This document shows positions 1 through 64,000 of a DNA stretch of 64,000 nucleotides, piece after piece. This stretch comes from Deltaproteobacteria bacterium (GTDB lineage: Bacteria; UBA10199; GCA-002796325; JACPFF01). Each line of letters opens with the position of its first letter. The first letter of the stretch is position 1. The translations under genes were made by a program, and so were the position numbers. The notes beneath the pieces are model-generated. The model had not been told where the DNA came from. It saw nothing but the letters and a program-made list of their open reading frames with translations, and ran no database searches. Location of the stretch: assembly GCA_016183065.1 (NCBI GenBank), contig JACPFF010000026.1, forward strand, positions 1 to 64,000. The letters are read 5' to 3'.

Positions 1-198
1 GACGTCTTTCATTCGTTCTCTAATCGCTTTTGATAACTCATGCTCAACGAATGCTGCACCTACTCCGGGTCCAAGGACACCTCTTCGATTCGTGTCATTC
101 ACGGCCCAGTCATATTTTTCCTTAATAACGGCATTAAACATCGCCATTTCTCTTGATAAAAGGCTTTTCTGCAAAGATTCAAAATAAGAATTTTTCAT
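1..198 (-). CDS. Hypothetical protein, 3' end cut by window edge
   Basis: An open frame runs from the ATG at 198 leftward off the window edge (66 codons seen, no stop). The visible N-terminus begins MKNSYFESLQKSLLSREMAM and continues with a hydrophilic, mixed-charge sequence without signal peptide or membrane segment. It starts 11 bases after the stop of the gene at 210-488, same strand, so the two are probably co-transcribed. The bases before the ATG are AT-rich with only a weak purine stretch. I do not recognise a family. The local AT-richness compared with the rest of the window suggests acquired DNA, in keeping with the insertion sequence next door. Confidence 0.55.
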   Translation of the reverse strand, partial: MKNSYFESLQKSLLSREMAMFNAVIKEKYDWAVNDTNRRGVLGPGVGAAFVEHELSKAIRERMKDV

Positions 199-209
199 GA
201 CATTTCTTT

Positions 210-488
210 TCAATCGTAATTTTTTAGAAAAAATTCCCATTCTCTCCACAAGCGCATCATATCAGCCAGTGTGTCGTTGTATTTCTGTTGGGCAACTTTT
301 TCAGGCCATCTCTCGCTGATAGCATCAGAAATGCCATCACCATGTAGATCCAGATTGTTTTCTTGAGCCATCTTGAAGATTCCTAAGAAATCATGTTTGT
401 ACCCATCTTGATGCGGACTGCCACCAATTCCCTTGACCCGTTGATCAATATACTCGTGAATTTTTGTAACCAGCTCCCGCTTGTCCAT
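210..488 (-). CDS. Small hypothetical protein (92 aa)
   Basis: Start chosen at 488, where AAAGGAG lies 5-6 bases upstream of the ATG; an in-frame ATG at 503 would place that site inside the gene. The product begins MDKRELVTKIHEYIDQRVKG and is rich in Asp, Lys and Trp, with no signal peptide or membrane segment; it looks like a soluble, mostly helical protein. No family recognised. It precedes the partial gene at 1-198 on the same strand by 11 bases, so a two-gene unit is likely. Lower GC than the window average hints at horizontal origin; a role cannot be inferred. Confidence 0.55.
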   Translation of the reverse strand: MDKRELVTKIHEYIDQRVKGIGGSPHQDGYKHDFLGIFKMAQENNLDLHGDGISDAISERWPEKVAQQKYNDTLADMMRLWREWEFFLKNYD

Positions 489-580
489 AAATGCTCCTTT
501 CACAAATTCTCAAATGACCCGACCTGTTTTTTCTGCTTGTAGGAAATTCCCTCAAGCTGAGACATACTATTATTCACCGG

Positions 581-1557
581 TTCAATAAGCAAGTGCAACA
601 CTTTGGTCTTTGAGGGCAACTGCGCTAGGGAGCGCAGCCATGGCCCAAAAGAGCTACAAGCACTTGTCCGTAAAAGAACGAGATTTGATTGCAGTCCTGC
701 GCCGCGGTGGTGATGCGCTGCGTGACATGGCCAAACGACTCCATCGGGACCCTGGGACAATATCACGGGAGCGGTTTCGGAATGCCGCTCCGGTGAATCG
801 TGGCTATTATCTGCCCCACAAGGCAGATGACCGGGCCCCACAGCGAAACAGGGAAAGTCATCAGCGCCAGCGCCTGAAACTGCCTCGCATCCGACGTTAC
901 GTTCGGGACCACGTTCGGAGGGGTTGGTCTCCCGAATTGATTGCCGGACGATGGGGCAAGCGCCATTCCGACACGCCCATCAGTCACGAGGCCATCTACC
1001 AGTGGCTCTACGCCGAGGCCAGGGAGCGCGTGCCATATCTGGTGCGTGCGCACAAAAAACGAAAACGCCGGGGATATAGCAGAAAGCACTCGCAACCGCC
1101 CATTCCGGGCCGTATAGATATCTCCCAGCGCCCCCAGCACATTGCCAAGAGGACGATTGCGGGCCATTGGGAAAGCGACACGGCGGTCTCACGGCAAAGC
1201 AAGGTGGTCTTGCAGGTGAGTGTGGAACGCAAACCCCGTTTCAGTGTCTTGACAAAGCTTCCCCGCCGACAGGCCAAGGAAATGCGCATGGCCCTCAATC
1301 GCAAGTTGTGTCGTGTTCCACAACATCGGCGGAAAAGTATTACCGACGACAATGGCACGGAGAACACCGCGCCTCAGGAGGTCAATGCGGTGTTGGGAAC
1401 AAAATCCTCCTTCTGCACGCCGTTCCATAGTTGGGAACGTGGCACCAACGAAAACACCAAAAGTTGAATCGTGGTTGAATAACAGGCCGCGAAAATGTCT
1501 CAATTACTCAACACCCGCAGAAGCCTTCAAAGCCGAGTGTTGCACTTAATGGTTGAA
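581..1557 (+). mobile_element. Degenerate IS30-family insertion sequence
   Basis: A transposase remnant is flanked by inverted ends. The left end (581-602) reads TTCAATAAGCAAGTGCAACA and the right end, read from 1557 backwards, is TTCAACCATTAAGTGCAACA. They share TTCAA at the tip and AAGTGCAACACT inside. I see no convincing target-site duplication next to the ends. The transposase inside carries a deletion/frameshift, so the element is probably immobile unless complemented in trans. Confidence 0.7.
640..1549 (+). pseudogene. IS30-family transposase, frameshifted with internal deletion
   Basis: Reading from the ATG at 640 the product starts MAQKSYKHLSVKERDLIAVL, the N-terminal helix-turn-helix region of IS30 transposases. 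It carries the DDE catalytic parts: GHWESDTAV (first Asp), ITDDNGTEN (second Asp) and HSWERGTNENT (Glu). Right after NENT the frame ends at 1467, while the conserved C-terminal segment KVESWLNNRPRKCLNYSTP continues in another frame to 1549. In intact relatives about two dozen residues separate these blocks, so roughly 70 bases plus a frame change have been lost. The enzyme would cut and join DNA at the element ends; here it is most likely inactive. Confidence 0.75.
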
Positions 1558-1994
1558 TGCAGGTCTTCTAGTTTCGGAAGTTCTGTGCTGTATTTTTACC
1601 CATTGTTGATGATCATAGCAGACGATGGTCTGGGTAGTTTGGACAGTCGGATGATGCAACACCAACCGCCGACTCTCTGAACGCGCATATACTGTTGGAG
1701 GGGCTCGCGTACCCTGCGGCTCCGCCTCCGGGTACTTCCTCGTCCACCCGCTTCGCGGGTGCCCGGACTCGGTCGTCGCCACACCCCCCTCCAGCGGCAA
1801 AGCCGGGTCAAGGCCCAGCTGTGCTGGGCCGCGAAGCACAGTCGAAGACTGTGCGGAGTGTGATGGAGCCTCCCCTTCAACGCCGCGGTGCGGCTGGGTC
1901 GTGGGGCCCCGGACTGACGTCCGGGGCCCCACATGCGAATTTTCCTTTCTGGATCGCTCCACACCGCGAGTATGGATGCAAAAGTCCTGCGGTT
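1558..1994. other. Gene-poor spacer with GC-rich repeat
   Basis: The first ~130 bases after the insertion sequence hold nothing recognisable. From about 1694 the sequence turns extremely GC-rich and palindromic and belongs to the interspersed repeat family described separately. Open frames crossing it on both strands have no family features and low-complexity composition, so I call no gene. Confidence 0.5.
1694..1935. repeat. GC-rich palindromic interspersed repeat, copy 1
   Basis: The copy opens with GGAGGGGCTCGCGT and contains CCCCTCCAGCGGCAAAGCCG at about 1786-1805. The same blocks recur at 12745-12900 and 39018-39091. It contains several local hairpins, e.g. CACCCGCTTCGCGGGTG at 1745-1761 and GGGGCCCCGGACTGACGTCC near 1900. 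This copy is longer and more diverged than the others. It lies between genes like REP-type elements. Confidence 0.6.
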
Positions 1995-2336
1995 TTAGCG
2001 GCGCTCTCTTTCGATCTCTTTGAGGGTGGTTCGTGCCTGGCGGATGCGATCGGCGATGCTCCGGCAGACGGTATCGAGGATGACGGTAATGTTCGGATCG
2101 GCAATCCGATAGTGGGTGAAGGTCCCGTTTTTCCGGAAGCGCACCACATGCGCTCCGGTAAGAATGGCGAGGTGTTTCGAGAGATTCGATTGCCCGGCCC
2201 CCGTTTCCTCCATGATTTGGGAAACCGTCTTTTCTTCATCGTGGAGGGCACGCAAGATCCGCAGACGTGTCGGTTCCGCCATGCTTTTCAGGAAGACGGC
2301 CACCTGGTCGAGTGTTTCGTTGGAAAGCGTCTTCAT
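1995..2336 (-). CDS. ArsR/SmtB-family winged-helix transcriptional regulator
   Basis: A 113-residue protein of typical ArsR length. The N-terminal block LKSMAEPTRLRILRALHDEE and recognition helix region GAGQSNLSKHLAIL are diagnostic of the winged helix-turn-helix, followed by the beta wing (VVRFRKNGTFTHYRI). The classic alpha3 metal site ELCVCDL is replaced by TVSQIMEET, and only one Cys is present (VCRSIAD), so arsenic or zinc sensing through that site is unlikely; another signal is probable. It is transcribed divergently from the hydrogenase-4-like operon. An inverted repeat at 2368-2389 between the two genes is a candidate operator, so it may repress itself and that operon (inference). Confidence 0.85.
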   Translation of the reverse strand: MKTLSNETLDQVAVFLKSMAEPTRLRILRALHDEEKTVSQIMEETGAGQSNLSKHLAILTGAHVVRFRKNGTFTHYRIADPNITVILDTVCRSIADRIRQARTTLKEIERERR

Positions 2337-2367
2337 GTGGATCCCCGGGGAGCGCGTGTAAACTGCA

Positions 2368-2389
2368 TATATGAAGATATAGTCATATA
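2368..2389. promoter_or_regulatory. Candidate ArsR-type operator (inverted repeat)
   Basis: TATATGA and TCATATA form a perfect 7-base inverted repeat with an 8-base spacer. The site lies 31 bases upstream of the regulator start and upstream of the divergent operon. AT-rich dyads of this size and position are usual ArsR-family operators. Binding is inferred from position only. Confidence 0.5.
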
Positions 2390-2470
2390 CTCACTTTTCA
2401 ATTGCCCCTTCAAGTCAATTATGCAAAACGGCTGCGCATCCATCGCATGTTACGGAAAAGGATTGGCGCT

Positions 2471-4450
2471 GTGCTCTCTTTTCTTGTTGCACTCGGCATT
2501 TTGATTTTCGGATCCATGATTTCCCTGCTCACCAGGCGGTGGGTCCGACACGTTACGTATGGATCGGTCTGTGTCGGCTCTGTCACCGGGTTGTTTTTTG
2601 CGGTGTACGCGCTCTGCCAGCCTCTCGCCCAGTCCGTGCGCTTCGGGACGCCCTTGCCGGATCTCGCCGTGACCTTTGGCGTTGATCCCTTGAGCGCCTT
2701 TTTTCTCGTAGCACTTTTTGGCCTGGCGCTCGTGACGAGTCTCTATGCCTGGGGCGCGCTGCACGATCAGCATGCGCGCTGCTCGCGCCTCCCGTTTTTC
2801 CCGCTCCTCGTTGCCTCCATGGCCGCCGTGCTGACGGCACGCAATGGCGTGCTCTTTCTCGTCTGCTGGGAGATCATGTCGCTCACCTCGTTTTTTTTGG
2901 TGGTCACCGACCACGAACGCCGAGAAGTCCGTCATGCGGGTTGGATCTATCTGGTCGCCACCCATCTGGCCACGACCTTTCTCATCGTCTGTTTTGTTCT
3001 CCTTCGTCGGGAGACGGGCTCATTTGATTTTCACACCTGGGAGCATCTCGCTCCACTTGCGCCCGCCCTGGCAGGACTCTTGTTCGTACTGGCCCTGGTG
3101 GGATTCGGCACGAAGGCGGGGATCTTCCCATTTCATGTGTGGCTCCCGCATGCCCACCCCGCAGCCCCCAGCCATATTTCCGCGCTGATGTCGGGGGTCA
3201 TGATCAAGACCGGCGTGTACGGACTGTTGCGTCTCTTGACGTTCCTGGGACCGCCTCCCCTCTGGTGGGGAGTCACCCTCACCGCCATGGGACTCTGCTC
3301 CGCCGTGATGGGCATCCTCTACGCGCTCGTGCAACGCGATCTCAAACGATTGCTGGCCTTTTCCAGTGTGGAGAATGTCGGGATGATTGTCGTCGGTCTT
3401 GGGTTGGGTGTTATCGGCCTCCAGCAACAGAACCCTCTCTTGGTGCTCTTGGGGCTGGGGGGTGCGCTCTGGCATGTCTGGAATCATACCCTCTTTAAAG
3501 GACTCCTCTTTCTTGCTGCAGGGAGCGTGCTCCACGCGACCCGCACACGCATGATCGAACAATTGGGAGGGGTGCTCAAGAGAATGCCCATGACAGGTCT
3601 CGCGTTCTGTGTGGGAGGGGCGGCCATTTGTGGTTTCCCCCCGTTCAACGGTTTCGTGAGCGAGTTCCTGATCTATGTGGGCCTCTTCCACGGGGCCCAG
3701 CATCTCGGGGGTCTTTCGCTCTGTGTCGTGGTTGCCGCCATCGTCGGCATGGCCTTTGCGGGCGGCCTGGCGGTGGCCTGTTTTGCCAAGATCATCGGCA
3801 TTGTTTTTTTGGGAGAACCGCGCAGCGAATCGGCGACGATCGCACACGAGGGGCCGCTCGCCATGCGCATCCCCCTGATGGTGTTGGGGGTCCTCCTCCT
3901 CCTTGGGGGACTCTTCCCCCACGCAGTCTGGCCCGGAGTGTTTGCCGCCCTCAACGTGGTGGCGGCACCGTTACACCTCTCTGGTGCGGATGCTGGAGAT
4001 CCCGTCCTGGCGCTGCTGGCCCCGGTGGCGCAGGTCGCGGCACTTCTCCTCGGCCTGTGCGTGGTGGCCATCGGTTTCCACCGGCTCTTCTATCGCAACA
4101 GACGTGTGCGGCAGGGCATCACGTGGGACTGCGGATACGCGGCGCCCACGCCGCGCATGCAATATACGGCCTCGTCGTTCACGCAACCGATCGCCGTTTT
4201 TTTCCGTGCGCTCTTTCGACCGCACATTCCCTATGCCCGGCCGACGGGCTTTTTTCCGATTGCGACCACCTTTGCCGTCCATATTGCCGATGTCGCGGAG
4301 CAGCGGCTGTTTGTCCCGCTCTTTCGTGGATGTGATCGTCTCTTTGAGCCGTTGCGGACTCTCCAAACGAATCGGATTCAAAACTCGCTGGCGCTGATCT
4401 TTTTTTCGCTGATCGCCCTGCTGTTGTGGGAGGTCTGGTTTGGTATCTGA
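2471..4450 (+). CDS. hyfB: Hydrogenase-4 subunit B-like (NuoL/Mrp antiporter-type) membrane protein
   Basis: About 660 residues, mostly transmembrane helices, matching HyfB/NuoL proton-pumping subunits. The central antiporter core shows FGTKAGIFPFHVWLPHAHPA and LMSGVMIKTGVYGLLR, with a conserved Lys and His in the membrane, and later HVWNHTLFKGLLFLAAGSV. I prefer the GTG at 2471, which has AAGGA eight bases upstream and gives a membrane-type N-terminus; an in-frame ATG at 2447 lacks such a site. The C-terminal amphipathic part (GYAAPTPRMQYTASSF) is typical of HyfB. It is the first gene of an operon with overlapping successors and should move ions across the inner membrane when coupled to the soluble arm. 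Confidence 0.9.
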   Translation: MLSFLVALGILIFGSMISLLTRRWVRHVTYGSVCVGSVTGLFFAVYALCQPLAQSVRFGTPLPDLAVTFGVDPLSAFFLVALFGLALVTSLYAWGALHDQHARCSRLPFFPLLVASMAAVLTARNGVLFLVCWEIMSLTSFFLVVTDHERREVRHAGWIYLVATHLATTFLIVCFVLLRRETGSFDFHTWEHLAPLAPALAGLLFVLALVGFGTKAGIFPFHVWLPHAHPAAPSHISALMSGVMIKTGVYGLLRLLTFLGPPPLWWGVTLTAMGLCSAVMGILYALVQRDLKRLLAFSSVENVGMIVVGLGLGVIGLQQQNPLLVLLGLGGALWHVWNHTLFKGLLFLAAGSVLHATRTRMIEQLGGVLKRMPMTGLAFCVGGAAICGFPPFNGFVSEFLIYVGLFHGAQHLGGLSLCVVVAAIVGMAFAGGLAVACFAKIIGIVFLGEPRSESATIAHEGPLAMRIPLMVLGVLLLLGGLFPHAVWPGVFAALNVVAAPLHLSGADAGDPVLALLAPVAQVAALLLGLCVVAIGFHRLFYRNRRVRQGITWDCGYAAPTPRMQYTASSFTQPIAVFFRALFRPHIPYARPTGFFPIATTFAVHIADVAEQRLFVPLFRGCDRLFEPLRTLQTNRIQNSLALIFFSLIALLLWEVWFGI

Positions 4451-5360
4451 ACCCCTACACGTCATGGTCCATCTGGCGATCCTCCTCATCAGTCCCCCCT
4501 TCTTCTTGGGAGTGATTGCCAAGACCAAGGCCACGTTTGCCGGACGCAAAGGGCCACCGCTCCTGCAAATGTACTATGACCTCTTCCGACTGTGCCGCAA
4601 GGGGACCGTCTACAGCCGCAGTACGTCGGTTGTCCTGCGACTGGCGCCAGGGATGGTGTGCGCGACGCTGCTGATGGCCGGGCTCTTCCTCCCCCTCTCG
4701 TGGCCGGCCCCGATCCATTTTTCCGGTGATCTGATCTTCTTTGCCTACGTGCTGGCCTTCGGCCGTTTTCTCCTCCTCCTCTCGGCGCTCGATGTTGGAT
4801 CCAGCTTTGCGGGAATGGGCGCGAGTCGGGAGGCGACCTTTGGGGCCTTGTCGGAATTGGCCTTCTTCATGGGGCTGGTGACACTGGCGGTCATTACCCG
4901 GTCGGTTTCCTTTTCCGGGATCTTTCTCTGGGGGGGAACGCATCCGATGGTTCGTCCCGCCATTGTCCTCCTCTTCCTGTCGTTTTTTCTCATACTCCTG
5001 ACCGAAAATGCCCGCGTGCCGATCGATGACCCGAATACCCATTTGGAACTCACCATGATTCATGAAGCGATGCTGCTCGATGTCGGGGGACCTGACTTGG
5101 GGCTGATGCTCTACGGTGCCGCCATCAAGCTCTTTCTCTTCATGGTCATCACGGTCTCGTGTGTGTGGCCCCCCACGGGGGGCTTTGGTCTGCCGGAGAT
5201 CGGCGGGTTCTTCGCCAAGATGATCGGGATGGCGGTCGTGATCGGGGTGGTGGAGTCCTCCAACAGTCGATTACGGCTGAGCAAGGTCCCGCAACTCCTT
5301 GTCGCCAATTTTGTGATTACTACCCTGGCCCTGCTCGCCACGATCCTGGGAGGGACCTGA
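4440..5360 (+). CDS. hyfC: Hydrogenase-4 subunit C-like (NuoH/HycD-type) membrane protein
   Basis: 306 residues with about eight membrane helices. Conserved segments of the NuoH/HycD family are visible: GRKGPPLLQMYYDLFRLCRK near the N-terminus and the acidic loop ENARVPIDDPNTHLELTMIH, where the quinone-like cavity and the contact to the soluble arm lie. It overlaps hyfB by 11 bases and hyfE by one base, so translation is coupled. In the family this subunit anchors the catalytic module to the membrane and links electron transfer to ion movement. Length and motifs look intact. Confidence 0.9.
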   Translation: MVSEPLHVMVHLAILLISPPFFLGVIAKTKATFAGRKGPPLLQMYYDLFRLCRKGTVYSRSTSVVLRLAPGMVCATLLMAGLFLPLSWPAPIHFSGDLIFFAYVLAFGRFLLLLSALDVGSSFAGMGASREATFGALSELAFFMGLVTLAVITRSVSFSGIFLWGGTHPMVRPAIVLLFLSFFLILLTENARVPIDDPNTHLELTMIHEAMLLDVGGPDLGLMLYGAAIKLFLFMVITVSCVWPPTGGFGLPEIGGFFAKMIGMAVVIGVVESSNSRLRLSKVPQLLVANFVITTLALLATILGGT

Positions 5361-6040
5361 TGGACTGGCTCCTTGTCGGCATCATCTTGAGCGCCTTTTT
5401 CCTGCTCGGACTTTCGCGATTGACCATCTGCATTCGCGTCGTGGCCATCCAGGGGGCATTGCTGTCGTTGCTCCCCATACTGGCCAAGGGGTCGCTTGCA
5501 GAGGTCCCTCTCGTGTTGATGACGCTTGGCACGTTTGCGATCAAGGCCGTCGCAATGCCATTTCTCCTCTTCCGCTCTCTTCGGGAGGCCGCGATCCGGA
5601 GGGAAGTGGAACCGATTATCAGCCTGCATCTCTCGCTGCTTGCCGGCGGTGGGATCGCCATCCTGGCGTTCTCCAGCCTCAAGGCGTTGCCGAAAGCGAT
5701 CCCCCCTTTTTCCCCCATCGCGGTCCCTGTCGCGTTGACCGTGGTGCTCATCGGCTTTCTGCTCCTGATCTCCAGACGAAAGGCCGTCACCCAGGTGATT
5801 GGTTTCTTGGTACTGGAAAATGGCGTCTTTCTCTTCGGGATGAGCCTGGTGGCCGGGTTTCCGCTGATTGTGGAAATGGGCATTCTCCTCGATCTCTTGG
5901 TGGGGATTTTTGTCATGGGGATCATGATGTACCATATTCACCGGACCTTTGATCATATCGACATTCAGCCTCACAGTAGCGACTCCGTGGGAGCTCCAGC
6001 GGCTTTGCCGTTGCACGAGAGCGAGCGTGTCACCAGATGA
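5360..6040 (+). CDS. hyfE: Hydrogenase-4 subunit E-like (NuoK-type) membrane protein
   Basis: 226 residues with six to seven hydrophobic helices, beginning MDWLLVGIILSAFFLLGLSR. The ATG shares its A with the TGA of hyfC. The buried Glu in the segment FLVLENGVFLFGMSL corresponds to the NuoK/HyfE membrane glutamate used in ion transfer, and EMGILLDLLVGIFVMGIM matches the family's C-terminal helix. The soluble tail after HIHRTFDHIDI is short and not conserved. It overlaps the next gene by four bases (ATGA). Expected role: a small antiporter-like subunit between the large pumps and the HyfC anchor. Confidence 0.88.
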   Translation: MDWLLVGIILSAFFLLGLSRLTICIRVVAIQGALLSLLPILAKGSLAEVPLVLMTLGTFAIKAVAMPFLLFRSLREAAIRREVEPIISLHLSLLAGGGIAILAFSSLKALPKAIPPFSPIAVPVALTVVLIGFLLLISRRKAVTQVIGFLVLENGVFLFGMSLVAGFPLIVEMGILLDLLVGIFVMGIMMYHIHRTFDHIDIQPHSSDSVGAPAALPLHESERVTR

Positions 6041-7482
6041 TGCGCCTCATTGCTCCCATTGTCATCCCGACGCTGCTGGGCATCGTGGCCCTCCTGATCC
6101 GTGGCGCGACGCGCCGCAGGGAGCGGCGGCTTCTCCTCTCGATCGGGGCGATGGTCCATTTCATCCTCATCGCGTCTTTCCATCTGTTTCCCATTGCCGA
6201 GACGCCGTGGGCACTCCTTTCGCTTGATCCGTTGGGGCTCATTGTTCTCTCCATCAGCAGCCTCCTCTTTCTCTTGGTTTCTCTCTACGCCTGGGGCTAC
6301 TTTCATCACGAGCGCGCACCCACGCATGGGGGAGTCAGCCGCGTCTTTACCCCCTGCATGCTCTTTTTTCTCGCGACCATGACGCTCACCGCAGTCACGA
6401 ATCACCTGGGGATTCTCTGGATGGCCATTGAAGGGACCACCCTCGCTTCGGCACCGCTCATCTATTATCACCGCCACGAGAAGGCGCTGGAAGCCACCTG
6501 GAAATATCTCCTCATCTGTTCCGTGGGGATCGCCCTCGCCCTGCTCGGATTATTTTTCGTGGCAGCGGCCAATGGCGGCGATGGATCCGATCTCACGGTG
6601 ACATCCCTCATGGCCCACGGTGGCGCGCTCGACCCCCGATGGCTGCGGATCGGCTTTATTCTGGTCCTGGTCGGCTTTGGCACGAAGATGGGCCTTGCCC
6701 CCATGCACGGCTGGCTTCCCGATGCCCATAGCGAGGCCCCGTCACCCGTGTCGGTCCTCCTGTCGGGGGCGCTGTTAAACTGTGCCTTTCTGGGGATCCT
6801 GCGATTTCACCAGGTGTGCCTTGCGGCCCACCTCGGCCCCTTCACCACGAGACTCTTCATCGTGTTCGGGCTGATCTCTCTCTTTGTTGCTGCCGCGTTT
6901 ATCGTGCACCAGCGTGATTACAAGAGGATGTTGGCGTACTCCAGTATTGAACATATGGGCATCTTGGCGCTCGGTGTCGGCATCGGGTCCGGATTTGGCA
7001 GCTTGTTGCACGCGATCAACCACTCTATTGCCAAGGCTCTCCTCTTTCTCACGGCCGGACAGATCTTGGTGGCCTACAAAAGCAAGACGTCTTCCGAGAT
7101 CCATGGTCTGCTGCGCACCGTGCCGTTCACCGGAGGTCTCCTGACGATCGGGACCCTGGCGGTCTTGGGAGTCCCTCCTTTTGCGCCATTCATGAGCGAA
7201 TTGATCATCTGCAAGGATGGCCTTCTGCACGGTTATGGCATCCCCGTTGCCCTCTACCTCTTGGCCCTCGGCATGGTCTTCGTCGGCATGTCTCGCATTG
7301 TCCTTGGCATGATTCATGGCGCACCACATCCCCTTCCGCAGGGCGGTGAGCGACCCTCCTGGCCAATGCTTCTGGCTCCCGGACTGCTTGCCATCCCGCT
7401 CCTCTTCCTGGGCATCTATCTTCCGGCTCCATTGCGGGCGCTCCTGACCAGTGGGGGGCATCTCATCGGAGGCGCACCATGA
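6037..7482 (+). CDS. hyfF: Hydrogenase-4 subunit F-like (NuoL/N-type) membrane protein
   Basis: 481 residues, about 14 transmembrane helices, a second antiporter-like subunit. The family core is clear: FGTKMGLAPMHGWLPDAHSE, then PVSVLLSGALLNCAFLGILR, and HAINHSIAKALLFLTAGQIL with membrane Lys and His. It overlaps hyfE by four bases and the large-subunit gene by four bases, so stoichiometric expression is likely. No internal damage seen. In the hydrogenase-4/Ehr group it supplies a second potential ion channel beside HyfB. Confidence 0.9.
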   Translation: MMRLIAPIVIPTLLGIVALLIRGATRRRERRLLLSIGAMVHFILIASFHLFPIAETPWALLSLDPLGLIVLSISSLLFLLVSLYAWGYFHHERAPTHGGVSRVFTPCMLFFLATMTLTAVTNHLGILWMAIEGTTLASAPLIYYHRHEKALEATWKYLLICSVGIALALLGLFFVAAANGGDGSDLTVTSLMAHGGALDPRWLRIGFILVLVGFGTKMGLAPMHGWLPDAHSEAPSPVSVLLSGALLNCAFLGILRFHQVCLAAHLGPFTTRLFIVFGLISLFVAAAFIVHQRDYKRMLAYSSIEHMGILALGVGIGSGFGSLLHAINHSIAKALLFLTAGQILVAYKSKTSSEIHGLLRTVPFTGGLLTIGTLAVLGVPPFAPFMSELIICKDGLLHGYGIPVALYLLALGMVFVGMSRIVLGMIHGAPHPLPQGGERPSWPMLLAPGLLAIPLLFLGIYLPAPLRALLTSGGHLIGGAP

Positions 7483-8948
7483 ACGCACTCGGGGTGTGCC
7501 TCGCCAATGGCGTGCCGGCCGCGCTGGACACCGTGCCGTGTGTCGACGTTGCCGCCTGGCGCCAATGGATCATTGAAACCTGCAAAGGATCTACGGGAAG
7601 GATCGTCGCCCTCTTTGCCGATGCACACGGTGACCGCGTGCGACTGTACGCCATCATCGGGATGGACCTGCAGCATGAGTTGTGGCTGGCGGCCACGGAG
7701 GTGTGCGCGCGGGCGCTCCACTACCCATCGCTCACGCCCGATCTTCCGGAGGCGCACTGGTTCGAGCGGGAACTGTACGAAGAATCCGGTGTGGTGCCGC
7801 AGGGGCACCCCTGGCTGAAACCGCTGCGCACAGACCGCCCGTACCCGTTCTATCGCGTCGATGGGGAAGGGATCCATGAAGTCGCGGTCGGACCGGTCCA
7901 TGCGGGGATTATTGAACCGGGACATTTTCGGTTTCAATGCCACGGCGAAAAGATTTTCCACCTGGAGATCCAGCTGGGGTACCAACATCGCGGCGTCGAG
8001 TCGCTGTTGCTTCAGGCACCGCCGGCCCGCCGTGCGATCCTCGCGGAATCGATTGCCGGAGATACAGTGATCGGACACATGCTGGCCCATGCCCATGTGG
8101 TGGAGCAGTTGGCGGGACGGGCCATCCCCGCGCGGGCGGAAGGGTTGCGGGTCATCGCCCTGGAACTCGAACGCCTGGCCAACCATGTGGGCGATTTGGG
8201 GATGCTCTCCGCTGATATCGGTTTTCTGACGGCCGCAAATTACTTTGGACGACTCCGCGGCGAATTCCTGAATCTCCTGATGGCACTCACCGGGAACCGC
8301 TATGGACGTTCCTTTATCAGACCGGGCGGCGTGTTGCTCGATCTCTCTCGGACCGAGATCGCCGCATTCCAGAAGCGTCTGACACGGAGTGCCAAGGAGG
8401 TTCAGGCGGTGGCGAGGCTCTTCTTTTCAGCCACCTCCGTGCTCGATCGTCTGGAACAGACAGGGATTGTCGAGACGACAGCGGCACAGGCGCTTGGCCT
8501 GGTGGGTCCCGCGGCACGGGCCTCCGGGTTGCATCGGGATGTCCGACACGATTATCCCACCGGCGACTATCGATCCTCCCCGTTCCCTCTGGTCCGGCTT
8601 ACGACGGGAGATGTCTATGCCCGGGCACGGATCCGCGGGCTGGAAGTGCAGCATGCTCTCGATTTTCTCCAGAGACGGTTGAAGAGTCTGCCGCAGGAAA
8701 AAATCTTCCTGGCCTGTGGTGCGGCACAACCCTCCGCCATCATTGTGAGTCTGGTGGAAGGTTGGCGGGGGGAAATCGCCCACGTGGCGATTACCGATCG
8801 CGGCGGGGCATTCACACGGTACAAGATTGTCGATCCGTCGTTCCATAATTGGATGGGACTCCAGATCGCCATGCGGGGTGGCCAGATCTCGGATTTCCCA
8901 CTCTGTAACAAGAGCTTTAATTTGTCGTATGCCGGACACGATCTCTAA
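7479..8948 (+). CDS. hyfG: Group 4 hydrogenase-like large subunit lacking Ni-Fe ligands (HyfG/NuoCD-like)
   Basis: 489 residues. The first ~160 are a NuoC (30 kDa) -like domain; the rest is the NuoD/large-subunit fold, starting with HLEIQLGYQHRGVESLLLQA. The N-terminal nickel motif, RxCGxC in real hydrogenases, is here ESIAGDTVIGH: both cysteines are replaced by Ala and Thr. The C-terminal motif DPCxxC is replaced by NLSYAG within FPLCNKSFNLSYAGHDL, so all four ligands are gone. The protein therefore cannot hold a [NiFe] site; this is the pattern of the energy-converting hydrogenase-related (Ehr) complexes described in Geobacter and others. Substrate unknown. It overlaps hyfF by four bases. 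Confidence 0.9.
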   Translation: MNALGVCLANGVPAALDTVPCVDVAAWRQWIIETCKGSTGRIVALFADAHGDRVRLYAIIGMDLQHELWLAATEVCARALHYPSLTPDLPEAHWFERELYEESGVVPQGHPWLKPLRTDRPYPFYRVDGEGIHEVAVGPVHAGIIEPGHFRFQCHGEKIFHLEIQLGYQHRGVESLLLQAPPARRAILAESIAGDTVIGHMLAHAHVVEQLAGRAIPARAEGLRVIALELERLANHVGDLGMLSADIGFLTAANYFGRLRGEFLNLLMALTGNRYGRSFIRPGGVLLDLSRTEIAAFQKRLTRSAKEVQAVARLFFSATSVLDRLEQTGIVETTAAQALGLVGPAARASGLHRDVRHDYPTGDYRSSPFPLVRLTTGDVYARARIRGLEVQHALDFLQRRLKSLPQEKIFLACGAAQPSAIIVSLVEGWRGEIAHVAITDRGGAFTRYKIVDPSFHNWMGLQIAMRGGQISDFPLCNKSFNLSYAGHDL

Positions 8949-8949
8949 T

Positions 8950-9705
8950 ATGTGGACCATAATAAAGAACAGGTTGCAACAAGGCTATCGCACGCAGGCG
9001 TTCCCCCCCCGGGAACCGTTGCCAGTCCCGTTTCGGGGGAGACCGGTGATTGACCCTGCGCGGTGCCAGAGCGGGTGCCAGGCGTGTGCGAATGCCTGCC
9101 CAACGCATGCGTTGACCACGCATCCCCTCACCATCGACCTTGGCCGATGTCTCTTCTGCCAGGACTGTGTCGCGGCCTGTCCCGACGGTGCAATCACGTA
9201 TTCCCAAGATTATCGGCTTGCGGCATCGCGGAGAGAGGATCTCAGGTTGAGAGATGCCGAGATTCCGAAAGTGCACCGCCTGGAAGAACAGATGCGCACA
9301 CTCTTTGGGCGTTCTCTGAAACTGAGAGCCGTCTGTGCGGGAAGTTGCAACGGATGCGATCTCGAACTCCAGGCGTTGAATAATGTCGTCTTCGACCTCT
9401 CCCGTTTTGGCATTCAGTGTGTTGCATCGCCGCGACATGCGGATGGACTCATCATTACGGGGCCCGTGACTACACGGATGCGGCTGGCACTGGAAAAAAC
9501 CTTTGCCGCAGTGCCGGACCCAAAAATCGTCATCGCCATCGGCGCTTGTGCCATCAATGGCGGACCGTTTGAGGGGAGTCCAGCGGTCTGCAACGGCGCG
9601 GACGCGGTGATCCCGGTGGATCTGTACATCCCGGGCTGCCCCCCGCATCCACTCACGATCCTGGACGGATTCCTGCGGCTTCTCGGTCGCCTGAAAGACC
9701 GGTGA
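8950..9705 (+). CDS. hyfI: Ferredoxin-NuoB fusion: HyfH/HyfI-like small subunit
   Basis: 251 residues, starting at the ATG at 8950 directly after the large subunit. The N-terminal half has two [4Fe-4S] ferredoxin motifs, CQSGCQACANACP and CLFCQDCVAACP (about residues 38-80). The C-terminal half is a NuoB/HyfI domain with the proximal cluster ligands CNGCDLE, IGACAINGG and PGCPPHP. So the HyfH electron-input protein and the HyfI small subunit are joined in one chain. All cluster cysteines look intact, meaning electrons can still pass toward the large subunit although its nickel site is lost. It is the last gene of the operon. Confidence 0.88.
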   Translation: MWTIIKNRLQQGYRTQAFPPREPLPVPFRGRPVIDPARCQSGCQACANACPTHALTTHPLTIDLGRCLFCQDCVAACPDGAITYSQDYRLAASRREDLRLRDAEIPKVHRLEEQMRTLFGRSLKLRAVCAGSCNGCDLELQALNNVVFDLSRFGIQCVASPRHADGLIITGPVTTRMRLALEKTFAAVPDPKIVIAIGACAINGGPFEGSPAVCNGADAVIPVDLYIPGCPPHPLTILDGFLRLLGRLKDR

Positions 9706-10097
9706 CCTCTGAAGCACCAATCTCCAAAACAGTGTCTGAGATCCCCGCCTGTTGAAGGATGGATCCGAGTACGATCCGGTACAACTGTGCCCCATTGAAG
9801 AGTCCATCGGCAGAGGTCCTTCTGCGTTGTAAAGACTTCTTAAGGTGTAAGCAAATTTTGCGCCATTTTGGGCATGTTGAGGGACAAAATCGGAAATTAT
9901 CTTAACGTGTTGGTATGGTGCGTTAACTTTTCCTGAGTATATACGTCTTACGGTACCATAAGTATTTCTAACGTTTCATGAGCACATTTGTACTCATGAA
10001 ACGTTGAAATACTATATCAGACAACTATTGATGATGAGATTATTTCAAATTCCATATTGGTGTCGGAAAAAAACCCGGACATCGGGTTGAAAGATAC
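9706..10097. other. Spacer between convergent units
   Basis: 392 bases between the end of the hydrogenase-like operon and the end of the minus-strand glycosyltransferase gene. It is noticeably AT-rich from 9840 on. Apart from the long hairpin at 9961-10013 I see no gene, RNA or promoter that I can support. Confidence 0.5.
9961..10013. repeat. Long near-perfect hairpin
   Basis: AGTATTTC and GAAATACT pair outside, and AACGTTTCATGAG (9970-9982) pairs with CTCATGAAACGTT (9993-10005) inside, around a 10-base loop. Only one base is bulged, for 21 paired positions. There is no flanking T-run typical of an intrinsic terminator. It sits between convergent genes and could act as a bidirectional stop, a transcript-stabilising stem, or a protein site. 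Confidence 0.7.
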
Positions 10098-12722
10098 TCA
10101 ACAATTCTCAAGATGATGAGAATCCGTCCGGTCAAAGAGCCGCGCCGGGAGGCGTGGTATGACGCTCAGGAGGGCGACGATCATGGTGGCAAGGTACGGG
10201 ATCGATTGGATCATCAAGACGAGGATCCACGCGTGCATATCGAGTGTCAGTAATCCCTGCTGATAGACGAGGGCCATGGCCGCCCCGAGCAATGTGAAAA
10301 AGAAGAAGACCTCCGCACGGATTGCGGCGAGTGTGCGGAGGAGGTGGCTTGTTGCCGTCATTTTGGGCGTGCGAAAAAACGGGACGCTGCTCGTCGTGAT
10401 TCCTTGCAGAACGGCGATGGCAATCGTGTGGGAGAGTGCAATGCCCGCCAGGGCCGCCCCGCAGATCTTCCGGAAGGGCGCGCGAATGCGTGCGCGGTAG
10501 AGATAGATCAGTTTGCCGATTTTAAAACTGAACAGGGCGATCGGAAAGAGCGAGAACTCCGCCAGTGGCGGATCAACGCGTTTTGGCAAAGAGAGCATGG
10601 CCGCACTCCAGCAGACCGCCGCCACATTGAACACAAGATTTGCCGCATCGGCCATCCACGGCAACCATCCGGCAATAAAATGGTATTTTTGCCCGTAGGT
10701 GAGCGCACTCGCTTGTACGCCGATCAGTGAACGGAGATGCTGCTTGAGAATCTGCATGGCCCCGTAGGCCCAGCGGAAGCGCTGCCGTTTGTAGTCGAGA
10801 AAAGTATCCGGCATCACGCCTCTGCCGTAACTGGTCGGGATATAGATGGCCTCGTATCCCTGCTCAAACACGCGGAGTCCCAGCTCGGCGTCTTCGGTAA
10901 TGCACCATGCGGCCCAACTGCCGACGGTTTCCAACACGGATTTCCGCACGAGTGTCATCGTGCCATGCTGGATAATGGCATTGCGGTCATTGCGGGTGAT
11001 CATCCCGATAAAGAAAAAACCGCTGTATTCGGCGTGGCACACGGCCTTGAAGGCATTGCGATGGGCGTCGCGATAGTCTTGCGGGGCCTGCACGATCGCG
11101 ATGCGCGGGTTTTCAAATTGCGGGACCAGATCGAGCAACCAGTTCGTCTCGACGACATAATCGCTATCGATCACGGCAATGATCTCCGTCACGGAATTGG
11201 TGTGTTGCAGCGCACAATTGAGTGCCCCGGCCTTGAAGCCAGTCAGGTGGTCGATGTGGAAAAAGCGGAATTGATTTCCAAGTATTTGACAGTGGGCCTC
11301 GACGGGTCGCCAGATGGCAGGATCCTCTGTGTTGTTATCAATCACCACCACTTCATATGCGGGGTAGTGCAATGCGGCGAGGGCGTTCAGCGTTTCGATG
11401 AGCATCGCCGGAGGCTCGTTGTACGCAGGCACGTGAATGGAGACAAACGGCGCGGCGACGTTGCAGGTCGATCCTTTCGCTAACGAACGACGCCGCTCCT
11501 TGCTCCAGAGGGCCTCGGCCCACTCGTGGGCCTCGGTGAGGATCACGACAATCACACCGATCATGCCGGTGACGACGAGGATGCCGACAATGATCGAGGT
11601 GAGGGTCAAATATTGATGGACATATTTATAAATGATCCACACGGCGGTTGCAGAGGCGAGGTACGCGATGATGGCGAGAAAGCTCCGTCCCCGCGTCTTC
11701 AAAGTATGACTATCGAGCAGCAGGAAGCTCAGCATGATGATGGCAATGACCACCGAAATTCCGGCCAGCCAGTGCCACTGCGGGATGGCCACGATCGGCG
11801 TCTGGAGGGGGAATTTCAGATGGCGCTCGACATCGTAGACGCCCCAATAGGCCCCGACCGCGCCCTCGGTGTCGCGTTTCCACGGTTGATCGAAGGCCTC
11901 CATGATGTAATAGATGTATTCTTCCTGCTCCGCGCGATCGAGAAAGCGGCGCAAAAAAATGGCCTGGTTGGACGGCGACGCCACTGCCGACCGCCGCGTG
12001 CGGCCGTTGCTTGGCCAGCCGACCTCGGTCATGACGATCGGTTTTTTCGGAAAGAGCACGCGCAGGCTATTCATGTGTTGCACAATATATTCCACGGCCT
12101 GATCGAGATGGATGCCCTCCCAGTACGGCAACATATGGACGGCGACAAAGTCGACATGCTCCGCAAGTTGCGGATATTTGATCCACACGTGCCAGGGCTC
12201 CGCAGTACTGACCGGCCGGTCCAACTCTGCGCGCACGCGGTCGAGGTGCACGGCGAGCTCATCCACCGTCACATCGCCCCGGAGGATGGCCTCGTTTCCG
12301 ATGATCACGCGGACGACATTGCGGTGCTGCTGCGCGACGCGAATCAGTTCCGCGACTTCCCGTTCGTTGTTCTCCCGCCGCGTATCGATCCAGGCGCCGA
12401 GCGTCACATTAAGGTCGTGTTTTTCGGCCAGGGACGGGATCTGTGCCAGGACATCTTCCATGGAATAGGTGCGGATGGCGTGCACTTTTTTGGCCAGCAG
12501 CGCGAGGTCGGTTTCGATTTCCTCTGGGGTGGGAAACGTGTCGGTCAGCGGGCTCTCATCCATCCGCATCGGCGAAAAGGAAAAGCCCTGGATCATTTTG
12601 GGCCACGGGGGTTCCTCTTCAGGCCGATTCAGATAGGCCCAGAATCCGACGCTCAGGATGGCCACGGCCATGACGACCAGAAAATTGGCCCGGATATTGG
12701 ATGGGCGCAAGGTCAGGTGCAT
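10098..12722 (-). CDS. Bifunctional membrane protein: GH17 glucanase/transglycosylase-like domain plus GT2 glycosyltransferase
   Basis: 874 residues. After one N-terminal membrane helix (residues 13-30) comes a periplasmic GH17 domain with acid/base Glu144 in IIGNEAILRGD and nucleophile Glu233 in IVMTEVGWPSNG. Two helices near 320-390 lead into a cytoplasmic family 2 glycosyltransferase with VIDSDY (DxD-type), TEDAELGLR and QRFRWAYGAMQ, the motifs of processive synthases. Four to five C-terminal helices complete a synthase channel. GT2-GH17 pairings occur in NdvB-type beta-1,3-glucan synthesis, where the GH17 part remodels or cyclises the chain, so a periplasmic or surface beta-glucan is the likely product. 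Both active sites look complete. It is a single transcription unit on the minus strand. Confidence 0.85.
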   Translation of the reverse strand: MHLTLRPSNIRANFLVVMAVAILSVGFWAYLNRPEEEPPWPKMIQGFSFSPMRMDESPLTDTFPTPEEIETDLALLAKKVHAIRTYSMEDVLAQIPSLAEKHDLNVTLGAWIDTRRENNEREVAELIRVAQQHRNVVRVIIGNEAILRGDVTVDELAVHLDRVRAELDRPVSTAEPWHVWIKYPQLAEHVDFVAVHMLPYWEGIHLDQAVEYIVQHMNSLRVLFPKKPIVMTEVGWPSNGRTRRSAVASPSNQAIFLRRFLDRAEQEEYIYYIMEAFDQPWKRDTEGAVGAYWGVYDVERHLKFPLQTPIVAIPQWHWLAGISVVIAIIMLSFLLLDSHTLKTRGRSFLAIIAYLASATAVWIIYKYVHQYLTLTSIIVGILVVTGMIGVIVVILTEAHEWAEALWSKERRRSLAKGSTCNVAAPFVSIHVPAYNEPPAMLIETLNALAALHYPAYEVVVIDNNTEDPAIWRPVEAHCQILGNQFRFFHIDHLTGFKAGALNCALQHTNSVTEIIAVIDSDYVVETNWLLDLVPQFENPRIAIVQAPQDYRDAHRNAFKAVCHAEYSGFFFIGMITRNDRNAIIQHGTMTLVRKSVLETVGSWAAWCITEDAELGLRVFEQGYEAIYIPTSYGRGVMPDTFLDYKRQRFRWAYGAMQILKQHLRSLIGVQASALTYGQKYHFIAGWLPWMADAANLVFNVAAVCWSAAMLSLPKRVDPPLAEFSLFPIALFSFKIGKLIYLYRARIRAPFRKICGAALAGIALSHTIAIAVLQGITTSSVPFFRTPKMTATSHLLRTLAAIRAEVFFFFTLLGAAMALVYQQGLLTLDMHAWILVLMIQSIPYLATMIVALLSVIPRLPARLFDRTDSHHLENC

Positions 12723-12744
12723 ATTGCACTGCCGGTGACCATTG

Positions 12745-12900
12745 GAGGGGCTCGCGTCGCCCCCTCCAGCGGCAAAGCCGCGGGAGCCTCCCCCTCTCGC
12801 GCGCGGTGCGCGCTGGGGGACTTTTCACCCGGGGCTCGCGTCGCCTCCGGCTCTCGCCTGCGGGGCCCCACTCTGCGCGCAGAGAGGTCCCGGGAAAAGG
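12745..12900. repeat. GC-rich palindromic interspersed repeat, copy 2
   Basis: It begins GGAGGGGCTCGCGTCGCC and continues with CCCTCCAGCGGCAAAGCCG and CCCCCTCTCGCGCGCGGTGC. These blocks are almost base-for-base the same as in the copy at 39018-39091. Internal stems include GGAGGGG...CCCCTCC and CGCGCG...CGCGC. The second half (from about 12830) diverges into another palindromic block ending in GGGGCCCC. It lies in the promoter region of the glycosyltransferase gene. Confidence 0.7.
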
Positions 12901-13012
12901 TGGTGCGAGCATACCCCTCCCGGAAGAGATCGACCATCCTCGGCGAAAAGAGAAAAAAGGACATGGACGGCGTCGTTAGCGCAAGGACCGGGCGAAATCA
13001 AATCAGATTATT

Positions 13013-13192
13013 ACTAAGGAGTACACAACCCACTACACATCTGACTTCGGCTCATGGCCTACGACTGCGTCAGGCTTCAAGAAAAAATCCTCAACGTATC
13101 CGAGTGGATACGTTGAGGATTTTTTCTCTCGCCTTCCTGGTCTCGGCTCATGATCCTGTGTCATCTGTATAGTGGGTTGTGTACTCCTTAGT
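13013..13192. repeat. Nested inverted-repeat element (23-base perfect arms)
   Basis: The arms ACTAAGGAGTACACAACCC (13013 on) and its exact reverse complement (ending 13192) are perfect over 23 bases and continue imperfectly inward for about 15 more. Inside lies a 21-base-pair hairpin. The right arm extends into the arsenite-exporter gene and supplies its last codons and stop. No open frame is inside. Size and structure resemble a small non-autonomous mobile element (MITE-like), but no target duplication is evident. Confidence 0.65.
13081..13126 (-). terminator. Strong (bidirectional) intrinsic terminator
   Basis: A perfect 21-base-pair stem, arms 13081-13101 and 13106-13126, with loop GAGT. 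It is A-rich on one side and T-rich on the other, so it ends in a U-run on either strand. It follows the stop of the minus-strand exporter gene (13148) and should end that transcript. Confidence 0.8.
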
Positions 13193-14254
13193 ATCTGCCG
13201 GTATCTCCGTTCCGGCCACAGGCGTGGCAAACCAGCGCCGCCGAAAATAGAGGGCGACATGGACAAGGCCCATCAGGACGGGGACCTCGACCAGGGGACC
13301 GATCACCGCGGCAAACGCGGCCCCGTGGTGAATGCCAAAGGTGGTGATTGCCACGGCAATGGCCAGTTCAAAGTTGTTGGACGCCGCCGTGAACGACAAT
13401 GTCGTCGACTCGGCGTAATTGGCGCCGGCGCGTTTGCTCATGGCGTACGACACGAGGAACATCACCACGAAATAGATGAGAAGCGGCATCGCAATGCGCA
13501 GGACATCTCTTGGAAGTGCAATGATATGTTCCCCTTTCAGGGAGAACATGAGGACAATCGTGCAGAGCAGCGCGATCAAGGTGAGCGGACTGATCCGCGG
13601 GATGAACACACTGTCGTACCACCGGACGCCCTTGGCCCTGATCAAGACGACCCGCGTGGTAATGCCGGCCAGAAACGGGATGCCGAGATAGATGAAGACG
13701 CTCTGCGCGATGGCGCCCATCGTGATGTGTATCGTGCTCCCTGTGAGACCGAGCCATGTGGGAAAGACAGTGATGAAGAGATACGCATAGAAAGAGAAAA
13801 AAAGGATTTGAAAGAGGGAATTAAATGCGACCAGGCCCGCGCAGTACTCGGCACTCCCTTCTGCCAGATCATTCCAGACGAGGACCATGGCGATACACCG
13901 CGCCAGACCGATAAGAATGAGGCCGGTCATGTATTCGGGGACATCATGCAAAAAAAGCACGGCGAGGAGAAACATGAAGAGCGGACCGATCAGCCAGTTC
14001 TGCACCAAAGAGAGGAGCAGCACGCGGCGGTTTGAAAACACCGTCCCGACGGTTTCGTACCGCACTTTGGCAAGCGGCGGATACATCATGATGATGAGCC
14101 CGATGGCAATGGGAACGGACGTTGTTCCCACATTGAATTGATTGAGCCACGGGACAATGCCCGGCATGAGTGAACCAAGGACCACGCCAAAGGCCATGGC
14201 CGTAACAATCCAGACGGTCAGATATCGATCAATCACGCGTAATCGGCGTTTCAT
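13148..14254 (-). CDS. acr3: ACR3-family arsenite efflux permease
   Basis: 368 residues from the ATG at 14254, which has AAGGAG eight bases upstream; upstream in-frame ATGs lack a site. About ten transmembrane helices. Characteristic ACR3 segments are [39 protein letters not shown] (with the Cys conserved for arsenite transport) and [20 protein letters not shown]. It exports As(III), driven by the proton gradient. No ars reductase or arsR is adjacent; the only ArsR-type gene is 12 kb away. The final ~13 codons (from KEYTTHYT) are contributed by the inverted-repeat element, an odd tail absent from the family core. Confidence 0.9.
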
Positions 14255-14347
14255 GCAGCGGGCTCCTTGTGCGGCGCACATGACCACATCAATGTCTCGA
14301 TTGCAATCGGACCGTGTTTCAAGTAGGCAGCCCGCAGTTCGAATGAA

Positions 14348-14540
14348 AGCGCGGAGGGGAGATAGAGGGAGTGGTGTAGAAGCCGTACGATCGCATGCGC
14401 CCGTAGCTCAGGTGCGACCGAGCCCGGCCCCGCTCGGCGCAGCCGAGTGGGGGGCGAGGAAGTCCCCGCAGCGCGGAGCGCGGAGGGGAGATAGAGGGAG
14501 TGGTGTAGAAGCCGTACGATCGCATGCGCCCGTAGCTCAG
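14348..14540. repeat. 64-base direct repeat that includes the 5' end of a tRNA
   Basis: The stretches 14348-14411 and 14477-14540 are identical over 64 bases at an offset of 129. Each ends with GCGCCCGTAGCTCAG, the first 15 bases of the tRNA-Arg gene. Only the second copy continues into the complete tRNA. The first copy breaks into GC-rich palindromic sequence (around 14412-14470). The arrangement looks like a duplication or an insertion into the tRNA 5' region. Confidence 0.8.
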
Positions 14541-14599
14541 TTGGATAGAGCATCAGGCTTCGAACCTGAGGGTCGGGAGTTCGAATCTCTCCGGGCGCG
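14526..14599 (+). tRNA. tRNA-Arg (anticodon TCG)
   Basis: A full cloverleaf is readable: acceptor GCGCCCG pairing with CGGGCGC, D-arm GCTC...GAGC, anticodon stem TCAGG/CCTGA with loop CTTCGAA (anticodon TCG, reading CGA), variable loop, and T-arm with GTTCGAATC. The discriminator is G and CCA is not encoded. A 5' fragment of the same gene occurs 129 bases upstream. Confidence 0.93.
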
Positions 14600-14737
14600 C
14601 AACGACTTTTCGCCAGAAAAGTCGTCCTCCATTTTCTATTTTCCATTCTTCTATTTTCTGGGGTTTCTTGCTGTTGGTCGGGGCGGAAAATCGGGAAAAG
14701 AGAAAATGGAGAATAGAAAATAGAGGTTTTTAAAATC

Positions 14738-14863
14738 ATGGCATTTCAGTTTGAAAAGCTCGAAGTTTACCAGAGGTCGCTTGATTGGGTTGAAACGGTT
14801 GAGTCCCTCTGTGAAGCTCTTAGAGCCTGTTTAGAATCTTTTGTAAGGGCGTGTAATGAATGA
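14738..14863 (+). pseudogene. Truncated four-helix-bundle (23S rRNA intervening-sequence type) protein
   Basis: The frame starts MAFQFEKLEVYQRSLDWVET, the usual N-terminus of the four-helix-bundle family found in 23S rRNA intervening sequences and in many scattered chromosomal copies. After about 28 residues the similarity ends where the antisense recombinase remnant begins (about 14820), and the frame stops at 14861 with only 41 residues against ~120 in the family. Just upstream (14627-14726) lie imperfect inverted repeats of 'ttttctatttt' type, often seen near these genes. Function of the family is unknown; this copy is almost surely dead. Confidence 0.6.
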
Positions 14864-15330
14864 TAAAAGCTGGATCGGCCTCGGTGTGGGCCGATAGTTT
14901 GCCGTTCTTGATTTTGTGGTTGATGCTCCGTTTGATGTTATCACTCAATTGCAACACGTAGGATTTGGCGGTCATGACTAAAATCCCAACGCATGATGTC
15001 GGTGCTGATCGCGTTGTGATTCAAGATCATGCCTTCACGGTTGAAATGGAGTTCGATTTTTTCTGCTCGGATCAATTGATCCAACATGACGGATTCCTTG
15101 AAGCTCCTCTGAATCCGATCCCCAGCATCGGCCACCATGGCCACAATCTCTTTCTGTGCCTTGGCAACCTCGATCATCTGGTGAAATGCCTTCCGGTCGC
15201 CTTGGGTGGAAGACTCGATGAGTTTGAAAACATTCAGGACATTGAGATTCTCAGATGAGTTGAACGCGGCGAGGCTACGCGAAGTCCGTTCGCCCACCAT
15301 TTTATCAGCGGTTTTTTGACGGTTTGTCAC
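14820..15330 (-). pseudogene. Serine recombinase (resolvase-type) remnant, frameshifted
   Basis: The minus-strand frame 15330-14941 contains GDRKAFHQMIEVAKAQKEIV, DAGDRIQRSFKESVMLDQL and NAISTDIMRWDF, recognisable parts of the resolvase N-terminal domain of large serine recombinases. At about 14975 the frame must shift by one to continue the family sequence as MTAKSYVLQLSDNIKRSINH and KIKNGK, reaching a stop at 14820. The catalytic Ser region at the N-terminus is missing or unrecognisable and the C-terminal DNA-binding domain is absent. It is a decayed fragment of an integrase of a former mobile element, and it interrupts the four-helix-bundle gene. Confidence 0.65.
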
Positions 15331-15472
15331 GGGATTCCAACTATGAGAATCTATCCCCCCAACAAGAAACTCCTAATTATTTGAAATCATTAATATTACG
15401 ATTTCATTTCCCTTCGTGCTATTTGGCATGGATATTGCTTTTTTTTCGATCCAGGGACGAAAGCGAGGCCTT

Positions 15473-17668
15473 ATGCCGTCACTACGCTGGGTTATCATAG
15501 CATTGCCGCTGGTGTGCGTATCTGCATGTCATGACGGAGGGACGCCAGCGTCAGCGCCCGGTGACACGACCGAGGGGAATGGAACCGGTCCGTTGCCCGA
15601 GAGTGATTCTCCTTCGGCTGTTCTTGGTACCGGAGGGCTGCCATCGCCGAATGCTGGTGGCGAGGCCCAAATCCCAGATATTGTTACGGTGCCGACGGAA
15701 GGAGTATCGACAGGAGAAGCTGGCGAGGTGACCGGAGCGGGCGCGGTGGAGCCTGCTGGTGGTGGCGCGACAACGGTCGATGGAGCGGGAGAGCTGGGTG
15801 ACGGCACGTCCTCTGGGGACACCGGTGTTGACAGCGGAGGGAGCAAGCCGTCGGCCGCGGCAACTCCGGGTGGCGACATTACCACCGCAGGCCCGGCAGC
15901 GGATGCCGGTGGCACAGTGCCGGCAGTAGGCGCGGACGGTGGGGGGCTGGCTGCGGGAGCAACGCCAGGCGGTGCAACGCCGGGAACGGCGGTGGCTCCC
16001 GGAAATGGAGTGATCCAAAGTAGTGTCCCCGCCGTGTTATCGGCAACTCCGGGTGGCGACATTACCACCGCAGGCCCGGCAGCGGATGCCGGTGGCACAG
16101 TGCCGGCAGTAGGCGCGGACGGTGGGGGGCTGGCTGCGGGAGCAACGCCAGGCGGTGCAACGCTGGGCGATGCAACGCCGGTGATATCAGGGAGCGGGGC
16201 GATTGTGGGTACAGAAGGGAGCGGGGCGATCGTAGGCACAGAGACGGGGCCAAAAAATGTCACCGGATCTTCTGTCGTGCAGGATACGCCATATGCGAGT
16301 GTGCCGATCAAGGAGGCCGGCGACGGAGCGCGCACGTCACCGAGTAGGAGTGCTACCGGGATCACCTCCGCAAACGTACTCCAGGGCGGCATCGATCAGT
16401 CGCCTCAGGCAACGACGTTAGTGCCTGGCGCCTGTCAGACGGTGAGTGACTGTGTACAGGAGGGTGATATTTGTGCAGTGATGGGAAGTACGGATGATTT
16501 GGGTCAGTGTCAGCCAAGCAATGGCGAATGTGACGATGCGATCGGTGATGCCTGCGGTGTGGGTCGGGTCTGTGTCTATCGCCCATGGGTGAACGAGAAT
16601 GCGAAGTATGCTTGCGAGACCGGAGTGGTGTGCAAAGAGGCAACAGAGGACCTCTCGGGAGGCACGGACGATTGTCAAGACGAGAGCGGATGGGCATGCG
16701 TACGGGGATTATGTCGGCGGTTGGAAGTGGCAACATTGGAGCAGTATGCCTGCCAAAAAACGAATGAATGTAACACCGGATGGACCTGCGGCACTGTTAC
16801 ATACGATCAGAAATCACACAAGATTTGTGTAGAAGGTCCATCGGCGTGTATACAAGATGAGGAGTGTGGGAAGGGATATTATTGTGCAAAAGATTATGGA
16901 GACGGGGACGGCACATGCCTCGAGAAAAAACTTGCGTGGCAGAAGTGCAACAAGTCGAACGAGTGCACCGAGGGAACGGTGTGCGGCGGAATTCCATATA
17001 CGACAAGTAAGTGCGTACCAAAAGGATATCCCTATTTACAGTTCACAACGGGGACACTGCATCTTGGTGTGTATGATGGAAAATTCGCAAAAACCAGCAT
17101 ACCGACTCCATCAGTAGATAATCAATCCGTCGTGGTCGGTGTCGGTGTATCAACGGAAAAGGCCGAAACGCTCGTCTACTCCTATATTGACAGTGTCGTA
17201 TCAGTGAAAATGCCAATCTCGAATGTGATCACCCCGAATGGTCTGACCGAGAAGCAGGTGAAGAAGGAGTTGGCAAGCACATCGTTTGTGAGTCCCTATG
17301 TTCAAATTCCGACGCTCGATACGGATCAAACATTTCATTATATCTCCGGATTCGAGGTGCGCGTCGGGCTGTGGTATGGCTGGCCGAATATTATTCGCGG
17401 CCTAACACCGTATGTCATGACGCTCAAGATTCAAGGAGATCACTTTGAGGAAACTGCGCAGCCAGAACAGCCTGGCTATGTCGAGTCGATCTACTGGAGC
17501 CCGAAAAATCCAGGATGGTCATATACAGAGTACAATCTCCTCTGTCCTAAGGGATTCGCCGTCAGCGAGGTGAAAACGAGCAGTGGACCTTCCCTGGAGG
17601 AATGGGGCCCCCTTCTTGACGGGTTCGGCATCGACTGCCGTGAAATCGTGTTGGAGAAAGTGAAATAA
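15473..17668 (+). CDS. Large Gly/Ala/Thr-rich, Cys-rich surface lipoprotein
   Basis: 731 residues from the ATG at 15473 (GCGAGG upstream). The N-terminus MPSLRWVIIALPLVCVSACH is a lipoprotein signal with lipobox VSAC. Residues ~25-290 are low-complexity Gly/Ala/Pro/Thr sequence containing two exact 41-residue repeats encoded by a 123-base direct repeat. Residues ~320-530 are Cys-rich with many CxxxxxC pairs (e.g. CQTVSDCVQEGDICAVMG, CNTGWTCG), resembling the Dickkopf-like modules of myxobacterial-type secreted proteins. The C-terminal ~200 residues appear globular and lack Cys until CPKGF and DCREI. It is probably an outer-membrane-anchored surface or adhesive protein; no enzyme motif seen. 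Confidence 0.8.
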   Translation: MPSLRWVIIALPLVCVSACHDGGTPASAPGDTTEGNGTGPLPESDSPSAVLGTGGLPSPNAGGEAQIPDIVTVPTEGVSTGEAGEVTGAGAVEPAGGGATTVDGAGELGDGTSSGDTGVDSGGSKPSAAATPGGDITTAGPAADAGGTVPAVGADGGGLAAGATPGGATPGTAVAPGNGVIQSSVPAVLSATPGGDITTAGPAADAGGTVPAVGADGGGLAAGATPGGATLGDATPVISGSGAIVGTEGSGAIVGTETGPKNVTGSSVVQDTPYASVPIKEAGDGARTSPSRSATGITSANVLQGGIDQSPQATTLVPGACQTVSDCVQEGDICAVMGSTDDLGQCQPSNGECDDAIGDACGVGRVCVYRPWVNENAKYACETGVVCKEATEDLSGGTDDCQDESGWACVRGLCRRLEVATLEQYACQKTNECNTGWTCGTVTYDQKSHKICVEGPSACIQDEECGKGYYCAKDYGDGDGTCLEKKLAWQKCNKSNECTEGTVCGGIPYTTSKCVPKGYPYLQFTTGTLHLGVYDGKFAKTSIPTPSVDNQSVVVGVGVSTEKAETLVYSYIDSVVSVKMPISNVITPNGLTEKQVKKELASTSFVSPYVQIPTLDTDQTFHYISGFEVRVGLWYGWPNIIRGLTPYVMTLKIQGDHFEETAQPEQPGYVESIYWSPKNPGWSYTEYNLLCPKGFAVSEVKTSSGPSLEEWGPLLDGFGIDCREIVLEKVK
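15858..16163 (+). repeat. Two exact 123-base coding direct repeats
   Basis: 15858-15980 and 16041-16163 are identical, 183 bases apart start to start, and in frame. They encode the Gly/Ala-rich units beginning ATPGGDITTAGPAADAGG. Exact identity at third codon positions points to a recent duplication or gene conversion. It could contract and expand, varying the length of the lipoprotein stalk. Confidence 0.92.
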
Positions 17669-17763
17669 CGTCCGACGCTCTACTTTTGTGCTCCCCATTC
17701 ATTGCCATTCTATGGTAAGGCGTCGCCCGTTGTCCTGTGGATGCTGGGGAAACGGGAGGGGAT

Positions 17764-18468
17764 ATGCGGCTGGCCATGCTCGTGCTGTTTGTGGGGCTCG
17801 TCGTTCCCGTCACAGGCTGGGGCGCAAACCGATGTGTCACGTGTCATGTCAGTGCCGCCGGCGGTGCGGGGAAAATCCACGGCGTGGAGGATTGGCAGCA
17901 CTCGGCGCACGCGCGGCACGATATTACGTGCGATCGGTGTCATGGCGGGGATCCCGCGGGCCCGACGGCAGGGGAGGCCCATCGCGGGATCCTCAATTCC
18001 CGCGAGGTGAAGAGTCCGCTCTATTTCACGCGCATTCCCGAGACCTGCGGCGGTTGTCATGTGGCCGAGTTTGCGACTTTTCAGAAGAGTTATCACTACA
18101 AGGAGTTGCTTCGTACCGGACGTGGTCCGAACTGTGTCACGTGTCACGGGGCCATGGCCACGCGGGTGATGGCCCCGAAAGAGATGGAACAGACGTGTGT
18201 TCTTTGCCATGCGCGCCCCACAGGCGCTGGCGAGGCACTGGTGACACTCAATCTTGCGGGCTCTCTCCTCACACAATGGGAGACCCGGGTCCGGTCGACG
18301 GCGGATGGTCCTGGGAGCGCATCGCTCAAGGCCGCGCAGCAAGCCTACGCACAGGTGCAACGCAAATGGCACGCCTTCCAGATGACCGCAGTCCGGAAAG
18401 AGGCGGAAGAGATCGTTCGCACAGCGAGACGTGAACTGGAGATGTTACGGAAACAACCGATGCCATGA
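17764..18468 (+). CDS. Periplasmic pentahaem cytochrome c
   Basis: 234 residues from the ATG at 17764, preceded by GGGAGGGG. A signal peptide (MRLAMLVLFVGLVVPVTGWG) exports it. Five CxxCH haem sites are present: CVTCH, CDRCH, CGGCH, CVTCH, CVLCH. After the last haem, about 60 residues form a charged helical tail. It overlaps the Rieske gene by four bases and heads a cytochrome bc operon, so it likely takes electrons from, or delivers them to, that complex in place of a classical cytochrome c1. Confidence 0.88.
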   Translation: MRLAMLVLFVGLVVPVTGWGANRCVTCHVSAAGGAGKIHGVEDWQHSAHARHDITCDRCHGGDPAGPTAGEAHRGILNSREVKSPLYFTRIPETCGGCHVAEFATFQKSYHYKELLRTGRGPNCVTCHGAMATRVMAPKEMEQTCVLCHARPTGAGEALVTLNLAGSLLTQWETRVRSTADGPGSASLKAAQQAYAQVQRKWHAFQMTAVRKEAEEIVRTARRELEMLRKQPMP

Positions 18469-18959
18469 TCACCGTCGAAGACCCCGTCCGACGAACACTG
18501 CTTAAGCGGGGGATTGCCCTCATGGGCGGATTGCTCTTCGCGGGCCTCATGGCGCCCGCGGGCGGTTATTTTCTGGCGCCCCTGTGGCGGCATTCCGACG
18601 AGGGCTGGAGCGAGGTGGGACCCGTGAGTGCCATCCCCGTTGGGACACCGATCAAGGTCGATTTCGTGGAGCGGAAAAAAGATGGATGGGCCACCACCGA
18701 GGGCCGCGCGAGTGTCTGGATCGTTACCACGGACGGTGCGCAGTTCACGGTGTACGATCCGCGCTGTACGCACTTGGGTTGCCCCTACCGGTGGGACACG
18801 GAGAAAGGGGTCTTTCTCTGTCCCTGCCACACCGCCATCTTTGATATGGACGGTCATGTCTTGTCCGGGCCGGCCCCGCGCCCATTGGACCGGTTGCTGA
18901 CCAAGGTCGAGGATGGACGCTTGCTGATCCGGGCCGTCACTCACCCACAGGAGACGTGA
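18465..18959 (+). CDS. Rieske iron-sulfur subunit of the cytochrome bc complex
   Basis: 164 residues. An N-terminal membrane anchor follows a twin-arginine-like VRRTLLKRG start. The [2Fe-2S] ligands are in CTHLGC and CPCH, followed by the usual FDMDGHVLSGPAPRPL. It oxidises quinol with cytochrome b and passes one electron to a c-type haem. It overlaps the pentahaem cytochrome by four bases and is followed after three bases by the cytochrome b6 gene. Confidence 0.93.
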   Translation: MITVEDPVRRTLLKRGIALMGGLLFAGLMAPAGGYFLAPLWRHSDEGWSEVGPVSAIPVGTPIKVDFVERKKDGWATTEGRASVWIVTTDGAQFTVYDPRCTHLGCPYRWDTEKGVFLCPCHTAIFDMDGHVLSGPAPRPLDRLLTKVEDGRLLIRAVTHPQET

Positions 18960-18962
18960 ACG

Positions 18963-19628
18963 ATGCGACGTGCCGTGGCGACATGGCTCGACGAACGGTG
19001 CGGCTGGCGCACGCTCAAACGCGTCCTCCTCGATCGGAAGATCCCGAAGGGCGTTGGGTGGCTCTACACGCTGGGGAGCATCAGCCTCTTCTGTTTTCTG
19101 TTACAGGTCGTGACCGGCATCCTCCTTGCCATGAATTATGCCGCCACCCCTGACCAGGCCTATCTCTCCGTCAAGTATGTCACCGAAGAGATCCCGATGG
19201 GGGCCTTCCTCCGCGGTCTGCACAAATGGGGGGCCTCTGCCATGGTCGTCTTCGCGACGCTCCATATGCTGCGGGTCTATTTCATGGGGGCGTTTAAATA
19301 TCCCCGTGAGATGACCTGGATTGTCGGTCTGGCCATATGGCTCCTCATTCTGGGACTGGGGTTCACCGGATACCTCCTCCCGTGGGATCAGAAGGGATAT
19401 TGGGCCACGGTCGTCGGGACCAAAATTGCCGAACAGGCGCCATTCCTTGGCGAGGAGATCGCGACGCTCCTGCGCGGTGGCGCACAGGTCGGTGCGGTCA
19501 CGCTCACGCGGTTTTACGCGATTCATCTGCTCCTCCTTCCCGCATGTCTCGTAATCGGTCTGCTGGTCCATCTTTTCCTCGTCATCTGGCACGGGATTTC
19601 AGGCCCGCCGGATCGGGAGCGGCGGTGA
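18963..19628 (+). CDS. petB: Cytochrome b6-type subunit of the cytochrome bc complex
   Basis: 221 residues with four helices, the N-terminal half of cytochrome b. Haem-ligand histidines are in GLHKWGASAMVVFATLHMLR and FYAIHLLLLPACLVIGLLVH; the b6-type Cys for a covalently attached third haem (ISLFCFLLQVVTGILL) is present near residue 43, and TGYLLPWDQ is the conserved loop. Together with the downstream subunit IV fusion it makes the quinol-oxidising core in the inner membrane. Split cytochrome b is typical of b6f-like complexes in several non-photosynthetic phyla. Confidence 0.93.
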   Translation: MRRAVATWLDERCGWRTLKRVLLDRKIPKGVGWLYTLGSISLFCFLLQVVTGILLAMNYAATPDQAYLSVKYVTEEIPMGAFLRGLHKWGASAMVVFATLHMLRVYFMGAFKYPREMTWIVGLAIWLLILGLGFTGYLLPWDQKGYWATVVGTKIAEQAPFLGEEIATLLRGGAQVGAVTLTRFYAIHLLLLPACLVIGLLVHLFLVIWHGISGPPDRERR

Positions 19629-19631
19629 TCC

Positions 19632-20603
19632 ATGGAGAATGGCGACTGGAAGATGCGCCTCCGCGCACGTTACGAAGCCCTGAAGCAGCAGGGAAAGTCC
19701 TTTTTTCCCCATACGATCTTCAAGGATACCGTGGCGGTGCTGGCGGTCTTTGGCGTTCTGTGTGCCTTGGCGGTCTTGATTGGCGCTGCTTTGGAGGAGG
19801 TGGCCGATCCTGCGGACACGACCTACAATCCGCGGCCGGAGTGGTACTTTCTCTTCCTCTTCCAGGCGCTCAAATTTTTTCCCGGGGCCTGGGAGCCGGT
19901 GGCCGCGATTATCTTTCCGACTCTTGTCCTGCTCCTCCTGCTCCTCCTCCCCTTCATCGATCGCGGACCTGCGAGGCATCCGCTCGACCGTCCCGTCTGG
20001 ACCGGACTGGGGCTCGTGGCCATTGCCGGGTTCGGCGCGCTCACGGTGATGGGATTCCGGTCGCCGCTCCTCAACCCGATCACGCATCACGATCCGGTTG
20101 TGGCCGAGGGGAAGGCGCTCTATCAGGAGCTGCGGTGCAACTACTGTCACATGATCCAGGGACGCGGGGGGACGGTAGCGCCTGATCTGACCACGGTCGG
20201 TGCGCGACGCGATCGCGAGTGGCTGGTGACCCACTTTAACGATCCCCAGCAGGCCACACCCGGCTCGCTCATGCCGCGACTGCGACTGTTGTCGGAGGAG
20301 GCGCACGTGCTGACCGCCTACATGCAATCACTCGGCGGGGCAGGGCCATTTTCCCCCGAGGCCCCGGCGCTCTTTGCCGACCAGTGTGCCACGTGTCACC
20401 GACTCGACGGTGCGGGGGGCGACGCGGGTCCGGACCTCACCACGGTCCATACCTACCGGGACGCCCCCTATCTCTCCGGCTATATTGCCAATCCGCCCTC
20501 GCTCAACCCCGGCGCGGCCATGCCGGGATTTGAGGGTGCACTGACCCCGGCACAGATCGAAGACCTCGTCCGTTACCTCTCCTCCTCGCAGCGGGGGAAG
20601 TGA
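19632..20603 (+). CDS. Subunit IV (cytochrome b C-terminal half) fused to a dihaem cytochrome c
   Basis: 323 residues. Residues ~1-140 carry three helices with the quinol-site PEWY motif (NPRPEWYFLFLFQALKFFPG). Residues ~155-320 form two class I cytochrome c domains with CNYCH and CATCH, each followed by a Met region (e.g. AMPGFEGALTPAQIEDLVRYL). The fusion carries the electron from the Rieske protein to an external acceptor, replacing cytochrome c1/f. It is the last gene of the four-gene operon, three bases after cytochrome b6. Confidence 0.92.
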   Translation: MENGDWKMRLRARYEALKQQGKSFFPHTIFKDTVAVLAVFGVLCALAVLIGAALEEVADPADTTYNPRPEWYFLFLFQALKFFPGAWEPVAAIIFPTLVLLLLLLLPFIDRGPARHPLDRPVWTGLGLVAIAGFGALTVMGFRSPLLNPITHHDPVVAEGKALYQELRCNYCHMIQGRGGTVAPDLTTVGARRDREWLVTHFNDPQQATPGSLMPRLRLLSEEAHVLTAYMQSLGGAGPFSPEAPALFADQCATCHRLDGAGGDAGPDLTTVHTYRDAPYLSGYIANPPSLNPGAAMPGFEGALTPAQIEDLVRYLSSSQRGK

Positions 20604-20691
20604 CGGGGGGCACGGCGCCCGAATGTGGTGACCTACACCTTAAATCTGGCGTGAACGATATTTAGTCCCCCCGGTAGCCTGTTATCATCGA

Positions 20692-20740
20692 CTGGCCAAG
20701 TGCAGAGGAGGTATGGGGAGCGGAAACTCGCGCCTGGCAC
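20692..20740 (+). repeat. Diverged 49-base repeat, copy 1 (second at 22303-22352)
   Basis: The stretch starting CTGGCCAAGTGCAGAGGAGG and ending CCTGGCAC recurs at 22303-22352 with about 83% identity and one indel. Each copy lies 40-70 bases ahead of a start codon (the TPR/GRAS-like gene and the DUF819 gene). Both contain TGGCAC, but neither has a TTGC at sigma-54 spacing. It may be a duplicated promoter/leader region. Confidence 0.45.
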
Positions 20741-20778
20741 GGTGTGTACAGTGGTGGACCTTACCACGGAGGTGTTCT

Positions 20779-21000
20779 ATGAATGCGTTCCAACCGATGG
20801 CACCGGGAAACGGTGATGGCACATGCGTTGCGGGCGCCCCGCTGGGTGATGCGACCAGCGGTTCTCCTTCCGCACCAGGGGGCCCGTATATTGATATTTT
20901 GAATCCGGCCAAAGACTCGAAGATGCACCAGGCGATCTCTCTCGGGTGTGCCGGAGAGTTCGCCCGTGCCCTGCAAGTGATCGATGCCGTATATTCCTAG
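20779..21000 (+). CDS. N-terminal TPR-like part of an amber-interrupted gene
   Basis: A good ribosome site (GGAGG, six bases before the ATG at 20779) starts this 73-residue frame, which ends at TAG (20998-21000). The last part, AISLGCAGEFARALQVIDAV, is the first half of a tetratricopeptide pair. The same frame continues without any other stop past the TAG as PAEFLRGVLLLHLDQRSEAL, the second half of the pair, into the methyltransferase-like domain that ends at 22035. This is best read as one 418-codon gene carrying a nonsense codon, a sequencing error, or a readthrough site. Confidence 0.6.
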   Translation: MNAFQPMAPGNGDGTCVAGAPLGDATSGSPSAPGGPYIDILNPAKDSKMHQAISLGCAGEFARALQVIDAVYS

Positions 21001-21027
21001 CCGGCGGAATTCCTTCGGGGCGTCCTG

Positions 21028-22035
21028 TTGCTGCACCTCGACCAACGATCCGAGGCGTTAACGGCCTTTCGTAGGGTGGCAGCCAAGGCGGATGCCCATT
21101 TTCTGGCGCCAGCATTTTGTGACTTTCTCACGGGCGATGAACAAGCCGCCACCGCGATGTATGGGGGACGCGCATTTACGCAGTACTTTCGCGCTGCCTC
21201 GGAATCGATCGTTTTTCGGAATATGTATCAGGCGGTTGATAATATCCTGCGCACGTTTCCCCCTCCGGATGACACCTTTACCGTGGTGGATTTAGGCATT
21301 GGGACGGCGCGCCAAGTTCAACGGATCGTCGAGTGGATTCCCCACCATTGGCCGCAGGTGCGCAGGGTGCACATTATCGGCGTGGAGCCGTATGACCACC
21401 TGGCCACCATCGCGCAAACCCAGTTGGAGACATTGACTCAGGTCACGACCCTGCACGTCACCTACACCCTGGTGCGCGAATATGCCCAAAAGCTGGATAC
21501 GGCAGCGATCGTACGCCAGCTGCCCTTTGGCCGGTTGGATCTGGTCAACGCCTGTGCCTCGATTCATCACATGCGCCAGGGAGAGAAATGGCATCTACTG
21601 CGGGTGATGCGATCCTGGGCGCCGCGGTTGTTTCTCATGAGTGACGCCGATTCCGACCATGAATCTACGCTGCCCGATCTCTCGCTTGAACTCATTGCGA
21701 ATGTGACCTCGTTTTATACCCATCTGCTGGCCCTGATCTGTTCCAACAATCCCGACGACGAGACGGCGGCATGCTACCGGGGGTTTTGTTTTTATGATGC
21801 CCGCAATATCCTAATGGAAACTGGTGAGCGACGCATAGAATTTCATACAACGGCGGACCGTTGGAAAGACTATCTCCTGGAGGCAGGGTTTGCGATGCTC
21901 CCACCGCAGGCTGAATGGTTGGCGGATATCGATCCATCCATGTCCCAGTTGCATGCAGATCGCCTGATTCCCGCCCAAGGAAAACGTTCACTCATCTTCC
22001 AATTGGCGGCCACGCCATCGGGAGGCAGCGTGTGA
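21028..22035 (+). CDS. GRAS-like / SAM-dependent methyltransferase-fold protein (downstream part)
   Basis: 335 residues if started at TTG 21028, in the same frame as the upstream TPR part. A Rossmann-type motif I is seen in FTVVDLGIGTARQVQRIVEW, with a later acidic strand HIIGVEPYDHLATIAQ. The segment PFGRLDLVNACASIHHMRQG resembles the VHIID/FxxLNxxxxLHH patterns of bacterial GRAS-domain proteins, which are methyltransferase-like. No strong ribosome site precedes 21028, favouring expression as part of the longer gene. Substrate unknown. Confidence 0.65.
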   Translation: MLHLDQRSEALTAFRRVAAKADAHFLAPAFCDFLTGDEQAATAMYGGRAFTQYFRAASESIVFRNMYQAVDNILRTFPPPDDTFTVVDLGIGTARQVQRIVEWIPHHWPQVRRVHIIGVEPYDHLATIAQTQLETLTQVTTLHVTYTLVREYAQKLDTAAIVRQLPFGRLDLVNACASIHHMRQGEKWHLLRVMRSWAPRLFLMSDADSDHESTLPDLSLELIANVTSFYTHLLALICSNNPDDETAACYRGFCFYDARNILMETGERRIEFHTTADRWKDYLLEAGFAMLPPQAEWLADIDPSMSQLHADRLIPAQGKRSLIFQLAATPSGGSV

Positions 22036-22241
22036 AGCCGGGGAGGCTATGCCTTAATCGGCACCAACGTGTTCTGAAATCCGGCCACTGGGACGAATGG
22101 ATCTCGGCCCTCCAAATAGCTATTGACGCGGCCTCGCAGGAGGGCCTAGAGGCGTGGAATAGCACATGGTCACGATTCCAAAGAGGGGTTTCGTCCTACC
22201 AGGTCATGTGCCCTTTTCTATCTGCACGCTTCCAACTATAG
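22032..22241 (+). CDS. Possible small protein coupled to the preceding gene
   Basis: A GTG at 22032 overlaps the TGA of the GRAS-like gene (GTGA) and opens a 69-residue frame containing SGHWDEWISALQIAIDAASQ, which looks like an amphipathic, protein-like helix. No family recognised and no separate ribosome site; it could be coincidental. The ~180 bases that follow, up to 22421, hold only the second copy of the 49-base repeat. Confidence 0.3.
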   Translation: MKPGRLCLNRHQRVLKSGHWDEWISALQIAIDAASQEGLEAWNSTWSRFQRGVSSYQVMCPFLSARFQL

Positions 22242-22302
22242 GCGCGCGACGGCGTGGAGACATTCAGTGCGCCGTGCGCACCAACAGCTCCCTAGCCACC
22301 TG

Positions 22303-22352
22303 CTGGCCGAGTGCAGAAGCGATATGGGCAGCAGAAACCGACGCCCTGGCAC
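22303..22352 (+). repeat. Diverged 49-base repeat, copy 2
   Basis: Partner of the copy at 20692-20740. It is followed 70 bases later by the DUF819 gene start. See that entry for the comparison. Confidence 0.45.
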
Positions 22353-22421
22353 AACACGTGAAGCCTTGGGCCTTGCCAAGGAGCGCGCACCATCCCGATC
22401 GTATGCTACGAGGTTAGCTCC

Positions 22422-23549
22422 ATGGGAGCAGAAATTCTCATCCTTGTCATCCTCGCGACGAGCGCACTATGTCTCGCGATCGAGAAACAAGTTGCCTGGT
22501 GGATCCATATTAACGGGATTTGCCTGACAATACTCGTTGCCCTTTTCCTTTCTGCAATCGGCGTGATACCCCATCATCATTTCTTGTACGATTTTTTCTC
22601 GACGAGAACGACCCCGATGGCCATTGCAATGTTGCTCCTCAGCCTGAATATCCGAGAGATTGCCTATTTGCCGCGCTTTTTTTTGTGGATATACGGCGCC
22701 GGCATTTGCGGATCTGTGCTTGGCGCGATTATTGCTGCCATGGTTGGGTCCATGGATCTCGGGCTCGACGCTGCAAAGCTCGCCGCGCAACTGGGGGCAA
22801 GTTATATTGGTGGTGGAGAAAATGCCGTCGCAATGAAAGTCATTCTTGCCATTCCCAACGAGTTGTTTGTCGGGTCTTTCGCTGTTGACAATGTTCTCAC
22901 CAGCCTATGGATGTTCATGGCAATTATGTACGCGGGATCACGTTTTTCCCTGGTCGATACCTCATCCGATAGAAAAACTGCCGATCCAGCGCCAAATATT
23001 CTTGAAATAGTCTTCATCGGGTTTTTGGCCCTTTTAGTCGTTCAGGTGGCGACCTGGTTGACTGCGACCGTTGGCATGCTGCATCGTTATCTTTATATTA
23101 GCGGTGTGGCAGTGGCCATTGGGCAAATCTCGTTCGTGCAGCGACATGTGCGTTTTGCCTACCCCCTTGGTGTCATATTGTTTATCCCGTTCTTCTTTTC
23201 GATTGGAGCGATGAGTGACTTTGCGTCACTGGCACAACTTCCCTGGGCAGCACTGTACATGCCCATGGTGATTGTTATCGTGCATGGCACGGTCATGCTG
23301 ACATGTGGACACTATTTCAAAATACCACGGCATTATGTTGCCGTGGCATCCCAGTCTCTGATTGGGGGTCCGTCGACAGCAGTCGCCGTGGCCCAGGCAA
23401 AAAACTGGCGCAGTGGCATACCCATTGCCATCATTGCCGGCATACTCGGGTATGCCATCGCGAACTTTTGTGGAATGGGGATTTATCATATTGCGCGTTT
23501 CATGATTACTCTCTGGGGCTATCATGGGCATCCTCAATCAATTTCGTGA
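22422..23549 (+). CDS. DUF819-family integral membrane protein (putative transporter)
   Basis: 375 residues with about eleven hydrophobic segments, beginning MGAEILILVILATSALCLAI. The DUF819 signature region GASYIGGGENAVAMKVILAI and the mirrored C-terminal segment SQSLIGGPSTAVAVAQAKNW, both Gly/Asn-rich half-helix breaks, are clear. The family is uncharacterised but looks like an inverted-repeat secondary transporter and is often found with peptidase or dipeptide-epimerase genes. It overlaps the VanX-like dipeptidase gene by 26 bases, which suggests transport of D-amino-acid or cell-wall peptides (inference). Confidence 0.8.
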   Translation: MGAEILILVILATSALCLAIEKQVAWWIHINGICLTILVALFLSAIGVIPHHHFLYDFFSTRTTPMAIAMLLLSLNIREIAYLPRFFLWIYGAGICGSVLGAIIAAMVGSMDLGLDAAKLAAQLGASYIGGGENAVAMKVILAIPNELFVGSFAVDNVLTSLWMFMAIMYAGSRFSLVDTSSDRKTADPAPNILEIVFIGFLALLVVQVATWLTATVGMLHRYLYISGVAVAIGQISFVQRHVRFAYPLGVILFIPFFFSIGAMSDFASLAQLPWAALYMPMVIVIVHGTVMLTCGHYFKIPRHYVAVASQSLIGGPSTAVAVAQAKNWRSGIPIAIIAGILGYAIANFCGMGIYHIARFMITLWGYHGHPQSIS

Positions 23550-24264
23550 ACGACCGATTCAGTGTGTTTATCCTACTGTTTCGGTAGGTAGAATTCGGAG
23601 TTTACAACAACACGCGCAGGTCAGAGCGCTCCAAGACGGTCCGGGCCTGGAACTCGCCAATGAATATTTCCGCGAGGGATTGGCGGGTTCTCAGCCGACC
23701 ATGGTTGTGCGCGCAAGTGTCCAGCATCGCATAGAGCGATTGCGGCGATATGCACTGCGTGATGGGTATGGCGTGCGCATTTTCGATGCGTTTCGCACGA
23801 AGCGTACTCAAGCAGCAATCTTTGAAAAGTTTGAGCGGGATATTTGCTTGGCCCACCCTGATTGGTCTTCCGAGATTATTCGGATCGAAGCGCTGCGGTA
23901 TGTTGCGCCGCCCGACAACAGCCGGTACCCTGTGCTTCCACACAATAGCGGAGGAGCGCTTGATCTGGTGCTCACACGGGATGGGCAGCCCATTGATATG
24001 GGTACTCCATTTGATTCTCCAGCCGTTCTATCGGAGACGACCTATTTTGAAGGGGTACAGGGCCCCTATTCAGAAATGTCGGTTGAACGATGGAGGCGCG
24101 TGAAAGAAAATCGACGGATGCTATTCCATATCATGTGTTATCTCGGATTTACCGCACATGAGAGAGAATGGTGGCACTTTGACCTGGGAAATTGCCGTTG
24201 GGCAAATATATATCGGAGCGCTTGGTATTATCCCTCAATGGAAGAAGAGGTGATGGCCCTATGA
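23524..24264 (+). CDS. VanX-like D-alanyl-D-alanine dipeptidase (peptidase M15D)
   Basis: 246 residues. The zinc ligands are seen in LPHNSGGALDLVLT (SxHxxGxAxD type) and EREWWHFD (final His), with the catalytic Glu before WWH. The Arg-containing IFDAFRTKRTQAAIF is the substrate-binding loop of the family. No signal peptide is evident, so it acts in the cytoplasm like VanX/DdpX, splitting D-Ala-D-Ala. It overlaps the DUF819 gene (26 bases) and the kinase gene (four bases, ATGA): transporter, dipeptidase and sensor form one unit. Recycling or scavenging of cell-wall dipeptides is more likely than glycopeptide resistance, since no VanH/A are present. Confidence 0.85.
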   Translation: MGILNQFRERPIQCVYPTVSVGRIRSLQQHAQVRALQDGPGLELANEYFREGLAGSQPTMVVRASVQHRIERLRRYALRDGYGVRIFDAFRTKRTQAAIFEKFERDICLAHPDWSSEIIRIEALRYVAPPDNSRYPVLPHNSGGALDLVLTRDGQPIDMGTPFDSPAVLSETTYFEGVQGPYSEMSVERWRRVKENRRMLFHIMCYLGFTAHEREWWHFDLGNCRWANIYRSAWYYPSMEEEVMAL

Positions 24265-26282
24265 GAGTCCCCGTAGATCCAAGCGCCAATGAGGAGAAGA
24301 GTACTGCTCCCTTATTAAAAAAGATTGTGACAGGAGTCTTCAGTGCATTACTCGGCTTCAACGTTTTCGCCTTGTTTGCGTTCGGGATTTTCCTATGCGA
24401 TTCATTGTCGTCCCCACTTTTCTGGAAGATGCTCTCTGTCCTATTGATTTACGTGTTATGTACGGCGCTGATCGCGGCGGGATTTGTTTGGTGGTTGCTA
24501 CAGGAATCGCTGCGCCCATTGATCGAACTGATTCGATGGGCCCATCTCGCAAATAATTTGCAACCATTAACCCCTTCTGGAAAGTGCTCAAAAGAGATCG
24601 GAGAGATCTACGGTCTCTTCAATGAAACGCTTGCCCGCTTACGGTGTGCTCAAGAACAACGTGTTCTTTCTGGCCAGGCAGTGGCATTTGGCAATGTCTG
24701 TCGGCAAGTCGCCCACGACATCCGGTCGCCGTTGGCGGCATTGGAGGTGGCGACGGCGGGGTTAGCGGAGCTGCCGGAAGAGAAGCGCTTGCTCGTGCGC
24801 CGGGCCACGGCCCGCATTCGGGATATTGCGAATCATCTGATTGAGCAGGGTCGGATGGCCATTTTGAAGACGGGGGCCGGGGGAGCCACCACAACCTTGG
24901 CAACACCGGCAGGAAAAGAGGCGGTGTCTATCGAGCTGCTCTCGAGCCTCATTGATCCGCTCGTGACGGAGAAGCGCCTGCAGCATCGTGTGCACCGGGA
25001 GGTGGATATTCACGCGGAATTGGGTGAGACCTCATATGGTTTGTTTGCGGCGGTGCAACCCACGGAATTGAAGCGTGTCTTGTCGAACCTGGTGAACAAT
25101 GCGGTGGAAGGGATTGAGGGAGCCGGTACGGTGAGTGTACGCTTGTGTCCGTGTGGCGAGCAGGTGGGTATCGAGGTGCAAGACACGGGCAAAGGGATAC
25201 CGCCCGAGATCCTGGCGCAGCTGACCCAACGGGGGGTGACATTTGGCAAAGCGGGCGGCTCGGGGTTGGGATTATCTCACGCCAGGGAGCGGGTGGAGGC
25301 CTGGGAGGGGACGCTCGCTATCACCTCCGTCGTCGGGAGCGGCACGACCGTGACCCTCCGGTTGCCCGCGGCGGAGCCGCCTCCCTGGTTTGTGCCCGTG
25401 TTGACGCTGCGCGACGGCATGGCGGTCGTGGTGCTCGACGACGACCAATCGATCCATGACCTCTGGGACGGGCGATTGACCCCGTTGCGCCACCACCTGC
25501 CGCACCTCACGATGTACCATGTGACCACGGCGGAGGGAACCTGTGCGTGGCAGGCCCACTATGGGGCCACGGCGTCGGAGGTGCTCTATCTCTTCGACTA
25601 CGAACTGATCGGGCAGCCGTCCAATGGGTTGGCCCTCATGGAGCAGCTCCAGATCGCCCCGCACGCGATTCTCGTCACCAGTCGCTACGAGGAGCCGGCC
25701 GTCCGGGAAAAATGTGCGGCCTTAGGCGTGCGCCTCATCCCCAAAGGATTGGCGGGGTTTGTGCCGATCCAGGTGGAGACCGGAGACCAACGGCCACTGC
25801 CCATGACTGGCCCGGTGGCAATCACGCGCCGTCTGGACGGTGCCGACGCCCGCCTGCCCGCCGTCGCTGGAGCAGAGGCGGGACACCCGATGCCGGACGA
25901 CGATGTTGCCAGCCCGCCGCCGGGGTACCGCGTGTTGCTGATTGACGACGACGCCGGTATCCGGCTGGCGTGGAAGATGCAGCAAGCGGTCCTCGGCATC
26001 GACCAGCTGACCCCCTTCCCGTCGATGGAGGCGTGTGAACAGGCCCAGCCTGATTATCCGGCCTATGACTTTGCCTTTGTGGACAAACAGATCCCCGAGA
26101 GCGTGTGGCGCATTGATCAGGTGATTACGCATTTGCAGCAGGCGGGTGTGCAACACGTGATCGTGGCCTCGGGCGAATCGCTGGAGGCCCTGCAACAGGA
26201 CCCGGCCTGCCAGGGAGCGGATGGCTTTGCGCCCGAGAAAATTCCGGACAGTTTGCGACCGTGGGGGCGCAAGGCCACGTAA
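24261..26282 (+). CDS. Hybrid sensor histidine kinase with two C-terminal receiver-like domains
   Basis: 673 residues from the ATG at 24261, overlapping the dipeptidase stop. Two membrane helices (about 22-45 and 58-80) with almost no periplasmic loop, then a HAMP-like linker, a HisKA helix with His152 (CRQVAHDIRSPLAALEVA), and an ATPase domain with N-box NLVNNAVEGIE, DTGKGIPP and GGSGLGLSHA. Then come two receiver-like domains: VVVLDDDQSI...LFDYEL and VLLIDDDAGI...AFVDKQIPE, each with acidic pocket and phospho-acceptor Asp. The short loop suggests sensing in or near the membrane, possibly cell-wall dipeptides handled by its neighbours. Its HisKA DNA is 26 bases identical to the kinase at 62509. 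Confidence 0.88.
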   Translation: MRVPVDPSANEEKSTAPLLKKIVTGVFSALLGFNVFALFAFGIFLCDSLSSPLFWKMLSVLLIYVLCTALIAAGFVWWLLQESLRPLIELIRWAHLANNLQPLTPSGKCSKEIGEIYGLFNETLARLRCAQEQRVLSGQAVAFGNVCRQVAHDIRSPLAALEVATAGLAELPEEKRLLVRRATARIRDIANHLIEQGRMAILKTGAGGATTTLATPAGKEAVSIELLSSLIDPLVTEKRLQHRVHREVDIHAELGETSYGLFAAVQPTELKRVLSNLVNNAVEGIEGAGTVSVRLCPCGEQVGIEVQDTGKGIPPEILAQLTQRGVTFGKAGGSGLGLSHARERVEAWEGTLAITSVVGSGTTVTLRLPAAEPPPWFVPVLTLRDGMAVVVLDDDQSIHDLWDGRLTPLRHHLPHLTMYHVTTAEGTCAWQAHYGATASEVLYLFDYELIGQPSNGLALMEQLQIAPHAILVTSRYEEPAVREKCAALGVRLIPKGLAGFVPIQVETGDQRPLPMTGPVAITRRLDGADARLPAVAGAEAGHPMPDDDVASPPPGYRVLLIDDDAGIRLAWKMQQAVLGIDQLTPFPSMEACEQAQPDYPAYDFAFVDKQIPESVWRIDQVITHLQQAGVQHVIVASGESLEALQQDPACQGADGFAPEKIPDSLRPWGRKAT

Positions 26283-26300
26283 GAGTCAGGAGAATAACCG

Positions 26301-26504
26301 ATGGAGAGACCGCTTGCGAAACTCACGCATGATCTGCGGGGGGCCTTACAGATCGTGGTGGCCTTCGTACGATCTCGTGACGAGACATCACTGACAGAGG
26401 AACAACGTGAGCGGCGCGTGTCTTGCCAATCGAACATGGACACACTGCGCCACGGACTCGACGCCATCGATATCCTCCACAGAATGTGTTGCGGAAAAAA
26501 GTGA
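26301..26504 (+). CDS. Small stand-alone HisKA/DHp-like protein
   Basis: 67 residues, AGGAG eight bases before the ATG. The start MERPLAKLTHDLRGALQIVV resembles the phospho-accepting helix of histidine kinases (H-D-L-R), followed by a second helix (MDTLRHGLDAIDILHRM), a complete two-helix hairpin with no ATPase domain. It follows the hybrid kinase by 18 bases. The product of 59349-59777 shows the same pattern (RIHDLRGTLQVVTGFL). It could be a phosphotransfer adaptor or a dimerisation antagonist of the kinase; function is inferred from sequence shape only. Confidence 0.6.
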   Translation: MERPLAKLTHDLRGALQIVVAFVRSRDETSLTEEQRERRVSCQSNMDTLRHGLDAIDILHRMCCGKK

Positions 26505-26597
26505 AACCGTGCAGAAATAGGCGTGGAGTGCCTTTTGAGGCCGGATTGGCGGAATTTTTGTCTCTCGATGTTATGGGAATACGACTGACGGGACGTC

Positions 26598-27092
26598 ATG
26601 AAGACAATGGGCATTTATCTTCTGGTCACTGTCGTGGCTGTCGCAATGATCTGGGGCGTCATCCGGTATGGCCATAGGCTCTCCGCACCGCCAGCCCTTC
26701 CCGACCAGTGGATGATTGCCGAGGCGTCGCTCACACAGGAATGTCGTCTGCTGCGCCCGCGCGCCTATCCCCTCGTGGTGGAGCAATCCGGGGAGAGTCT
26801 CAACGTCGTGTGGGCAGGGTCGCCCCATTGGGCATTTCACGGGAAGATCGACCGACAAGGCCGGTTTCACCTGAGTGGTCGTCTCATGCAGCACGCGGAG
26901 CCAGGATGTCGCCGCGTCAGGATGACGTGGGAGGGAATTGCGGATCAGACCACGTTCGCGGGGACCGTACGAATCGTCAGCCCTGGCTGTCCGCTCTGTC
27001 CCGAAGGGTTGCATCTCACGGCAACACCCGTTTCACTGGAGCCGGAACCGCGCGAGGATCAGGGAAATCATCATGCACAGGCTCTTCCATAA
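26598..27092 (+). CDS. Membrane-anchored periplasmic hypothetical protein
   Basis: 164 residues with one N-terminal helix (MKTMGIYLLVTVVAVAMIWG) and a periplasmic domain of about 125 residues. The domain alternates beta-type segments (LVVEQSGESLNVVW, RFHLSGRLMQH, TFAGTVRIVSPGCPLCPEG) and holds several Cys, two in a CPLC pair. It overlaps the antiporter gene by 20 bases. No family recognised; a small beta-sandwich is likely. Confidence 0.6.
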   Translation: MKTMGIYLLVTVVAVAMIWGVIRYGHRLSAPPALPDQWMIAEASLTQECRLLRPRAYPLVVEQSGESLNVVWAGSPHWAFHGKIDRQGRFHLSGRLMQHAEPGCRRVRMTWEGIADQTTFAGTVRIVSPGCPLCPEGLHLTATPVSLEPEPREDQGNHHAQALP

Positions 27093-29187
27093 TCCCATGG
27101 CCTTGTTGCTCATCCAGGCCATGGTGATCATTCCCCTGGCGCGGATACTCGGCACCCTCTTTTCGAAAATCAACCAGCCCATGGTGATCGGGGAAATTAT
27201 TGCCGGGCTCCTCCTGGGGCCGAGCTTTCTGGGATGGATCGCGCCCGAGCTCTACCACGCGCTCTTTCCCGAATTTTCCCTCCACGCGCTCAATCTCCTG
27301 AGTCAGGTCGGCCTGATTTTTTTCATGTTCCTGGTCGGACTGGAATTCAATCCGCGTCTCCTGCGCGGTCAGGCGCGCGCGGCCTTGGCGACCAGCCACG
27401 CCAGCATTGTCTTTCCGTTTTTGCTCGGGACGATCTTGGCGCTCTTTCTCTATCCGAAGTTGTCCGACAATAGTGTCCGTTTTGCCCCCTTTGCCCTGTT
27501 TATGGGGGCCTCGATGTCGGTCACGGCCTTTCCCGTCCTGGCGCGCATTCTGACGGAACGGAATCTGATCAAGACCCGAATGGGGGCGCTGGCACTCACC
27601 TGTGGGGCGGTCGACGATATCACGGCGTGGATGATCCTCGCCTTTGTGATTTCGGTCGTGCGGGCCACAGGCGCGGCCCAGATGTTGACCGTCTTTGCAT
27701 GGACGGGACTGTATCTGCTCATCATGGTGCTGATGGCCCGACCGCTCCTGCGCCGCTTTGAACGGCGGTACAGCACGCGGGAAGGGCTCTCGCAGAATGC
27801 CGTGGCCGGGGTGATGCTCATGCTCCTGGCCTCGGCGCTGGCGACGGAGCTGATCGGCATTCATGCCCTGTTCGGGGCCTTTTTTCTTGGCGCGATCATG
27901 CCCAACGAAACCGCATTTGTGCGCAATTTGACGGAGAAGATCGAGGACATTGTGGTGCTCTTCATGCTCCCGCTCTTCTTTGCCTTTACGGGGCTCAAGA
28001 CGCAGATCGGTCTGGTTGATACCCCCGAATTATGGGTGATCACGGCCATTATTATGGCGATCGCCTGTGTGGGCAAATTTGGCGGGAGCTGTCTGATTTC
28101 GAAATTGGCGGGATGTAGTTGGCGCGAATCCTCGGCGATCGGCATTCTCATGAACACGCGGGGACTCATGGAGTTGATTATCCTGAATATCGGGCTCAAT
28201 TTTGGCGTCATCTCGCCGCTCCTCTTCACGATGCTCGTGCTCATGGCCCTCCTCACAACGCTCATCACGACGCCGCTCCTGGCTTGGATTTATCCGGATG
28301 CCTTGATTGTCGCCGATGGCGCGGAGATCATGTCAAAGGCGGAGAAACCCTACACCGTGCTTGTGGCGATCTCGCTCCCGCGTTCTGCCCAGGGCCTGAT
28401 GACCATTGCCGCCGCGGTGATGGGGAAGATGACGCACACCCGCATTTACGCCCTCCACTTGACGCACGCCGGCACGCGGCCATCGAGTTACGTGAAGCGG
28501 GGCGAGTCGCTTTCCGAGATCGATCCCATTCTCCCACTCATCGAGCACGCCAAGGCGAAGGGCCAGGAGATTCGGCCCCTCACCTTTTATACGCACGATC
28601 CGAGCGAAGACATCGTCGATGTCGCCAAAACCAAGAGAGCGGATCTGATCCTCCTCGGTTGGCACAAGCCGATCTTCGGGGGGAGGGTGTTGGGAGGAAC
28701 GGTGCGACAGGTGCTCAATGCCGCGACGTGCGACGTCGGTGTGTTTATTGATCGGGGCATGAACGATGTCCGTCGCATTCTCGTCCCCATTGTGAAATGT
28801 TTTCATGACCGGGCCGCCATTCAGCTGGCCAAGCAGATCGCCGCGCACTTCACGGCCCAGGTGACGCTGTTTCATGTCCTTCCCGCCGGGCTGGCGCCAG
28901 TTGCAAAGGCTGTTCCGGTCGGTGGCGGACCCGAGACCTCCACCGAGGATCAGACCTTTTTCGATCCGGACACCCATGGAGAGGTCGTCTTGATGACCCG
29001 CCAGCACGATTCTCCCGCGGATGTGGTGCTGGAAGAAGCCACAAAGGGATATGACCTGATCGTCATCGGGGTGTCGGAAGAGTTCGCACTGGAGCCGCGC
29101 CTTTTTGGTTGGCGGTCGGAAAAGCTTGCCGAACAATCGCCGACGTCATTGCTCATCGTCCGCCGTGCCCCGCAAACAAAGGCTTAG
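27073..29187 (+). CDS. CPA2-family cation/proton antiporter with two USP-type domains
   Basis: 704 residues from the ATG at 27073. Residues ~1-400 form twelve to thirteen helices of the Na+(K+)/H+ exchanger fold, with INQPMVIGEIIAGLLLGPSF, GLIFFMFLVGLEF, the ion-site region SMSVTAFPVLARIL and CGAVDDITAW (Asp-Asp). After LAWIYPDA two tandem universal-stress-protein-like domains follow (about 430-550 and 560-700), with LILLGWHKPIFGGRVLGGTV and YDLIVIGVSEEF as their nucleotide-loop regions. Known members such as KefB/GerN relatives exchange K+ or Na+ for H+; the USP part presumably senses a nucleotide. Confidence 0.88.
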   Translation: MHRLFHNPMALLLIQAMVIIPLARILGTLFSKINQPMVIGEIIAGLLLGPSFLGWIAPELYHALFPEFSLHALNLLSQVGLIFFMFLVGLEFNPRLLRGQARAALATSHASIVFPFLLGTILALFLYPKLSDNSVRFAPFALFMGASMSVTAFPVLARILTERNLIKTRMGALALTCGAVDDITAWMILAFVISVVRATGAAQMLTVFAWTGLYLLIMVLMARPLLRRFERRYSTREGLSQNAVAGVMLMLLASALATELIGIHALFGAFFLGAIMPNETAFVRNLTEKIEDIVVLFMLPLFFAFTGLKTQIGLVDTPELWVITAIIMAIACVGKFGGSCLISKLAGCSWRESSAIGILMNTRGLMELIILNIGLNFGVISPLLFTMLVLMALLTTLITTPLLAWIYPDALIVADGAEIMSKAEKPYTVLVAISLPRSAQGLMTIAAAVMGKMTHTRIYALHLTHAGTRPSSYVKRGESLSEIDPILPLIEHAKAKGQEIRPLTFYTHDPSEDIVDVAKTKRADLILLGWHKPIFGGRVLGGTVRQVLNAATCDVGVFIDRGMNDVRRILVPIVKCFHDRAAIQLAKQIAAHFTAQVTLFHVLPAGLAPVAKAVPVGGGPETSTEDQTFFDPDTHGEVVLMTRQHDSPADVVLEEATKGYDLIVIGVSEEFALEPRLFGWRSEKLAEQSPTSLLIVRRAPQTKA

Positions 29188-29273
29188 GGAGGTTGTCATC
29201 GTGAAACGACCGGAAATTTTTCTATTGAACCATGGTCATTTCAGATATGCCATGGAACAGAGCGAGGTCTGAT

Positions 29274-29942
29274 ATGCGACGAATCACGATATGGTTTGGT
29301 CTTCTCTGTATTGGACTCCTCTGCACCTGGAGTCGGTTGGGCCTGGCCACGACGCCCTGTGTTGTTGACTACCGCGTCCTCGGTTTTTCGCAGGATTGGC
29401 AACAGGCCTATTGGGAACTCGTGATTGGGAGTGAGTGTGCGCCGGCATTGGCACTCTTCCGCTACGACTTTGCCCAAAATCGCGCGGAGAAATTATTCTG
29501 GGCGTATGACGATGACGCACAATTTAAAAAAGGACGCTTGGAGGTGCGAAAGGACGTTTATGAGACGAGAAAAGGCGCGATGGTCAAATCGCTCCAGACC
29601 GCGCCGACGGACGGGAGAGGGAATCAGCAAGGCGCTGTGCTGGCACCAGCGACGTTTGATTGTCGGAACAAGATCACCACAGTCAACGACCTCCCCTGCC
29701 TACTCCGACTCACACGGGGAGCAAAGATCTGTACGTTTTCACGCGAAACGTTCGCGGACAAAGAAGCATATGTCACGGAGCTTATTCGTCCGACGGAGAG
29801 TTACTTCAATCCCCGCTATACGAGTTGGATTGTCCTGCAGGAACACTGTAGTGTGGCGCAGACGCCCTGCTACAACGAAGAGACCCACGCCTGGAATCCC
29901 GCCCCGGCATTGGCGATTTACGATGAGCGGACGTGCATCTGA
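29274..29942 (+). CDS. Secreted hypothetical protein
   Basis: 222 residues from the ATG at 29274. The signal peptide MRRITIWFGLLCIGLLCTWS precedes a periplasmic domain with nine Cys (e.g. TPCVVDYRVLGFS, CRNKITTVNDLPCLLRL, EHCSVAQTPCYNEE), likely forming disulfides. No recognised domain. It is followed 33 bases later by another secreted protein on the same strand; the two are probably co-expressed. Confidence 0.65.
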   Translation: MRRITIWFGLLCIGLLCTWSRLGLATTPCVVDYRVLGFSQDWQQAYWELVIGSECAPALALFRYDFAQNRAEKLFWAYDDDAQFKKGRLEVRKDVYETRKGAMVKSLQTAPTDGRGNQQGAVLAPATFDCRNKITTVNDLPCLLRLTRGAKICTFSRETFADKEAYVTELIRPTESYFNPRYTSWIVLQEHCSVAQTPCYNEETHAWNPAPALAIYDERTCI

Positions 29943-29975
29943 CAGAAGAATGACAGGCGTTGATATGGAGGTCCC

Positions 29976-30803
29976 ATGCGATCGCTCGTAAAACGGTATG
30001 GATGGAATCTTGTTGTGCTGCTCTCTGTGGTTGCACCGCTCCATGCTGCGTCGGCGGCAGAGCCGTATCTCGAGGTGCCGATCGGACGATTTGCGAGACT
30101 GGTGCAGGCGGTGGATGCGGCCAAGGAGGCCTCGCGCCGCTTGCAGTATCCCATCGCGGAAGAGACATTGCGGATTCCCGCCACGAAGACGCGCCACGTG
30201 GGACGCGTGGTCGAGATCTTTGCCGAGCCCGAAGGGACGCTGGTCGTGAGCGTACTCCTCATGAGCAATGCCACGGGGTCCAGGGAACGGGACTACTATC
30301 TCCAGCAGATCAAGACGGTCTATCCGCAGGTGGTGCTGACACCACGACGACTCGACCCGGCGCAGGTGACCATCGATCCATTCTACGCCGCCTATGCGGT
30401 GTCGCAGGTGGTCATCCTGGGGAGCTACCCGCAGTATCAGGATGCGCTGACCAAGGTGCGTACGCTTTCACAGGCGAGCACGATTCCCTACGATGCCAGA
30501 GGGATGGTCTATGACCGGCGGAAAGGCCTGATTTGGCCGGACCGCGACGTGGACAATCCTTTTGCCGGGTCGTATCTGGCACGCCGCGATAATGCGTGCG
30601 ACACCGAAGGTCCATATTGCCTGACCATTGAGCGCTCTGAATTCTACGAAGGCTTTACGCCGGGATACTATATCATTGTCGGGGGCATTTTTGCTGCGGA
30701 CGGCGAACGGCAGGCTGTGGAACAACTGCTGACACGCATTCGCCCGCATCTCCCCGACGCCTATGTCAAACGGACATCGATTTACATGGGCTGCAATTCG
30801 TAA
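29976..30803 (+). CDS. Secreted hypothetical protein
   Basis: 275 residues. A signal peptide (MRSLVKRYGWNLVVLLSVVA ... ASAAEP) is followed by a soluble domain. Two segments look like repeated ferredoxin-like/SPOR-type folds: RDYYLQQIKTVYPQVVLTPR with YAAYAVSQVVILGSYPQYQD, and YIIVGGIFAADGERQAVEQL with IRPHLPDAYVKR. GSYPQYQDALTKVRTL recalls SPOR-domain peptidoglycan binding, but the match is weak. It ends seven bases before the convergent peroxiredoxin gene. Confidence 0.65.
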   Translation: MRSLVKRYGWNLVVLLSVVAPLHAASAAEPYLEVPIGRFARLVQAVDAAKEASRRLQYPIAEETLRIPATKTRHVGRVVEIFAEPEGTLVVSVLLMSNATGSRERDYYLQQIKTVYPQVVLTPRRLDPAQVTIDPFYAAYAVSQVVILGSYPQYQDALTKVRTLSQASTIPYDARGMVYDRRKGLIWPDRDVDNPFAGSYLARRDNACDTEGPYCLTIERSEFYEGFTPGYYIIVGGIFAADGERQAVEQLLTRIRPHLPDAYVKRTSIYMGCNS

Positions 30804-30809
30804 CCGTGG

Positions 30810-31397
30810 TTATCCCGCGAAATACGCCTTGAGACCGGCTGGATCGGCTTTCATGGTCCGGTCGCCCTGGTGCCAGTTGGCCGGGCAGACCTCGCCGTGC
30901 GTCTCGAAGAATTGCAGCGCATCGACCATGCGGAGGGCCTCGTCGACACTGCGTCCCAGCGGCAGGTCATTGACCACCTGATGACGGACGATGCCGGTCT
31001 TGTCGATCAGGAAGAGTCCGCGGAGCGCAACTCCGAGATCTTCGACGAGCACGTCGTACGCCCGCGCAATGTTTTTTTGGAGATCGGAGACAATCGGATA
31101 CGTGACGCCGGTAATACCGCCCTGCGCCCGCGGTGTGTTCAACCAGGCAACGTGCGAAAAATGCGAGTCGACCGAGCAGCCAATGACCTGCACGCCCCGT
31201 TTTTCAAATTCAGAGAGGGATTCCTGAAAGGCATGTAATTCGGTCGGACAGACGAAGGTGAAATCGAGGGGGTAGAAAAAGAGGAGGACGTGTTTTTTCC
31301 CCGCAAACTGTGCGAGTGAAAAATTGGGGACCATTTCTCCACGAACAACGGCCATGGAACCAAAATCAGGTGCTTTTTTGCCCACGAGTACGCTCAT
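30810..31397 (-). CDS. Typical 2-Cys peroxiredoxin (AhpC/TSA family)
   Basis: 195 residues from the ATG at 31397. Peroxidatic Cys in FYPLDFTFVCPTELHAFQES and resolving Cys in HGEVCPANWHQGD give the standard two-cysteine mechanism, reducing peroxides with thioredoxin-like donors. Length and motifs are complete. It reads convergently with the secreted protein at 29976, and a terminator for the upstream cytochrome gene lies in its promoter region, so it probably has its own promoter. Confidence 0.95.
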   Translation of the reverse strand: MSVLVGKKAPDFGSMAVVRGEMVPNFSLAQFAGKKHVLLFFYPLDFTFVCPTELHAFQESLSEFEKRGVQVIGCSVDSHFSHVAWLNTPRAQGGITGVTYPIVSDLQKNIARAYDVLVEDLGVALRGLFLIDKTGIVRHQVVNDLPLGRSVDEALRMVDALQFFETHGEVCPANWHQGDRTMKADPAGLKAYFAG

Positions 31398-31490
31398 AAT
31401 GTCCTCCATGCCCGGTGACCGGTTTCATGCCAGTTGTGACTGAAGGTCTTCTCTTGCCTTGCGCGGTGCGCGATCGCAAGCGGAAAGAAA

Positions 31491-31522
31491 AAATCCCCCA
31501 AGAGGGGTCTCTTGGGGGATTT
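31491..31522 (-). terminator. Intrinsic terminator of the small cytochrome c gene
   Basis: A perfect 14-base-pair stem, AAATCCCCCAAGAG (31491-31504) with CTCTTGGGGGATTT (31509-31522), and a four-base loop. Read on the minus strand it is followed by TTTCTTT, extending a U-run. It lies 22 bases after the stop of the cytochrome gene at 31544. Confidence 0.85.
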
Positions 31523-31543
31523 CCCACCGATGTGTGGGCCCGA

Positions 31544-31756
31544 TTATTTTGCCCCGCAACCATCGAGCGATTTTTTCGCCTTAAAACAGTTCCCGACGTC
31601 ATTCAAATCCTTGGCGCCGGCCTTTACGTGACACGTGGTGCATGGCTTGTTGCCGACCTGCTTGCTGAAAGTTGGCGTGGCAAAGAGTGTTGAAATGCCA
31701 ATGGTTGGTACCGCCATGACCGCTGCCGCAAGGGCAATGAGTTGCGTCTTTTTCAT
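31544..31756 (-). CDS. Small periplasmic monohaem c-type cytochrome
   Basis: 70 residues from the ATG at 31756, which has AGGAGGAG just upstream. The signal peptide MKKTQLIALAAAVMAVPTIG is followed by a mature chain of about 45 residues with one CTTCH site (NKPCTTCHVKAGAKDLNDVG). No obvious distal Met is present, and two further Cys (NCFKAKKSLDGCGAK) could form a disulfide. Very short c-type cytochromes of this kind occur in metal-reducing and related deltaproteobacteria. Single-gene unit with its own terminator. Confidence 0.82.
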   Translation of the reverse strand: MKKTQLIALAAAVMAVPTIGISTLFATPTFSKQVGNKPCTTCHVKAGAKDLNDVGNCFKAKKSLDGCGAK

Positions 31757-32041
31757 CTCTCCTCCTGGAGGGTTAACGACATTCACATGCCAACAAACAG
31801 GTATCAAGATCAATCACTTTTTTGCGATGACGACAATGATATCCATCATATTTTTTTTTACCACGGTTTTACCGTCCGCGTCAGCCTGGAGTCCACCCTG
31901 CTCTTCTCTTCAACGCCATGATAGGGATCATACGACATGTGTCAATCAGTCATTCACGCCTTTTTTCCCCTTGCTTTCCCGTCAGGACCTGCTAGCGGCG
32001 CCGCTGAACACCCAATGGCGGGTCTTTCGCAAGGAGGGCGT

Positions 32042-32764
32042 ATGAAACGATTCAGTTGGTGTCTGGTCGCCATGCTCATGATGGGCTGTGGCGGTGGTGA
32101 GAGTGGCAACGCCGATGATACTGAAGGGGCATCGACCAACGGGGCAGTCTCCTCTAGCGGTGCAACGACGGCCACTGAGGCCCAGACAGAAACCGCAGTG
32201 AGCTCGGCGATGGGAGCAGTGGAAGTCGCCATGACGGCGGCGTTTGGGGGACTCAGTGCGGAAGTGGCCAAGGGTGTGGCGGGGGTTGGCACTCTCCCGT
32301 TACTTACGAAACAGGTCCCGGCGACTGTAAAAGCAATGACGTTGCAGGAAACCACAACGTGTACCCCTGGCGCTCTGCCGGATGTGGTGGGTGGAGATTT
32401 TAGTGGGACGATCACGGGGACGGAGATCGATCCGGATGGGAGCGGGACCTGCGCGATCATGTTCGATACCGACGATTCGACGGTCGGGATGGTGCTCGAT
32501 TGCGATCAATTCACGCTCGGCAATGCCATGGACGATGCGGTGATTGACGGCAAGGTCGGCTTTTCCGGTCTGTTTGGTGGAGAGATTGCCACCATGTCGT
32601 ACGGCTCCGAGAATTTTTTCATTACCCTTGCTGATGGAACGAATTGCGAACTCGTGCTGAACTTCGGCGTGACACTCAATGTCTCCGCCAATACGATCAG
32701 TTACAACGGCTGTGCAACGTTCTGCGGCAGCGGGTACACCATCTCCGGGACAGATACTTTCTAG
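32042..32764 (+). CDS. Hypothetical lipoprotein
   Basis: 240 residues; AAGGAGG precedes the ATG at 32042. Lipoprotein signal MKRFSWCLVAMLMMGCGGG with lipobox MMGC. A Ser/Thr/Ala-rich linker (residues 20-60) leads to a domain rich in beta-type segments with Cys pairs (TTTCTPGALPD, DGSGTCAIMFDT, CATFCGSGYTI). No enzyme motif. It is the first gene in a plus-strand group with the methyltransferase 36 bases downstream. Confidence 0.65.
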   Translation: MKRFSWCLVAMLMMGCGGGESGNADDTEGASTNGAVSSSGATTATEAQTETAVSSAMGAVEVAMTAAFGGLSAEVAKGVAGVGTLPLLTKQVPATVKAMTLQETTTCTPGALPDVVGGDFSGTITGTEIDPDGSGTCAIMFDTDDSTVGMVLDCDQFTLGNAMDDAVIDGKVGFSGLFGGEIATMSYGSENFFITLADGTNCELVLNFGVTLNVSANTISYNGCATFCGSGYTISGTDTF

Positions 32765-32800
32765 TCCGGGCCGGTTTTTTTCGGCACGCAGACGATCGGC

Positions 32801-34081
32801 ATGGTGGAATGGCGACTGCACAAGCGCGGTGAACGCCGCTTTCGGCAGGGGCATCCCTGGGTTTTTTCCAATGAGCTTGTCCACCCCCCGGCGGGCATCG
32901 TTCCTGGGGCTCCCGTCGATCTGTGCGATGCGCGGGGAGCATTTCTTGCCTGCGGCTATGGCAATCCCCATTCACTCATTGCCTTTCGGCAGATGACCCG
33001 TGACCGGACGCAACCGGTCGATCTTCCACTCGTGCGTGAACGACTCCGACAGGCGAGTCACTTTCGTCGGCGGCTCGGATATCACGCGACCAGTCACCGG
33101 GTCGTCTTTGCCGAAGGGGATCTGCTCCCGGGGTTGATCATCGATCGCTATGTCAATGCCGCCGGGCAGGTCTTTGTGGCCGAGCTCTCCACGGCTGGCA
33201 TGGAACGGTTGGTCGGCGAGACCCTGCCGACCCTACTGCACGAGTTGGCGGACTGGGAGGTCGCACAGGGGGGTGCGCCGTTTTCGCGGGACGCCACAAC
33301 GGTCGTGGTCCGACGCGAGGGGGCCTTTCGGGCGCTGGAGGGTCTTGCAGGGCAGCCTGCGCACGTTGTCGGTCCGTTGGCGTCCGAGGCGCTCTCCGCC
33401 TATCCGGCGCGCGTGGCCTCCGGCCAGGGATCGCTCACACTCATTGTCGACCTCTTTGCCGGGCAAAAGACGGGGCTCTTTCTCGACCAGCGGGAAAACA
33501 TCGCGCACCTGCTGCGATTGCTGCAGGCGCGGAGGTCCTCTGTCGGCGAGGAATTCCGGGTGCTCGATCTCTTCGCCTATGTGGGGCAGTGGAGTGCACA
33601 CGTCGCGCAGCTTCTGGAGGCACGGTCTGGCGTGACGGCCACGTTGGCAGATGCCTCGGCAGCGGCGCTCGCCACGGCGGCAACCAATGTCTCGGCCTGC
33701 GGCGCGCGCAGTCACCCTGTGCAGCTCGATCTCCTGCAACCCTGGCCCAAAGCGCTGGGGTTTGCCTATGACCTGGTCGTGTGCGATCCACCGGCGCTGA
33801 TCAAGAATCGGCGCGACATTGCCGCCGGATATCGCGCCTATGTGAAATGCAATGCGTGGGCCATGCAGCGGCTCCGTCCCGGCGGACTGTTTGTGACCTG
33901 TTCCTGCTCGCATCACCTGAGTCATGACGCCTTTCGCGAGGCCGTGACCGCGGCGATGCACAAGGCCAAGGTGTCTCTCCAGTGGGTGTATTGCGGGAGC
34001 CAGGCGGCGGACCATCCGCGGCGGCTCGAGTTTCCGGAAGGGGAGTATCTCCAGTGCTCGATCGGGGAACGACAGCCGTGA
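32801..34081 (+). CDS. rlmI: RlmI-like 23S rRNA (cytosine-C5) methyltransferase
   Basis: 426 residues. An N-terminal PUA domain (RFRQGHPWVFSNELVHPPAG) and an EEHEE-type middle part are followed by a Rossmann methyltransferase: VLDLFAYVGQWSAHVAQLLE (SAM motif I), LVVCDPPALIKNRRD (motif IV, catalytic region) and VTCSCSHHLS with the catalytic Cys. This is the architecture of RlmI, which makes m5C1962 in 23S rRNA. Start ATG at 32801; the last gene of its group is the phosphatidyltransferase downstream. Confidence 0.85.
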   Translation: MVEWRLHKRGERRFRQGHPWVFSNELVHPPAGIVPGAPVDLCDARGAFLACGYGNPHSLIAFRQMTRDRTQPVDLPLVRERLRQASHFRRRLGYHATSHRVVFAEGDLLPGLIIDRYVNAAGQVFVAELSTAGMERLVGETLPTLLHELADWEVAQGGAPFSRDATTVVVRREGAFRALEGLAGQPAHVVGPLASEALSAYPARVASGQGSLTLIVDLFAGQKTGLFLDQRENIAHLLRLLQARRSSVGEEFRVLDLFAYVGQWSAHVAQLLEARSGVTATLADASAAALATAATNVSACGARSHPVQLDLLQPWPKALGFAYDLVVCDPPALIKNRRDIAAGYRAYVKCNAWAMQRLRPGGLFVTCSCSHHLSHDAFREAVTAAMHKAKVSLQWVYCGSQAADHPRRLEFPEGEYLQCSIGERQP

Positions 34082-34167
34082 CCTGTGGTGTCCAGGCTTG
34101 ACGATGGACCGCCAACCCGCTAACTCCGCCTGCTAGGGGGCCCTGGTATGGGACGAGGAGCAATACG

Positions 34168-35052
34168 ATGACCCTTTTGAGACAGCTATTCCGCAGCGGT
34201 CGAGGTGCAACAGCCGCCCCGTCACCGGTATCCATCTCGGAGGACCCCGCGCCAGCGGCGACCGCAGCAATCACACGTCCGCTCCTGGAGCGCATTCGCA
34301 CGCATCCGCTCCGGTATGTTGCCCCGATGTCCGTGACCGGACTCGGTCTCGCCGGGGGCATTGCGGCAAGCGCGATCAGCGGGAGCGGGGGGAGTCTGCG
34401 CATCGCCTCCCTGCTGTTGGTCGGCGCGGCCATGGCAGACGCGGTCGATGGCGTGGTGGCGCGGTTTTTTCATGCCGCATCGCGATATGGCATGCATGCC
34501 GACACGATCACCGATGGCGTGGCGTATGGCGTGGCGCCGGCGGTGATGGTCTTCTCCCTCGGAGAGCGTGCCCATCTGCCGCGGCTCCTCAGTGGGGCTG
34601 CGGCGTTGTGGACTGCGGGGAGTGTTTTCTTTCGACTCTTTCGTTTTGCACGACATGACCAGGCGGAGATCTCTGTCGGGTTTTCCGGGCTCCCGAGTAC
34701 GGGCGGTGGCCCCATGATCGCCGGAGCCACAGTTATGGCGGACGTGGAGACCGAGGAAGCGGGAGACACGGTGGCTGCCAGGGCCATTGCGGCTCTCACG
34801 ACGTCGGTGATTCTCGGGGGACTGATGGTCTCCAAGATCTGGTACCCGAAATTGAGCCAGGTCCTCGCCGGACTCAACTGGCGGAGCCTGAAAACGCGCA
34901 CGGGGGCCGCATTTCTTCTCGGAGCGATCACCGGCACCATCACGGCCGTCGGTCCGATGGTGCCGCTCCTCGCCCTCTTCGGGGCCTATGCCCTCTCAGG
35001 CCCGGTCCACCTGCTTTCGCAGAAGGGACGACAGTTCCGATCTCGCGGGTAG
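34168..35052 (+). CDS. CDP-alcohol phosphatidyltransferase (phosphatidylserine synthase-like)
   Basis: 294 residues with about six to eight helices. The family motif DG(x)2AR(x)8G(x)3D(x)3D is complete: ADAVDGVVARFFHAASRYGM followed by HADTITDG. PssA-type features FRLFRFARHDQ and SVGFSGLPSTGGGPMI support phosphatidylserine synthase of the membrane-bound type II, which joins CDP-diacylglycerol to serine in the inner membrane. The N-terminal 50 residues are a soluble, low-complexity extension. It ends seven bases before the convergent 15-haem cytochrome gene. Confidence 0.85.
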   Translation: MTLLRQLFRSGRGATAAPSPVSISEDPAPAATAAITRPLLERIRTHPLRYVAPMSVTGLGLAGGIAASAISGSGGSLRIASLLLVGAAMADAVDGVVARFFHAASRYGMHADTITDGVAYGVAPAVMVFSLGERAHLPRLLSGAAALWTAGSVFFRLFRFARHDQAEISVGFSGLPSTGGGPMIAGATVMADVETEEAGDTVAARAIAALTTSVILGGLMVSKIWYPKLSQVLAGLNWRSLKTRTGAAFLLGAITGTITAVGPMVPLLALFGAYALSGPVHLLSQKGRQFRSRG

Positions 35053-35058
35053 ATCTCC

Positions 35059-36804
35059 CTACTCCTCTCCATGGCATCCCTTGCAGAGTTCCTGGGCGCC
35101 ATCGCGCAAGGGGCCCTCTTTGTGCGGCCCGAACTCGTGACAGTCGCTGCAGGGCATCAGGGAAGCGTGCATGGCGTGGGGCATGGTTTTTCCATCGTGC
35201 TCGACCGTTTCCGCAGGGATGGTGACCCCGACGCGCTTGTGGCAGAGTGTGGTGCAAAAGGCCTCGGAAAGGAGCGGCAACGTGCGCAAGTCGGTCGCAG
35301 GTCGTCCGAGTTCTTTTCCCACCTCGTCGAGGAGGGCATTGGCTTTGCGCAAGGTGGCGGCCGCGAGATAGATGTTGTGTTCCCCGTGGGCATATTGCAC
35401 AAAATTGACCCAGGACTCCACCTGCTGGAGTTGTTCTTCGGCCCACAACTCTTTCTCCGAACGCGGCGTGCTGTGCGGCACCGCCGCAGTACTGGCATGG
35501 AGTTTTTGCGTCATGGCCCCGAGCGTTTTCTGGACCGCGTTCCGGGTGTCATCGAAGATGCCGCGGAACGATTCACCATGGCATTTTACGCAGGCCTGCG
35601 GAGAGGCCGTGTAGGTGCGGCCTTCGAATTGCGCGCCGGCGTGTTCCTGTTTGACATAGTGGCAGCCGACGCAATCGACATTGGCGAGATACATGGGGCT
35701 CGGGATCTCCGGCAGTCCGAGTTCTGCGACCTTGCCGGTGTACATTTCCAGTTGGCCCGCGTGCTTGCCCTGATGGCAGAAGTTGCAATTGAAGGTCAGC
35801 GTCGGCAGGTGGCTTGCCGGAGGCGTTGCTTCAGTGGGTCCCTTCCCCGCGGCGGCTTCACCAATCGGCCCCAGGACCTTTTCCTGCCGGTAACCGAGCC
35901 CATGTTCCATCTGCTCGTGACAATGAAAGCAGGCGACGTTGTGTTCCGTGACATGTTTTTCATGGAGGAGCGGAATGTCGGTAAAGAGGGCGATTTTTTC
36001 CGGTTGGTTGTGGCACGTGAAGCACCGCTCGATATGGGCCTCGCCACTCCCCTTCAAGACATCGAGATGACACGATTCACAGGTGACTCCCCGCTCTGTG
36101 ACGAACGTCTGATGATTATACCGCATGTTGCCGACGGTGATTTCCCTCTCCGGCAGCGTATGACAGCCGAGGCAGCCGCCAATGGGATCGAGTGTTCGCT
36201 CGGTGCCGCGCCCGCGGAAGTGGCAGAGATAACACGTGCCGTAGGTCACCTCGACGTGATTCCCCACCACGATCTGTGAGTGACAGGAGACGCATTTCAA
36301 CCGGCGACCGCGTTTCTCCGTGGTGAGATGGGGACGGTGGTCAAACTTGATTCCCGATGCGGTTTTCACACGACCTTCCAGCAGGCGCGTCGAATGGCAG
36401 CCGGAACGGAGACACGCCGCGTCTTCGATCTCCGCAAACGGCTTCGACGAATAGGTGCGCGTGACATACTTCGCCACCTGGGAGAGCGCCTGAAACTTGC
36501 GCCATAGGTGACTCTTGAACGATTCCGGCGGATAGTGGCAGTGCACGCACGGGACGAAGTTGTGTTTCGAGGTGGCCCAGGCATTGTAATACGGATCCAT
36601 GATGTGACACGATTTACAGAAGGCGGGGCTTTCCGCGTAACGGGCTCCCGCGCCGAGCAGCAGGATGAGACAGAGGATCGATCCCGCAATGATCCGGCTC
36701 CGTGTTGTCCGAAGCCAGGTCCGTTGCGCATAGCGCATCTTTCCCCAGAGGATACTGGTGCGAAGAGCCGATTGGATGGCCGCCCAGAGACGCGTATGCC
36801 ACAT
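35059..36804 (-). CDS. Membrane-anchored 15-haem NapC/NirT-like cytochrome c
   Basis: 581 residues. One N-terminal helix (about 38-55) precedes a NapC/NirT-like start, CKSCHIMDPYYNAWATSKH with CVHCH. I count fifteen haem sites: thirteen CxxCH and two CxxxCH (CLRSGCH, CTTLCH). The remainder is a string of paired haem modules separated by short linkers, with a haem-poor helical stretch around 460-520 (SWVNFVQYAHGEHNIYLAAA). It lies 33 bases after the cytochrome b/11-haem gene on the same strand; the two likely form a quinol-oxidising electron conduit to periplasmic or outer-surface acceptors. Confidence 0.88.
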   Translation of the reverse strand: MWHTRLWAAIQSALRTSILWGKMRYAQRTWLRTTRSRIIAGSILCLILLLGAGARYAESPAFCKSCHIMDPYYNAWATSKHNFVPCVHCHYPPESFKSHLWRKFQALSQVAKYVTRTYSSKPFAEIEDAACLRSGCHSTRLLEGRVKTASGIKFDHRPHLTTEKRGRRLKCVSCHSQIVVGNHVEVTYGTCYLCHFRGRGTERTLDPIGGCLGCHTLPEREITVGNMRYNHQTFVTERGVTCESCHLDVLKGSGEAHIERCFTCHNQPEKIALFTDIPLLHEKHVTEHNVACFHCHEQMEHGLGYRQEKVLGPIGEAAAGKGPTEATPPASHLPTLTFNCNFCHQGKHAGQLEMYTGKVAELGLPEIPSPMYLANVDCVGCHYVKQEHAGAQFEGRTYTASPQACVKCHGESFRGIFDDTRNAVQKTLGAMTQKLHASTAAVPHSTPRSEKELWAEEQLQQVESWVNFVQYAHGEHNIYLAAATLRKANALLDEVGKELGRPATDLRTLPLLSEAFCTTLCHKRVGVTIPAETVEHDGKTMPHAMHASLMPCSDCHEFGPHKEGPLRDGAQELCKGCHGEE

Positions 36805-36837
36805 GGTGAGGACTCCCGGTCGAGGTCAATGTGAATG

Positions 36838-38904
36838 TTAATGCACCAGCGCAATCAGGATGATCAATATCAGACCGATTGCGAGTGCCGTAAACCCGAA
36901 AATTTTCGCAAAATTGCGCAACCAACGGTCTGGCGGCCGCGCCGCGAGCTGTTCGAGCTCGCCGCGTGCCTTGAGGAGTGCGTATTGGGCCGGTTTTTCA
37001 TGCGCGAGTTCCTCTTCCGTGATGCGACCCGTGAACATGACCGGATCCATCGGGAATTTGTCCGGACGGAGATGGCCGTTGAAGAAATGGATCGTGAAGA
37101 TGAAGCCGACTGCCAGGAGCGCTTCGTCGCTATGAATGATCGTGGCGACGTTGATCACCCATCCGGGGAGAAAGGTGGTGAAGAACGTGGGGAACCAGAG
37201 GATGATTCCGGAGCTGCCGATGATCGCAATACCCCAGAAGACCGCCCAGTAATCGAACTTCTCCCAATAGGTCCAGCGGCCCCACTGCGGTTGCGGGCCG
37301 AGGCCGAAGAACCATTGGAGTTGCTGCCACATCTGCACGGCGTCGTGCCACTGCGGCACGAGCGAGTCCGGTCCCCAGAGGATGTGATAGTCCTTCTCTT
37401 TCACCAGGCGCCGGACGAGGAAGGCGAGGTGCATGATGCAGTAGCCGAAGGTCATGATGGCGCAGGTGCGGTGAATAAAGCCCGCGATCTCGAAGCCGCC
37501 GAAGACGTGGGCCAGCCAGATTGCCCACGGACGATCGCTGAATTTAAGCGGGAGTCCGGTCGAGGCGAGCCCGAGGAAACTGATGATGATCAGCGCGTGG
37601 GTCATGCGATGATACAGATCGAAGCGCCAGTAATATTTTTCCGGCCGCCCGACTGTGCGTCGCGCAAACCGCGCCGGATCGAGTTGTTTGAGGCGGCGTC
37701 GCTCAATGAGCGACCGGGTGAGCCAGAGCAGCGCATGGAGGCCCCATGTGGCAAAGGTCAAGATCAGCAAGACGTTAAATCCCTTGTAGACGTAGTACAA
37801 CCCGGGATTCCGGTCGGGGCGCGTGTAATCGGCATGTGGCAGGAATTGCGCAAAGCCGGCGGTGGCCTTGGGGTGGCATTGCTGGCACGTGGCCAGACGG
37901 TGTGTGGCGCTCAAGGTCGATGCCGGATCGTCGATGGGGAGAATCTGATGATACCCGTGGCAATCGGAACAGCGGGCCACGGCCGTGTACCCAAGCGCCG
38001 TGACCTTGCCATGATAGCTGTGACGGTAGGTTGCGAGGGCCTCCACATGGCAGTCGCCACATCCTTCAATGATCGAGAGTTTCCAGGCCTTGCTCCCGAC
38101 GCGCGTAATCATATGGCCGCGGTGACAGTTGGTGCAGACCGGCGTGGCCTCGCCGGTGGCGGAGAGGCCCGAACCATGGACACTCTGCTGGAAGGTGGCG
38201 GCCACGCCGGCATGGCAGGTGCCACAGGTTTTCACAATGTTCTGGCGGTGGATGTGTGAGGACGGATCCTGGTGCGGCGTAATATCGTGGACGCCGTGAC
38301 AATCGGAACAATTGGCTGCCACAAGCAGGCCACTCTTCATGACCGCGCGTCCGTGGATTGAGTCCATGTAGAGTTGATAGGCGTTTTCGACAGGGATGCG
38401 GTTGCGTCGGGCCAGCTCCGGATCGCCATGGCACGTGCCGCAGGTGCGCGGCAGATTCAGGTGATAGACCGGCGATTGCGGGTCGTCCGTGGCGAGCACG
38501 TTGTGCACTGATCCATGACAGGACTCGCACCGCGCGGCCTCCGCGACCCCGCCGACCTGGGCACGGCCATGCACGCTGTTGCCGTATTCGGTGCCGATCG
38601 TGCCATGACAGGTGTCGCACGCGAGCTTTTCCACCGGGGCTGGATGGGGATACTCCGTGACATTCGGGTGGCACGTGTCGCAGGAAAACGCGTTGTGCAC
38701 CGAGGACTGATAGCGCGCCGCATCGACATGCGGGATGCCATCGATCGGGGTACCGTGACAGGTGAGGCAGTCCCCGGAGGTTGGGGAGGCGGGGAGATGG
38801 CGTGGGGCGGCCACGAGGAGCAGGGCGAGTGCCAAGAGGCATGGGACCACCAATCGGTGTCGCGGTCGTCTCGGCATCGGACTCGTGGCTTCCTCGGTGC
38901 TCAC
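36838..38904 (-). CDS. 11-haem cytochrome c fused to a membrane cytochrome b
   Basis: 688 residues; GTG start at 38904 or ATG at 38877. A signal-anchor helix (about 18-38) is followed by eleven CxxCH sites over ~340 residues (CLTCH, CDTCH, ... CQQCH). Then comes a di-haem cytochrome b domain of the formate dehydrogenase/thiosulfate reductase gamma type, with His-bearing helices in RFDLYHRMTHALIIISFLGL, FIHRTCAIMTFGYCIMHLAF and TIIHSDEALLAVGFIFTIHF. Such fusions move electrons between the quinone pool and multihaem chains, as in Geobacter Cbc complexes. It is followed by the 15-haem cytochrome. Confidence 0.88.
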   Translation of the reverse strand: MSTEEATSPMPRRPRHRLVVPCLLALALLLVAAPRHLPASPTSGDCLTCHGTPIDGIPHVDAARYQSSVHNAFSCDTCHPNVTEYPHPAPVEKLACDTCHGTIGTEYGNSVHGRAQVGGVAEAARCESCHGSVHNVLATDDPQSPVYHLNLPRTCGTCHGDPELARRNRIPVENAYQLYMDSIHGRAVMKSGLLVAANCSDCHGVHDITPHQDPSSHIHRQNIVKTCGTCHAGVAATFQQSVHGSGLSATGEATPVCTNCHRGHMITRVGSKAWKLSIIEGCGDCHVEALATYRHSYHGKVTALGYTAVARCSDCHGYHQILPIDDPASTLSATHRLATCQQCHPKATAGFAQFLPHADYTRPDRNPGLYYVYKGFNVLLILTFATWGLHALLWLTRSLIERRRLKQLDPARFARRTVGRPEKYYWRFDLYHRMTHALIIISFLGLASTGLPLKFSDRPWAIWLAHVFGGFEIAGFIHRTCAIMTFGYCIMHLAFLVRRLVKEKDYHILWGPDSLVPQWHDAVQMWQQLQWFFGLGPQPQWGRWTYWEKFDYWAVFWGIAIIGSSGIILWFPTFFTTFLPGWVINVATIIHSDEALLAVGFIFTIHFFNGHLRPDKFPMDPVMFTGRITEEELAHEKPAQYALLKARGELEQLAARPPDRWLRNFAKIFGFTALAIGLILIILIALVH

Positions 38905-39219
38905 AGGCCTTCCCCCAACAATGTCTCCGCTCTCTCACATACCAAAATAGGGGAGACAATGATACAGATCTGTCACACGTCTGATCTGGGTCATTATCCG
39001 AGGAACGCAACCATTACAGGGGCTCACGTCGCCCCCTCCAGCGGCAAAGCCGCTGGAGCCTCCCCCTCTCGCGCGCGGTGCGCGCTGGGGAACGTCTACT
39101 GAAGATCGGTTTGACACATTCACGGTTTTTGGCTACAGGCGCGGCATTGTTCTCTCGAAGATCAGCCTCACAAGGCGTCGCCTGATTGCGAAGATGTTGG
39201 TATCTGCGCACGAGGAGCT
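38905..39219. other. Divergent intergenic region
   Basis: 315 bases between the divergent cytochrome b and ccmE genes. It must carry both promoters, though I cannot pick out convincing -35/-10 pairs. It also carries copy 3 of the GC-rich interspersed repeat. Confidence 0.5.
39018..39091. repeat. GC-rich palindromic interspersed repeat, copy 3
   Basis: From CAGGGGCTCACGTCGCC through CCCTCCAGCGGCAAAGCCGC to GCGCGCGGTGCGCGCTGGGG it matches the first half of the copy at 12745 with very few changes. The stem CCAGCGGC/GCCGCTGG is perfect in this copy. Confidence 0.75.
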
Positions 39220-39612
39220 ATGAAGAGAAAAATCCGGTATATCATTCCATTGCTCCTCATTGGGGGCGTCATTGGCTATCTCTTCAGTAGCGCCTTCCGA
39301 TCGGCCATCCAGTATTACGTCACCGTGGCAGAACTTCAGGCCGCACCGCCGCCACCGGGCCGCATTCTCAAGGTTGGAGGGACGGTGAAGTCAGGAACCC
39401 TCACCCAGACCGGCTCCCGGCCCGTCACGTATCAGTTCACGGTGGCCCAAGGCGACGACGAACTGCCGGTGCGATACACGGGGATGGTCCCCGACACCTT
39501 CAAAGAGGGGGGCGAGGTCGTGGCGACCGGCACCTTGGGCGCTGACGGGACATTTGAGGCCACCCACATCCTGGCAAAATGCGCCTCGAAATATGAGGCA
39601 AAGGCCCCGTGA
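39220..39612 (+). CDS. ccmE: Cytochrome c maturation haem chaperone CcmE, Cys-type
   Basis: 130 residues. One N-terminal helix and the OB-fold domain of CcmE (VGGTVKSGTLTQTGSRPVTY, VRYTGMVPDTFKEGGEVVATG). The C-terminal haem-attachment site, HxxxY in most CcmE proteins, is here ILAKCASKYEAKAP, i.e. CxxxY. A Cys variant is known from Desulfovibrio-type and some archaeal CcmE proteins and binds haem covalently through the Cys. It transfers haem to CcmF for attachment to apocytochromes in the periplasm. It overlaps ccmF by four bases. Confidence 0.92.
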   Translation: MKRKIRYIIPLLLIGGVIGYLFSSAFRSAIQYYVTVAELQAAPPPPGRILKVGGTVKSGTLTQTGSRPVTYQFTVAQGDDELPVRYTGMVPDTFKEGGEVVATGTLGADGTFEATHILAKCASKYEAKAP

Positions 39613-42020
39613 TCCCGCAACTCGGTACGACCTGTTTGATGCTCCTCCTCCCCGTCTCGTTCTACAGCCTCGGGATGACGCTCATTGGGGCGCGTCATGC
39701 CGACGCGCGGCTCTATCGCTCCGGGCGTCATGCGGCCTATGCCGTATGCGGACTCTTGACACTCGCGTGCCTGCTCTTGATCGCCGGCTTTGTGGGGAAT
39801 CATTTTGAAATCATCTATGTGGCAAGTCATTCCAACCGGGCCCTGCCGCTCTTCTTCAAATTCGCCGGATTATGGGCGGGCCTGGATGGGTCGCTCCTCT
39901 TCTGGGCCTGGCTCCTCGGGGTGATGACCTGCATTGCGCTGGTGCAGGCCGAACGGCATTTGCCACGGCATGTGCCGTACATCAATGTCGCGGCGATGGT
40001 CATCATCGGCTTCTTCGGGATAGTCCTCCTCTTTGAGGCCAATCCCTTTGCGACGAGCCTCGATTTTCCCTTCGATGGTCGCGGACTCAATCCGCTCCTG
40101 CAGGCTACAGAGATGGTCGTCCATCCGCCCTCGTTGTATCTCGGCTATGTCAGTGCCTCGATCCCGTTTGCGCTCATGGTGAGCGGGCTCCTCTCGGGCG
40201 AGATGGGCGAGCGGTGGCTCCGCATGATGCGCGGCTGGCTCCTCTTTTGCTGGCTTTTTTTAAGCGTTGGCAATCTGCTCGGGATGCACTGGGCCTATGT
40301 GGAGTTGGGTTGGGGCGGATTTTGGGCGTGGGATCCGGTGGAGAATGCCGCGATCATGCCGTGGTTTACTGCCACGGCCATGCTCCATTCGCTCATCATC
40401 CAGGAGCGGCGGGGGATGCTCCGCGTGTGGAATGTCACCCTCGCGTTACTGACGTTCATCCTCACCGTCCTCGGGACATTTCTCACGCGGAGCGGTGTCG
40501 TACAGTCGGTCCACGCCTTTTCGAATTCGACGCTCGGGGTCTATTTTGGGGCCTTCCTCGCGGTCATGACTGCCGCGGGCATTCTCCTGATCCTTGCCCG
40601 GCGGCATCTGTTGGCGAGCGAACATGATCTCGATTCGCTCCTCTCAAAAGAGGGTGCCTTTCTCCTGAACAACGTTTTCTTCACGGTCGGGGCCTTTACC
40701 ATTCTCTGGGGGACCATGCTGCCGACACTCGCCGAGGCATTGATCGGCGAACGGATGATGCTGGGGCCGCCATTTTTCAACCGGATGTTGGCGCCGATCG
40801 GGATCGTGTTGATTCTCCTCGCGGGGTTTGGTCCGATACTGGCCTGGCGCAAACATGAACGGCGCGATCTGCTGGAACTGACGCGATGGCCGGCCACGCT
40901 CGGGCTTGCAGCGTTGACGATTGCCTGGGTGATGGGCGCGCGCGAGTGGTACGTCTTGGCCTCGACAGCGGGCATTGCCTTTACGTTACTCATTACGTTC
41001 GGAGAGTTTGGGCGCGGCATGCAGGTCATACGCCGTCGCGAACAGATTTCTTCCGGGGCCGCGGCTATCGAGATCTTTCGTCACGCCCCGCGGCGGTATG
41101 GCGGTTACCTGGTTCATGTGGCCATGCTCCTGATCTGCGTCGGGATTGCCGGTGCGGTCTATCATTCTGAAGTAACCGCAACGCTCAAGCCCGGCGAACG
41201 CCTGGAGATGCACGGATACCAGATCGAATTTCAGGGCCTGCGCTACAAGGCCGATGACAACCAGGAGACGATTGCCGGTGCGCTGGCCGTGCATCGCAAT
41301 GGCGTGCACATCAGCACCCTCTATCCGGCGCGCAATTTTTATCGCGCCTCCGACCAGCCGACGACGGAGGCCGCGATTCACCGGGCATGGAACCACGATC
41401 TCTACACCATCATCGGTGCCTTTGACGTGCAAAAAAACGAGGCCGAGTTCAAGGTCATGCATAATCCCATGGTTAGTTGGATGTGGATCGGGGGCCTGCT
41501 CCTGCTCTGTGGTACCGGCATTGTGGCATGGCCGATGGGCCAGCGCAAACGCCAGGCGGAACCGGCCAGACGGGTCGCGACGGCCGTGATGCTCGTCGCG
41601 GTGTTGGGGAGCGGGTTTGCCCTGCCAAGTGCCGTGGCACAAACGATGCCGGAGGGGCATCAGGAGGCCGTGCAGCTCAAAACCGTGACGCCGGAGGAAC
41701 GGACGCTGGTCGACGCGGCCTCCAAGATGGTCTGCCTCTGCAGCACCTGTCCGCGGATCAATCTGGCCGAGTGCGGGTGCGGCTATGCCCGCGAGCGGCG
41801 TGAAGAAGTGATGGCGCTTATTCGCTCCGGCAAGAATGCGGCTGAGGTCATTGTCGCGATGATCGGAAAATATGGGGAAGAGATTTTGGCTGAGATGCCG
41901 TTGCGCGGCTGGCAGACTGCGGCGATCTGGATGCCGTTGCTCGTGTTGGGTGGGGCCATTGGCGGTGTCAGTCTGACTGCACGTCGCTGGATTCGGCGGA
42001 ATCGCCAGCGGCGACAGTAA
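39609..42020 (+). CDS. ccmF: CcmF-CcmH fusion, cytochrome c haem lyase
   Basis: 803 residues beginning at a GTG that overlaps ccmE's stop. The CcmF part has about fifteen helices, the tryptophan-rich loop ELGWGGFWAWDPVENAA and the periplasmic His residues (VVHPPSLYLGYV, HSLIIQE). From about residue 680 a CcmH domain follows: a signal-like helix, then LVDAASKMVCLCSTCPRINL with a Cys-rich thiol site and a C-terminal helix. CcmF joins haem to CxxCH Cys thiols and CcmH reduces the apocytochrome, so the fusion fixes their ratio. CcmABC and CcmG are not in the window. This fits the heavy load of multihaem cytochromes nearby. Confidence 0.92.
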   Translation: MIPQLGTTCLMLLLPVSFYSLGMTLIGARHADARLYRSGRHAAYAVCGLLTLACLLLIAGFVGNHFEIIYVASHSNRALPLFFKFAGLWAGLDGSLLFWAWLLGVMTCIALVQAERHLPRHVPYINVAAMVIIGFFGIVLLFEANPFATSLDFPFDGRGLNPLLQATEMVVHPPSLYLGYVSASIPFALMVSGLLSGEMGERWLRMMRGWLLFCWLFLSVGNLLGMHWAYVELGWGGFWAWDPVENAAIMPWFTATAMLHSLIIQERRGMLRVWNVTLALLTFILTVLGTFLTRSGVVQSVHAFSNSTLGVYFGAFLAVMTAAGILLILARRHLLASEHDLDSLLSKEGAFLLNNVFFTVGAFTILWGTMLPTLAEALIGERMMLGPPFFNRMLAPIGIVLILLAGFGPILAWRKHERRDLLELTRWPATLGLAALTIAWVMGAREWYVLASTAGIAFTLLITFGEFGRGMQVIRRREQISSGAAAIEIFRHAPRRYGGYLVHVAMLLICVGIAGAVYHSEVTATLKPGERLEMHGYQIEFQGLRYKADDNQETIAGALAVHRNGVHISTLYPARNFYRASDQPTTEAAIHRAWNHDLYTIIGAFDVQKNEAEFKVMHNPMVSWMWIGGLLLLCGTGIVAWPMGQRKRQAEPARRVATAVMLVAVLGSGFALPSAVAQTMPEGHQEAVQLKTVTPEERTLVDAASKMVCLCSTCPRINLAECGCGYARERREEVMALIRSGKNAAEVIVAMIGKYGEEILAEMPLRGWQTAAIWMPLLVLGGAIGGVSLTARRWIRRNRQRRQ

Positions 42021-42050
42021 CAGCAGGCTCAATGGGATTCGGGAGGGTGT

Positions 42051-42827
42051 ATGGGTGAGGGAGGATTTTTTGCCACGGTACTCTTTATTCTCGTGTGGGC
42101 CTACGTTGCGGCCCCCTATTGGTGGCAGTCGTCGAGGGCATCCGATGCTGGAAAGAAGTGCGGGAGCGGACCGCTCGTCAAAAGTCTCCTCTTCTGCGCG
42201 ATGGTCGCCTGGCCACTCGTTGTGCAGGCGCAAGTTGGTGGCGACACCGCCCCGCACCAGTCCATGCCGGAGGGCGGGACCATTTCCGGGACGCTGGCCG
42301 TGCGACCTGCGACTGAGGCTGCGTCGCATCTGCTGAGCTCGCATCCCTACACGATTGAGGTGATGCAGGGGAGTGCGGCGGTCGTGGCCGTCGAGAAAAC
42401 GACCGACGCCCAGGGCCGCTTTCAGATCCGCAACGTCATTGCCAATCCGGCCTTGCACTATTTTCTCCGCGTGACCCACGATGGACGGCGCTATCGTTCA
42501 GCAGCCCTGCAGTTGCCAGGCGGGGTGAAGGAGGCAACGCGGGATCTTGTGCTGACCCCGGTTGGCGATGCCTCCGCGGGCGATGTGCCTGGGGTTGCGG
42601 CCCCGATGGCCATGCCCTCCTCGCCGGATCGCGCGGCAGCTCCTCAGATCGCACCTTTCGCCCCGACCGCCGGTGAAGCGATGCCGCCGTCCGCGCCCCG
42701 TGACATGGAGCATGACGCGGCGTCCCGCGCCTGGGGGAGCGACCAATGGATCAGTGTCCTCCTCTGTGGCGGCGTGGCCCTCCTCATTGCCTGGCAGCTC
42801 ATGGCCCGGCGGGGGAGGAAGGTGTAG
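42051..42827 (+). CDS. Membrane protein with carboxypeptidase-regulatory-like domain, ccm-linked
   Basis: 258 residues. The N-terminal helix GGFFATVLFILVWAYVAAPY resembles the first helix of small proteins next to ccmH in other genomes. A second hydrophobic stretch (SLLFCAMVAWPLVVQAQ) is followed by a beta-sandwich-like region (GTISGTLAVRP ... TTDAQGRFQIRNVIANPALH) typical of CarboxypepD_reg/Ig-like modules, then a Pro/Ala linker and a C-terminal helix (WISVLLCGGVALLIAWQLMA). It lies 30 bases after ccmFH, so it may assist cytochrome maturation; no direct evidence. Confidence 0.6.
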   Translation: MGEGGFFATVLFILVWAYVAAPYWWQSSRASDAGKKCGSGPLVKSLLFCAMVAWPLVVQAQVGGDTAPHQSMPEGGTISGTLAVRPATEAASHLLSSHPYTIEVMQGSAAVVAVEKTTDAQGRFQIRNVIANPALHYFLRVTHDGRRYRSAALQLPGGVKEATRDLVLTPVGDASAGDVPGVAAPMAMPSSPDRAAAPQIAPFAPTAGEAMPPSAPRDMEHDAASRAWGSDQWISVLLCGGVALLIAWQLMARRGRKV

Positions 42828-42865
42828 GGCATCTTAAAAAAACCTCTGCCAGGATGGATCAGAGA

Positions 42866-43495
42866 TCAGTTGTCGACCACGCCCTGCGCTGCGATGGCAA
42901 AGGCAGAGACAAAATTTCCGTGCGTGGCGGTACGATAATGGCATTCCCATGGTCCATAATGGGCCCGCCGATGGGGGTCATCCACACGGATATCGGTCAA
43001 TCGTAGATTCGGGGTGGGTGGGAGCGCCTTGAGGCAGGCTTCCTTGATACACCAGAGTACCTTGCGGCGTGACGGCACGATGCGGTCATGTGGATGCCAT
43101 ATTCCATGTTGCATAGAGTGGAGTCTGTCGCGGCATTCAATGTCACAGCCGATACCAATACGACCGAGGTAACGCGCGTGCACATGCGCAATGACAGCAA
43201 AACACCATCCCGCTGCATGTGCCAGTGTGACGACAAATGGGCATCCCCTGTTGCGACAGCGCAACTGCGGATCGAAACTATGTCGGTGTCGTCGATTCGT
43301 GACTGACGATAATGCGTAGAGCGTCTGTGCGATCCACCATCGGCCAAATAACCGTTCAGCACGACGATCGGGATGGCGCTGCGTTTGAATATGTGCCCAT
43401 TCGATGTCGTCAAAACAGGATCGATATGCCTCTTCCGGCATATGCAGCAGGATGGGACCTACATACACCTGTTTAATGTGCAGCGGTGGTCGCAT
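42866..43495 (-). CDS. 4'-phosphopantetheinyl transferase (Sfp-type)
   Basis: 209 residues from the ATG at 43495. The two magnesium/CoA motifs are present: RIGIGCDIECRDR (G-x-D-x-E) and RRKVLWCIKEACLKAL (W-x-x-KEA). It overlaps the flippase gene by 23 bases and is the last gene of the long minus-strand operon. It should attach the phosphopantetheine arm to the conserved Ser of the ACP encoded at 50820, making the pathway self-contained. The N-terminal half is divergent from E. coli EntD/Sfp, and length is near the usual 220. Confidence 0.85.
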   Translation of the reverse strand: MRPPLHIKQVYVGPILLHMPEEAYRSCFDDIEWAHIQTQRHPDRRAERLFGRWWIAQTLYALSSVTNRRHRHSFDPQLRCRNRGCPFVVTLAHAAGWCFAVIAHVHARYLGRIGIGCDIECRDRLHSMQHGIWHPHDRIVPSRRKVLWCIKEACLKALPPTPNLRLTDIRVDDPHRRAHYGPWECHYRTATHGNFVSAFAIAAQGVVDN

Positions 43496-44747
43496 GTGCA
43501 AGAAATACTCTGTTGTGTGTAAGGCGCAGCCCAAGATAGATTGGGATCATCATGACAATGGCCGCGTGCAGAAGAAATGAGGTGATCAGGAGGGGCATGG
43601 AGGCATGGTGTGCGGTGAGCTGTAAGAACCCGCGTGCCACGATCATGGCTGCTGCAAAGATGGCGGCGACCACATACCCTTTCTGATCTGACTCAAGAAG
43701 ATATCGACTGACATGCATACCACCCATAAAGGGAATCAAGGCTGCGTCAGTCCAGATCACTATGGTCAGCGCGTGCACGGCGTCCTCGAGATGTGGCGTA
43801 CACAGAGAGAGAATCTGCTCCACATGCGTGAACACGCGGTATGCGAGGAAGACCGTCATGCCGATCCAGAGGAAAAGTGCTGGCGATATCGGTCGAATGT
43901 GCGACCAGTGAAACATCGCATGGTCGTGTTGGCGGCGTTGCGCGAGAACTTGACCGAGGGCAAGTGCGGGAATGAGGAAGAATGGTTTGAGTTGAAACCA
44001 ACCGGCAAACACCCCAACGTAGGCGGTATCCCACTGACCGACGATGCCATTGAGCCAATGACGGTCCAGTGCGACGACAGACCAACTGAGGATCAGGGGA
44101 ATCGAAAATCGACTATAGAGATGCAGAGAGTGTCCCTGCAGTGTGCAACGCCACAACGCGCGGTGCCAGGGTTGTAGCAACAGAAACCAGACGATGGATT
44201 CCAGGACTGCCACGTATGCCATCGTGTGCGCCCATGTCGAGGTGTCGAGCAGGTCGTGCAGTGCGCACCATATGGCCATGCCGATCGTGATGCACAGAAA
44301 CGCGAAATTCGCACGATAGATACGACGAAATGCCCCACGCGCACGCAAAATACCAATACAGCCTGCTGAGGCAATGCTGAGTGCCGCCATGATGAACAGC
44401 GGTCGAGCGATCAGGGTCATTTCAAATGTCGTGACACCCCCTGGTTGATACAGAAAACCACCAGCATAGTACATCAGTGCCAGGCTCGCTTGCCAGGCAA
44501 AGAGTGCCACGATGTTGGTCTGTGACTGTCGGCCGATCAGATAAAAGATCGCCATTTCCGTTCCCTCGGCAATGGCGAACCCCAGGAGGAGATAGGGGAG
44601 GAGCAGTCCGTAGACAATGATGGCACGGTCCGAGACTTGGGCAAAGACCAGACACATGACGAGCGGTGAGGCATATGTGGCGGCAAATCCTTTTGTGCTA
44701 TGCCATAATGTGCACAGCATCTCGTAATTGTGTTTCCACAGAGACAT
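43473..44747 (-). CDS. Polytopic membrane protein, flippase/MATE-like exporter
   Basis: 424 residues, about twelve hydrophobic helices in two halves, starting MSLWKHNYEMLCTLWHSTKG. The general layout matches the MVF/MATE (multidrug/oligosaccharidyl-lipid/polysaccharide) superfamily, without a strong family motif. It starts one base after the stop of the KAS-like gene and overlaps the phosphopantetheinyl transferase gene. A second MATE-type protein is encoded near the head of the same operon, so product and precursor may leave by separate exporters, or the two may form a heteromeric unit. Confidence 0.7.
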   Translation of the reverse strand: MSLWKHNYEMLCTLWHSTKGFAATYASPLVMCLVFAQVSDRAIIVYGLLLPYLLLGFAIAEGTEMAIFYLIGRQSQTNIVALFAWQASLALMYYAGGFLYQPGGVTTFEMTLIARPLFIMAALSIASAGCIGILRARGAFRRIYRANFAFLCITIGMAIWCALHDLLDTSTWAHTMAYVAVLESIVWFLLLQPWHRALWRCTLQGHSLHLYSRFSIPLILSWSVVALDRHWLNGIVGQWDTAYVGVFAGWFQLKPFFLIPALALGQVLAQRRQHDHAMFHWSHIRPISPALFLWIGMTVFLAYRVFTHVEQILSLCTPHLEDAVHALTIVIWTDAALIPFMGGMHVSRYLLESDQKGYVVAAIFAAAMIVARGFLQLTAHHASMPLLITSFLLHAAIVMMIPIYLGLRLTHNRVFLAHATTAAH

Positions 44748-44748
44748 A

Positions 44749-45687
44749 TTATTGTAGCCGGCGGAGTGTCAGACCAATGATGACCTCGCCGGGTTCGATG
44801 AATAGACACAGACATCGTGTGTTATTTGGCATATCGCTCTTGGCAAGCATCGCCAGGATTTCCAATCCATGGGCCATGCCACAGCAACCGTTGTGCCACG
44901 CCATACCGGTACGTACGTGCGAAAATTGTTCCAGCACGAGCGGAGCACACGCGGGATAAATGACCTGCGAGCATGTCGGTGGATGCTGGCGAAAAAAATG
45001 CGTCAGCTGTGTCATCGTGTCATCCAACATCATGTCCCATGCATGATCAGCCCAGGCGAACGGGTGTGGATGATAATATGCGATACAATCTTCATACACA
45101 TACGTCGGTCCTTCTGATGGAATATCTGTCGAGACAGATACCACCCCCGCAGCATCCGAAAGCCATCCCAGCGGCGAGAAGGCGCGATGCGCTGGCGCAA
45201 GGACCCGTTCAGCCCCCACAATGAGGCTCGTCGCAGAGGCCGATTGAGACTGGACCCAGTCAATGGTTTCCTGGAATGCGAGGCCCCATGTGGCGCCTCC
45301 CTGGTATTCTACCGTAAATGTCTCCGATGCCCGAATACCGGTGATATGTTGCAACCATGCCGCAGGGCATATGTGCAAATCTTCCGGGAAGGTCTGATGG
45401 CAGTAGACAAATTGTTGGCAGGAAGCGTGTGGATAGGCCTTCAATACTGCGGCGGCCAGTTCGACCTGACTCAGGCGAGGGCTTTGCACAAATGCGTGAG
45501 ACCGTCCCTCCCACGCCATCGGAGGGACATGGTGGCGAGGTAACAGTCCATGGGTACACAAATGCAAATAGTGTAACGAATCAAAGGGATCTTCGCTATG
45601 ACCTTCCAGATATTCTGCCCAGGATCTGAGGGATAATACCTCACCAACCGGTAGTACGGATGGTGTATGGATATAGACATCATGCAT
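44749..45687 (-). CDS. KAS III-fold protein lacking the catalytic cysteine
   Basis: 312 residues with the thiolase fold of ketoacyl-ACP synthase III proteins (strand-rich halves, TSLIVGAERVLAPAHRAFSP, NGCCGMAHGLEILAML near the end). Where active members have Q-x-C-x-x-G, this one reads EYQGGATWGLAF: the nucleophile Cys is a Gly. The His/Asn region is also altered (VIYPACAPLVLEQF). It overlaps the upstream decarboxylase gene by eight bases. It is likely a non-condensing partner of another KAS III in the operon (as in KAS/chain-length-factor pairs), or a transferase with a different mechanism (inference). Confidence 0.65.
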   Translation of the reverse strand: MHDVYIHTPSVLPVGEVLSLRSWAEYLEGHSEDPFDSLHYLHLCTHGLLPRHHVPPMAWEGRSHAFVQSPRLSQVELAAAVLKAYPHASCQQFVYCHQTFPEDLHICPAAWLQHITGIRASETFTVEYQGGATWGLAFQETIDWVQSQSASATSLIVGAERVLAPAHRAFSPLGWLSDAAGVVSVSTDIPSEGPTYVYEDCIAYYHPHPFAWADHAWDMMLDDTMTQLTHFFRQHPPTCSQVIYPACAPLVLEQFSHVRTGMAWHNGCCGMAHGLEILAMLAKSDMPNNTRCLCLFIEPGEVIIGLTLRRLQ

Positions 45688-46963
45688 ATCCGGTAACCAG
45701 CTGTTGGCCCTTTGCGAGAGTACGCCATGTCATTTGGGGACTGAGCATATGGATACAGCCGTTGCTGCCAGCCCATTCTGCGGGAAAACCCTCAAGGGCG
45801 CGCCATACCGCGCTGGTCGTTGGTCCATAGGCTCCCGAGTTGAGAAAGACGAGGTAATCGCCGATGGCCAAACGAGGTGCTGTTACACGGGTGGGCCATG
45901 GAAGACGCTGTCCATGGAGACGGTACGAGACGGCAGTTGGCAGCTTTCCACGTTTCCAGCCGTCACGATGCAGCCCGGCACCAAGAAAATGGCGATTCTT
46001 TGCGAGAAAACTTCCCGCGGATAATCCGTGAAGGGCTGGTGTCGCCGCGACTTCCACCTGTTGCAGGTCGCCGTCCATTGCGACGTGTTGCACGCGTGCA
46101 AAAAAACACCCCGCCGGACCGATAATATAACGGCCTGACTCCAGGTAAAACAGGCAGGGCGGGAGTCCGGTCGCGTGATAGGCGCGGACATGTTCCTGTA
46201 CTGCCTCGGCGAATGATTCAAATGCGCACTCATGCTCGTCTTCGTAGTAGGGAATGCCGAGACCTCCCCCGACGTCAACTTTGGTGCATATGGCGCCTGT
46301 CTGACCAAACTGACGCGCCTGCGCGATGACCTGTCCTACGTTCCATGCTGCATCCGTTGCGGAGGCAATCCGAGTCCCCACATAGATATGGATGCCACAG
46401 ACCTGGAGAGGAGATTGTCGATGGATGGCATCGTGCATGCAGTGAAGGGCCTCATCGCGTTCGAGACCAAATTGTGTGGTGCGACCCCCCATCGCCATGC
46501 GAACGCCCCGAACCTCGTACGTAGGATTAATGCGCACGATGGCCGTTGTCGGACATCGACGCGTGGTGGCAATATGCCGCAACATGTGGAGCTCGGACGC
46601 GGATTCCACGGCAACCGCGCCGATCTGGCGCTCGACCGCTAGAGTGAGCTCCGCACTGCTCTTTCCGGGGCCGACAAAACAGATGGTTTCCGATGCAAAT
46701 CCACTGCGCAACGCCAGTAATAACTCTGCACCAGAGGAGACATCGGCCCCACACCGTTCCTGCGCCAGCAATGTGAGGAGCGGCGGCGCTGGATTCGCCT
46801 TGAGTGAATAGAGCAGATGCATATTCTCTGGCAGTGCGCTCTGCATCGTGCGCACACGTGATCGTACGATGTCCATATCATAATAATAGCCTGCCGTCAG
46901 CTCAGCGGTGACACATGCCGTGTAGAGTGCTCGTCCATTGTGATGTGCGTCGCACAGATGCAT
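45680..46963 (-). CDS. PLP-dependent decarboxylase (DapDC/ODC/BtrK fold) with active-site lysine
   Basis: 427 residues from the ATG at 46963 (GGAGG ten bases upstream; ATG at 46972 is too close to it). The alanine-racemase-fold barrel shows the PLP lysine in LLYSLKANPAPPLLTLLAQE, phosphate-loop KVDVGGGLGIPY, and LESGRYIIGPAG. The C-terminal beta domain ends GDYLVFLNSGAYGPTTSAVW. The usual C-terminal active-site motif around Cys (C-x-S/G-x-D) is replaced by LHGQRLPWPTRV, with no Cys. In butirosin synthesis the related BtrK decarboxylates an amino acid held on an ACP, and the ACP and ATP-grasp genes of this operon suggest the same chemistry. It overlaps the Cys-less KAS gene. Confidence 0.82.
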   Translation of the reverse strand: MHLCDAHHNGRALYTACVTAELTAGYYYDMDIVRSRVRTMQSALPENMHLLYSLKANPAPPLLTLLAQERCGADVSSGAELLLALRSGFASETICFVGPGKSSAELTLAVERQIGAVAVESASELHMLRHIATTRRCPTTAIVRINPTYEVRGVRMAMGGRTTQFGLERDEALHCMHDAIHRQSPLQVCGIHIYVGTRIASATDAAWNVGQVIAQARQFGQTGAICTKVDVGGGLGIPYYEDEHECAFESFAEAVQEHVRAYHATGLPPCLFYLESGRYIIGPAGCFFARVQHVAMDGDLQQVEVAATPALHGLSAGSFLAKNRHFLGAGLHRDGWKRGKLPTAVSYRLHGQRLPWPTRVTAPRLAIGDYLVFLNSGAYGPTTSAVWRALEGFPAEWAGSNGCIHMLSPQMTWRTLAKGQQLVTGYA

Positions 46964-46991
46964 TGTCGACATTCCTCCATTGTCATGAGTG

Positions 46992-47930
46992 CTACTGCGC
47001 TTGTACGAGGAGACCGCCCCAACTTGCTCCCATGCCATAGGTCAGTGCGAGGGCGTAGGTCGATGTCGGTGGATGCTGCGCAACGAATTGCATCAACCCC
47101 AGCACGCAATCCGTTCCAAAAAGATGCCCCAAGGTCTCCATCTCCCGCTGCAGTAGGATCTGGCCGTGAAATTGCAAAAGCTCTCGGATACGCTGCCATG
47201 TCACCGGATTGCTGATATGGGGAATCACATGTGCAACCTGCTCAATGGTGATCCCATGCCGGACTAAGAGCGCATGAACGAGCGAACGGAGGGTGAAAAA
47301 ATATCGCCAGCTGAGTTCATCGCCAGCTCCACTCATGTCATATCGCGATGCATCGGTGATCACGTGCGTTCCCACATACGCGATTTCCGCGGGGGCATGG
47401 CTCAGAATCACCGCTGACGCCGCATCGCCCTGGATCACGCCGTTGCCCAATGTGCGGTGCGTCGTAAAATCCACAACGTCGACCGTGGCCACCAACACGT
47501 GAGAATATGGCCGTGTCGTCAACCAGTGCGCAGCCTGTCGCATGGCAGCAATAGTGCCTGAACACTGATGTCCGCCGAGATGCAGGTATGGTCCCGAAAC
47601 GCCAATGGGCTGCAATATGGATCGAACAAGAGAGCGTCCAGCGGGGAAGTGCGTCATCGGCAATGTGCAACAAAATACGGTGCCATCAATTATTGTCGCC
47701 GGCATCGATGCCCGTTCGAGCGCACCCGTAATGGCCTCACGCAGCAATGACATCTTTGCATCGGCCGACCATGCTGCCAGACATGCGACGGTGCGATCAT
47801 GACCTGCTGTTTCTTGCGTTGCAGAGATGCCCTCTATACGCATGATCGCACGACGCAACCGTCGCACCGTCCCCGTGACGCTATAGGCACCATGTACATA
47901 AATCCGACGTTGACGCTTCTGCTGATTCAT
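46992..47930 (-). CDS. KAS III-like ketosynthase with catalytic cysteine
   Basis: 312 residues from the ATG at 47930, overlapping the preceding gene by four bases. The nucleophile is in LHLGGHQCSGTIAAMRQA; the thiolase-fold strand NGVIQGDAASAVILSH and the His in HVIPHISNPVTW are where active-site residues are expected. The final Asn is not obvious (GHLFGTDCVLGLMQF). It should take an acyl or aminoacyl group onto Cys and condense it with an ACP- or CoA-bound extender. It is sandwiched between the two decarboxylase-fold genes. Confidence 0.75.
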   Translation of the reverse strand: MNQQKRQRRIYVHGAYSVTGTVRRLRRAIMRIEGISATQETAGHDRTVACLAAWSADAKMSLLREAITGALERASMPATIIDGTVFCCTLPMTHFPAGRSLVRSILQPIGVSGPYLHLGGHQCSGTIAAMRQAAHWLTTRPYSHVLVATVDVVDFTTHRTLGNGVIQGDAASAVILSHAPAEIAYVGTHVITDASRYDMSGAGDELSWRYFFTLRSLVHALLVRHGITIEQVAHVIPHISNPVTWQRIRELLQFHGQILLQREMETLGHLFGTDCVLGLMQFVAQHPPTSTYALALTYGMGASWGGLLVQAQ

Positions 47931-48904
47931 GGATCCACGGGATCTGCTGAGAGAAATGGCGAGGGAACCTGCTGGACCGGAACAAGGGAGCCATGCGTAT
48001 AGAGCATCTCGAGCGGCGCGGGATGGCTGATAAAATACAACGGGCTTCGATAGTGCGCACTGCCGGCATTCGGCAGTGCGATCAGATCGCCTGGGTGAAG
48101 TGCAGGAGCGGGTATATCGACCGCCAACAGATCTTGCGGCGTACACAGCGGTCCACAGAACGTGGTTGGACGCACTGTCGCCTCTGCTGCACTGTACGGG
48201 AAGAGTATCGGGTACTTCTTGCGCAACGCATTTCCCCGTTGTCCGGCATCCCAGAGCACGTTTGTTCCACCACTCATGATTGCATACTGACGTCCGTGGA
48301 CCTGCTTCACCGTGCGTACCACCAGCCACAAGGTACAGGCCTGATGCAGCAGTGCTTCTCCATGGAACACCATGCAGCGAATGTCATGATGTTCGCAGAA
48401 CTGTTGTATGCAATGTGACAGAGCATCATGGTCCTGGATTGATGCCCCCCGCGCATCAACAAGCCATTGTTTAGGGCGTTGTGCGATAGACCGCAGGGGT
48501 GCGCATTGAATGAGCTTCGGCAGGACATGATGGGGAATACAGGCGATCGAGTGAGAGGCTGGACAGGATGCCAGTGCCAGCCGTGTCCAGTCTTCTGGGG
48601 ATTCGATCCACAGAGCATGCTCATTCAGACAGCACACGTCAGATGGCGGAATATTCGTCAACTGAAGATAGGAGATCCACGCTGTTGTCGGAATGACGAC
48701 ATGGCAGCACAGCTGTTCGTGAATCCGTCGCACAACGGCAAGGGTTGGCTCTGTTTGGAGGTCGTACACATGCCGTATCCATGGGGGATATTGCTGCCCC
48801 ACTGTGCGGCAGTTTGCCTCCAATTGTGGGATGTCAACAACGACAAACGCCTCCTGGCCGCGTCGTACCCACTGCGTCAGTTGCTCTAGGTAGGGAAACT
48901 GCAT
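47927..48904 (-). CDS. Decarboxylase-fold protein without PLP lysine (paralogue of 45680)
   Basis: 325 residues of the same ODC/DapDC fold, but shortened. The N-terminal strand FVVVDIPQLEANCRTVGQQY aligns with the family; the PLP lysine of Y-x-L-K-A-N is replaced in VYDLQTEPTLAVVRRIHEQ (Gln). In contrast, the C-terminal motif CGPLCTPQDLLAVDIPAPAL keeps the active-site Cys, and PNAGSAHYRSPLYFIS the aromatic end. In this family the active site lies across the dimer, Lys from one chain and Cys from the other, so this protein could complete the site of the Lys-bearing paralogue. It overlaps the KAS gene by four bases. Confidence 0.7.
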   Translation of the reverse strand: MQFPYLEQLTQWVRRGQEAFVVVDIPQLEANCRTVGQQYPPWIRHVYDLQTEPTLAVVRRIHEQLCCHVVIPTTAWISYLQLTNIPPSDVCCLNEHALWIESPEDWTRLALASCPASHSIACIPHHVLPKLIQCAPLRSIAQRPKQWLVDARGASIQDHDALSHCIQQFCEHHDIRCMVFHGEALLHQACTLWLVVRTVKQVHGRQYAIMSGGTNVLWDAGQRGNALRKKYPILFPYSAAEATVRPTTFCGPLCTPQDLLAVDIPAPALHPGDLIALPNAGSAHYRSPLYFISHPAPLEMLYTHGSLVPVQQVPSPFLSADPVDP

Positions 48905-48932
48905 GGCGGTTATGCGTACACGGTATCAGACT

Positions 48933-50303
48933 TCACCCTTGTGCTGGACAAAGGGGTGAGGAGAGCACGTCCGAAGTGAAAAATGTATGTATACGTTGTG
49001 CGAGCATCTGCTGCAGTATGAGGCAACGGTCGCGAGTCGAGGCGAACACGGCGTACATAAGACGCGATCTGGCGGGGATCTCCCGTAGTCGACTGACCGT
49101 GGCCCAATTCATGATCATGAGCCCTTCATCGGTGCGATAGGGGAGTGCTTTGACGACACGGTCATGAAACTCGGAGAACGTTGGACGATGCTGCAATGTA
49201 AACATCACCTGGTTTGATAAGAGACATAGACCGTGATGTCGCGCCTGATCCAGGGCCCATTGAAAGGACGAGTTGTTGAGTCGTGCGTTAATTTCCAGCA
49301 ATGGATACACGGTTCCATTCTGAGCCACTAGCCCATCAACCCCAACAAGGCCCGTATAGCGGGCCGAGGCGAGTGCCGCTCCGATGACGTCGGCCGCATG
49401 ACGGCACGTTGCCTCAATGTGCGCATCGGGCATCGCTGGCGTAAAATGACCGAGATGTTTACATCCCTCGACCAGGGCCTCTTTGTAGAGATAATAACTG
49501 ACACGACCGGACGGGTGGAGAAAGAACTGATAGTTGAGGTCGTGGCGCTTTTCAATAAAGGTTTCAACAATCATTGTGCATGAATTGATGCTTCGGCGCT
49601 GGAGATATTCCAGATAATGCTCGAGTTCGGCTGTGGACGCGCACATGCGAATGCCGCGTCCACTGACTCCCATTGGATCTTTGAGCAACACCTTTCCATG
49701 TGTCTCTTGAAGCAACCGTGTGGCAATGTCATACAGCGCTGCCGGCGAATTGGCGATCAGCGAAGGGACGGTATGCGGCAATCCCGTCAGGCGGGAGGAA
49801 AAACACTTATCATTGACGCGATGGGTCACGTCAGAGGATGCACTGATATTTGGGATGCCCGTGTCTTGCACCAGTTGATCGGCTGCGATCGTGGCGCCAT
49901 AAAAGAAGAAACGGAGACGATTGCGCAGCGGATGGGCAGCAAGGGCTGCAAGAGTCGGCGGATCACGGCAGATCAGCTCGCAGATGTCCAACGTTGGATC
50001 GTCGTGTTGCACGATCAGCATGCGACAACGCGCCAATCCGTACTCCTGCAGATATGCAAGGAACTGTGAATCCGGCGCGCGACGCAAAATCACGATATCC
50101 TGTGGGCGTGCCAACAGGAGAACCAATTCCTCCATTGCGGCAATCACCTGGCGCTCCGTTCGCGGCGCGACGGAGGGCCCCATAATGTTCAGTGGATTTT
50201 TTCGTGGCCAGTGACGTTCCACTTCACATTCGATGGCCCAAATAACGGGATGGGGACCGATCCAGTGGAGCAGTGGAAGTGCTATCGGAGAAAAGTGGAG
50301 CAT
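48933..50303 (-). CDS. ATP-grasp ligase (BtrJ/PGM1-like, candidate amino acid:ACP ligase)
   Basis: About 456 residues from the ATG at 50303; the ATG at 50183 is an alternative that avoids a 79-base overlap. A pre-ATP-grasp region is followed by an ATP-grasp core: Lys in GKVLLKDPMGVSGRGIRMCA (phosphate-binding loop), MIVETFIEKRHDLNYQFFLH, and the metal site GVDGLVAQNGTVYPLLEINA followed by RLNNSS. This class makes amide or thioester bonds with ADP formation. BtrJ of butirosin loads glutamate on an ACP, and the ACP and decarboxylase here support an analogous loading step. The substrate amino acid cannot be read from sequence. Confidence 0.8.
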   Translation of the reverse strand: MLHFSPIALPLLHWIGPHPVIWAIECEVERHWPRKNPLNIMGPSVAPRTERQVIAAMEELVLLLARPQDIVILRRAPDSQFLAYLQEYGLARCRMLIVQHDDPTLDICELICRDPPTLAALAAHPLRNRLRFFFYGATIAADQLVQDTGIPNISASSDVTHRVNDKCFSSRLTGLPHTVPSLIANSPAALYDIATRLLQETHGKVLLKDPMGVSGRGIRMCASTAELEHYLEYLQRRSINSCTMIVETFIEKRHDLNYQFFLHPSGRVSYYLYKEALVEGCKHLGHFTPAMPDAHIEATCRHAADVIGAALASARYTGLVGVDGLVAQNGTVYPLLEINARLNNSSFQWALDQARHHGLCLLSNQVMFTLQHRPTFSEFHDRVVKALPYRTDEGLMIMNWATVSRLREIPARSRLMYAVFASTRDRCLILQQMLAQRIHTFFTSDVLSSPLCPAQG

Positions 50304-50823
50304 CGCTTTCCTTTCCGGCATCTTGTTCGAATGCGGTCCATGCGCGCCGCAGATAGCGGCGTAAGACAAAGGCATATTTACTGATATCAACACCATACAA
50401 TCGGACGTGATATTGTTGATATGACGTGTCCGCGGCGATCCGGAACACTACGGAGGGGATGATCTCGCAGGTCTCAGGGTTCAGTCGCCGGAGGTTGAGC
50501 CAACTCATAAGCTCACCGGCCGGACCATCGAGATGGAGGAGAACCCAGAGCGGAACCGTTTCTCGAAGGACCAGTCGCATTTCTCCATGTATCTGCAGCA
50601 TCGCGCCGGAAAGGCCATAATGTACATGTGGTGCGCGGATGTACACGAACTGGTCAGGCCGTGCAGTAGTGGAAAAGACCTCGGGACGAAGCACTCCGGC
50701 ATTACCGCAGTGACGGTAGAACATCGCCGCGATATGCTGTCCCCCAGTGACAGTCAGTGGTGCCCATCGCCGTGACATGCGTATGAACGCATATGGTGCC
50801 AGGTGTTGTGTGTGGCGCCTCAT
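50224..50823 (-). CDS. Hypothetical protein coupled to the ACP gene
   Basis: 199 residues. The ATG overlaps the ACP stop by four bases, indicating translational coupling. A predicted mixed alpha/beta chain with several beta segments (FVYIRAPHVHYGLSGAMLQI, MRLVLRETVPLWVLLHLDGP, QQYHVRLYGVDISKYAFVLR) and no signal or membrane helix. A weak PilZ-like impression is not supported by RxxxR or DxSxxG motifs. It may be an ACP-interacting protein such as a dehydratase- or cyclase-like partner; function unknown. Confidence 0.65.
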   Translation of the reverse strand: MRRHTQHLAPYAFIRMSRRWAPLTVTGGQHIAAMFYRHCGNAGVLRPEVFSTTARPDQFVYIRAPHVHYGLSGAMLQIHGEMRLVLRETVPLWVLLHLDGPAGELMSWLNLRRLNPETCEIIPSVVFRIAADTSYQQYHVRLYGVDISKYAFVLRRYLRRAWTAFEQDAGKESDAPLFSDSTSTAPLDRSPSRYLGHRM

Positions 50824-51104
50824 GCCGCACCAGCCTCTTGTTGTTGCGGTACTGTTAAGAGCTTTTGCACAAGCAGAGATACCAAGGCGCTGAGGCGCTC
50901 GAAGAGTTCTGGTGAGAGTTCGTCATCATCAAAAACAACGTGTAACTGGTTTTCAATGTCAACGATCAATTCCATTACCCCGAGTGAGTCGAGCCCGATC
51001 TCAAAGAGGTTCGTCTCCAGCGAAAGCGAATGGTCTGTTGCACTGAGTTTGACGATCCGCGTGATCATGGGGTTCAGAATCGTCATGATCTGTTGCTCAT
51101 TCAT
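50820..51104 (-). CDS. Acyl carrier protein
   Basis: 94 residues with the four-helix ACP pattern. The phosphopantetheine site is Ser40 in NLFEIGLDSLGVMELIVDIE, matching the consensus DSL. Acidic helix II/III (FDDDELSPELFERLSALVSL) is typical. It overlaps the KAS III gene upstream by eight bases and the next gene by four. In this operon it is the likely carrier for an amino acid loaded by the ATP-grasp enzyme and acted on by the decarboxylase, dehydrogenase and ketosynthases. Confidence 0.92.
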   Translation of the reverse strand: MNEQQIMTILNPMITRIVKLSATDHSLSLETNLFEIGLDSLGVMELIVDIENQLHVVFDDDELSPELFERLSALVSLLVQKLLTVPQQQEAGAA

Positions 51105-52119
51105 GGTGCGTGCCTTTCTCGTGTCCGTAGTGCATCGGACGTGTCGGGGTGAAAATCATTGTGCAGAGAGTCGTTCCGAGGCCCGTTGCATGCAGTGCCA
51201 CCGGCTTCTTTGCGCCTCGTCGCAAAACTTCCATCAGGCATCCAATGGCGATATGTGCAGATGTCAGTGCGTATTCCCGAACGTGGTCGTCAATAATAGT
51301 CCGCTTTGTCCGGGGATACGATGTCAGTCGGTCCATGGCCCGGTTCAATGGGGGATTGTTTGTCACAATGAATTCCATATCGTCGGCGGTGAAGCCCGTC
51401 TGAGTGAAGGCCCGTTCATATTCGTGGAGTGACCATTGCACACCCTTTACGGCCAGTGTGCGCAGCGTTTCCAATGGTTCGCGATACCGTCGGCCGCCCT
51501 GGGGAATGCAGCGTGAGGCCACGTAGTGAATGGGGCCACCCTCGCGACTCAGGAGGACGGCGCTCCCAGCATCTCCAAAGATCAGATGGTTGACCACCCG
51601 TGGTTCACCACAATGCGTTGCCACGCAGTCTCCACCAGCCACGATGACCCGATGGATGTCGGGACGGGCGGACATCACATACCACGCGGCTTCAATCGCG
51701 GCGATGCTGGACGCACAATTACGCTGAGTGACATGTGCGACGTAGCGCAGATCCATCATGCCTGTCAGTTCAGCAAGGCGCGATGGCATATTGATCGTAG
51801 TATCCTCGGGCCATGGAATGGCATCATAATAGAGCAAGGCATCGACGGCCGCGGGTGGCAGCGCATTGTTGGCAAGCAATTGCTCAACGGCCATCACGGC
51901 CAGATCCAGTGGGCGCTCGCTGCTCGCGATAGGGACAGAGGCGTACCCTGCGGCGCGATACGATGCGGGATCGAGCGAGGGGGTTGAGACATGATCATAG
52001 TTGGTGTCGAGACGCGTTCCCGCTGCAATGCGGGCCCGTTCGACGGCAATGACCTGTTCAACAGTGTAGCGTTTTGGTGCGGGGACGTACACGCAATCCT
52101 GGATGCCGATAGCGGCCAT
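51097..52119 (-). CDS. KAS III-like 3-oxoacyl-ACP synthase with catalytic cysteine
   Basis: 340 residues from the ATG at 52119 with AGGAGG four bases upstream. The nucleophile Cys sits in HVTQRNCASSIAAIEAAW. Other fold markers: VIVAGGDCVATHCGEPRVVN, LIFGDAGSAVLLSREGGPIH. The catalytic His position appears changed (FIVTNNPPLNRAMDRL), so the decarboxylating condensation mechanism may differ; SAHIAIGCLMEVL marks the last region. It overlaps the ACP gene by eight bases, an arrangement that pairs a carrier with its condensing enzyme. It is the closest to ordinary FabH of the three KAS-fold proteins here. Confidence 0.82.
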   Translation of the reverse strand: MAAIGIQDCVYVPAPKRYTVEQVIAVERARIAAGTRLDTNYDHVSTPSLDPASYRAAGYASVPIASSERPLDLAVMAVEQLLANNALPPAAVDALLYYDAIPWPEDTTINMPSRLAELTGMMDLRYVAHVTQRNCASSIAAIEAAWYVMSARPDIHRVIVAGGDCVATHCGEPRVVNHLIFGDAGSAVLLSREGGPIHYVASRCIPQGGRRYREPLETLRTLAVKGVQWSLHEYERAFTQTGFTADDMEFIVTNNPPLNRAMDRLTSYPRTKRTIIDDHVREYALTSAHIAIGCLMEVLRRGAKKPVALHATGLGTTLCTMIFTPTRPMHYGHEKGTHHE

Positions 52120-52150
52120 CGTTCCTCCTTTCGTGTGCAGAATGAAAATG

Positions 52151-53296
52151 TCAGATACGGAGATGCGTGCAGATATGTTCGCGCTGCATCTCTCCTGTCC
52201 CTTCGAGAATATCAAAGACCTTGGCCGCCCGGTACAATCGTTCGAACAAGTGTCCTTCGACCAATGCCTCTGCGCCAATGATCTCGATGCCGCGAACGGC
52301 CATCCGCATGGCGAATTGTGCCGTGTATGCCTTTGCAATCGAGACGGCGTATTGGGCCGGGAGTCCGGTATCGTGGGCATGAGCGGCCCGTTGACAGAGC
52401 ATCCGTCCTATGTGGATGTCACGTTCCACCTCCGGAAGTGTCTTGCCGTATTCGCTGCGCAATGTGTCGGCAATGGCACGCGCGATTCCCACGCTGATGG
52501 CCGAGACTTCGATGCGAAAAAAGCTCCACGCGGCCGTCGCACCATGGAATCCAGCCAGATAGGCCTTTCTGTCGGGGCCGCAGAGGAGTTGCGATTTGGG
52601 TACAAAGCACTCATCCAGGACGATTTCGGCAATGCCCGCCGCGCCAAGGCCCATCATTTTCTCGACGGTTCCAATCGAAAATCCTGGGGCATCACGGTCG
52701 ACAATGAAGGCACGCAATCCGAATTGTTTCCGGGATGCATCAATCGTCGCAAAGACAATCGTGTAATCCGCGCGGGCCCCATTGGTGATGAAGCACTTTG
52801 TCCCATTGAGGATGTATCCGCCGTCGACCTTGCGGGCGCGGGTCCGCAATGCTGTTGCATCGGATCCGGCATGGCTTTCGGTGATGGCAAATGCGCCCCA
52901 TACATTGCGCTGTGTGCTGAACTTCCGAAAATAGCGCTCACGCTGCGCTTCGGATCCGAATGCGCAGAGCACCGGAAACGTCAGACTTGGGCCCGGCAAC
53001 CCGCAGGTCAAACCGGGATCACCCCACGCGAGCTCCTCGGTCAGCAGAATACTGATCTGCGAGGAGCATTCAATCCGCCGGTCGCTGCCCGGAATCGGTA
53101 CGCCCCCACCATACCTGCAGGGAACGTAGGCAGCGCTCAGAATGTCCGCCCAAGGATGTTCCAGGACTCGCGGGGGGATCTCTCCTGTGCGGTCTGCCAC
53201 TGCTGCCGCAGGCCGGAGGTGCTCTCGCGCAAAACAGCGGGCTTCTTCACGCAACGCCGCGTGCTGTGCAGGTGTCAGTGTGGGTATTGGTGTCAT
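52151..53296 (-). CDS. Acyl-CoA/acyl-ACP dehydrogenase, complete active site
   Basis: 381 residues from the ATG at 53296. All ACAD parts are present: FAD/substrate loop WGAFAITESHAGSDATALRT, GTKCFITNGARADYTIVFAT, and the catalytic Glu in FDILEGTGEMQREH. It uses FAD to form a 2,3-double bond in an acyl thioester, here probably ACP-bound. Its start overlaps the preceding, degenerate ACAD-like gene by about 50 bases. Dehydrogenation of an aminoacyl or acyl-ACP would give an unsaturated intermediate in the pathway (inference). Confidence 0.88.
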   Translation of the reverse strand: MTPIPTLTPAQHAALREEARCFAREHLRPAAAVADRTGEIPPRVLEHPWADILSAAYVPCRYGGGVPIPGSDRRIECSSQISILLTEELAWGDPGLTCGLPGPSLTFPVLCAFGSEAQRERYFRKFSTQRNVWGAFAITESHAGSDATALRTRARKVDGGYILNGTKCFITNGARADYTIVFATIDASRKQFGLRAFIVDRDAPGFSIGTVEKMMGLGAAGIAEIVLDECFVPKSQLLCGPDRKAYLAGFHGATAAWSFFRIEVSAISVGIARAIADTLRSEYGKTLPEVERDIHIGRMLCQRAAHAHDTGLPAQYAVSIAKAYTAQFAMRMAVRGIEIIGAEALVEGHLFERLYRAAKVFDILEGTGEMQREHICTHLRI

Positions 53297-54230
53297 TTGC
53301 AATGATGGCTCCGAGTTCTCGCAACATCGTTTTCAGCACCTGGGCATCACGCATCCATTTTTCGACAGGATGATCCTCGAGATAGCCATGACCACCCAAG
53401 ACCTGTACTGCACCTTCAACAATGTCATCGAGCACAGTACAGAGCAGACATTGTGATTGCCATACCGCACCCGGTGTCTGCGGATGGTGCAACGCATGAT
53501 CAAAACACGCTGTTGCCCGTTCATACCCAATGGCCATATTGGCGAGTTTCTGTGAGACGGCCTGCCACCGGACAATGGCGCGTCCGAATGTCTGACGTTC
53601 ATGGGCATAGGCATGTGCGTATTGAATCGTTGCACGCAGGAGACCGAATGTCACACATTGGTACAACAGACTGATTTCGTCGAGGAAGCTTGCATAGTCG
53701 GATGTGGAGATATTTCCCAGCATCACACGCACCGGTGCGGATTGTGGCGCGAACCATGAAATGCCGCGAAATCCCATATACTGGCGAGTGGCGGCCATGG
53801 TCGTACCTATCAAGAGGAGTTCGTGCCCACTGGCACTCGACCGAATCATATAGCTATCGGCTACCGGTACATTCATCGCCATCACAAATGCGCACGGCTC
53901 ATAGGGGAAAATCGGGGCCGTGACGAGCGGATGCGCTGCCCTCGACTGTAAGGCGCTGTGGATGAGTCCAGCAAACAGACGGAGGGCGATGGCGGCGTCC
54001 CGCTGCCCGACGCACCCGATGATCTGTGCAAGGGCCGCTGCATCACAATATGGGTTGTGATAGAATCCCCCCGAGGCGATGTCGTGCAGGCCCAGTTCAC
54101 TGGCCCGCGCGGCAATTGCTGACCACACGGCTGGATCTCGCTCCATGCGCCGTGACATGGGCGCCACGCATGTCGCGGCAAAGTCTTCAACCGGTGGCAA
54201 CAACGCATTGGTCATTTCATTTGTGCACAT
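53247..54230 (-). CDS. Degenerate acyl-CoA dehydrogenase-like protein
   Basis: 327 residues, about 50 shorter than usual. The C-terminal helical domain is recognisable (AYAHERQTFGRAIVRWQAVS, VQVLGGHGYLEDHPVEKWMR), but the middle beta domain lacks the FALTEP/GSD FAD-substrate motif. The position of the catalytic Glu motif (Y/L-E-G-T) reads VLKTMLRELGAIIAN. It is therefore probably inactive alone and could form a heteromer with the intact ACAD encoded downstream, as known for heteromeric ACADs in bacterial steroid degradation. Confidence 0.75.
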   Translation of the reverse strand: MCTNEMTNALLPPVEDFAATCVAPMSRRMERDPAVWSAIAARASELGLHDIASGGFYHNPYCDAAALAQIIGCVGQRDAAIALRLFAGLIHSALQSRAAHPLVTAPIFPYEPCAFVMAMNVPVADSYMIRSSASGHELLLIGTTMAATRQYMGFRGISWFAPQSAPVRVMLGNISTSDYASFLDEISLLYQCVTFGLLRATIQYAHAYAHERQTFGRAIVRWQAVSQKLANMAIGYERATACFDHALHHPQTPGAVWQSQCLLCTVLDDIVEGAVQVLGGHGYLEDHPVEKWMRDAQVLKTMLRELGAIIANDTNTHTDTCTARGVA

Positions 54231-54242
54231 GGCATTCGTCCC

Positions 54243-55244
54243 TTATTGGTGATATCGCAGACGCAAATCCGCCAATCCGGTCACAGCGCGTACTTTGAAT
54301 GGGGCCGCAGGGTTCGTGGCCACGTCAACGTGGACATCTGACAGGCCACTTTTGATGGTTGGGGCCACGACGGCCCCTTCGGGGAATTCAAGCGTGGAAT
54401 CTGTGGCACCCGCACGAATGTCGACCTCTCCGGACGACGGCATCTGTATCCAGCGGAGAAACAATTCTCCCAGCCCTGTGCGGACCTCGACAGTTGACGA
54501 GCGGATCTCTCCCCAAAGGGTTCCCACGCCAACTTTTACTGCAAGTGGGCCTGCCAGGTTGGTGAGATGGAGTGTCCCTTTGCGCACTTCGGCAGTGATC
54601 GCAAGGCCCGAGGGGACCATGAGACCGACATCCACCTCGCAATCACCAGGATCCAGCACGGCCTTCTCGGTTTTGACAACGATGCTATCTGCTTCCGTCG
54701 TCACTTCGGTTTGGCAGCTTGGACTGCTCTTGCGTGGGTAGGTGCGCAGCTCGATGGTGTCTGTCGCAATACCGGCGACATGTACCACGCCCACATCATG
54801 CCGCACAGTGAGGTGATCGACCTGCACTGCCGGAATCACCCGTGTGATATCGGGTGCCGTACTGGTGTCAAAGACAAAAGCGGCATTTCGACCGGTTGTT
54901 TCTGCGACCTCTGTGGACATGTCGCGCTGTGTGCCGACGAATTGCGTAACGCTTGCGCGAAAAGATGCAACCGCTGCACGCACATTGTGCTCGACGGTGT
55001 GCGCCACACTGGTGGCAGTATTGCGTGCCGTCGCCCATATGGTTTGTTCATCCCAGCGGGAAGCCAATGCTCTGGTCCCGCCAAGCCATTGCATGGCCGT
55101 CTGTACCTCGTCGACCGCTTCAACCACATGGTCAACAAAAGATGCGGCGGTTTGTTGCACGCCAGATGTCACGTCAGCGATGAATCGCTCGATGTAACAT
55201 GCGGGCACATTTGTACTGCTACTGCAGGTGCGTAGGTCTCCCAT
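54243..55244 (-). CDS. DUF4097-like beta-helix protein with N-terminal helical region
   Basis: 333 residues; AAGGAGGTG precedes the ATG at 55244. Residues ~1-130 are helical, without signal peptide, with amphipathic repeats (QQTAASFVDHVVEAVDEVQT). Residues ~140-333 contain the short repeated beta strands of DUF4097-type 'putative adhesin' domains (HLTVRHDVGVVHVAGIATDT, EVRKGTLHLTNLAGPLAVKV, GLADLRLRYHQ). It is paralogous to the secreted protein at 55328. Why a biosynthetic operon carries such proteins is unclear; the structure might bind a membrane or scaffold. Confidence 0.65.
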   Translation of the reverse strand: MGDLRTCSSSTNVPACYIERFIADVTSGVQQTAASFVDHVVEAVDEVQTAMQWLGGTRALASRWDEQTIWATARNTATSVAHTVEHNVRAAVASFRASVTQFVGTQRDMSTEVAETTGRNAAFVFDTSTAPDITRVIPAVQVDHLTVRHDVGVVHVAGIATDTIELRTYPRKSSPSCQTEVTTEADSIVVKTEKAVLDPGDCEVDVGLMVPSGLAITAEVRKGTLHLTNLAGPLAVKVGVGTLWGEIRSSTVEVRTGLGELFLRWIQMPSSGEVDIRAGATDSTLEFPEGAVVAPTIKSGLSDVHVDVATNPAAPFKVRAVTGLADLRLRYHQ

Positions 55245-55327
55245 GAGACACCTCCTTTGGTGTTTGGTCAGGTAAGCAAGTGAATATCGCCATCAGTCAG
55301 CAATACGAACGATGCCGCGGAATGGTG

Positions 55328-56014
55328 TTATGATGACTGCGGATACTGCAGTGTGACGCTGCCAAAACCCACCTTGGCCTGCAGCAAAAACCCCGAGGTG
55401 CTACTGGTTTGTAATGCATTGATAATGCGACCAAAACCTTGCACGAGGTCCGGTCGGATGGTCGTGCCGCGGGGAAAGGTCAATGTTACGACCCCAGCGC
55501 CCGCCTTGATGGCGAGAATTCCGCGCTGTGGCACGTGGCCCCAGACAAGGTCGACGTGGCCCGCGCCCAGCTTGATGTGGGTGTCCTCCGAATCGATGGT
55601 GCCTCGGACATGGCCCGCACCCATGTTAATATGCAATGGCCCCCGGAGATGCGCGAGCTGCACCCTGCTTGCTCCACTGTCGGCACGCACCGCCAGTGTG
55701 CGCGGCATCGTGACCACAAGATCCACCTCACAGCTCAGGCCGGAAAAGAGGGCATGTGCGGTTTTCACGAGCACGGTGTCTCCTTCCGTGCGCACTTTTG
55801 TCAGACAGCTGAGTCCGCCTTTGACCTTCTCTGCCCGCACGTGAATCGTCTCTGTTTCCATTCCTTCGATCCGCACCGTCCCTTCCTCGTGCTTGATCCA
55901 TACGGTTGTCACGCCTGCCTGCGGAACGGTGTGATCCAGCAACACCTCACCGGCACGCGCAAGACTGCTCCACGACAGAGCGCTGATCATGATTGTGACC
56001 ATCAAGTAGAGCAT
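55328..56014 (-). CDS. Secreted DUF4097-type beta-helix protein
   Basis: 228 residues from the ATG at 56014 (GAGGAGG upstream). The signal peptide MLYLMVTIMISALSWSSLAR is followed by repeated strand-turn units: TTVWIKHEEGTVRIEGMETE, ADSGASRVQLAHLRGPLHIN, MGAGHVRGTIDSEDTHIKLG, FGSVTLQYPQSS. This is the DUF4097 layout of parallel beta strands. Similar in order and content to the second half of the protein at 54243. Probably periplasmic or surface-exposed. Confidence 0.7.
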   Translation of the reverse strand: MLYLMVTIMISALSWSSLARAGEVLLDHTVPQAGVTTVWIKHEEGTVRIEGMETETIHVRAEKVKGGLSCLTKVRTEGDTVLVKTAHALFSGLSCEVDLVVTMPRTLAVRADSGASRVQLAHLRGPLHINMGAGHVRGTIDSEDTHIKLGAGHVDLVWGHVPQRGILAIKAGAGVVTLTFPRGTTIRPDLVQGFGRIINALQTSSTSGFLLQAKVGFGSVTLQYPQSS

Positions 56015-56046
56015 ATATACCTCCTCAGTATGCGTACGGCTGCGTC

Positions 56047-56277
56047 CTAAAACGGAACCTCGTTCATCCACTGCATGGCACAGTGCCACCATCCATTATC
56101 GGCCACCACAGGCCAGCCGTCAGTGACCGCCTTCATTGCCTGCGCAACATGACCAATGAGCAGTGCCAATGCAACCACGAAAGTCAGGCCAGGGACAAGG
56201 AAGATCACAAGGTTGATCAGGAGCACGATAAGGATCAACAACATCACGAATAAGCTGATGAATGCCAGGGTTGTCAT
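56047..56277 (-). CDS. Small membrane protein
   Basis: 76 residues from the ATG at 56277, chosen because GGAGGTCCTG lies just upstream; earlier ATGs fall inside the MATE gene. Two helices (MTTLAFISLFVMLLILIVLL and INLVIFLVPGLTFVVALALL) and a short polar, Trp-rich tail. It follows the MATE exporter by 17 bases and may be its accessory subunit. No family recognised. Confidence 0.55.
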   Translation of the reverse strand: MTTLAFISLFVMLLILIVLLINLVIFLVPGLTFVVALALLIGHVAQAMKAVTDGWPVVADNGWWHCAMQWMNEVPF

Positions 56278-56294
56278 CAGGACCTCCATGACGG

Positions 56295-57665
56295 TCATTG
56301 TACGGCGCATTGTGCGACAGCCACGTGCGGTCGTCCAACACGTTGTGATTGCATGAGCCGGCGGTAGGATCGGATGAACCAGATGGCCTCCACTGCATGC
56401 AAGACATGTGACCATGGTAAGATATACCGCAACGCCATTGGCCCCATCACGGGCACGATGATCAGATAGGGAAGTAATCGGCCAAAGACCACGACGATCA
56501 CCAAGGTGATGAGATTGGGATAGGTCTTCCCCGTCCCTTCAAAGGCTCCCTGACCAATAAATCCGAGGGCAAGAAACGGAAATCCGACGACCTCAGACTG
56601 AAAAACGAGAACGGCAAATTCACGGGCCCCGGTGGCATCGGGAGCCAGCAGCGATAAGGCCGGCGCGATTCCACAATAGCAAATGATGACCAGACCTATA
56701 TATGCGAGCACGATAACACGAAATGTGGCGGACACACCATGCCACGCGCGGGCTATTTGTCCGGCCCCAAGGTGCTGACTGACAAAAATGCTTATGCCAA
56801 CACTGATGGCAATGGCGGGGAACAGCGCCATGGTGCGGACTCGTTCAAGAAGACCAAGGGCAGAGAGCGTTTCTGTGCCATAGTGGGAAAAAAATCCGAC
56901 GGTCATTCCGGCCTCGATGGCCCCCAGAAGATTGCCTGCCATTACCGGCACGGCCATCAACAAAAATTGCCGCAGCCATCTCTGAGAAACGGCCATCCAT
57001 CGCGCAGGACGCCCGCGGATGGCCAAGCAACGCATATAGACCGCGGTGCACACTACCGAAATCCACATGGCGACAATCGTCGAAAGTCCGATGCCACTGA
57101 TGGAGAGATGGCCCGACCACAATAACGCGCCTTGGAGCGCGACTTTGGTCCCTATGAACGTCAGGGATCCAACATAGGACGGTGAAGTATGGCCAGTCCC
57201 ACCGCACAGGGCCGCTTGATAGGCCCGAACGCACCAGGGAACGATGCTGGCCACAAAGCACAAGGCATAGAGGGTAAACCCCTTCGAGACTACGGGAGAC
57301 ATGGTGAACACTCGAGGCGCAATCGGGAGCAGGGCAAATCCGCAGACGGTCACGAGGAGGCCCACTCCCACGAGAAGCCCCCATCCCGTATCGCGCACCT
57401 CTGCTAATTGCTGCGGGTCACGCGTTCCCACCGCCCGGCCAATCAGTACGATCAATGGGATACTGAATCCTTCCAGCACCGCATACACGACAAAGAGGCA
57501 GGGCGACAAATAGGTGGCTACCGCAATATAGTCGGCTGTGAGTCTTCCCAAAAAATAGATATCGACCGAGAGCCAGAGGCTATTGATCACCATGCTGGCG
57601 AAAATTGGTGCTGAAAGTCGTGCAATGGCACGACCGATCGGTTGCGTTGTGATATCGTCTCTCAT
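56295..57665 (-). CDS. MATE-family efflux transporter
   Basis: 456 residues from the ATG at 57665, overlapping the hydrolase stop by four bases (ATGA). Twelve helices with the MATE layout: PIGRAIARLSAPIFASMVIN at the start, WLSVDIYFLGRLTADYIAVA, and in the second half PVMAGNLLGAIEAGMTVGFF and FPFLALGFIGQGAFEGTGKT. It exports cationic or amphiphilic small molecules using a proton or sodium gradient; in this operon the substrate is presumably the pathway product. Confidence 0.88.
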   Translation of the reverse strand: MRDDITTQPIGRAIARLSAPIFASMVINSLWLSVDIYFLGRLTADYIAVATYLSPCLFVVYAVLEGFSIPLIVLIGRAVGTRDPQQLAEVRDTGWGLLVGVGLLVTVCGFALLPIAPRVFTMSPVVSKGFTLYALCFVASIVPWCVRAYQAALCGGTGHTSPSYVGSLTFIGTKVALQGALLWSGHLSISGIGLSTIVAMWISVVCTAVYMRCLAIRGRPARWMAVSQRWLRQFLLMAVPVMAGNLLGAIEAGMTVGFFSHYGTETLSALGLLERVRTMALFPAIAISVGISIFVSQHLGAGQIARAWHGVSATFRVIVLAYIGLVIICYCGIAPALSLLAPDATGAREFAVLVFQSEVVGFPFLALGFIGQGAFEGTGKTYPNLITLVIVVVFGRLLPYLIIVPVMGPMALRYILPWSHVLHAVEAIWFIRSYRRLMQSQRVGRPHVAVAQCAVQ

Positions 57666-58597
57666 GGCAGTTGCGTAATGAAATGATCGATAGCGGTCAG
57701 AAAATTTTCGGGTTCCTCTTGGAATGGATTGTGTCCCGAGTGGGAAAATATGATGCGTTGGGCATGGTGTATCGCCTTCCAATAGGTCTCCAGACACGCG
57801 CGATCGACAATGCGATCATGCGTGCCACCGATGACCAACGTCGGACACTCGACACGAAGCAGTTGCGGGGTAATATCCCTCGTCATGACGCTGTGATATT
57901 CGCAGGCTGCGAACAAGGTGTCATCGGCATCCTGCAGACTGTTCGCATCATATTCCCCGGTGCTAAGCGTGCTGCGGATATTGGCCTCCATGGCCGTGCG
58001 AGTGGCATCGTGGTCCCGATAGTACAAACCCGCGATGCGAGCATAATGGAACAACTGTGTAAATCGCGCGAATCCCAATGGGAGTTGAGTAATCCGTGTC
58101 AGGTTGTGCAGGGCCTTGGCATTGTCAGAGAAAAAACCCCGGAGATGGCAGAGGAGATTATACAGCATCTCCGGAAACGAGGCGGGCCCGCACACGTTGA
58201 TCAACGCCCGTGTCCGTCGGGGCATCTGACTGGCAAAGAGCCCGGCGAGCATGCCGCCCCACGAATGTCCCATGACAATCATCGGTGGAAGGGCAAGCTG
58301 CTCATGCATGTGGCACAGGCCCACAAGGAATGCATCCGGATCATGATCCTCGCACGGGATGTCTCGTGGAGAATGTCCACATCCCGGTTGATCCACCCAT
58401 AACACCGTGTAGCGGGCTTCCAAGAGGCGACCACAACAGGCAGAAAAGTATGCACAGTTGTCACCGGGTCCCCCGTGGAGAAATAGGACGACGGGTTGAT
58501 CCGTTGCGTGGCGGACCAGTCGGTAGGCGAATGGTGGACTGGTGCGTGTAAACTCCCACTGAAATCTGTCTTGGGCCCCCTCGATCATGCAAGTCAT
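57662..58597 (-). CDS. Alpha/beta hydrolase (proline iminopeptidase-like, S33)
   Basis: 311 residues from the ATG at 58597 (GAGGA upstream). Oxyanion region VVLFLHGGPGDNCAYFSACC, nucleophile GHSWGGMLAGLFAS, acid IGGTHDRIVD and His in SHSGHNPFQEEPENF complete the triad. HGGPG plus GHSWGG is the S33 aminopeptidase signature, so the natural substrate may be an amide or ester of an amino acid. In this operon it could release the product from the ACP or trim a protecting aminoacyl group, as BtrG/BtrH-type steps do in butirosin (inference). Confidence 0.87.
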   Translation of the reverse strand: MTCMIEGAQDRFQWEFTRTSPPFAYRLVRHATDQPVVLFLHGGPGDNCAYFSACCGRLLEARYTVLWVDQPGCGHSPRDIPCEDHDPDAFLVGLCHMHEQLALPPMIVMGHSWGGMLAGLFASQMPRRTRALINVCGPASFPEMLYNLLCHLRGFFSDNAKALHNLTRITQLPLGFARFTQLFHYARIAGLYYRDHDATRTAMEANIRSTLSTGEYDANSLQDADDTLFAACEYHSVMTRDITPQLLRVECPTLVIGGTHDRIVDRACLETYWKAIHHAQRIIFSHSGHNPFQEEPENFLTAIDHFITQLP

Positions 58598-58611
58598 TGT
58601 CGGCAGTTTCC

Positions 58612-59190
58612 TCAGTGGTCGTGCGTGATCCTGGGGCGGGTAATGCATGCGAGATCCAACCGAATGCGCTTATTATCTAACGAAACACAAATTGTTGCGC
58701 GGTGTTTTCGTTTGGAGAATTTGAGAATCATCCCTTCTTTTCCCTGTAAGGGGCCTGAGATAATATGTACGCGATCGCCCTGTAACTCACCATGGGAGAG
58801 CCCCGCTGTCCCCGTATTGCCGGTTAACGCCTGCAGCAGATCCATTTCATGCGATTGCACGGGAATTAGTGACTCTCCGAGGCGGACAGGGCCATACATA
58901 CTGTCAGGCCTGTTGTCGATCACGTGCCGCAGCACAGTTGGAGCACATTGAATAAATGCGTATCCCGGATAGAGCGGTCGTCGGCGTAACTGAAATGCTC
59001 CCCGATGGTATTCCAGCAACAGACGCATGGGTTGGAATATGCGGATGATTTTTTGCCCGAGACGTTGTCGCAATATCTCCAAGCCCTGTGTTGTGGCCCG
59101 TTGTTGAAACGCCAATGCCCACCATGCCTGTTGTGACTGCGTGTCTATTATGCCCTCTCTTTCATGTGCCGTCATATGTACGACATCCAT
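58612..59190 (-). CDS. Specialised NusG paralogue (RfaH/LoaP-like antiterminator)
   Basis: 192 residues if begun at the ATG at 59190 (AAGG upstream), 187 from 59175. The NGN domain begins QQAWWALAFQQRATTQGLEI and holds RRRPLYPGYAFIQC, and the C-terminal KOW domain is GDRVHIISGPLQGKEGMILK. Family members RfaH, UpxY and LoaP travel with RNA polymerase and prevent termination in long operons; LoaP does so in polyketide clusters of Bacillus. Being the first gene of an ~16 kb operon and directly behind a sigma-54 promoter fits this role well. Housekeeping NusG is normally next to rplK, which is absent here. Confidence 0.88.
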   Translation of the reverse strand: MDVVHMTAHEREGIIDTQSQQAWWALAFQQRATTQGLEILRQRLGQKIIRIFQPMRLLLEYHRGAFQLRRRPLYPGYAFIQCAPTVLRHVIDNRPDSMYGPVRLGESLIPVQSHEMDLLQALTGNTGTAGLSHGELQGDRVHIISGPLQGKEGMILKFSKRKHRATICVSLDNKRIRLDLACITRPRITHDH

Positions 59191-59292
59191 AGACCTTAGA
59201 GTGCGGCCGGGGTTTTTTCTGGATGTGCCATTCGTGCCGTGGTTGCCGTAACAAACGCAGACATGTCGTGACGCAATTCTGATGTTTTGGAT

Positions 59293-59309
59293 TAGCAAGC
59301 ACCGTGCCA
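59293..59309 (-). promoter_or_regulatory. Sigma-54 promoter of the biosynthetic operon
   Basis: On the minus strand: TGGCAC-GGTGC-TTGCTA, an exact match to the -24/-12 consensus with the required five-base spacer. Expected start of transcription is near 59283, giving a leader of about 95 bases before the NusG-like gene. A palindrome 62 bases upstream (59371-59394) is a candidate activator site. Confidence 0.8.
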
Positions 59310-59348
59310 AAAAAGATTGACGAGAAAACGCGGTGAAATGCTTGTTTG

Positions 59349-59777
59349 CTACCGGACTGCTGCATGTCTCGTCCGATTGCTCGAGCAATCGGACACAAAA
59401 ACGGGATTTGACGACCAATCATCAGACATTGCCTGTGACTTCTGCGCGTCATTGATCGACGATTGGACGGGTGCGGCTCCGGAAAACACCGCTGGAAGAA
59501 CTTCCTGTACGAGTGCATGAATCCGTTCCACATGGATGGCCATCCGCTCCAGGCTCACTCGGCACGCCTCATGCAGCGCTTGACCATCCGTGGTCAACGT
59601 GCGTGCGTCGAGCCATCGCAGAAATCCCGTCACGACCTGCAACGTACCTCGCAGGTCGTGAATCCGTTGCATCAGTTCTGCGTTTATTGGAACACCTCCA
59701 TCATGCCTGGACTGTTGATTGTGCAATCTCCCATCCGTACAATTTTGGACCATGTCGCAGATACGACACGTTGTCAT
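59349..59777 (-). CDS. Small stand-alone HisKA/DHp-like protein
   Basis: 142 residues from the ATG at 59777, which overlaps the stop of the 47-residue peptide by four bases; an internal ATG at 59672 is possible. Residues ~36-95 form the two-helix pattern seen in the protein at 26301: MQRIHDLRGTLQVVTGFLRW then ERMAIHVERIHALVQEV, with a phospho-acceptor-like His in H-D-L-R. The N-terminus has CRICDMVQNC, the C-terminal 40 residues are polar and unstructured. No ATPase domain. It may relay or block phosphoryl flow between the kinase at 62509 and the sigma-54 regulator next to it (inference). Confidence 0.55.
   Translation of the reverse strand: MTTCRICDMVQNCTDGRLHNQQSRHDGGVPINAELMQRIHDLRGTLQVVTGFLRWLDARTLTTDGQALHEACRVSLERMAIHVERIHALVQEVLPAVFSGAAPVQSSINDAQKSQAMSDDWSSNPVFVSDCSSNRTRHAAVR
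59371..59394. promoter_or_regulatory. Perfect 24-base palindrome, candidate activator site (UAS)
   Basis: The half-site GTCCGATTGCTC is followed at once by its exact reverse complement. It lies in the 3' coding end of the HisKA-like gene and 62 bases upstream of the -24 box at 59309. The outer GTCCGA...TCGGAC matches the palindrome at 61462-61484, placed equivalently before the second sigma-54 promoter. Confidence 0.65.
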
Positions 59778-59917
59778 GTACACGCTGGTCCGGAACGTGA
59801 ATGGGCGGTGACATGGTTCGCATCCACAGCTTCCATGTCAAAGAGGGCATTGGCATCGACCGGTTTGCCGATACGAGAGTCGTCGAGAAAGGATGGTTCC
59901 GTATCAGTGACACTCAT
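59774..59917 (-). CDS. 47-residue peptide between regulator and HisKA-like gene
   Basis: Start ATG at 59917 with GGAG eight bases upstream; stop TGA overlaps the next ATG (ATGA). The peptide begins MSVTDTEPSFLDDSRIGKPV, is strongly acidic, has one Cys (GPACT end) and no signal peptide. The tight spacing on both sides argues that it is translated. It could be a small adaptor of the phosphorelay; no family known to me. Confidence 0.5.
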   Translation of the reverse strand: MSVTDTEPSFLDDSRIGKPVDANALFDMEAVDANHVTAHSRSGPACT

Positions 59918-59943
59918 CGGTGTTTCTCCGGTGCCGGCTCACG

Positions 59944-61353
59944 TTACTCTGAGACGTAGTCCCCATTCGTCATCCCCCAGTCTTTCAGCTTTTCATACAA
60001 CCGGGAGCGGCTGACTTGCAGGATGGCAGCGGCCTTGCTCTTGTCGCCACACATGACTTCCAACGCCCGCGCAACGTAGACGCGCTCTGCAGTGGTGACA
60101 TACGCCTTCAAGGCCTGGAAGTCGCCGGGCGCATCGGGCAACGCCAGGAGGCCGTTCGCAGGGGTCTGCGCGCCGTTTGTCGATGGGCCCCGCTGGTGAA
60201 AGAGCCATTCCGGGAGATCGGAGAGCATGATGGTCGGTCCGGGGATGAGGATCACCAGACTTTGAATCAGGTTTTCCAGCTCGCGGACATTGCCAGGCCA
60301 TGCATATTGCTGGAGTGCCATCATGGCGGTCTTGTTGAAGGTCCAGTCCGGGGTCCGAGCGTATTTATTGAGAAAGGCCTCGGCGAGGATTGGAATGTCT
60401 TCCCGTCGATCGCGCAGTGGGGGGATGTTGAGCGTAACCACCCGCAGACGATGAAAAAGATCGCGCCGAAACCGGTCGTGTTCCACGAGCGCCTCGAGAT
60501 CGTCGTTGCACGCGGCGATGACGCGAAAATTGACCTTGATGGACTTCACGCTCCCAATTCGCACAATTTCTTGTTCCTGAATTGCCCGGAGAATCTTGGC
60601 CTGCAGGTCTTTCTTGAGCGACGAGACTTCATCCAAAAAGAGGTCACCGTTGTGGGCGAGTTCGAATTTGCCGACCTTCCGCTCGGCGGCGCCGGTAAAG
60701 GCCCCTTTTTCGTGACCGAACAATTCCGATTCGAGCAGATTTTCGGGAATCGCGGCACAGTTGATGGCGACAAATGGTCGATCCGGTTGCTGGTCGAGCC
60801 GATGAATATAGCGGGCAAAGAGCTCCTTGCCCGTCCCGGATTCCCCTTCGATCAGGATATTGGCCTGGTGGCCCTTGAGCTTCCGGGCGCGCTCGAGTTG
60901 GCCCAGCAGAAAGGCGGAACGACCCAGGATCAACCGGTCGCCGAATGCCTCGTTCAGGTCTTCCAGAAAGGCTGCGTGTTTCTCCCGGATGTCGCGGTAG
61001 GGGGCGAGTTTTTCGAGAATCGCGACCACTTCGTCAATCGCAAACGGTTTGATCAGGTAATCAGCCGCCCCCAGTCGCACCGCCGTCACGAGCAGCTGTG
61101 GATCCTTGTGCCCCGTGACAATGACCACATCGGCCGCCGGACAGATCTGTTTGATCGTCCGAATTCGTTGCAATCCGTTGTCCTGGCCGAGCGAGATATC
61201 GAGCAGGACGATCTCCATGGGGTGTCGGCGGAGGAGCGCAGCGCCGTCGTCGAAATTTTCTGCGGTCGTGAGGGTGCACTGCGACCGGAGTCCGATGCGG
61301 AGAGCGGTCAGGAACTCGGGGTTATCGTCGATCACCAACACCTGGGTTTGCAT
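59944..61353 (-). CDS. NtrC-family sigma-54-dependent response regulator
   Basis: 469 residues from the ATG at 61353. Receiver domain with acidic pocket (LVIDDNP), phospho-acceptor Asp52 in IVLLDISLG and Lys102 in YLIKPFA. AAA+ domain with Walker A GESGTGKE (170-177), the sigma-54 contact loop GAFTGA (217-222) and NGDLFLDEVSSL. C-terminal Fis-type helix-turn-helix (GDKSKAAAILQVSRSRLYEK). Phosphorylated hexamers should open sigma-54 promoters; two such promoters lie close by, one in front of this gene itself. The likely cognate kinase is encoded divergently at 62509. Confidence 0.93.
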   Translation of the reverse strand: MQTQVLVIDDNPEFLTALRIGLRSQCTLTTAENFDDGAALLRRHPMEIVLLDISLGQDNGLQRIRTIKQICPAADVVIVTGHKDPQLLVTAVRLGAADYLIKPFAIDEVVAILEKLAPYRDIREKHAAFLEDLNEAFGDRLILGRSAFLLGQLERARKLKGHQANILIEGESGTGKELFARYIHRLDQQPDRPFVAINCAAIPENLLESELFGHEKGAFTGAAERKVGKFELAHNGDLFLDEVSSLKKDLQAKILRAIQEQEIVRIGSVKSIKVNFRVIAACNDDLEALVEHDRFRRDLFHRLRVVTLNIPPLRDRREDIPILAEAFLNKYARTPDWTFNKTAMMALQQYAWPGNVRELENLIQSLVILIPGPTIMLSDLPEWLFHQRGPSTNGAQTPANGLLALPDAPGDFQALKAYVTTAERVYVARALEVMCGDKSKAAAILQVSRSRLYEKLKDWGMTNGDYVSE

Positions 61354-61377
61354 GCTCGGCCTCGCCGCTGTGAAATT

Positions 61378-61394
61378 AAGCAATTCTCGTGCCA
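61378..61394 (-). promoter_or_regulatory. Sigma-54 promoter of the response-regulator gene
   Basis: On the minus strand: TGGCAC-GAGAA-TTGCTT, again a full -24/-12 consensus. The expected transcript start is near 61368, only about 15 bases before the ATG at 61353. It suggests autoregulation, with the palindrome at 61462-61484 as activator site 68 bases upstream. Confidence 0.8.
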
Positions 61395-61461
61395 CTATGA
61401 TTATTTTTCTAACATGCCGAAATTTAATCAGTTTCTGGATTGAGGTGAGCTATTGCAGACC

Positions 61462-61484
61462 GTCCGAAATCCGACATTTCGGAC
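61462..61484. promoter_or_regulatory. Palindrome, candidate activator site (UAS)
   Basis: GTCCGAAAT and ATTTCGGAC flank a five-base centre. It lies between the divergent regulator and methyltransferase genes. It shares GTCCGA...TCGGAC and overall length with the palindrome at 59371-59394. Confidence 0.65.
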
Positions 61485-61605
61485 ATATTGCCTGAATGTT
61501 GAACAATCGTGCAAATGAAAGAGGCACTCATCGAGTTGAGATGAATATTGGACATGAATGCATTCATGGCATAGGCATCCGCTGTCGCAAAAGGAGTTAT
61601 AATAA

Positions 61606-62496
61606 ATGACGGCATCCTCAACGACCCTGCCAAGAGTCTTTTTTGTTCCTCACCCCACAACAGGTGCGCGGGGTGTGTCAGCACTCCGCACGGCACTTGC
61701 AGCGGTCTCTCAAGATATCCCAGGGCTCCAACCAGCGCATCTGTCTCCAGATCCGCAATACGATAGAGATTATGTCTACCGACAGAGTTATCAAAATCTC
61801 TCGCTCAAAGGCACAGATGTCACCCGGCGCCCGTGGAATATCTACGCGATCATCGCACGGTCTCTGTCACCCACTGCGGTTATGGTCGATGTTGGATGTG
61901 GCACTGCCTACAAATCAATTCGGCATGCTGCGGGGATACGGCTGCTCATCGGCCTTGAGCCCAACGAAAAGATGATCGGACAGGCTGTGCAGAATGCCAT
62001 GACCGCGAGTGCATTCAACGTCTGTTTTATGACTGGCACGTGTGACGCGCTGCCTTTTGTTGATAATAGCATCGATGTCGTCACAGCATTGCTCGCACCG
62101 CACAACGCCCAAGAAATGCACCGTGTCCTCAAACCCGGAGGTTGGGCCATTGTCGAACGTGTAGGGGACAGAGACAAAGTGAATATCAAGCAATACTTTG
62201 GCAGTGATGCCGAAGGGCCGCGTGGGCAGTTGCTGCATTATGAAGTAGGAACACGGGCAGTCATGATGACGGAAGAATTTCAAGGGTGCTTCTCACACGC
62301 CACCGCAAGGAATGGTTTTTGGGACACAGCATATACCATGGGCGAATTGCTGGTCCTCTTGGCACACACCCCGACGATTCGCAATTACGTGTTACCACAC
62401 GATCAACCCTATGTTGACGCCATCCAAGCTTCATTAGTGAGAGATGGAAAAATCCGGACAACCCAAAATCGGGTTTTGGTGGTCGCACAAAAGTGA
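61606..62496 (+). CDS. SAM-dependent methyltransferase (class I)
   Basis: 296 residues. AAAGGAG precedes the ATG by nine bases. Motif I is AVMVDVGCGTAYKSIRHAAG, motif II acidic end LIGLEPNEKM, motif IV region ALPFVDNSIDVVTALLAPHN and post-motif MHRVLKPGGWAIVERVG, as in the UbiE/Methyltransf_11 type. Substrate unknown; its place beside the regulator and kinase suggests a tailoring or signalling role for the same system. It precedes the kinase gene by 12 bases and is divergent from the regulator. Confidence 0.85.
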   Translation: MTASSTTLPRVFFVPHPTTGARGVSALRTALAAVSQDIPGLQPAHLSPDPQYDRDYVYRQSYQNLSLKGTDVTRRPWNIYAIIARSLSPTAVMVDVGCGTAYKSIRHAAGIRLLIGLEPNEKMIGQAVQNAMTASAFNVCFMTGTCDALPFVDNSIDVVTALLAPHNAQEMHRVLKPGGWAIVERVGDRDKVNIKQYFGSDAEGPRGQLLHYEVGTRAVMMTEEFQGCFSHATARNGFWDTAYTMGELLVLLAHTPTIRNYVLPHDQPYVDAIQASLVRDGKIRTTQNRVLVVAQK

Positions 62497-62508
62497 CGAG
62501 GTCACGTC

Positions 62509-64000
62509 ATGCGTGCTGTTGTACCGGTAATGTTGCTGCTCTGGGCGGTCTCGTTCCCCCGCATATGCGAAGGAGCCCCGACGCTCTCCCCATGGAAAGC
62601 ACGCCTGATATCACAGGCAACCACCGCAGCGACCCCGAACGCAGGAGATTGGGTTGCTGCGCAGGATCTCCCGATCTCAAAACACTACATCGGCTACATT
62701 GAATATGTGACGGAGTTATCTGTCACCCCCACCGATCTCGTGCGCCCCCTGGGCATCTACCTTGGGGACATTTCGGACAGTGATCGCATCTACATGAATG
62801 ATGCATTGATTGGCAGCACCGGTGGATTTCCTCCACATTATCAAGGATACATTGATTATGCGCGAGAGTATTTCATTCCGAGCGCCATCCTTTCGACCGC
62901 GAAGGCGAATATTCTACGCATGGTCGTGTATGTGGAGTATCCCGCGAAAAAAGGAATCGATTTGTCGGTCGTACGCATCGGTGACCACACTGCCTTGCAG
63001 CGCATGAAATTTTTTCGTGAAGTGCGATGGTATCTCGTGAGACTGTTGATGCCGTTTATATGCGTCGTGTTGGCGATCGTGGTATTTCTATCGCTCAATC
63101 TCATACGCCAGAAACAGCACGCACTTATCTATATTGGTATTGCCCTGAGTTTCGGCCTGTTCGGCATCAGCCGCAGCCGTGTCACATTTCATCTGTTTGA
63201 TGTCGTCACGGCCTATAAAATTCTCATTGTCTCCAACATCCTTGGCGTGACGTTAATTCTGCTGCATGTCGCACAGGCTGGAAAAAGAGCGCGTGCATGG
63301 AGGTGTGCCGGTGTTTTTCTGCCATTGATGTATTTCAGCTCGATGGTCTTGTTTGAAACATCTGTCAATGCCATTTTCACTCGGTATGCCCCCTGGTTCG
63401 TTGTCGGCACGACCATGCTCGTGTTCTCGTTCATTATCGCCTGGATTCGGCGACGGAAAGTCGGCCATTTGTTCGCGGTAGGGCTGGGGATACTCACCGC
63501 CCTGGGCTTGTTCGACACGATGTTGTCGACCACCAGTGTGCGGCTGCCATACTTATTTGATATTGGTATCAGTCTTCTCGTGATGTGCATGATCTGTCGA
63601 CACATCCTCGCAATCAAAGATTCGTATGTTGATATTTCGAATCATCAAATACTATTGGAGGCGCAAGCGGAAATGGCCACCAAGATTGGACAACTCGCCT
63701 CCCAAGTCGCCCACGACATCCGGTCGCCATTGACGGCCTTGCGGGCGATGGTGGGGCAGGTGGCGGAGGTGTCGGAAGAGTCTCGGGTGATGATGCGGAA
63801 TGCCGTGCAGCGGATCGAGGATATTGCCAATGATCTGTGTGCACAGCAAGCGCATGGACAGGCGGGAGAAGCGGGCGGCGCCGATATGTGCTCGGTGCAA
63901 TTGTTGTCGAGCTTGCTGGAACCGTTGATCTCCGAGAAGCGGACACAGCACCGGGCGCAGTTGGGGGTGGAAATTCATGCGGCGTTGGATGCGGCGAGTT
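62509..64000 (+). CDS. 7TM-type sensor histidine kinase, 3' end beyond window
   Basis: Open from the ATG at 62509 to the window end (497 codons, no stop). A signal peptide (MRAVVPVMLLLWAVSFPRIC) is followed by a ~150-residue periplasmic beta domain (IGYIEYVTELSVTPTDLVRP, DRIYMNDALIGSTGGFPPHY), then seven membrane helices (about 178-365). This is the 7TMR-DISM layout. HisKA has His402 in QLASQVAHDIRSPLTALRAM. The start of the ATPase region (VQLLSSLLEPLISEK) is seen before the cut. The DHp DNA (63703-63728) shares 26 identical bases with the kinase at 24261. It is the likely partner of the NtrC-type regulator. Confidence 0.85.
   Translation, partial: MRAVVPVMLLLWAVSFPRICEGAPTLSPWKARLISQATTAATPNAGDWVAAQDLPISKHYIGYIEYVTELSVTPTDLVRPLGIYLGDISDSDRIYMNDALIGSTGGFPPHYQGYIDYAREYFIPSAILSTAKANILRMVVYVEYPAKKGIDLSVVRIGDHTALQRMKFFREVRWYLVRLLMPFICVVLAIVVFLSLNLIRQKQHALIYIGIALSFGLFGISRSRVTFHLFDVVTAYKILIVSNILGVTLILLHVAQAGKRARAWRCAGVFLPLMYFSSMVLFETSVNAIFTRYAPWFVVGTTMLVFSFIIAWIRRRKVGHLFAVGLGILTALGLFDTMLSTTSVRLPYLFDIGISLLVMCMICRHILAIKDSYVDISNHQILLEAQAEMATKIGQLASQVAHDIRSPLTALRAMVGQVAEVSEESRVMMRNAVQRIEDIANDLCAQQAHGQAGEAGGADMCSVQLLSSLLEPLISEKRTQHRAQLGVEIHAALDAAS

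Follow-up and report, generated by a model that had tools for sequence, protein, structure and literature searches.

What is made by a tightly packed run of genes that encodes a carrier protein, an ATP-grasp ligase and two decarboxylase-type proteins, and do its paired enzymes act singly or together? The genes lie in the window, the whole stretch of 64,000 nucleotides that was analysed, from an uncultured bacterium. We consider it probable that they form a single biosynthetic operon whose product, a small molecule destined for export, would be built from an amino acid on a dedicated carrier protein through loading, decarboxylation, desaturation, condensation and export by heteromers with one site each.

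Operon layout and conservation

The 18 same-strand, tightly packed or overlapping genes described in a first-pass annotation of this DNA all exist, with intact frames, on the minus strand from 59190 to 42866 (all coordinates below refer to this strand). With the likely starts, neighbouring genes overlap by 4, 4, 4, 7, 8, 8, 37, 56 and 62 bases and are otherwise 1-83 bases apart; the starts of the ATP-grasp ligase (50396 or 50303), KASIII-1 (52119), KASIII-2 (47930) and DECA (about 46963) are uncertain. Promoter and terminator scans returned sites no more numerous than in shuffles. Recurrence of the gene order in other genomes had been proposed as a check, and 14 genes (56092 to 42866) were found with unchanged arrangement and 32-65% protein identity in G005, a genome from another family of the order to which the window genome belongs. 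The G005 copy occupies two contigs (L029 and L012), with a contig-end break between DECB and KASIII-2, and the shared stretch does not reach the gene for the small membrane protein or any gene preceding it. Because this 14-gene order is shared, the operon is more than a chance arrangement.

Profile searches backed the labels LoaP/NusG-like, S33, MATE, ACP, PreATP-grasp/ATP-grasp and PPTase, as well as two ACADs, two KASIIIs and two Orn/DAP-decarboxylase-type proteins. The first operon gene (58612..59190) encodes a LoaP/NusG-like antiterminator paralogue, located before a biosynthetic operon, for which LoaP was the top NusG-type model (NCBIfam, E 2e-26; 93 bits vs a cutoff of 125); a separate canonical NusG is encoded elsewhere in the genome, on contig C17. 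It is followed by an S33 alpha/beta hydrolase of the proline-iminopeptidase type (57662..58648; TIGR01250, E 9e-26; Pfam Abhydrolase_1), a MATE exporter (56295..57665; PF01554, E 2e-26; TIGR00797, E 7e-22) and a small membrane protein of uncertain start (56047..56301), an ORF with a hydrophobic stretch for which the family search was empty. The next two genes, previously called DUF4097 proteins, had no Pfam match, and profile searches of the pair gave nothing firm: D40a (55328..56014; G005 counterpart 38%), which has a signal-peptide-like start, matched LiaG weakly (E 5e-5), and its paralogue D40b (54243..55244; G005 counterpart 33%) also matched the D40a of G005 (E 2e-30).

The ACP (50820..51104; DSL serine; PF00550, E 2e-9) and the 4'-phosphopantetheinyl transferase (42866..43534; PF01648, E 3e-7, above cutoff) are both present as annotated, as is the MATE gene, and the operon contains no NRPS or PKS module. 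Between the ACP gene and the ATP-grasp ligase gene (48933..50396; PF18604 and PF02786 above cutoffs) lies a conserved protein (50224..50823) that is 34-38% identical to its G005 counterpart and for which profile searches gave no firm family match. The supposed flippase (43473..44747; G005 counterpart 37%) is a polytopic membrane protein that resembles a flippase by eye, and its family search was empty.

DECA and DECB as proposed halves of one decarboxylase

In fold-III PLP decarboxylases (BtrK/DAPDC/ODC), one subunit carries the PLP lysine, Gly loop, Glu and Tyr, and the same chain carries the Cys/Asp loop that is used in trans in the homodimer. Alignment showed that DECA (45680..46963), in both the window and G005, has the PLP lysine, Gly loop, Glu and Tyr and has lost the trans GPLCTPxD loop, and that DECB (47927..48904) retains only this loop (CGPLCTPQD), having lost the Lys, Gly loop, Glu and Tyr. 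Both halves are located within one chain in all 22 other aligned decarboxylases; DECA, which lacks the trans loop, is thus by itself an incomplete member of this class. Among 122 columns invariant in five full-length relatives, 50 were retained by DECA alone and 15 by DECB alone, with barrel columns retained at 38/65 in DECA and 4/65 in DECB. Only DECA has Lys, GGG, Glu, Arg and Tyr, and only DECB has the trans residues Cys, Asp and Phe, a perfect partition of active-site positions (p = 0.002).

The two proteins had been annotated as two decarboxylases. The fold and family were right, BtrK being the top PDB match of both (E 8e-43 and 3e-18), but together they look like a single enzyme divided over two chains, each with the part of the active site that the other lacks. 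As judged from the alignments, DECA and DECB each seem to have half of one active site and should thus function only when paired. We think it fairly likely that they are obligate partners in a heterodimeric fold-III PLP decarboxylase whose single composite site arose by reciprocal loss, in an ACP pathway where active/dead pairs also make up the dehydrogenase and probably a condensing enzyme. We know of no described bacterial case of a naturally split fold-III PLP decarboxylase, and the arrangement seems to be unprecedented. In ornithine decarboxylase each site consists of the Lys of one subunit and the Cys of the other, and mixing of Lys and Cys mutants partly restored activity (PMC3289617); the mixed-mutant state would appear here as an evolved one, and the pair would be a clean, naturally occurring case in which to test how a symmetric homodimer with two sites turns into a heterodimer with one.

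DECB might instead be a regulatory or scaffolding pseudoenzyme that, like the trypanosome prozyme, activates DECA allosterically, with DECA having re-evolved a substrate loop of its own. AdoMetDC and deoxyhypusine synthase are known to be activated by catalytically dead paralogues (PMC5201418, PMC3663545), and the replacement loop of DECA (HGQRLPWPT / NGRRLRWPS) is partly conserved. We regard this as unlikely, given that the CGPLCTPQD loop is unchanged between the DECBs of the window and G005, the two genomes in which DECB was found, although these two proteins are only 36% identical overall; a partner acting by allostery alone would have no use for this loop. In a further reading, which we regard as very improbable, DECB would be a remnant in the course of decay and DECA would be the enzyme, working alone or by a new mechanism, with chemistry that may not be decarboxylation. 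At 325 aa, DECB is short, with barrel segments missing, and the decarboxylase tree is dominated by the very long branches of DECA and DECB, a topology compatible with one duplication or two sources. A remnant would nevertheless have broken, whereas the DECBs of the two families, 36% identical, both have an intact frame and occupy matching places in the gene order, and DECA lacks residues kept by all 22 relatives. An AlphaFold model of DECB from a single sequence (pLDDT 35) was not used as evidence.

Putative dehydrogenase and condensing enzyme pairs

The split between the two ACAD-fold proteins follows a similar division. ACADl (52151..53302) has kept the catalytic Glu (ILEGTGEMQR) and lost RxxFG and GGxGY; ACADs (53247..54230), a catalytically dead partner with a weak profile match to the IpdE2 model, has kept ERQTFGRAIVRWQAVSQ and the GGxGY-type motif VLGGHGY and lost the catalytic Glu and most of the middle domain. 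The same division was found in six further clusters. By sequence motifs, the pair shows the pattern of heteromeric alpha2beta2 ACADs, with Glu on one subunit and the FAD-contact motifs only on the other, these being the motifs that we take, from ACAD structures, to contact FAD in trans. Thus the two ACADs, whose family assignment held by profile, look like one heteromeric dehydrogenase.

Two of the three proteins annotated as KAS III-fold were confirmed by profile, and the Cys-His-Asn triad is complete in none of the three. KASIII-2 (46992..47930), of the active type, has Cys-His-His (Asn replaced by His in a GH motif); KASIII-1 (51097..52119) has the Cys and has lost the His and Asn positions; and KASIII-3 (44749..45687) has none of the triad. 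The profile search with KASIII-3 returned no match, and its low-confidence AlphaFold model (pLDDT 50) gave only thiolase-fold enzymes among the best 50 PDB matches; the AlphaFold jobs used L015 and left out the L029/L012 sequences. Support for the fold was clear in this structure search and moderate in a comparison with a deeper KAS profile (hhalign probability 51%); hhalign returned no match of KASIII-3 to KASIII-2 (two-row profiles) or to KAS proteins that lack the Cys in other clusters. We propose that KASIII-3 is a Cys-less thiolase-fold partner of KASIII-2.

Proposed pathway

We infer the assembly of the heteromers, the chemistry, the substrate and the product from these assignments, and the step order was taken over from butirosin and vicenistatin. 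The PPTase would activate the ACP, and the ATP-grasp ligase would load it with an amino acid, most likely glutamate via its side-chain carboxyl by analogy with BtrJ; the top NCBIfam matches of the ligase were weak, and by profile it is not near any enzyme of known substrate. A DECA:DECB heterodimer, in whose single composite site DECA would supply PLP and Lys and DECB the Cys/Asp loop, would then strip the alpha-carboxylate from the ACP-bound residue, as BtrK does, and an ACADl:ACADs heteromer would introduce an alpha,beta double bond. KASIII-2 (with Cys-less KASIII-3) and KASIII-1 could lengthen the chain, transfer it or release it, the S33 hydrolase may remove a protecting residue or release the product, and the MATE protein would export it. 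Several one-site heteromers in one pathway may perhaps allow each complex to bind a single ACP.

The polyamine-like product suggested earlier found no support. A cyclopentane amino acid or polyketide made by an AmcF/AmcG-type route (cispentacin or coronafacic acid) is the least likely reading and was dropped on profile cutoffs and gene content: AmcB was the top NCBIfam model of the ACP (E 4e-10), KASIII-2 weakly matched AmcG (E 0.02), and cispentacin likewise has an active/dead condensing pair and a dedicated ACP (PMC10698177), but these scores fall far under the cutoffs (39.7 vs 80 bits for AmcB, 14.4 vs 80 for AmcG) and the AmcH adenylating enzyme, AmcE hot-dog decarboxylase and AmcC transaminase are all absent from the operon.

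Related clusters

The DECA query against genome contigs matched the G005 contig alone, and the ATP-grasp query found no relatives among these contigs. In many other genomes a relative of the ATP-grasp ligase shares a cluster with a BtrK-like decarboxylase, and the two genes co-clustered at 18/19 profiled ATP-grasp loci. Related sets with KASIII and ACAD genes were found in Streptomyces decoyicus (L033), Tritonibacter (L030), Rahnella (L031) and one further bacterial order, that of G371 (L043, L075-L077). Like the window, all encode a KASIII, a decarboxylase, an ACP, a Cys-less KAS and an ACAD, and several encode a MATE-type exporter; the truncated ACAD partner is present in all except Rahnella, and the ATP-grasp ligase in L033, L043 and L075-L077. 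Unlike in the window, the decarboxylase is undivided (fused to the ACAD in Tritonibacter) and some clusters use adenylation enzymes; the D40 pair was identified in the window operon and in none of these clusters. These likenesses point to a biosynthetic cluster family across several bacterial groups, to which the operon belongs. Within the literature examined, in which no product assignment was found for the operon or the related clusters, its first-pass description as undescribed stands, but must be qualified by these relatives elsewhere. As the window version has no NRPS or PKS module and no product was found, module-based mining could overlook the family.

Comparison with known systems

The analogy with btrI/btrJ/btrK of butirosin synthesis in Bacillus circulans, drawn in the first-pass annotation, was borne out by the BtrK matches and by the co-clustering described above. 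Both systems combine in one cluster a dedicated ACP, an ATP-grasp enzyme, in the window a putative loader, and a fold-III PLP decarboxylase that acts, or in the window would act, on the ACP-bound amino acid, but BtrK is a single chain with a complete site, apparently divided in the window between DECA and DECB. To our knowledge, the butirosin side-chain genes include no KASIII or ACAD pairs. In vicenistatin biosynthesis (vinL/vinN/vinO/vinM/vinJ), a PLP enzyme decarboxylates an ACP-bound amino acid, as proposed for the window, and an amidohydrolase later takes off a protecting residue (PMC11284099), which the iminopeptidase-type hydrolase of the window parallels; vicenistatin differs in that an adenylation enzyme loads and a modular PKS follows. 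A link to solanimycin, raised by the MATE model SolL, was ruled out because the sol cluster encodes different enzymes. The cispentacin genes amcB-H resemble the window in their dedicated ACP and type II condensing pair, with one active and one motif-less subunit (PMC10698177), and differ in the loader, decarboxylase and later enzymes, with profile cutoffs missed. The closest parallel for the ACAD split is found in the steroid-degrading alpha2beta2 enzymes ChsE1/2 and ChsE4/5, which have a single Glu, borne by one subunit, and a single FAD site at the dimer interface per heterodimer (PMC8399759); the steroid enzymes are catabolic and use CoA esters, whereas the window pair, which mirrors their division, presumably acts on the ACP.

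Operon structure and conservation in the lineage

The operon lies on the minus strand (59190 to 42866) of a draft host genome of 1.97 Mb that is 88.8% complete, and its 18 intact frames overlap or are separated by short gaps, in agreement with the 18 overlapping same-strand genes of the first-pass annotation. Profile searches upheld that annotation's NusG-type (LoaP/NusG-like), S33 hydrolase, MATE, ACP, ATP-grasp and PPTase labels, as well as the acyl-CoA dehydrogenase-type pair (small ACADs and catalytic ACADl), two KASIIIs and two Orn/DAP-decarboxylase-type proteins (DECA and DECB), but no model exceeded its own cutoff for the 'DUF4097' and 'flippase' labels. The predicted role of the LoaP-like product of the leading gene fits a long biosynthetic operon. 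Just upstream on the same strand are a sigma-54-type response regulator (59944-61395) and a small frame (59349-59783) that by eye resembles a histidine-kinase dimerisation region; both are possible regulators of the operon.

Searching other genomes for the gene order, as the first-pass annotation suggested, recovered it, from D40a onward, in G005, from the same order as the window genome and a different family, at 32-65% protein identity. The two G005 contigs read D40a-D40b-ACADs-ACADl-KAS1-ACP-unknown-ATPgrasp-DECB (L029) and KAS2-DECA-KAS3-membrane protein-PPTase (L012), as in the window, with a contig-end break between DECB and KAS2; they show nothing before D40a, and no sequence in the whole of G005 matched the S33 hydrolase or the NusG-like protein. 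The nearest named relative carrying the operon was the MAG 'uncultured delta proteobacterium AlinenLipids_bin-3264', and a search of 46 genomes from the phylum recovered KASIII-2 in two. The operon is real, conserved and uncharacterised: searches of open-access literature found no description of it or of related clusters, and subscription papers fell mostly outside this scope, so a relative's product may be published.

The conserved core includes the paralogues D40a and D40b (window 55328-56014 and 54243-55244; L029 46-1680), of which one or both begin with what resembles an export signal; they are unusual company for a biosynthetic operon. A conserved protein of unknown family between the ACP and ATP-grasp genes (window 50224-50823; L029 5080-5607) has so far been seen only in this lineage.

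Reciprocally divided active sites

In fold-III decarboxylases, each active site combines PLP contacts from one subunit's barrel with a Cys-containing loop from the other (PMC3289617). Aligned with five full-length relatives, DECA retained SLKAN, the Gly loop, E-GRY and SGAYG, and read LHGQRLPWPT or LNGRRLRWPS at the GPLCTPxD position. DECB retained CGPLCTPQD, lacked the Lys, Gly loop, Glu and Tyr, and was missing several barrel segments. Among 122 invariant columns, 50 were kept by DECA only and 15 by DECB only; the two proteins shared 11, and 46 were conserved in neither of them. Ten motif-placed residues from the published active-site list (PMC5518511) partitioned perfectly between the two proteins (p = 0.002 in a plain count-based test that treats neighbouring columns as unlinked, with Asp and Phe placed by this analysis itself). 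Both halves occurred in one chain in all 22 other aligned decarboxylases, and the DECB profile found no third DECB-type case among 385 genomes.

The dehydrogenase pair is divided similarly: ACADl has the middle domain and catalytic Glu and has lost RxxFG...Q and GGxGY; ACADs carries these two motifs, has lost the Glu and retains little of the middle domain. Streptomyces, Tritonibacter and four loci from the order of genome G371 showed the same division, with somewhat drifted motifs. What is new is that the genes of a pair divide the active site reciprocally between them, most of all those of the decarboxylase. Prolyl-carrier-protein dehydrogenases were among the next-best models of ACADl, which fits a carrier-bound substrate, short of proof.

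Condensing enzymes and related clusters

The KASIII-2 group carries Cys, usually His and, as third catalytic residue, a His within a GH motif; KASIII-1 retains Cys alone and KASIII-3 has no Cys. The fold label of KASIII-3 is tentative, standing on a low-confidence predicted model (best 50 PDB matches all thiolase-fold enzymes) and a moderate profile match to KAS. The related clusters also contain a Cys-less KAS relative (hhalign 92% to the active group), which may or may not be the counterpart of KASIII-3.

These clusters, found by tblastn on plasmids and whole-genome searches, occurred in Tritonibacter (L030), Rahnella (L031) and Streptomyces decoyicus (L033), and a set of them came from the order of G371. 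Four of the latter (L043, L075-L077) share the order KASIII, ATP-grasp, decarboxylase, ACP, Cys-less KAS, (KASIII), ACADs, ACADl, three with MATE. In Tritonibacter mobilis (L030, 14932-17370), a single fusion protein of 812 residues combines the decarboxylase with the catalytic ACAD. Six further clusters in the order of G371 (L083, L084, L085, L086, L088, L091) have two ATP-grasp genes each, most with a decarboxylase of BtrK-like motifs, and are perhaps butirosin-like load-and-protect systems. Remoter ATP-grasp relatives in G249 (L045) and G379 (L046) had no recognised decarboxylase in the vicinity. Of the 15 ATP-grasp loci other than L043 and L075-L077, 14 had a decarboxylase in the same cluster; this co-clustering supports, by guilt by association, a load-then-decarboxylate reading.

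Comparison with known systems

In butirosin and vicenistatin biosynthesis, a PLP enzyme can decarboxylate an ACP-bound amino acid, with subsequent protection and deprotection (PMC6133997, PMC11284099). From this precedent, we infer a pathway in which an amino acid would be loaded on the ACP, decarboxylated there, desaturated, condensed, released and exported, the order past decarboxylation being putative. The earlier analogy to the butirosin ACP, ATP-grasp loader and PLP decarboxylase (BtrI/BtrJ/BtrK) proved a good one, given the co-clustering elsewhere and BtrK as best PDB match of both DECA and DECB (the latter for its C-terminal sheet domain only). The ACADl/ACADs split has a known parallel in the alpha2beta2 steroid ACADs (PMC8399759).
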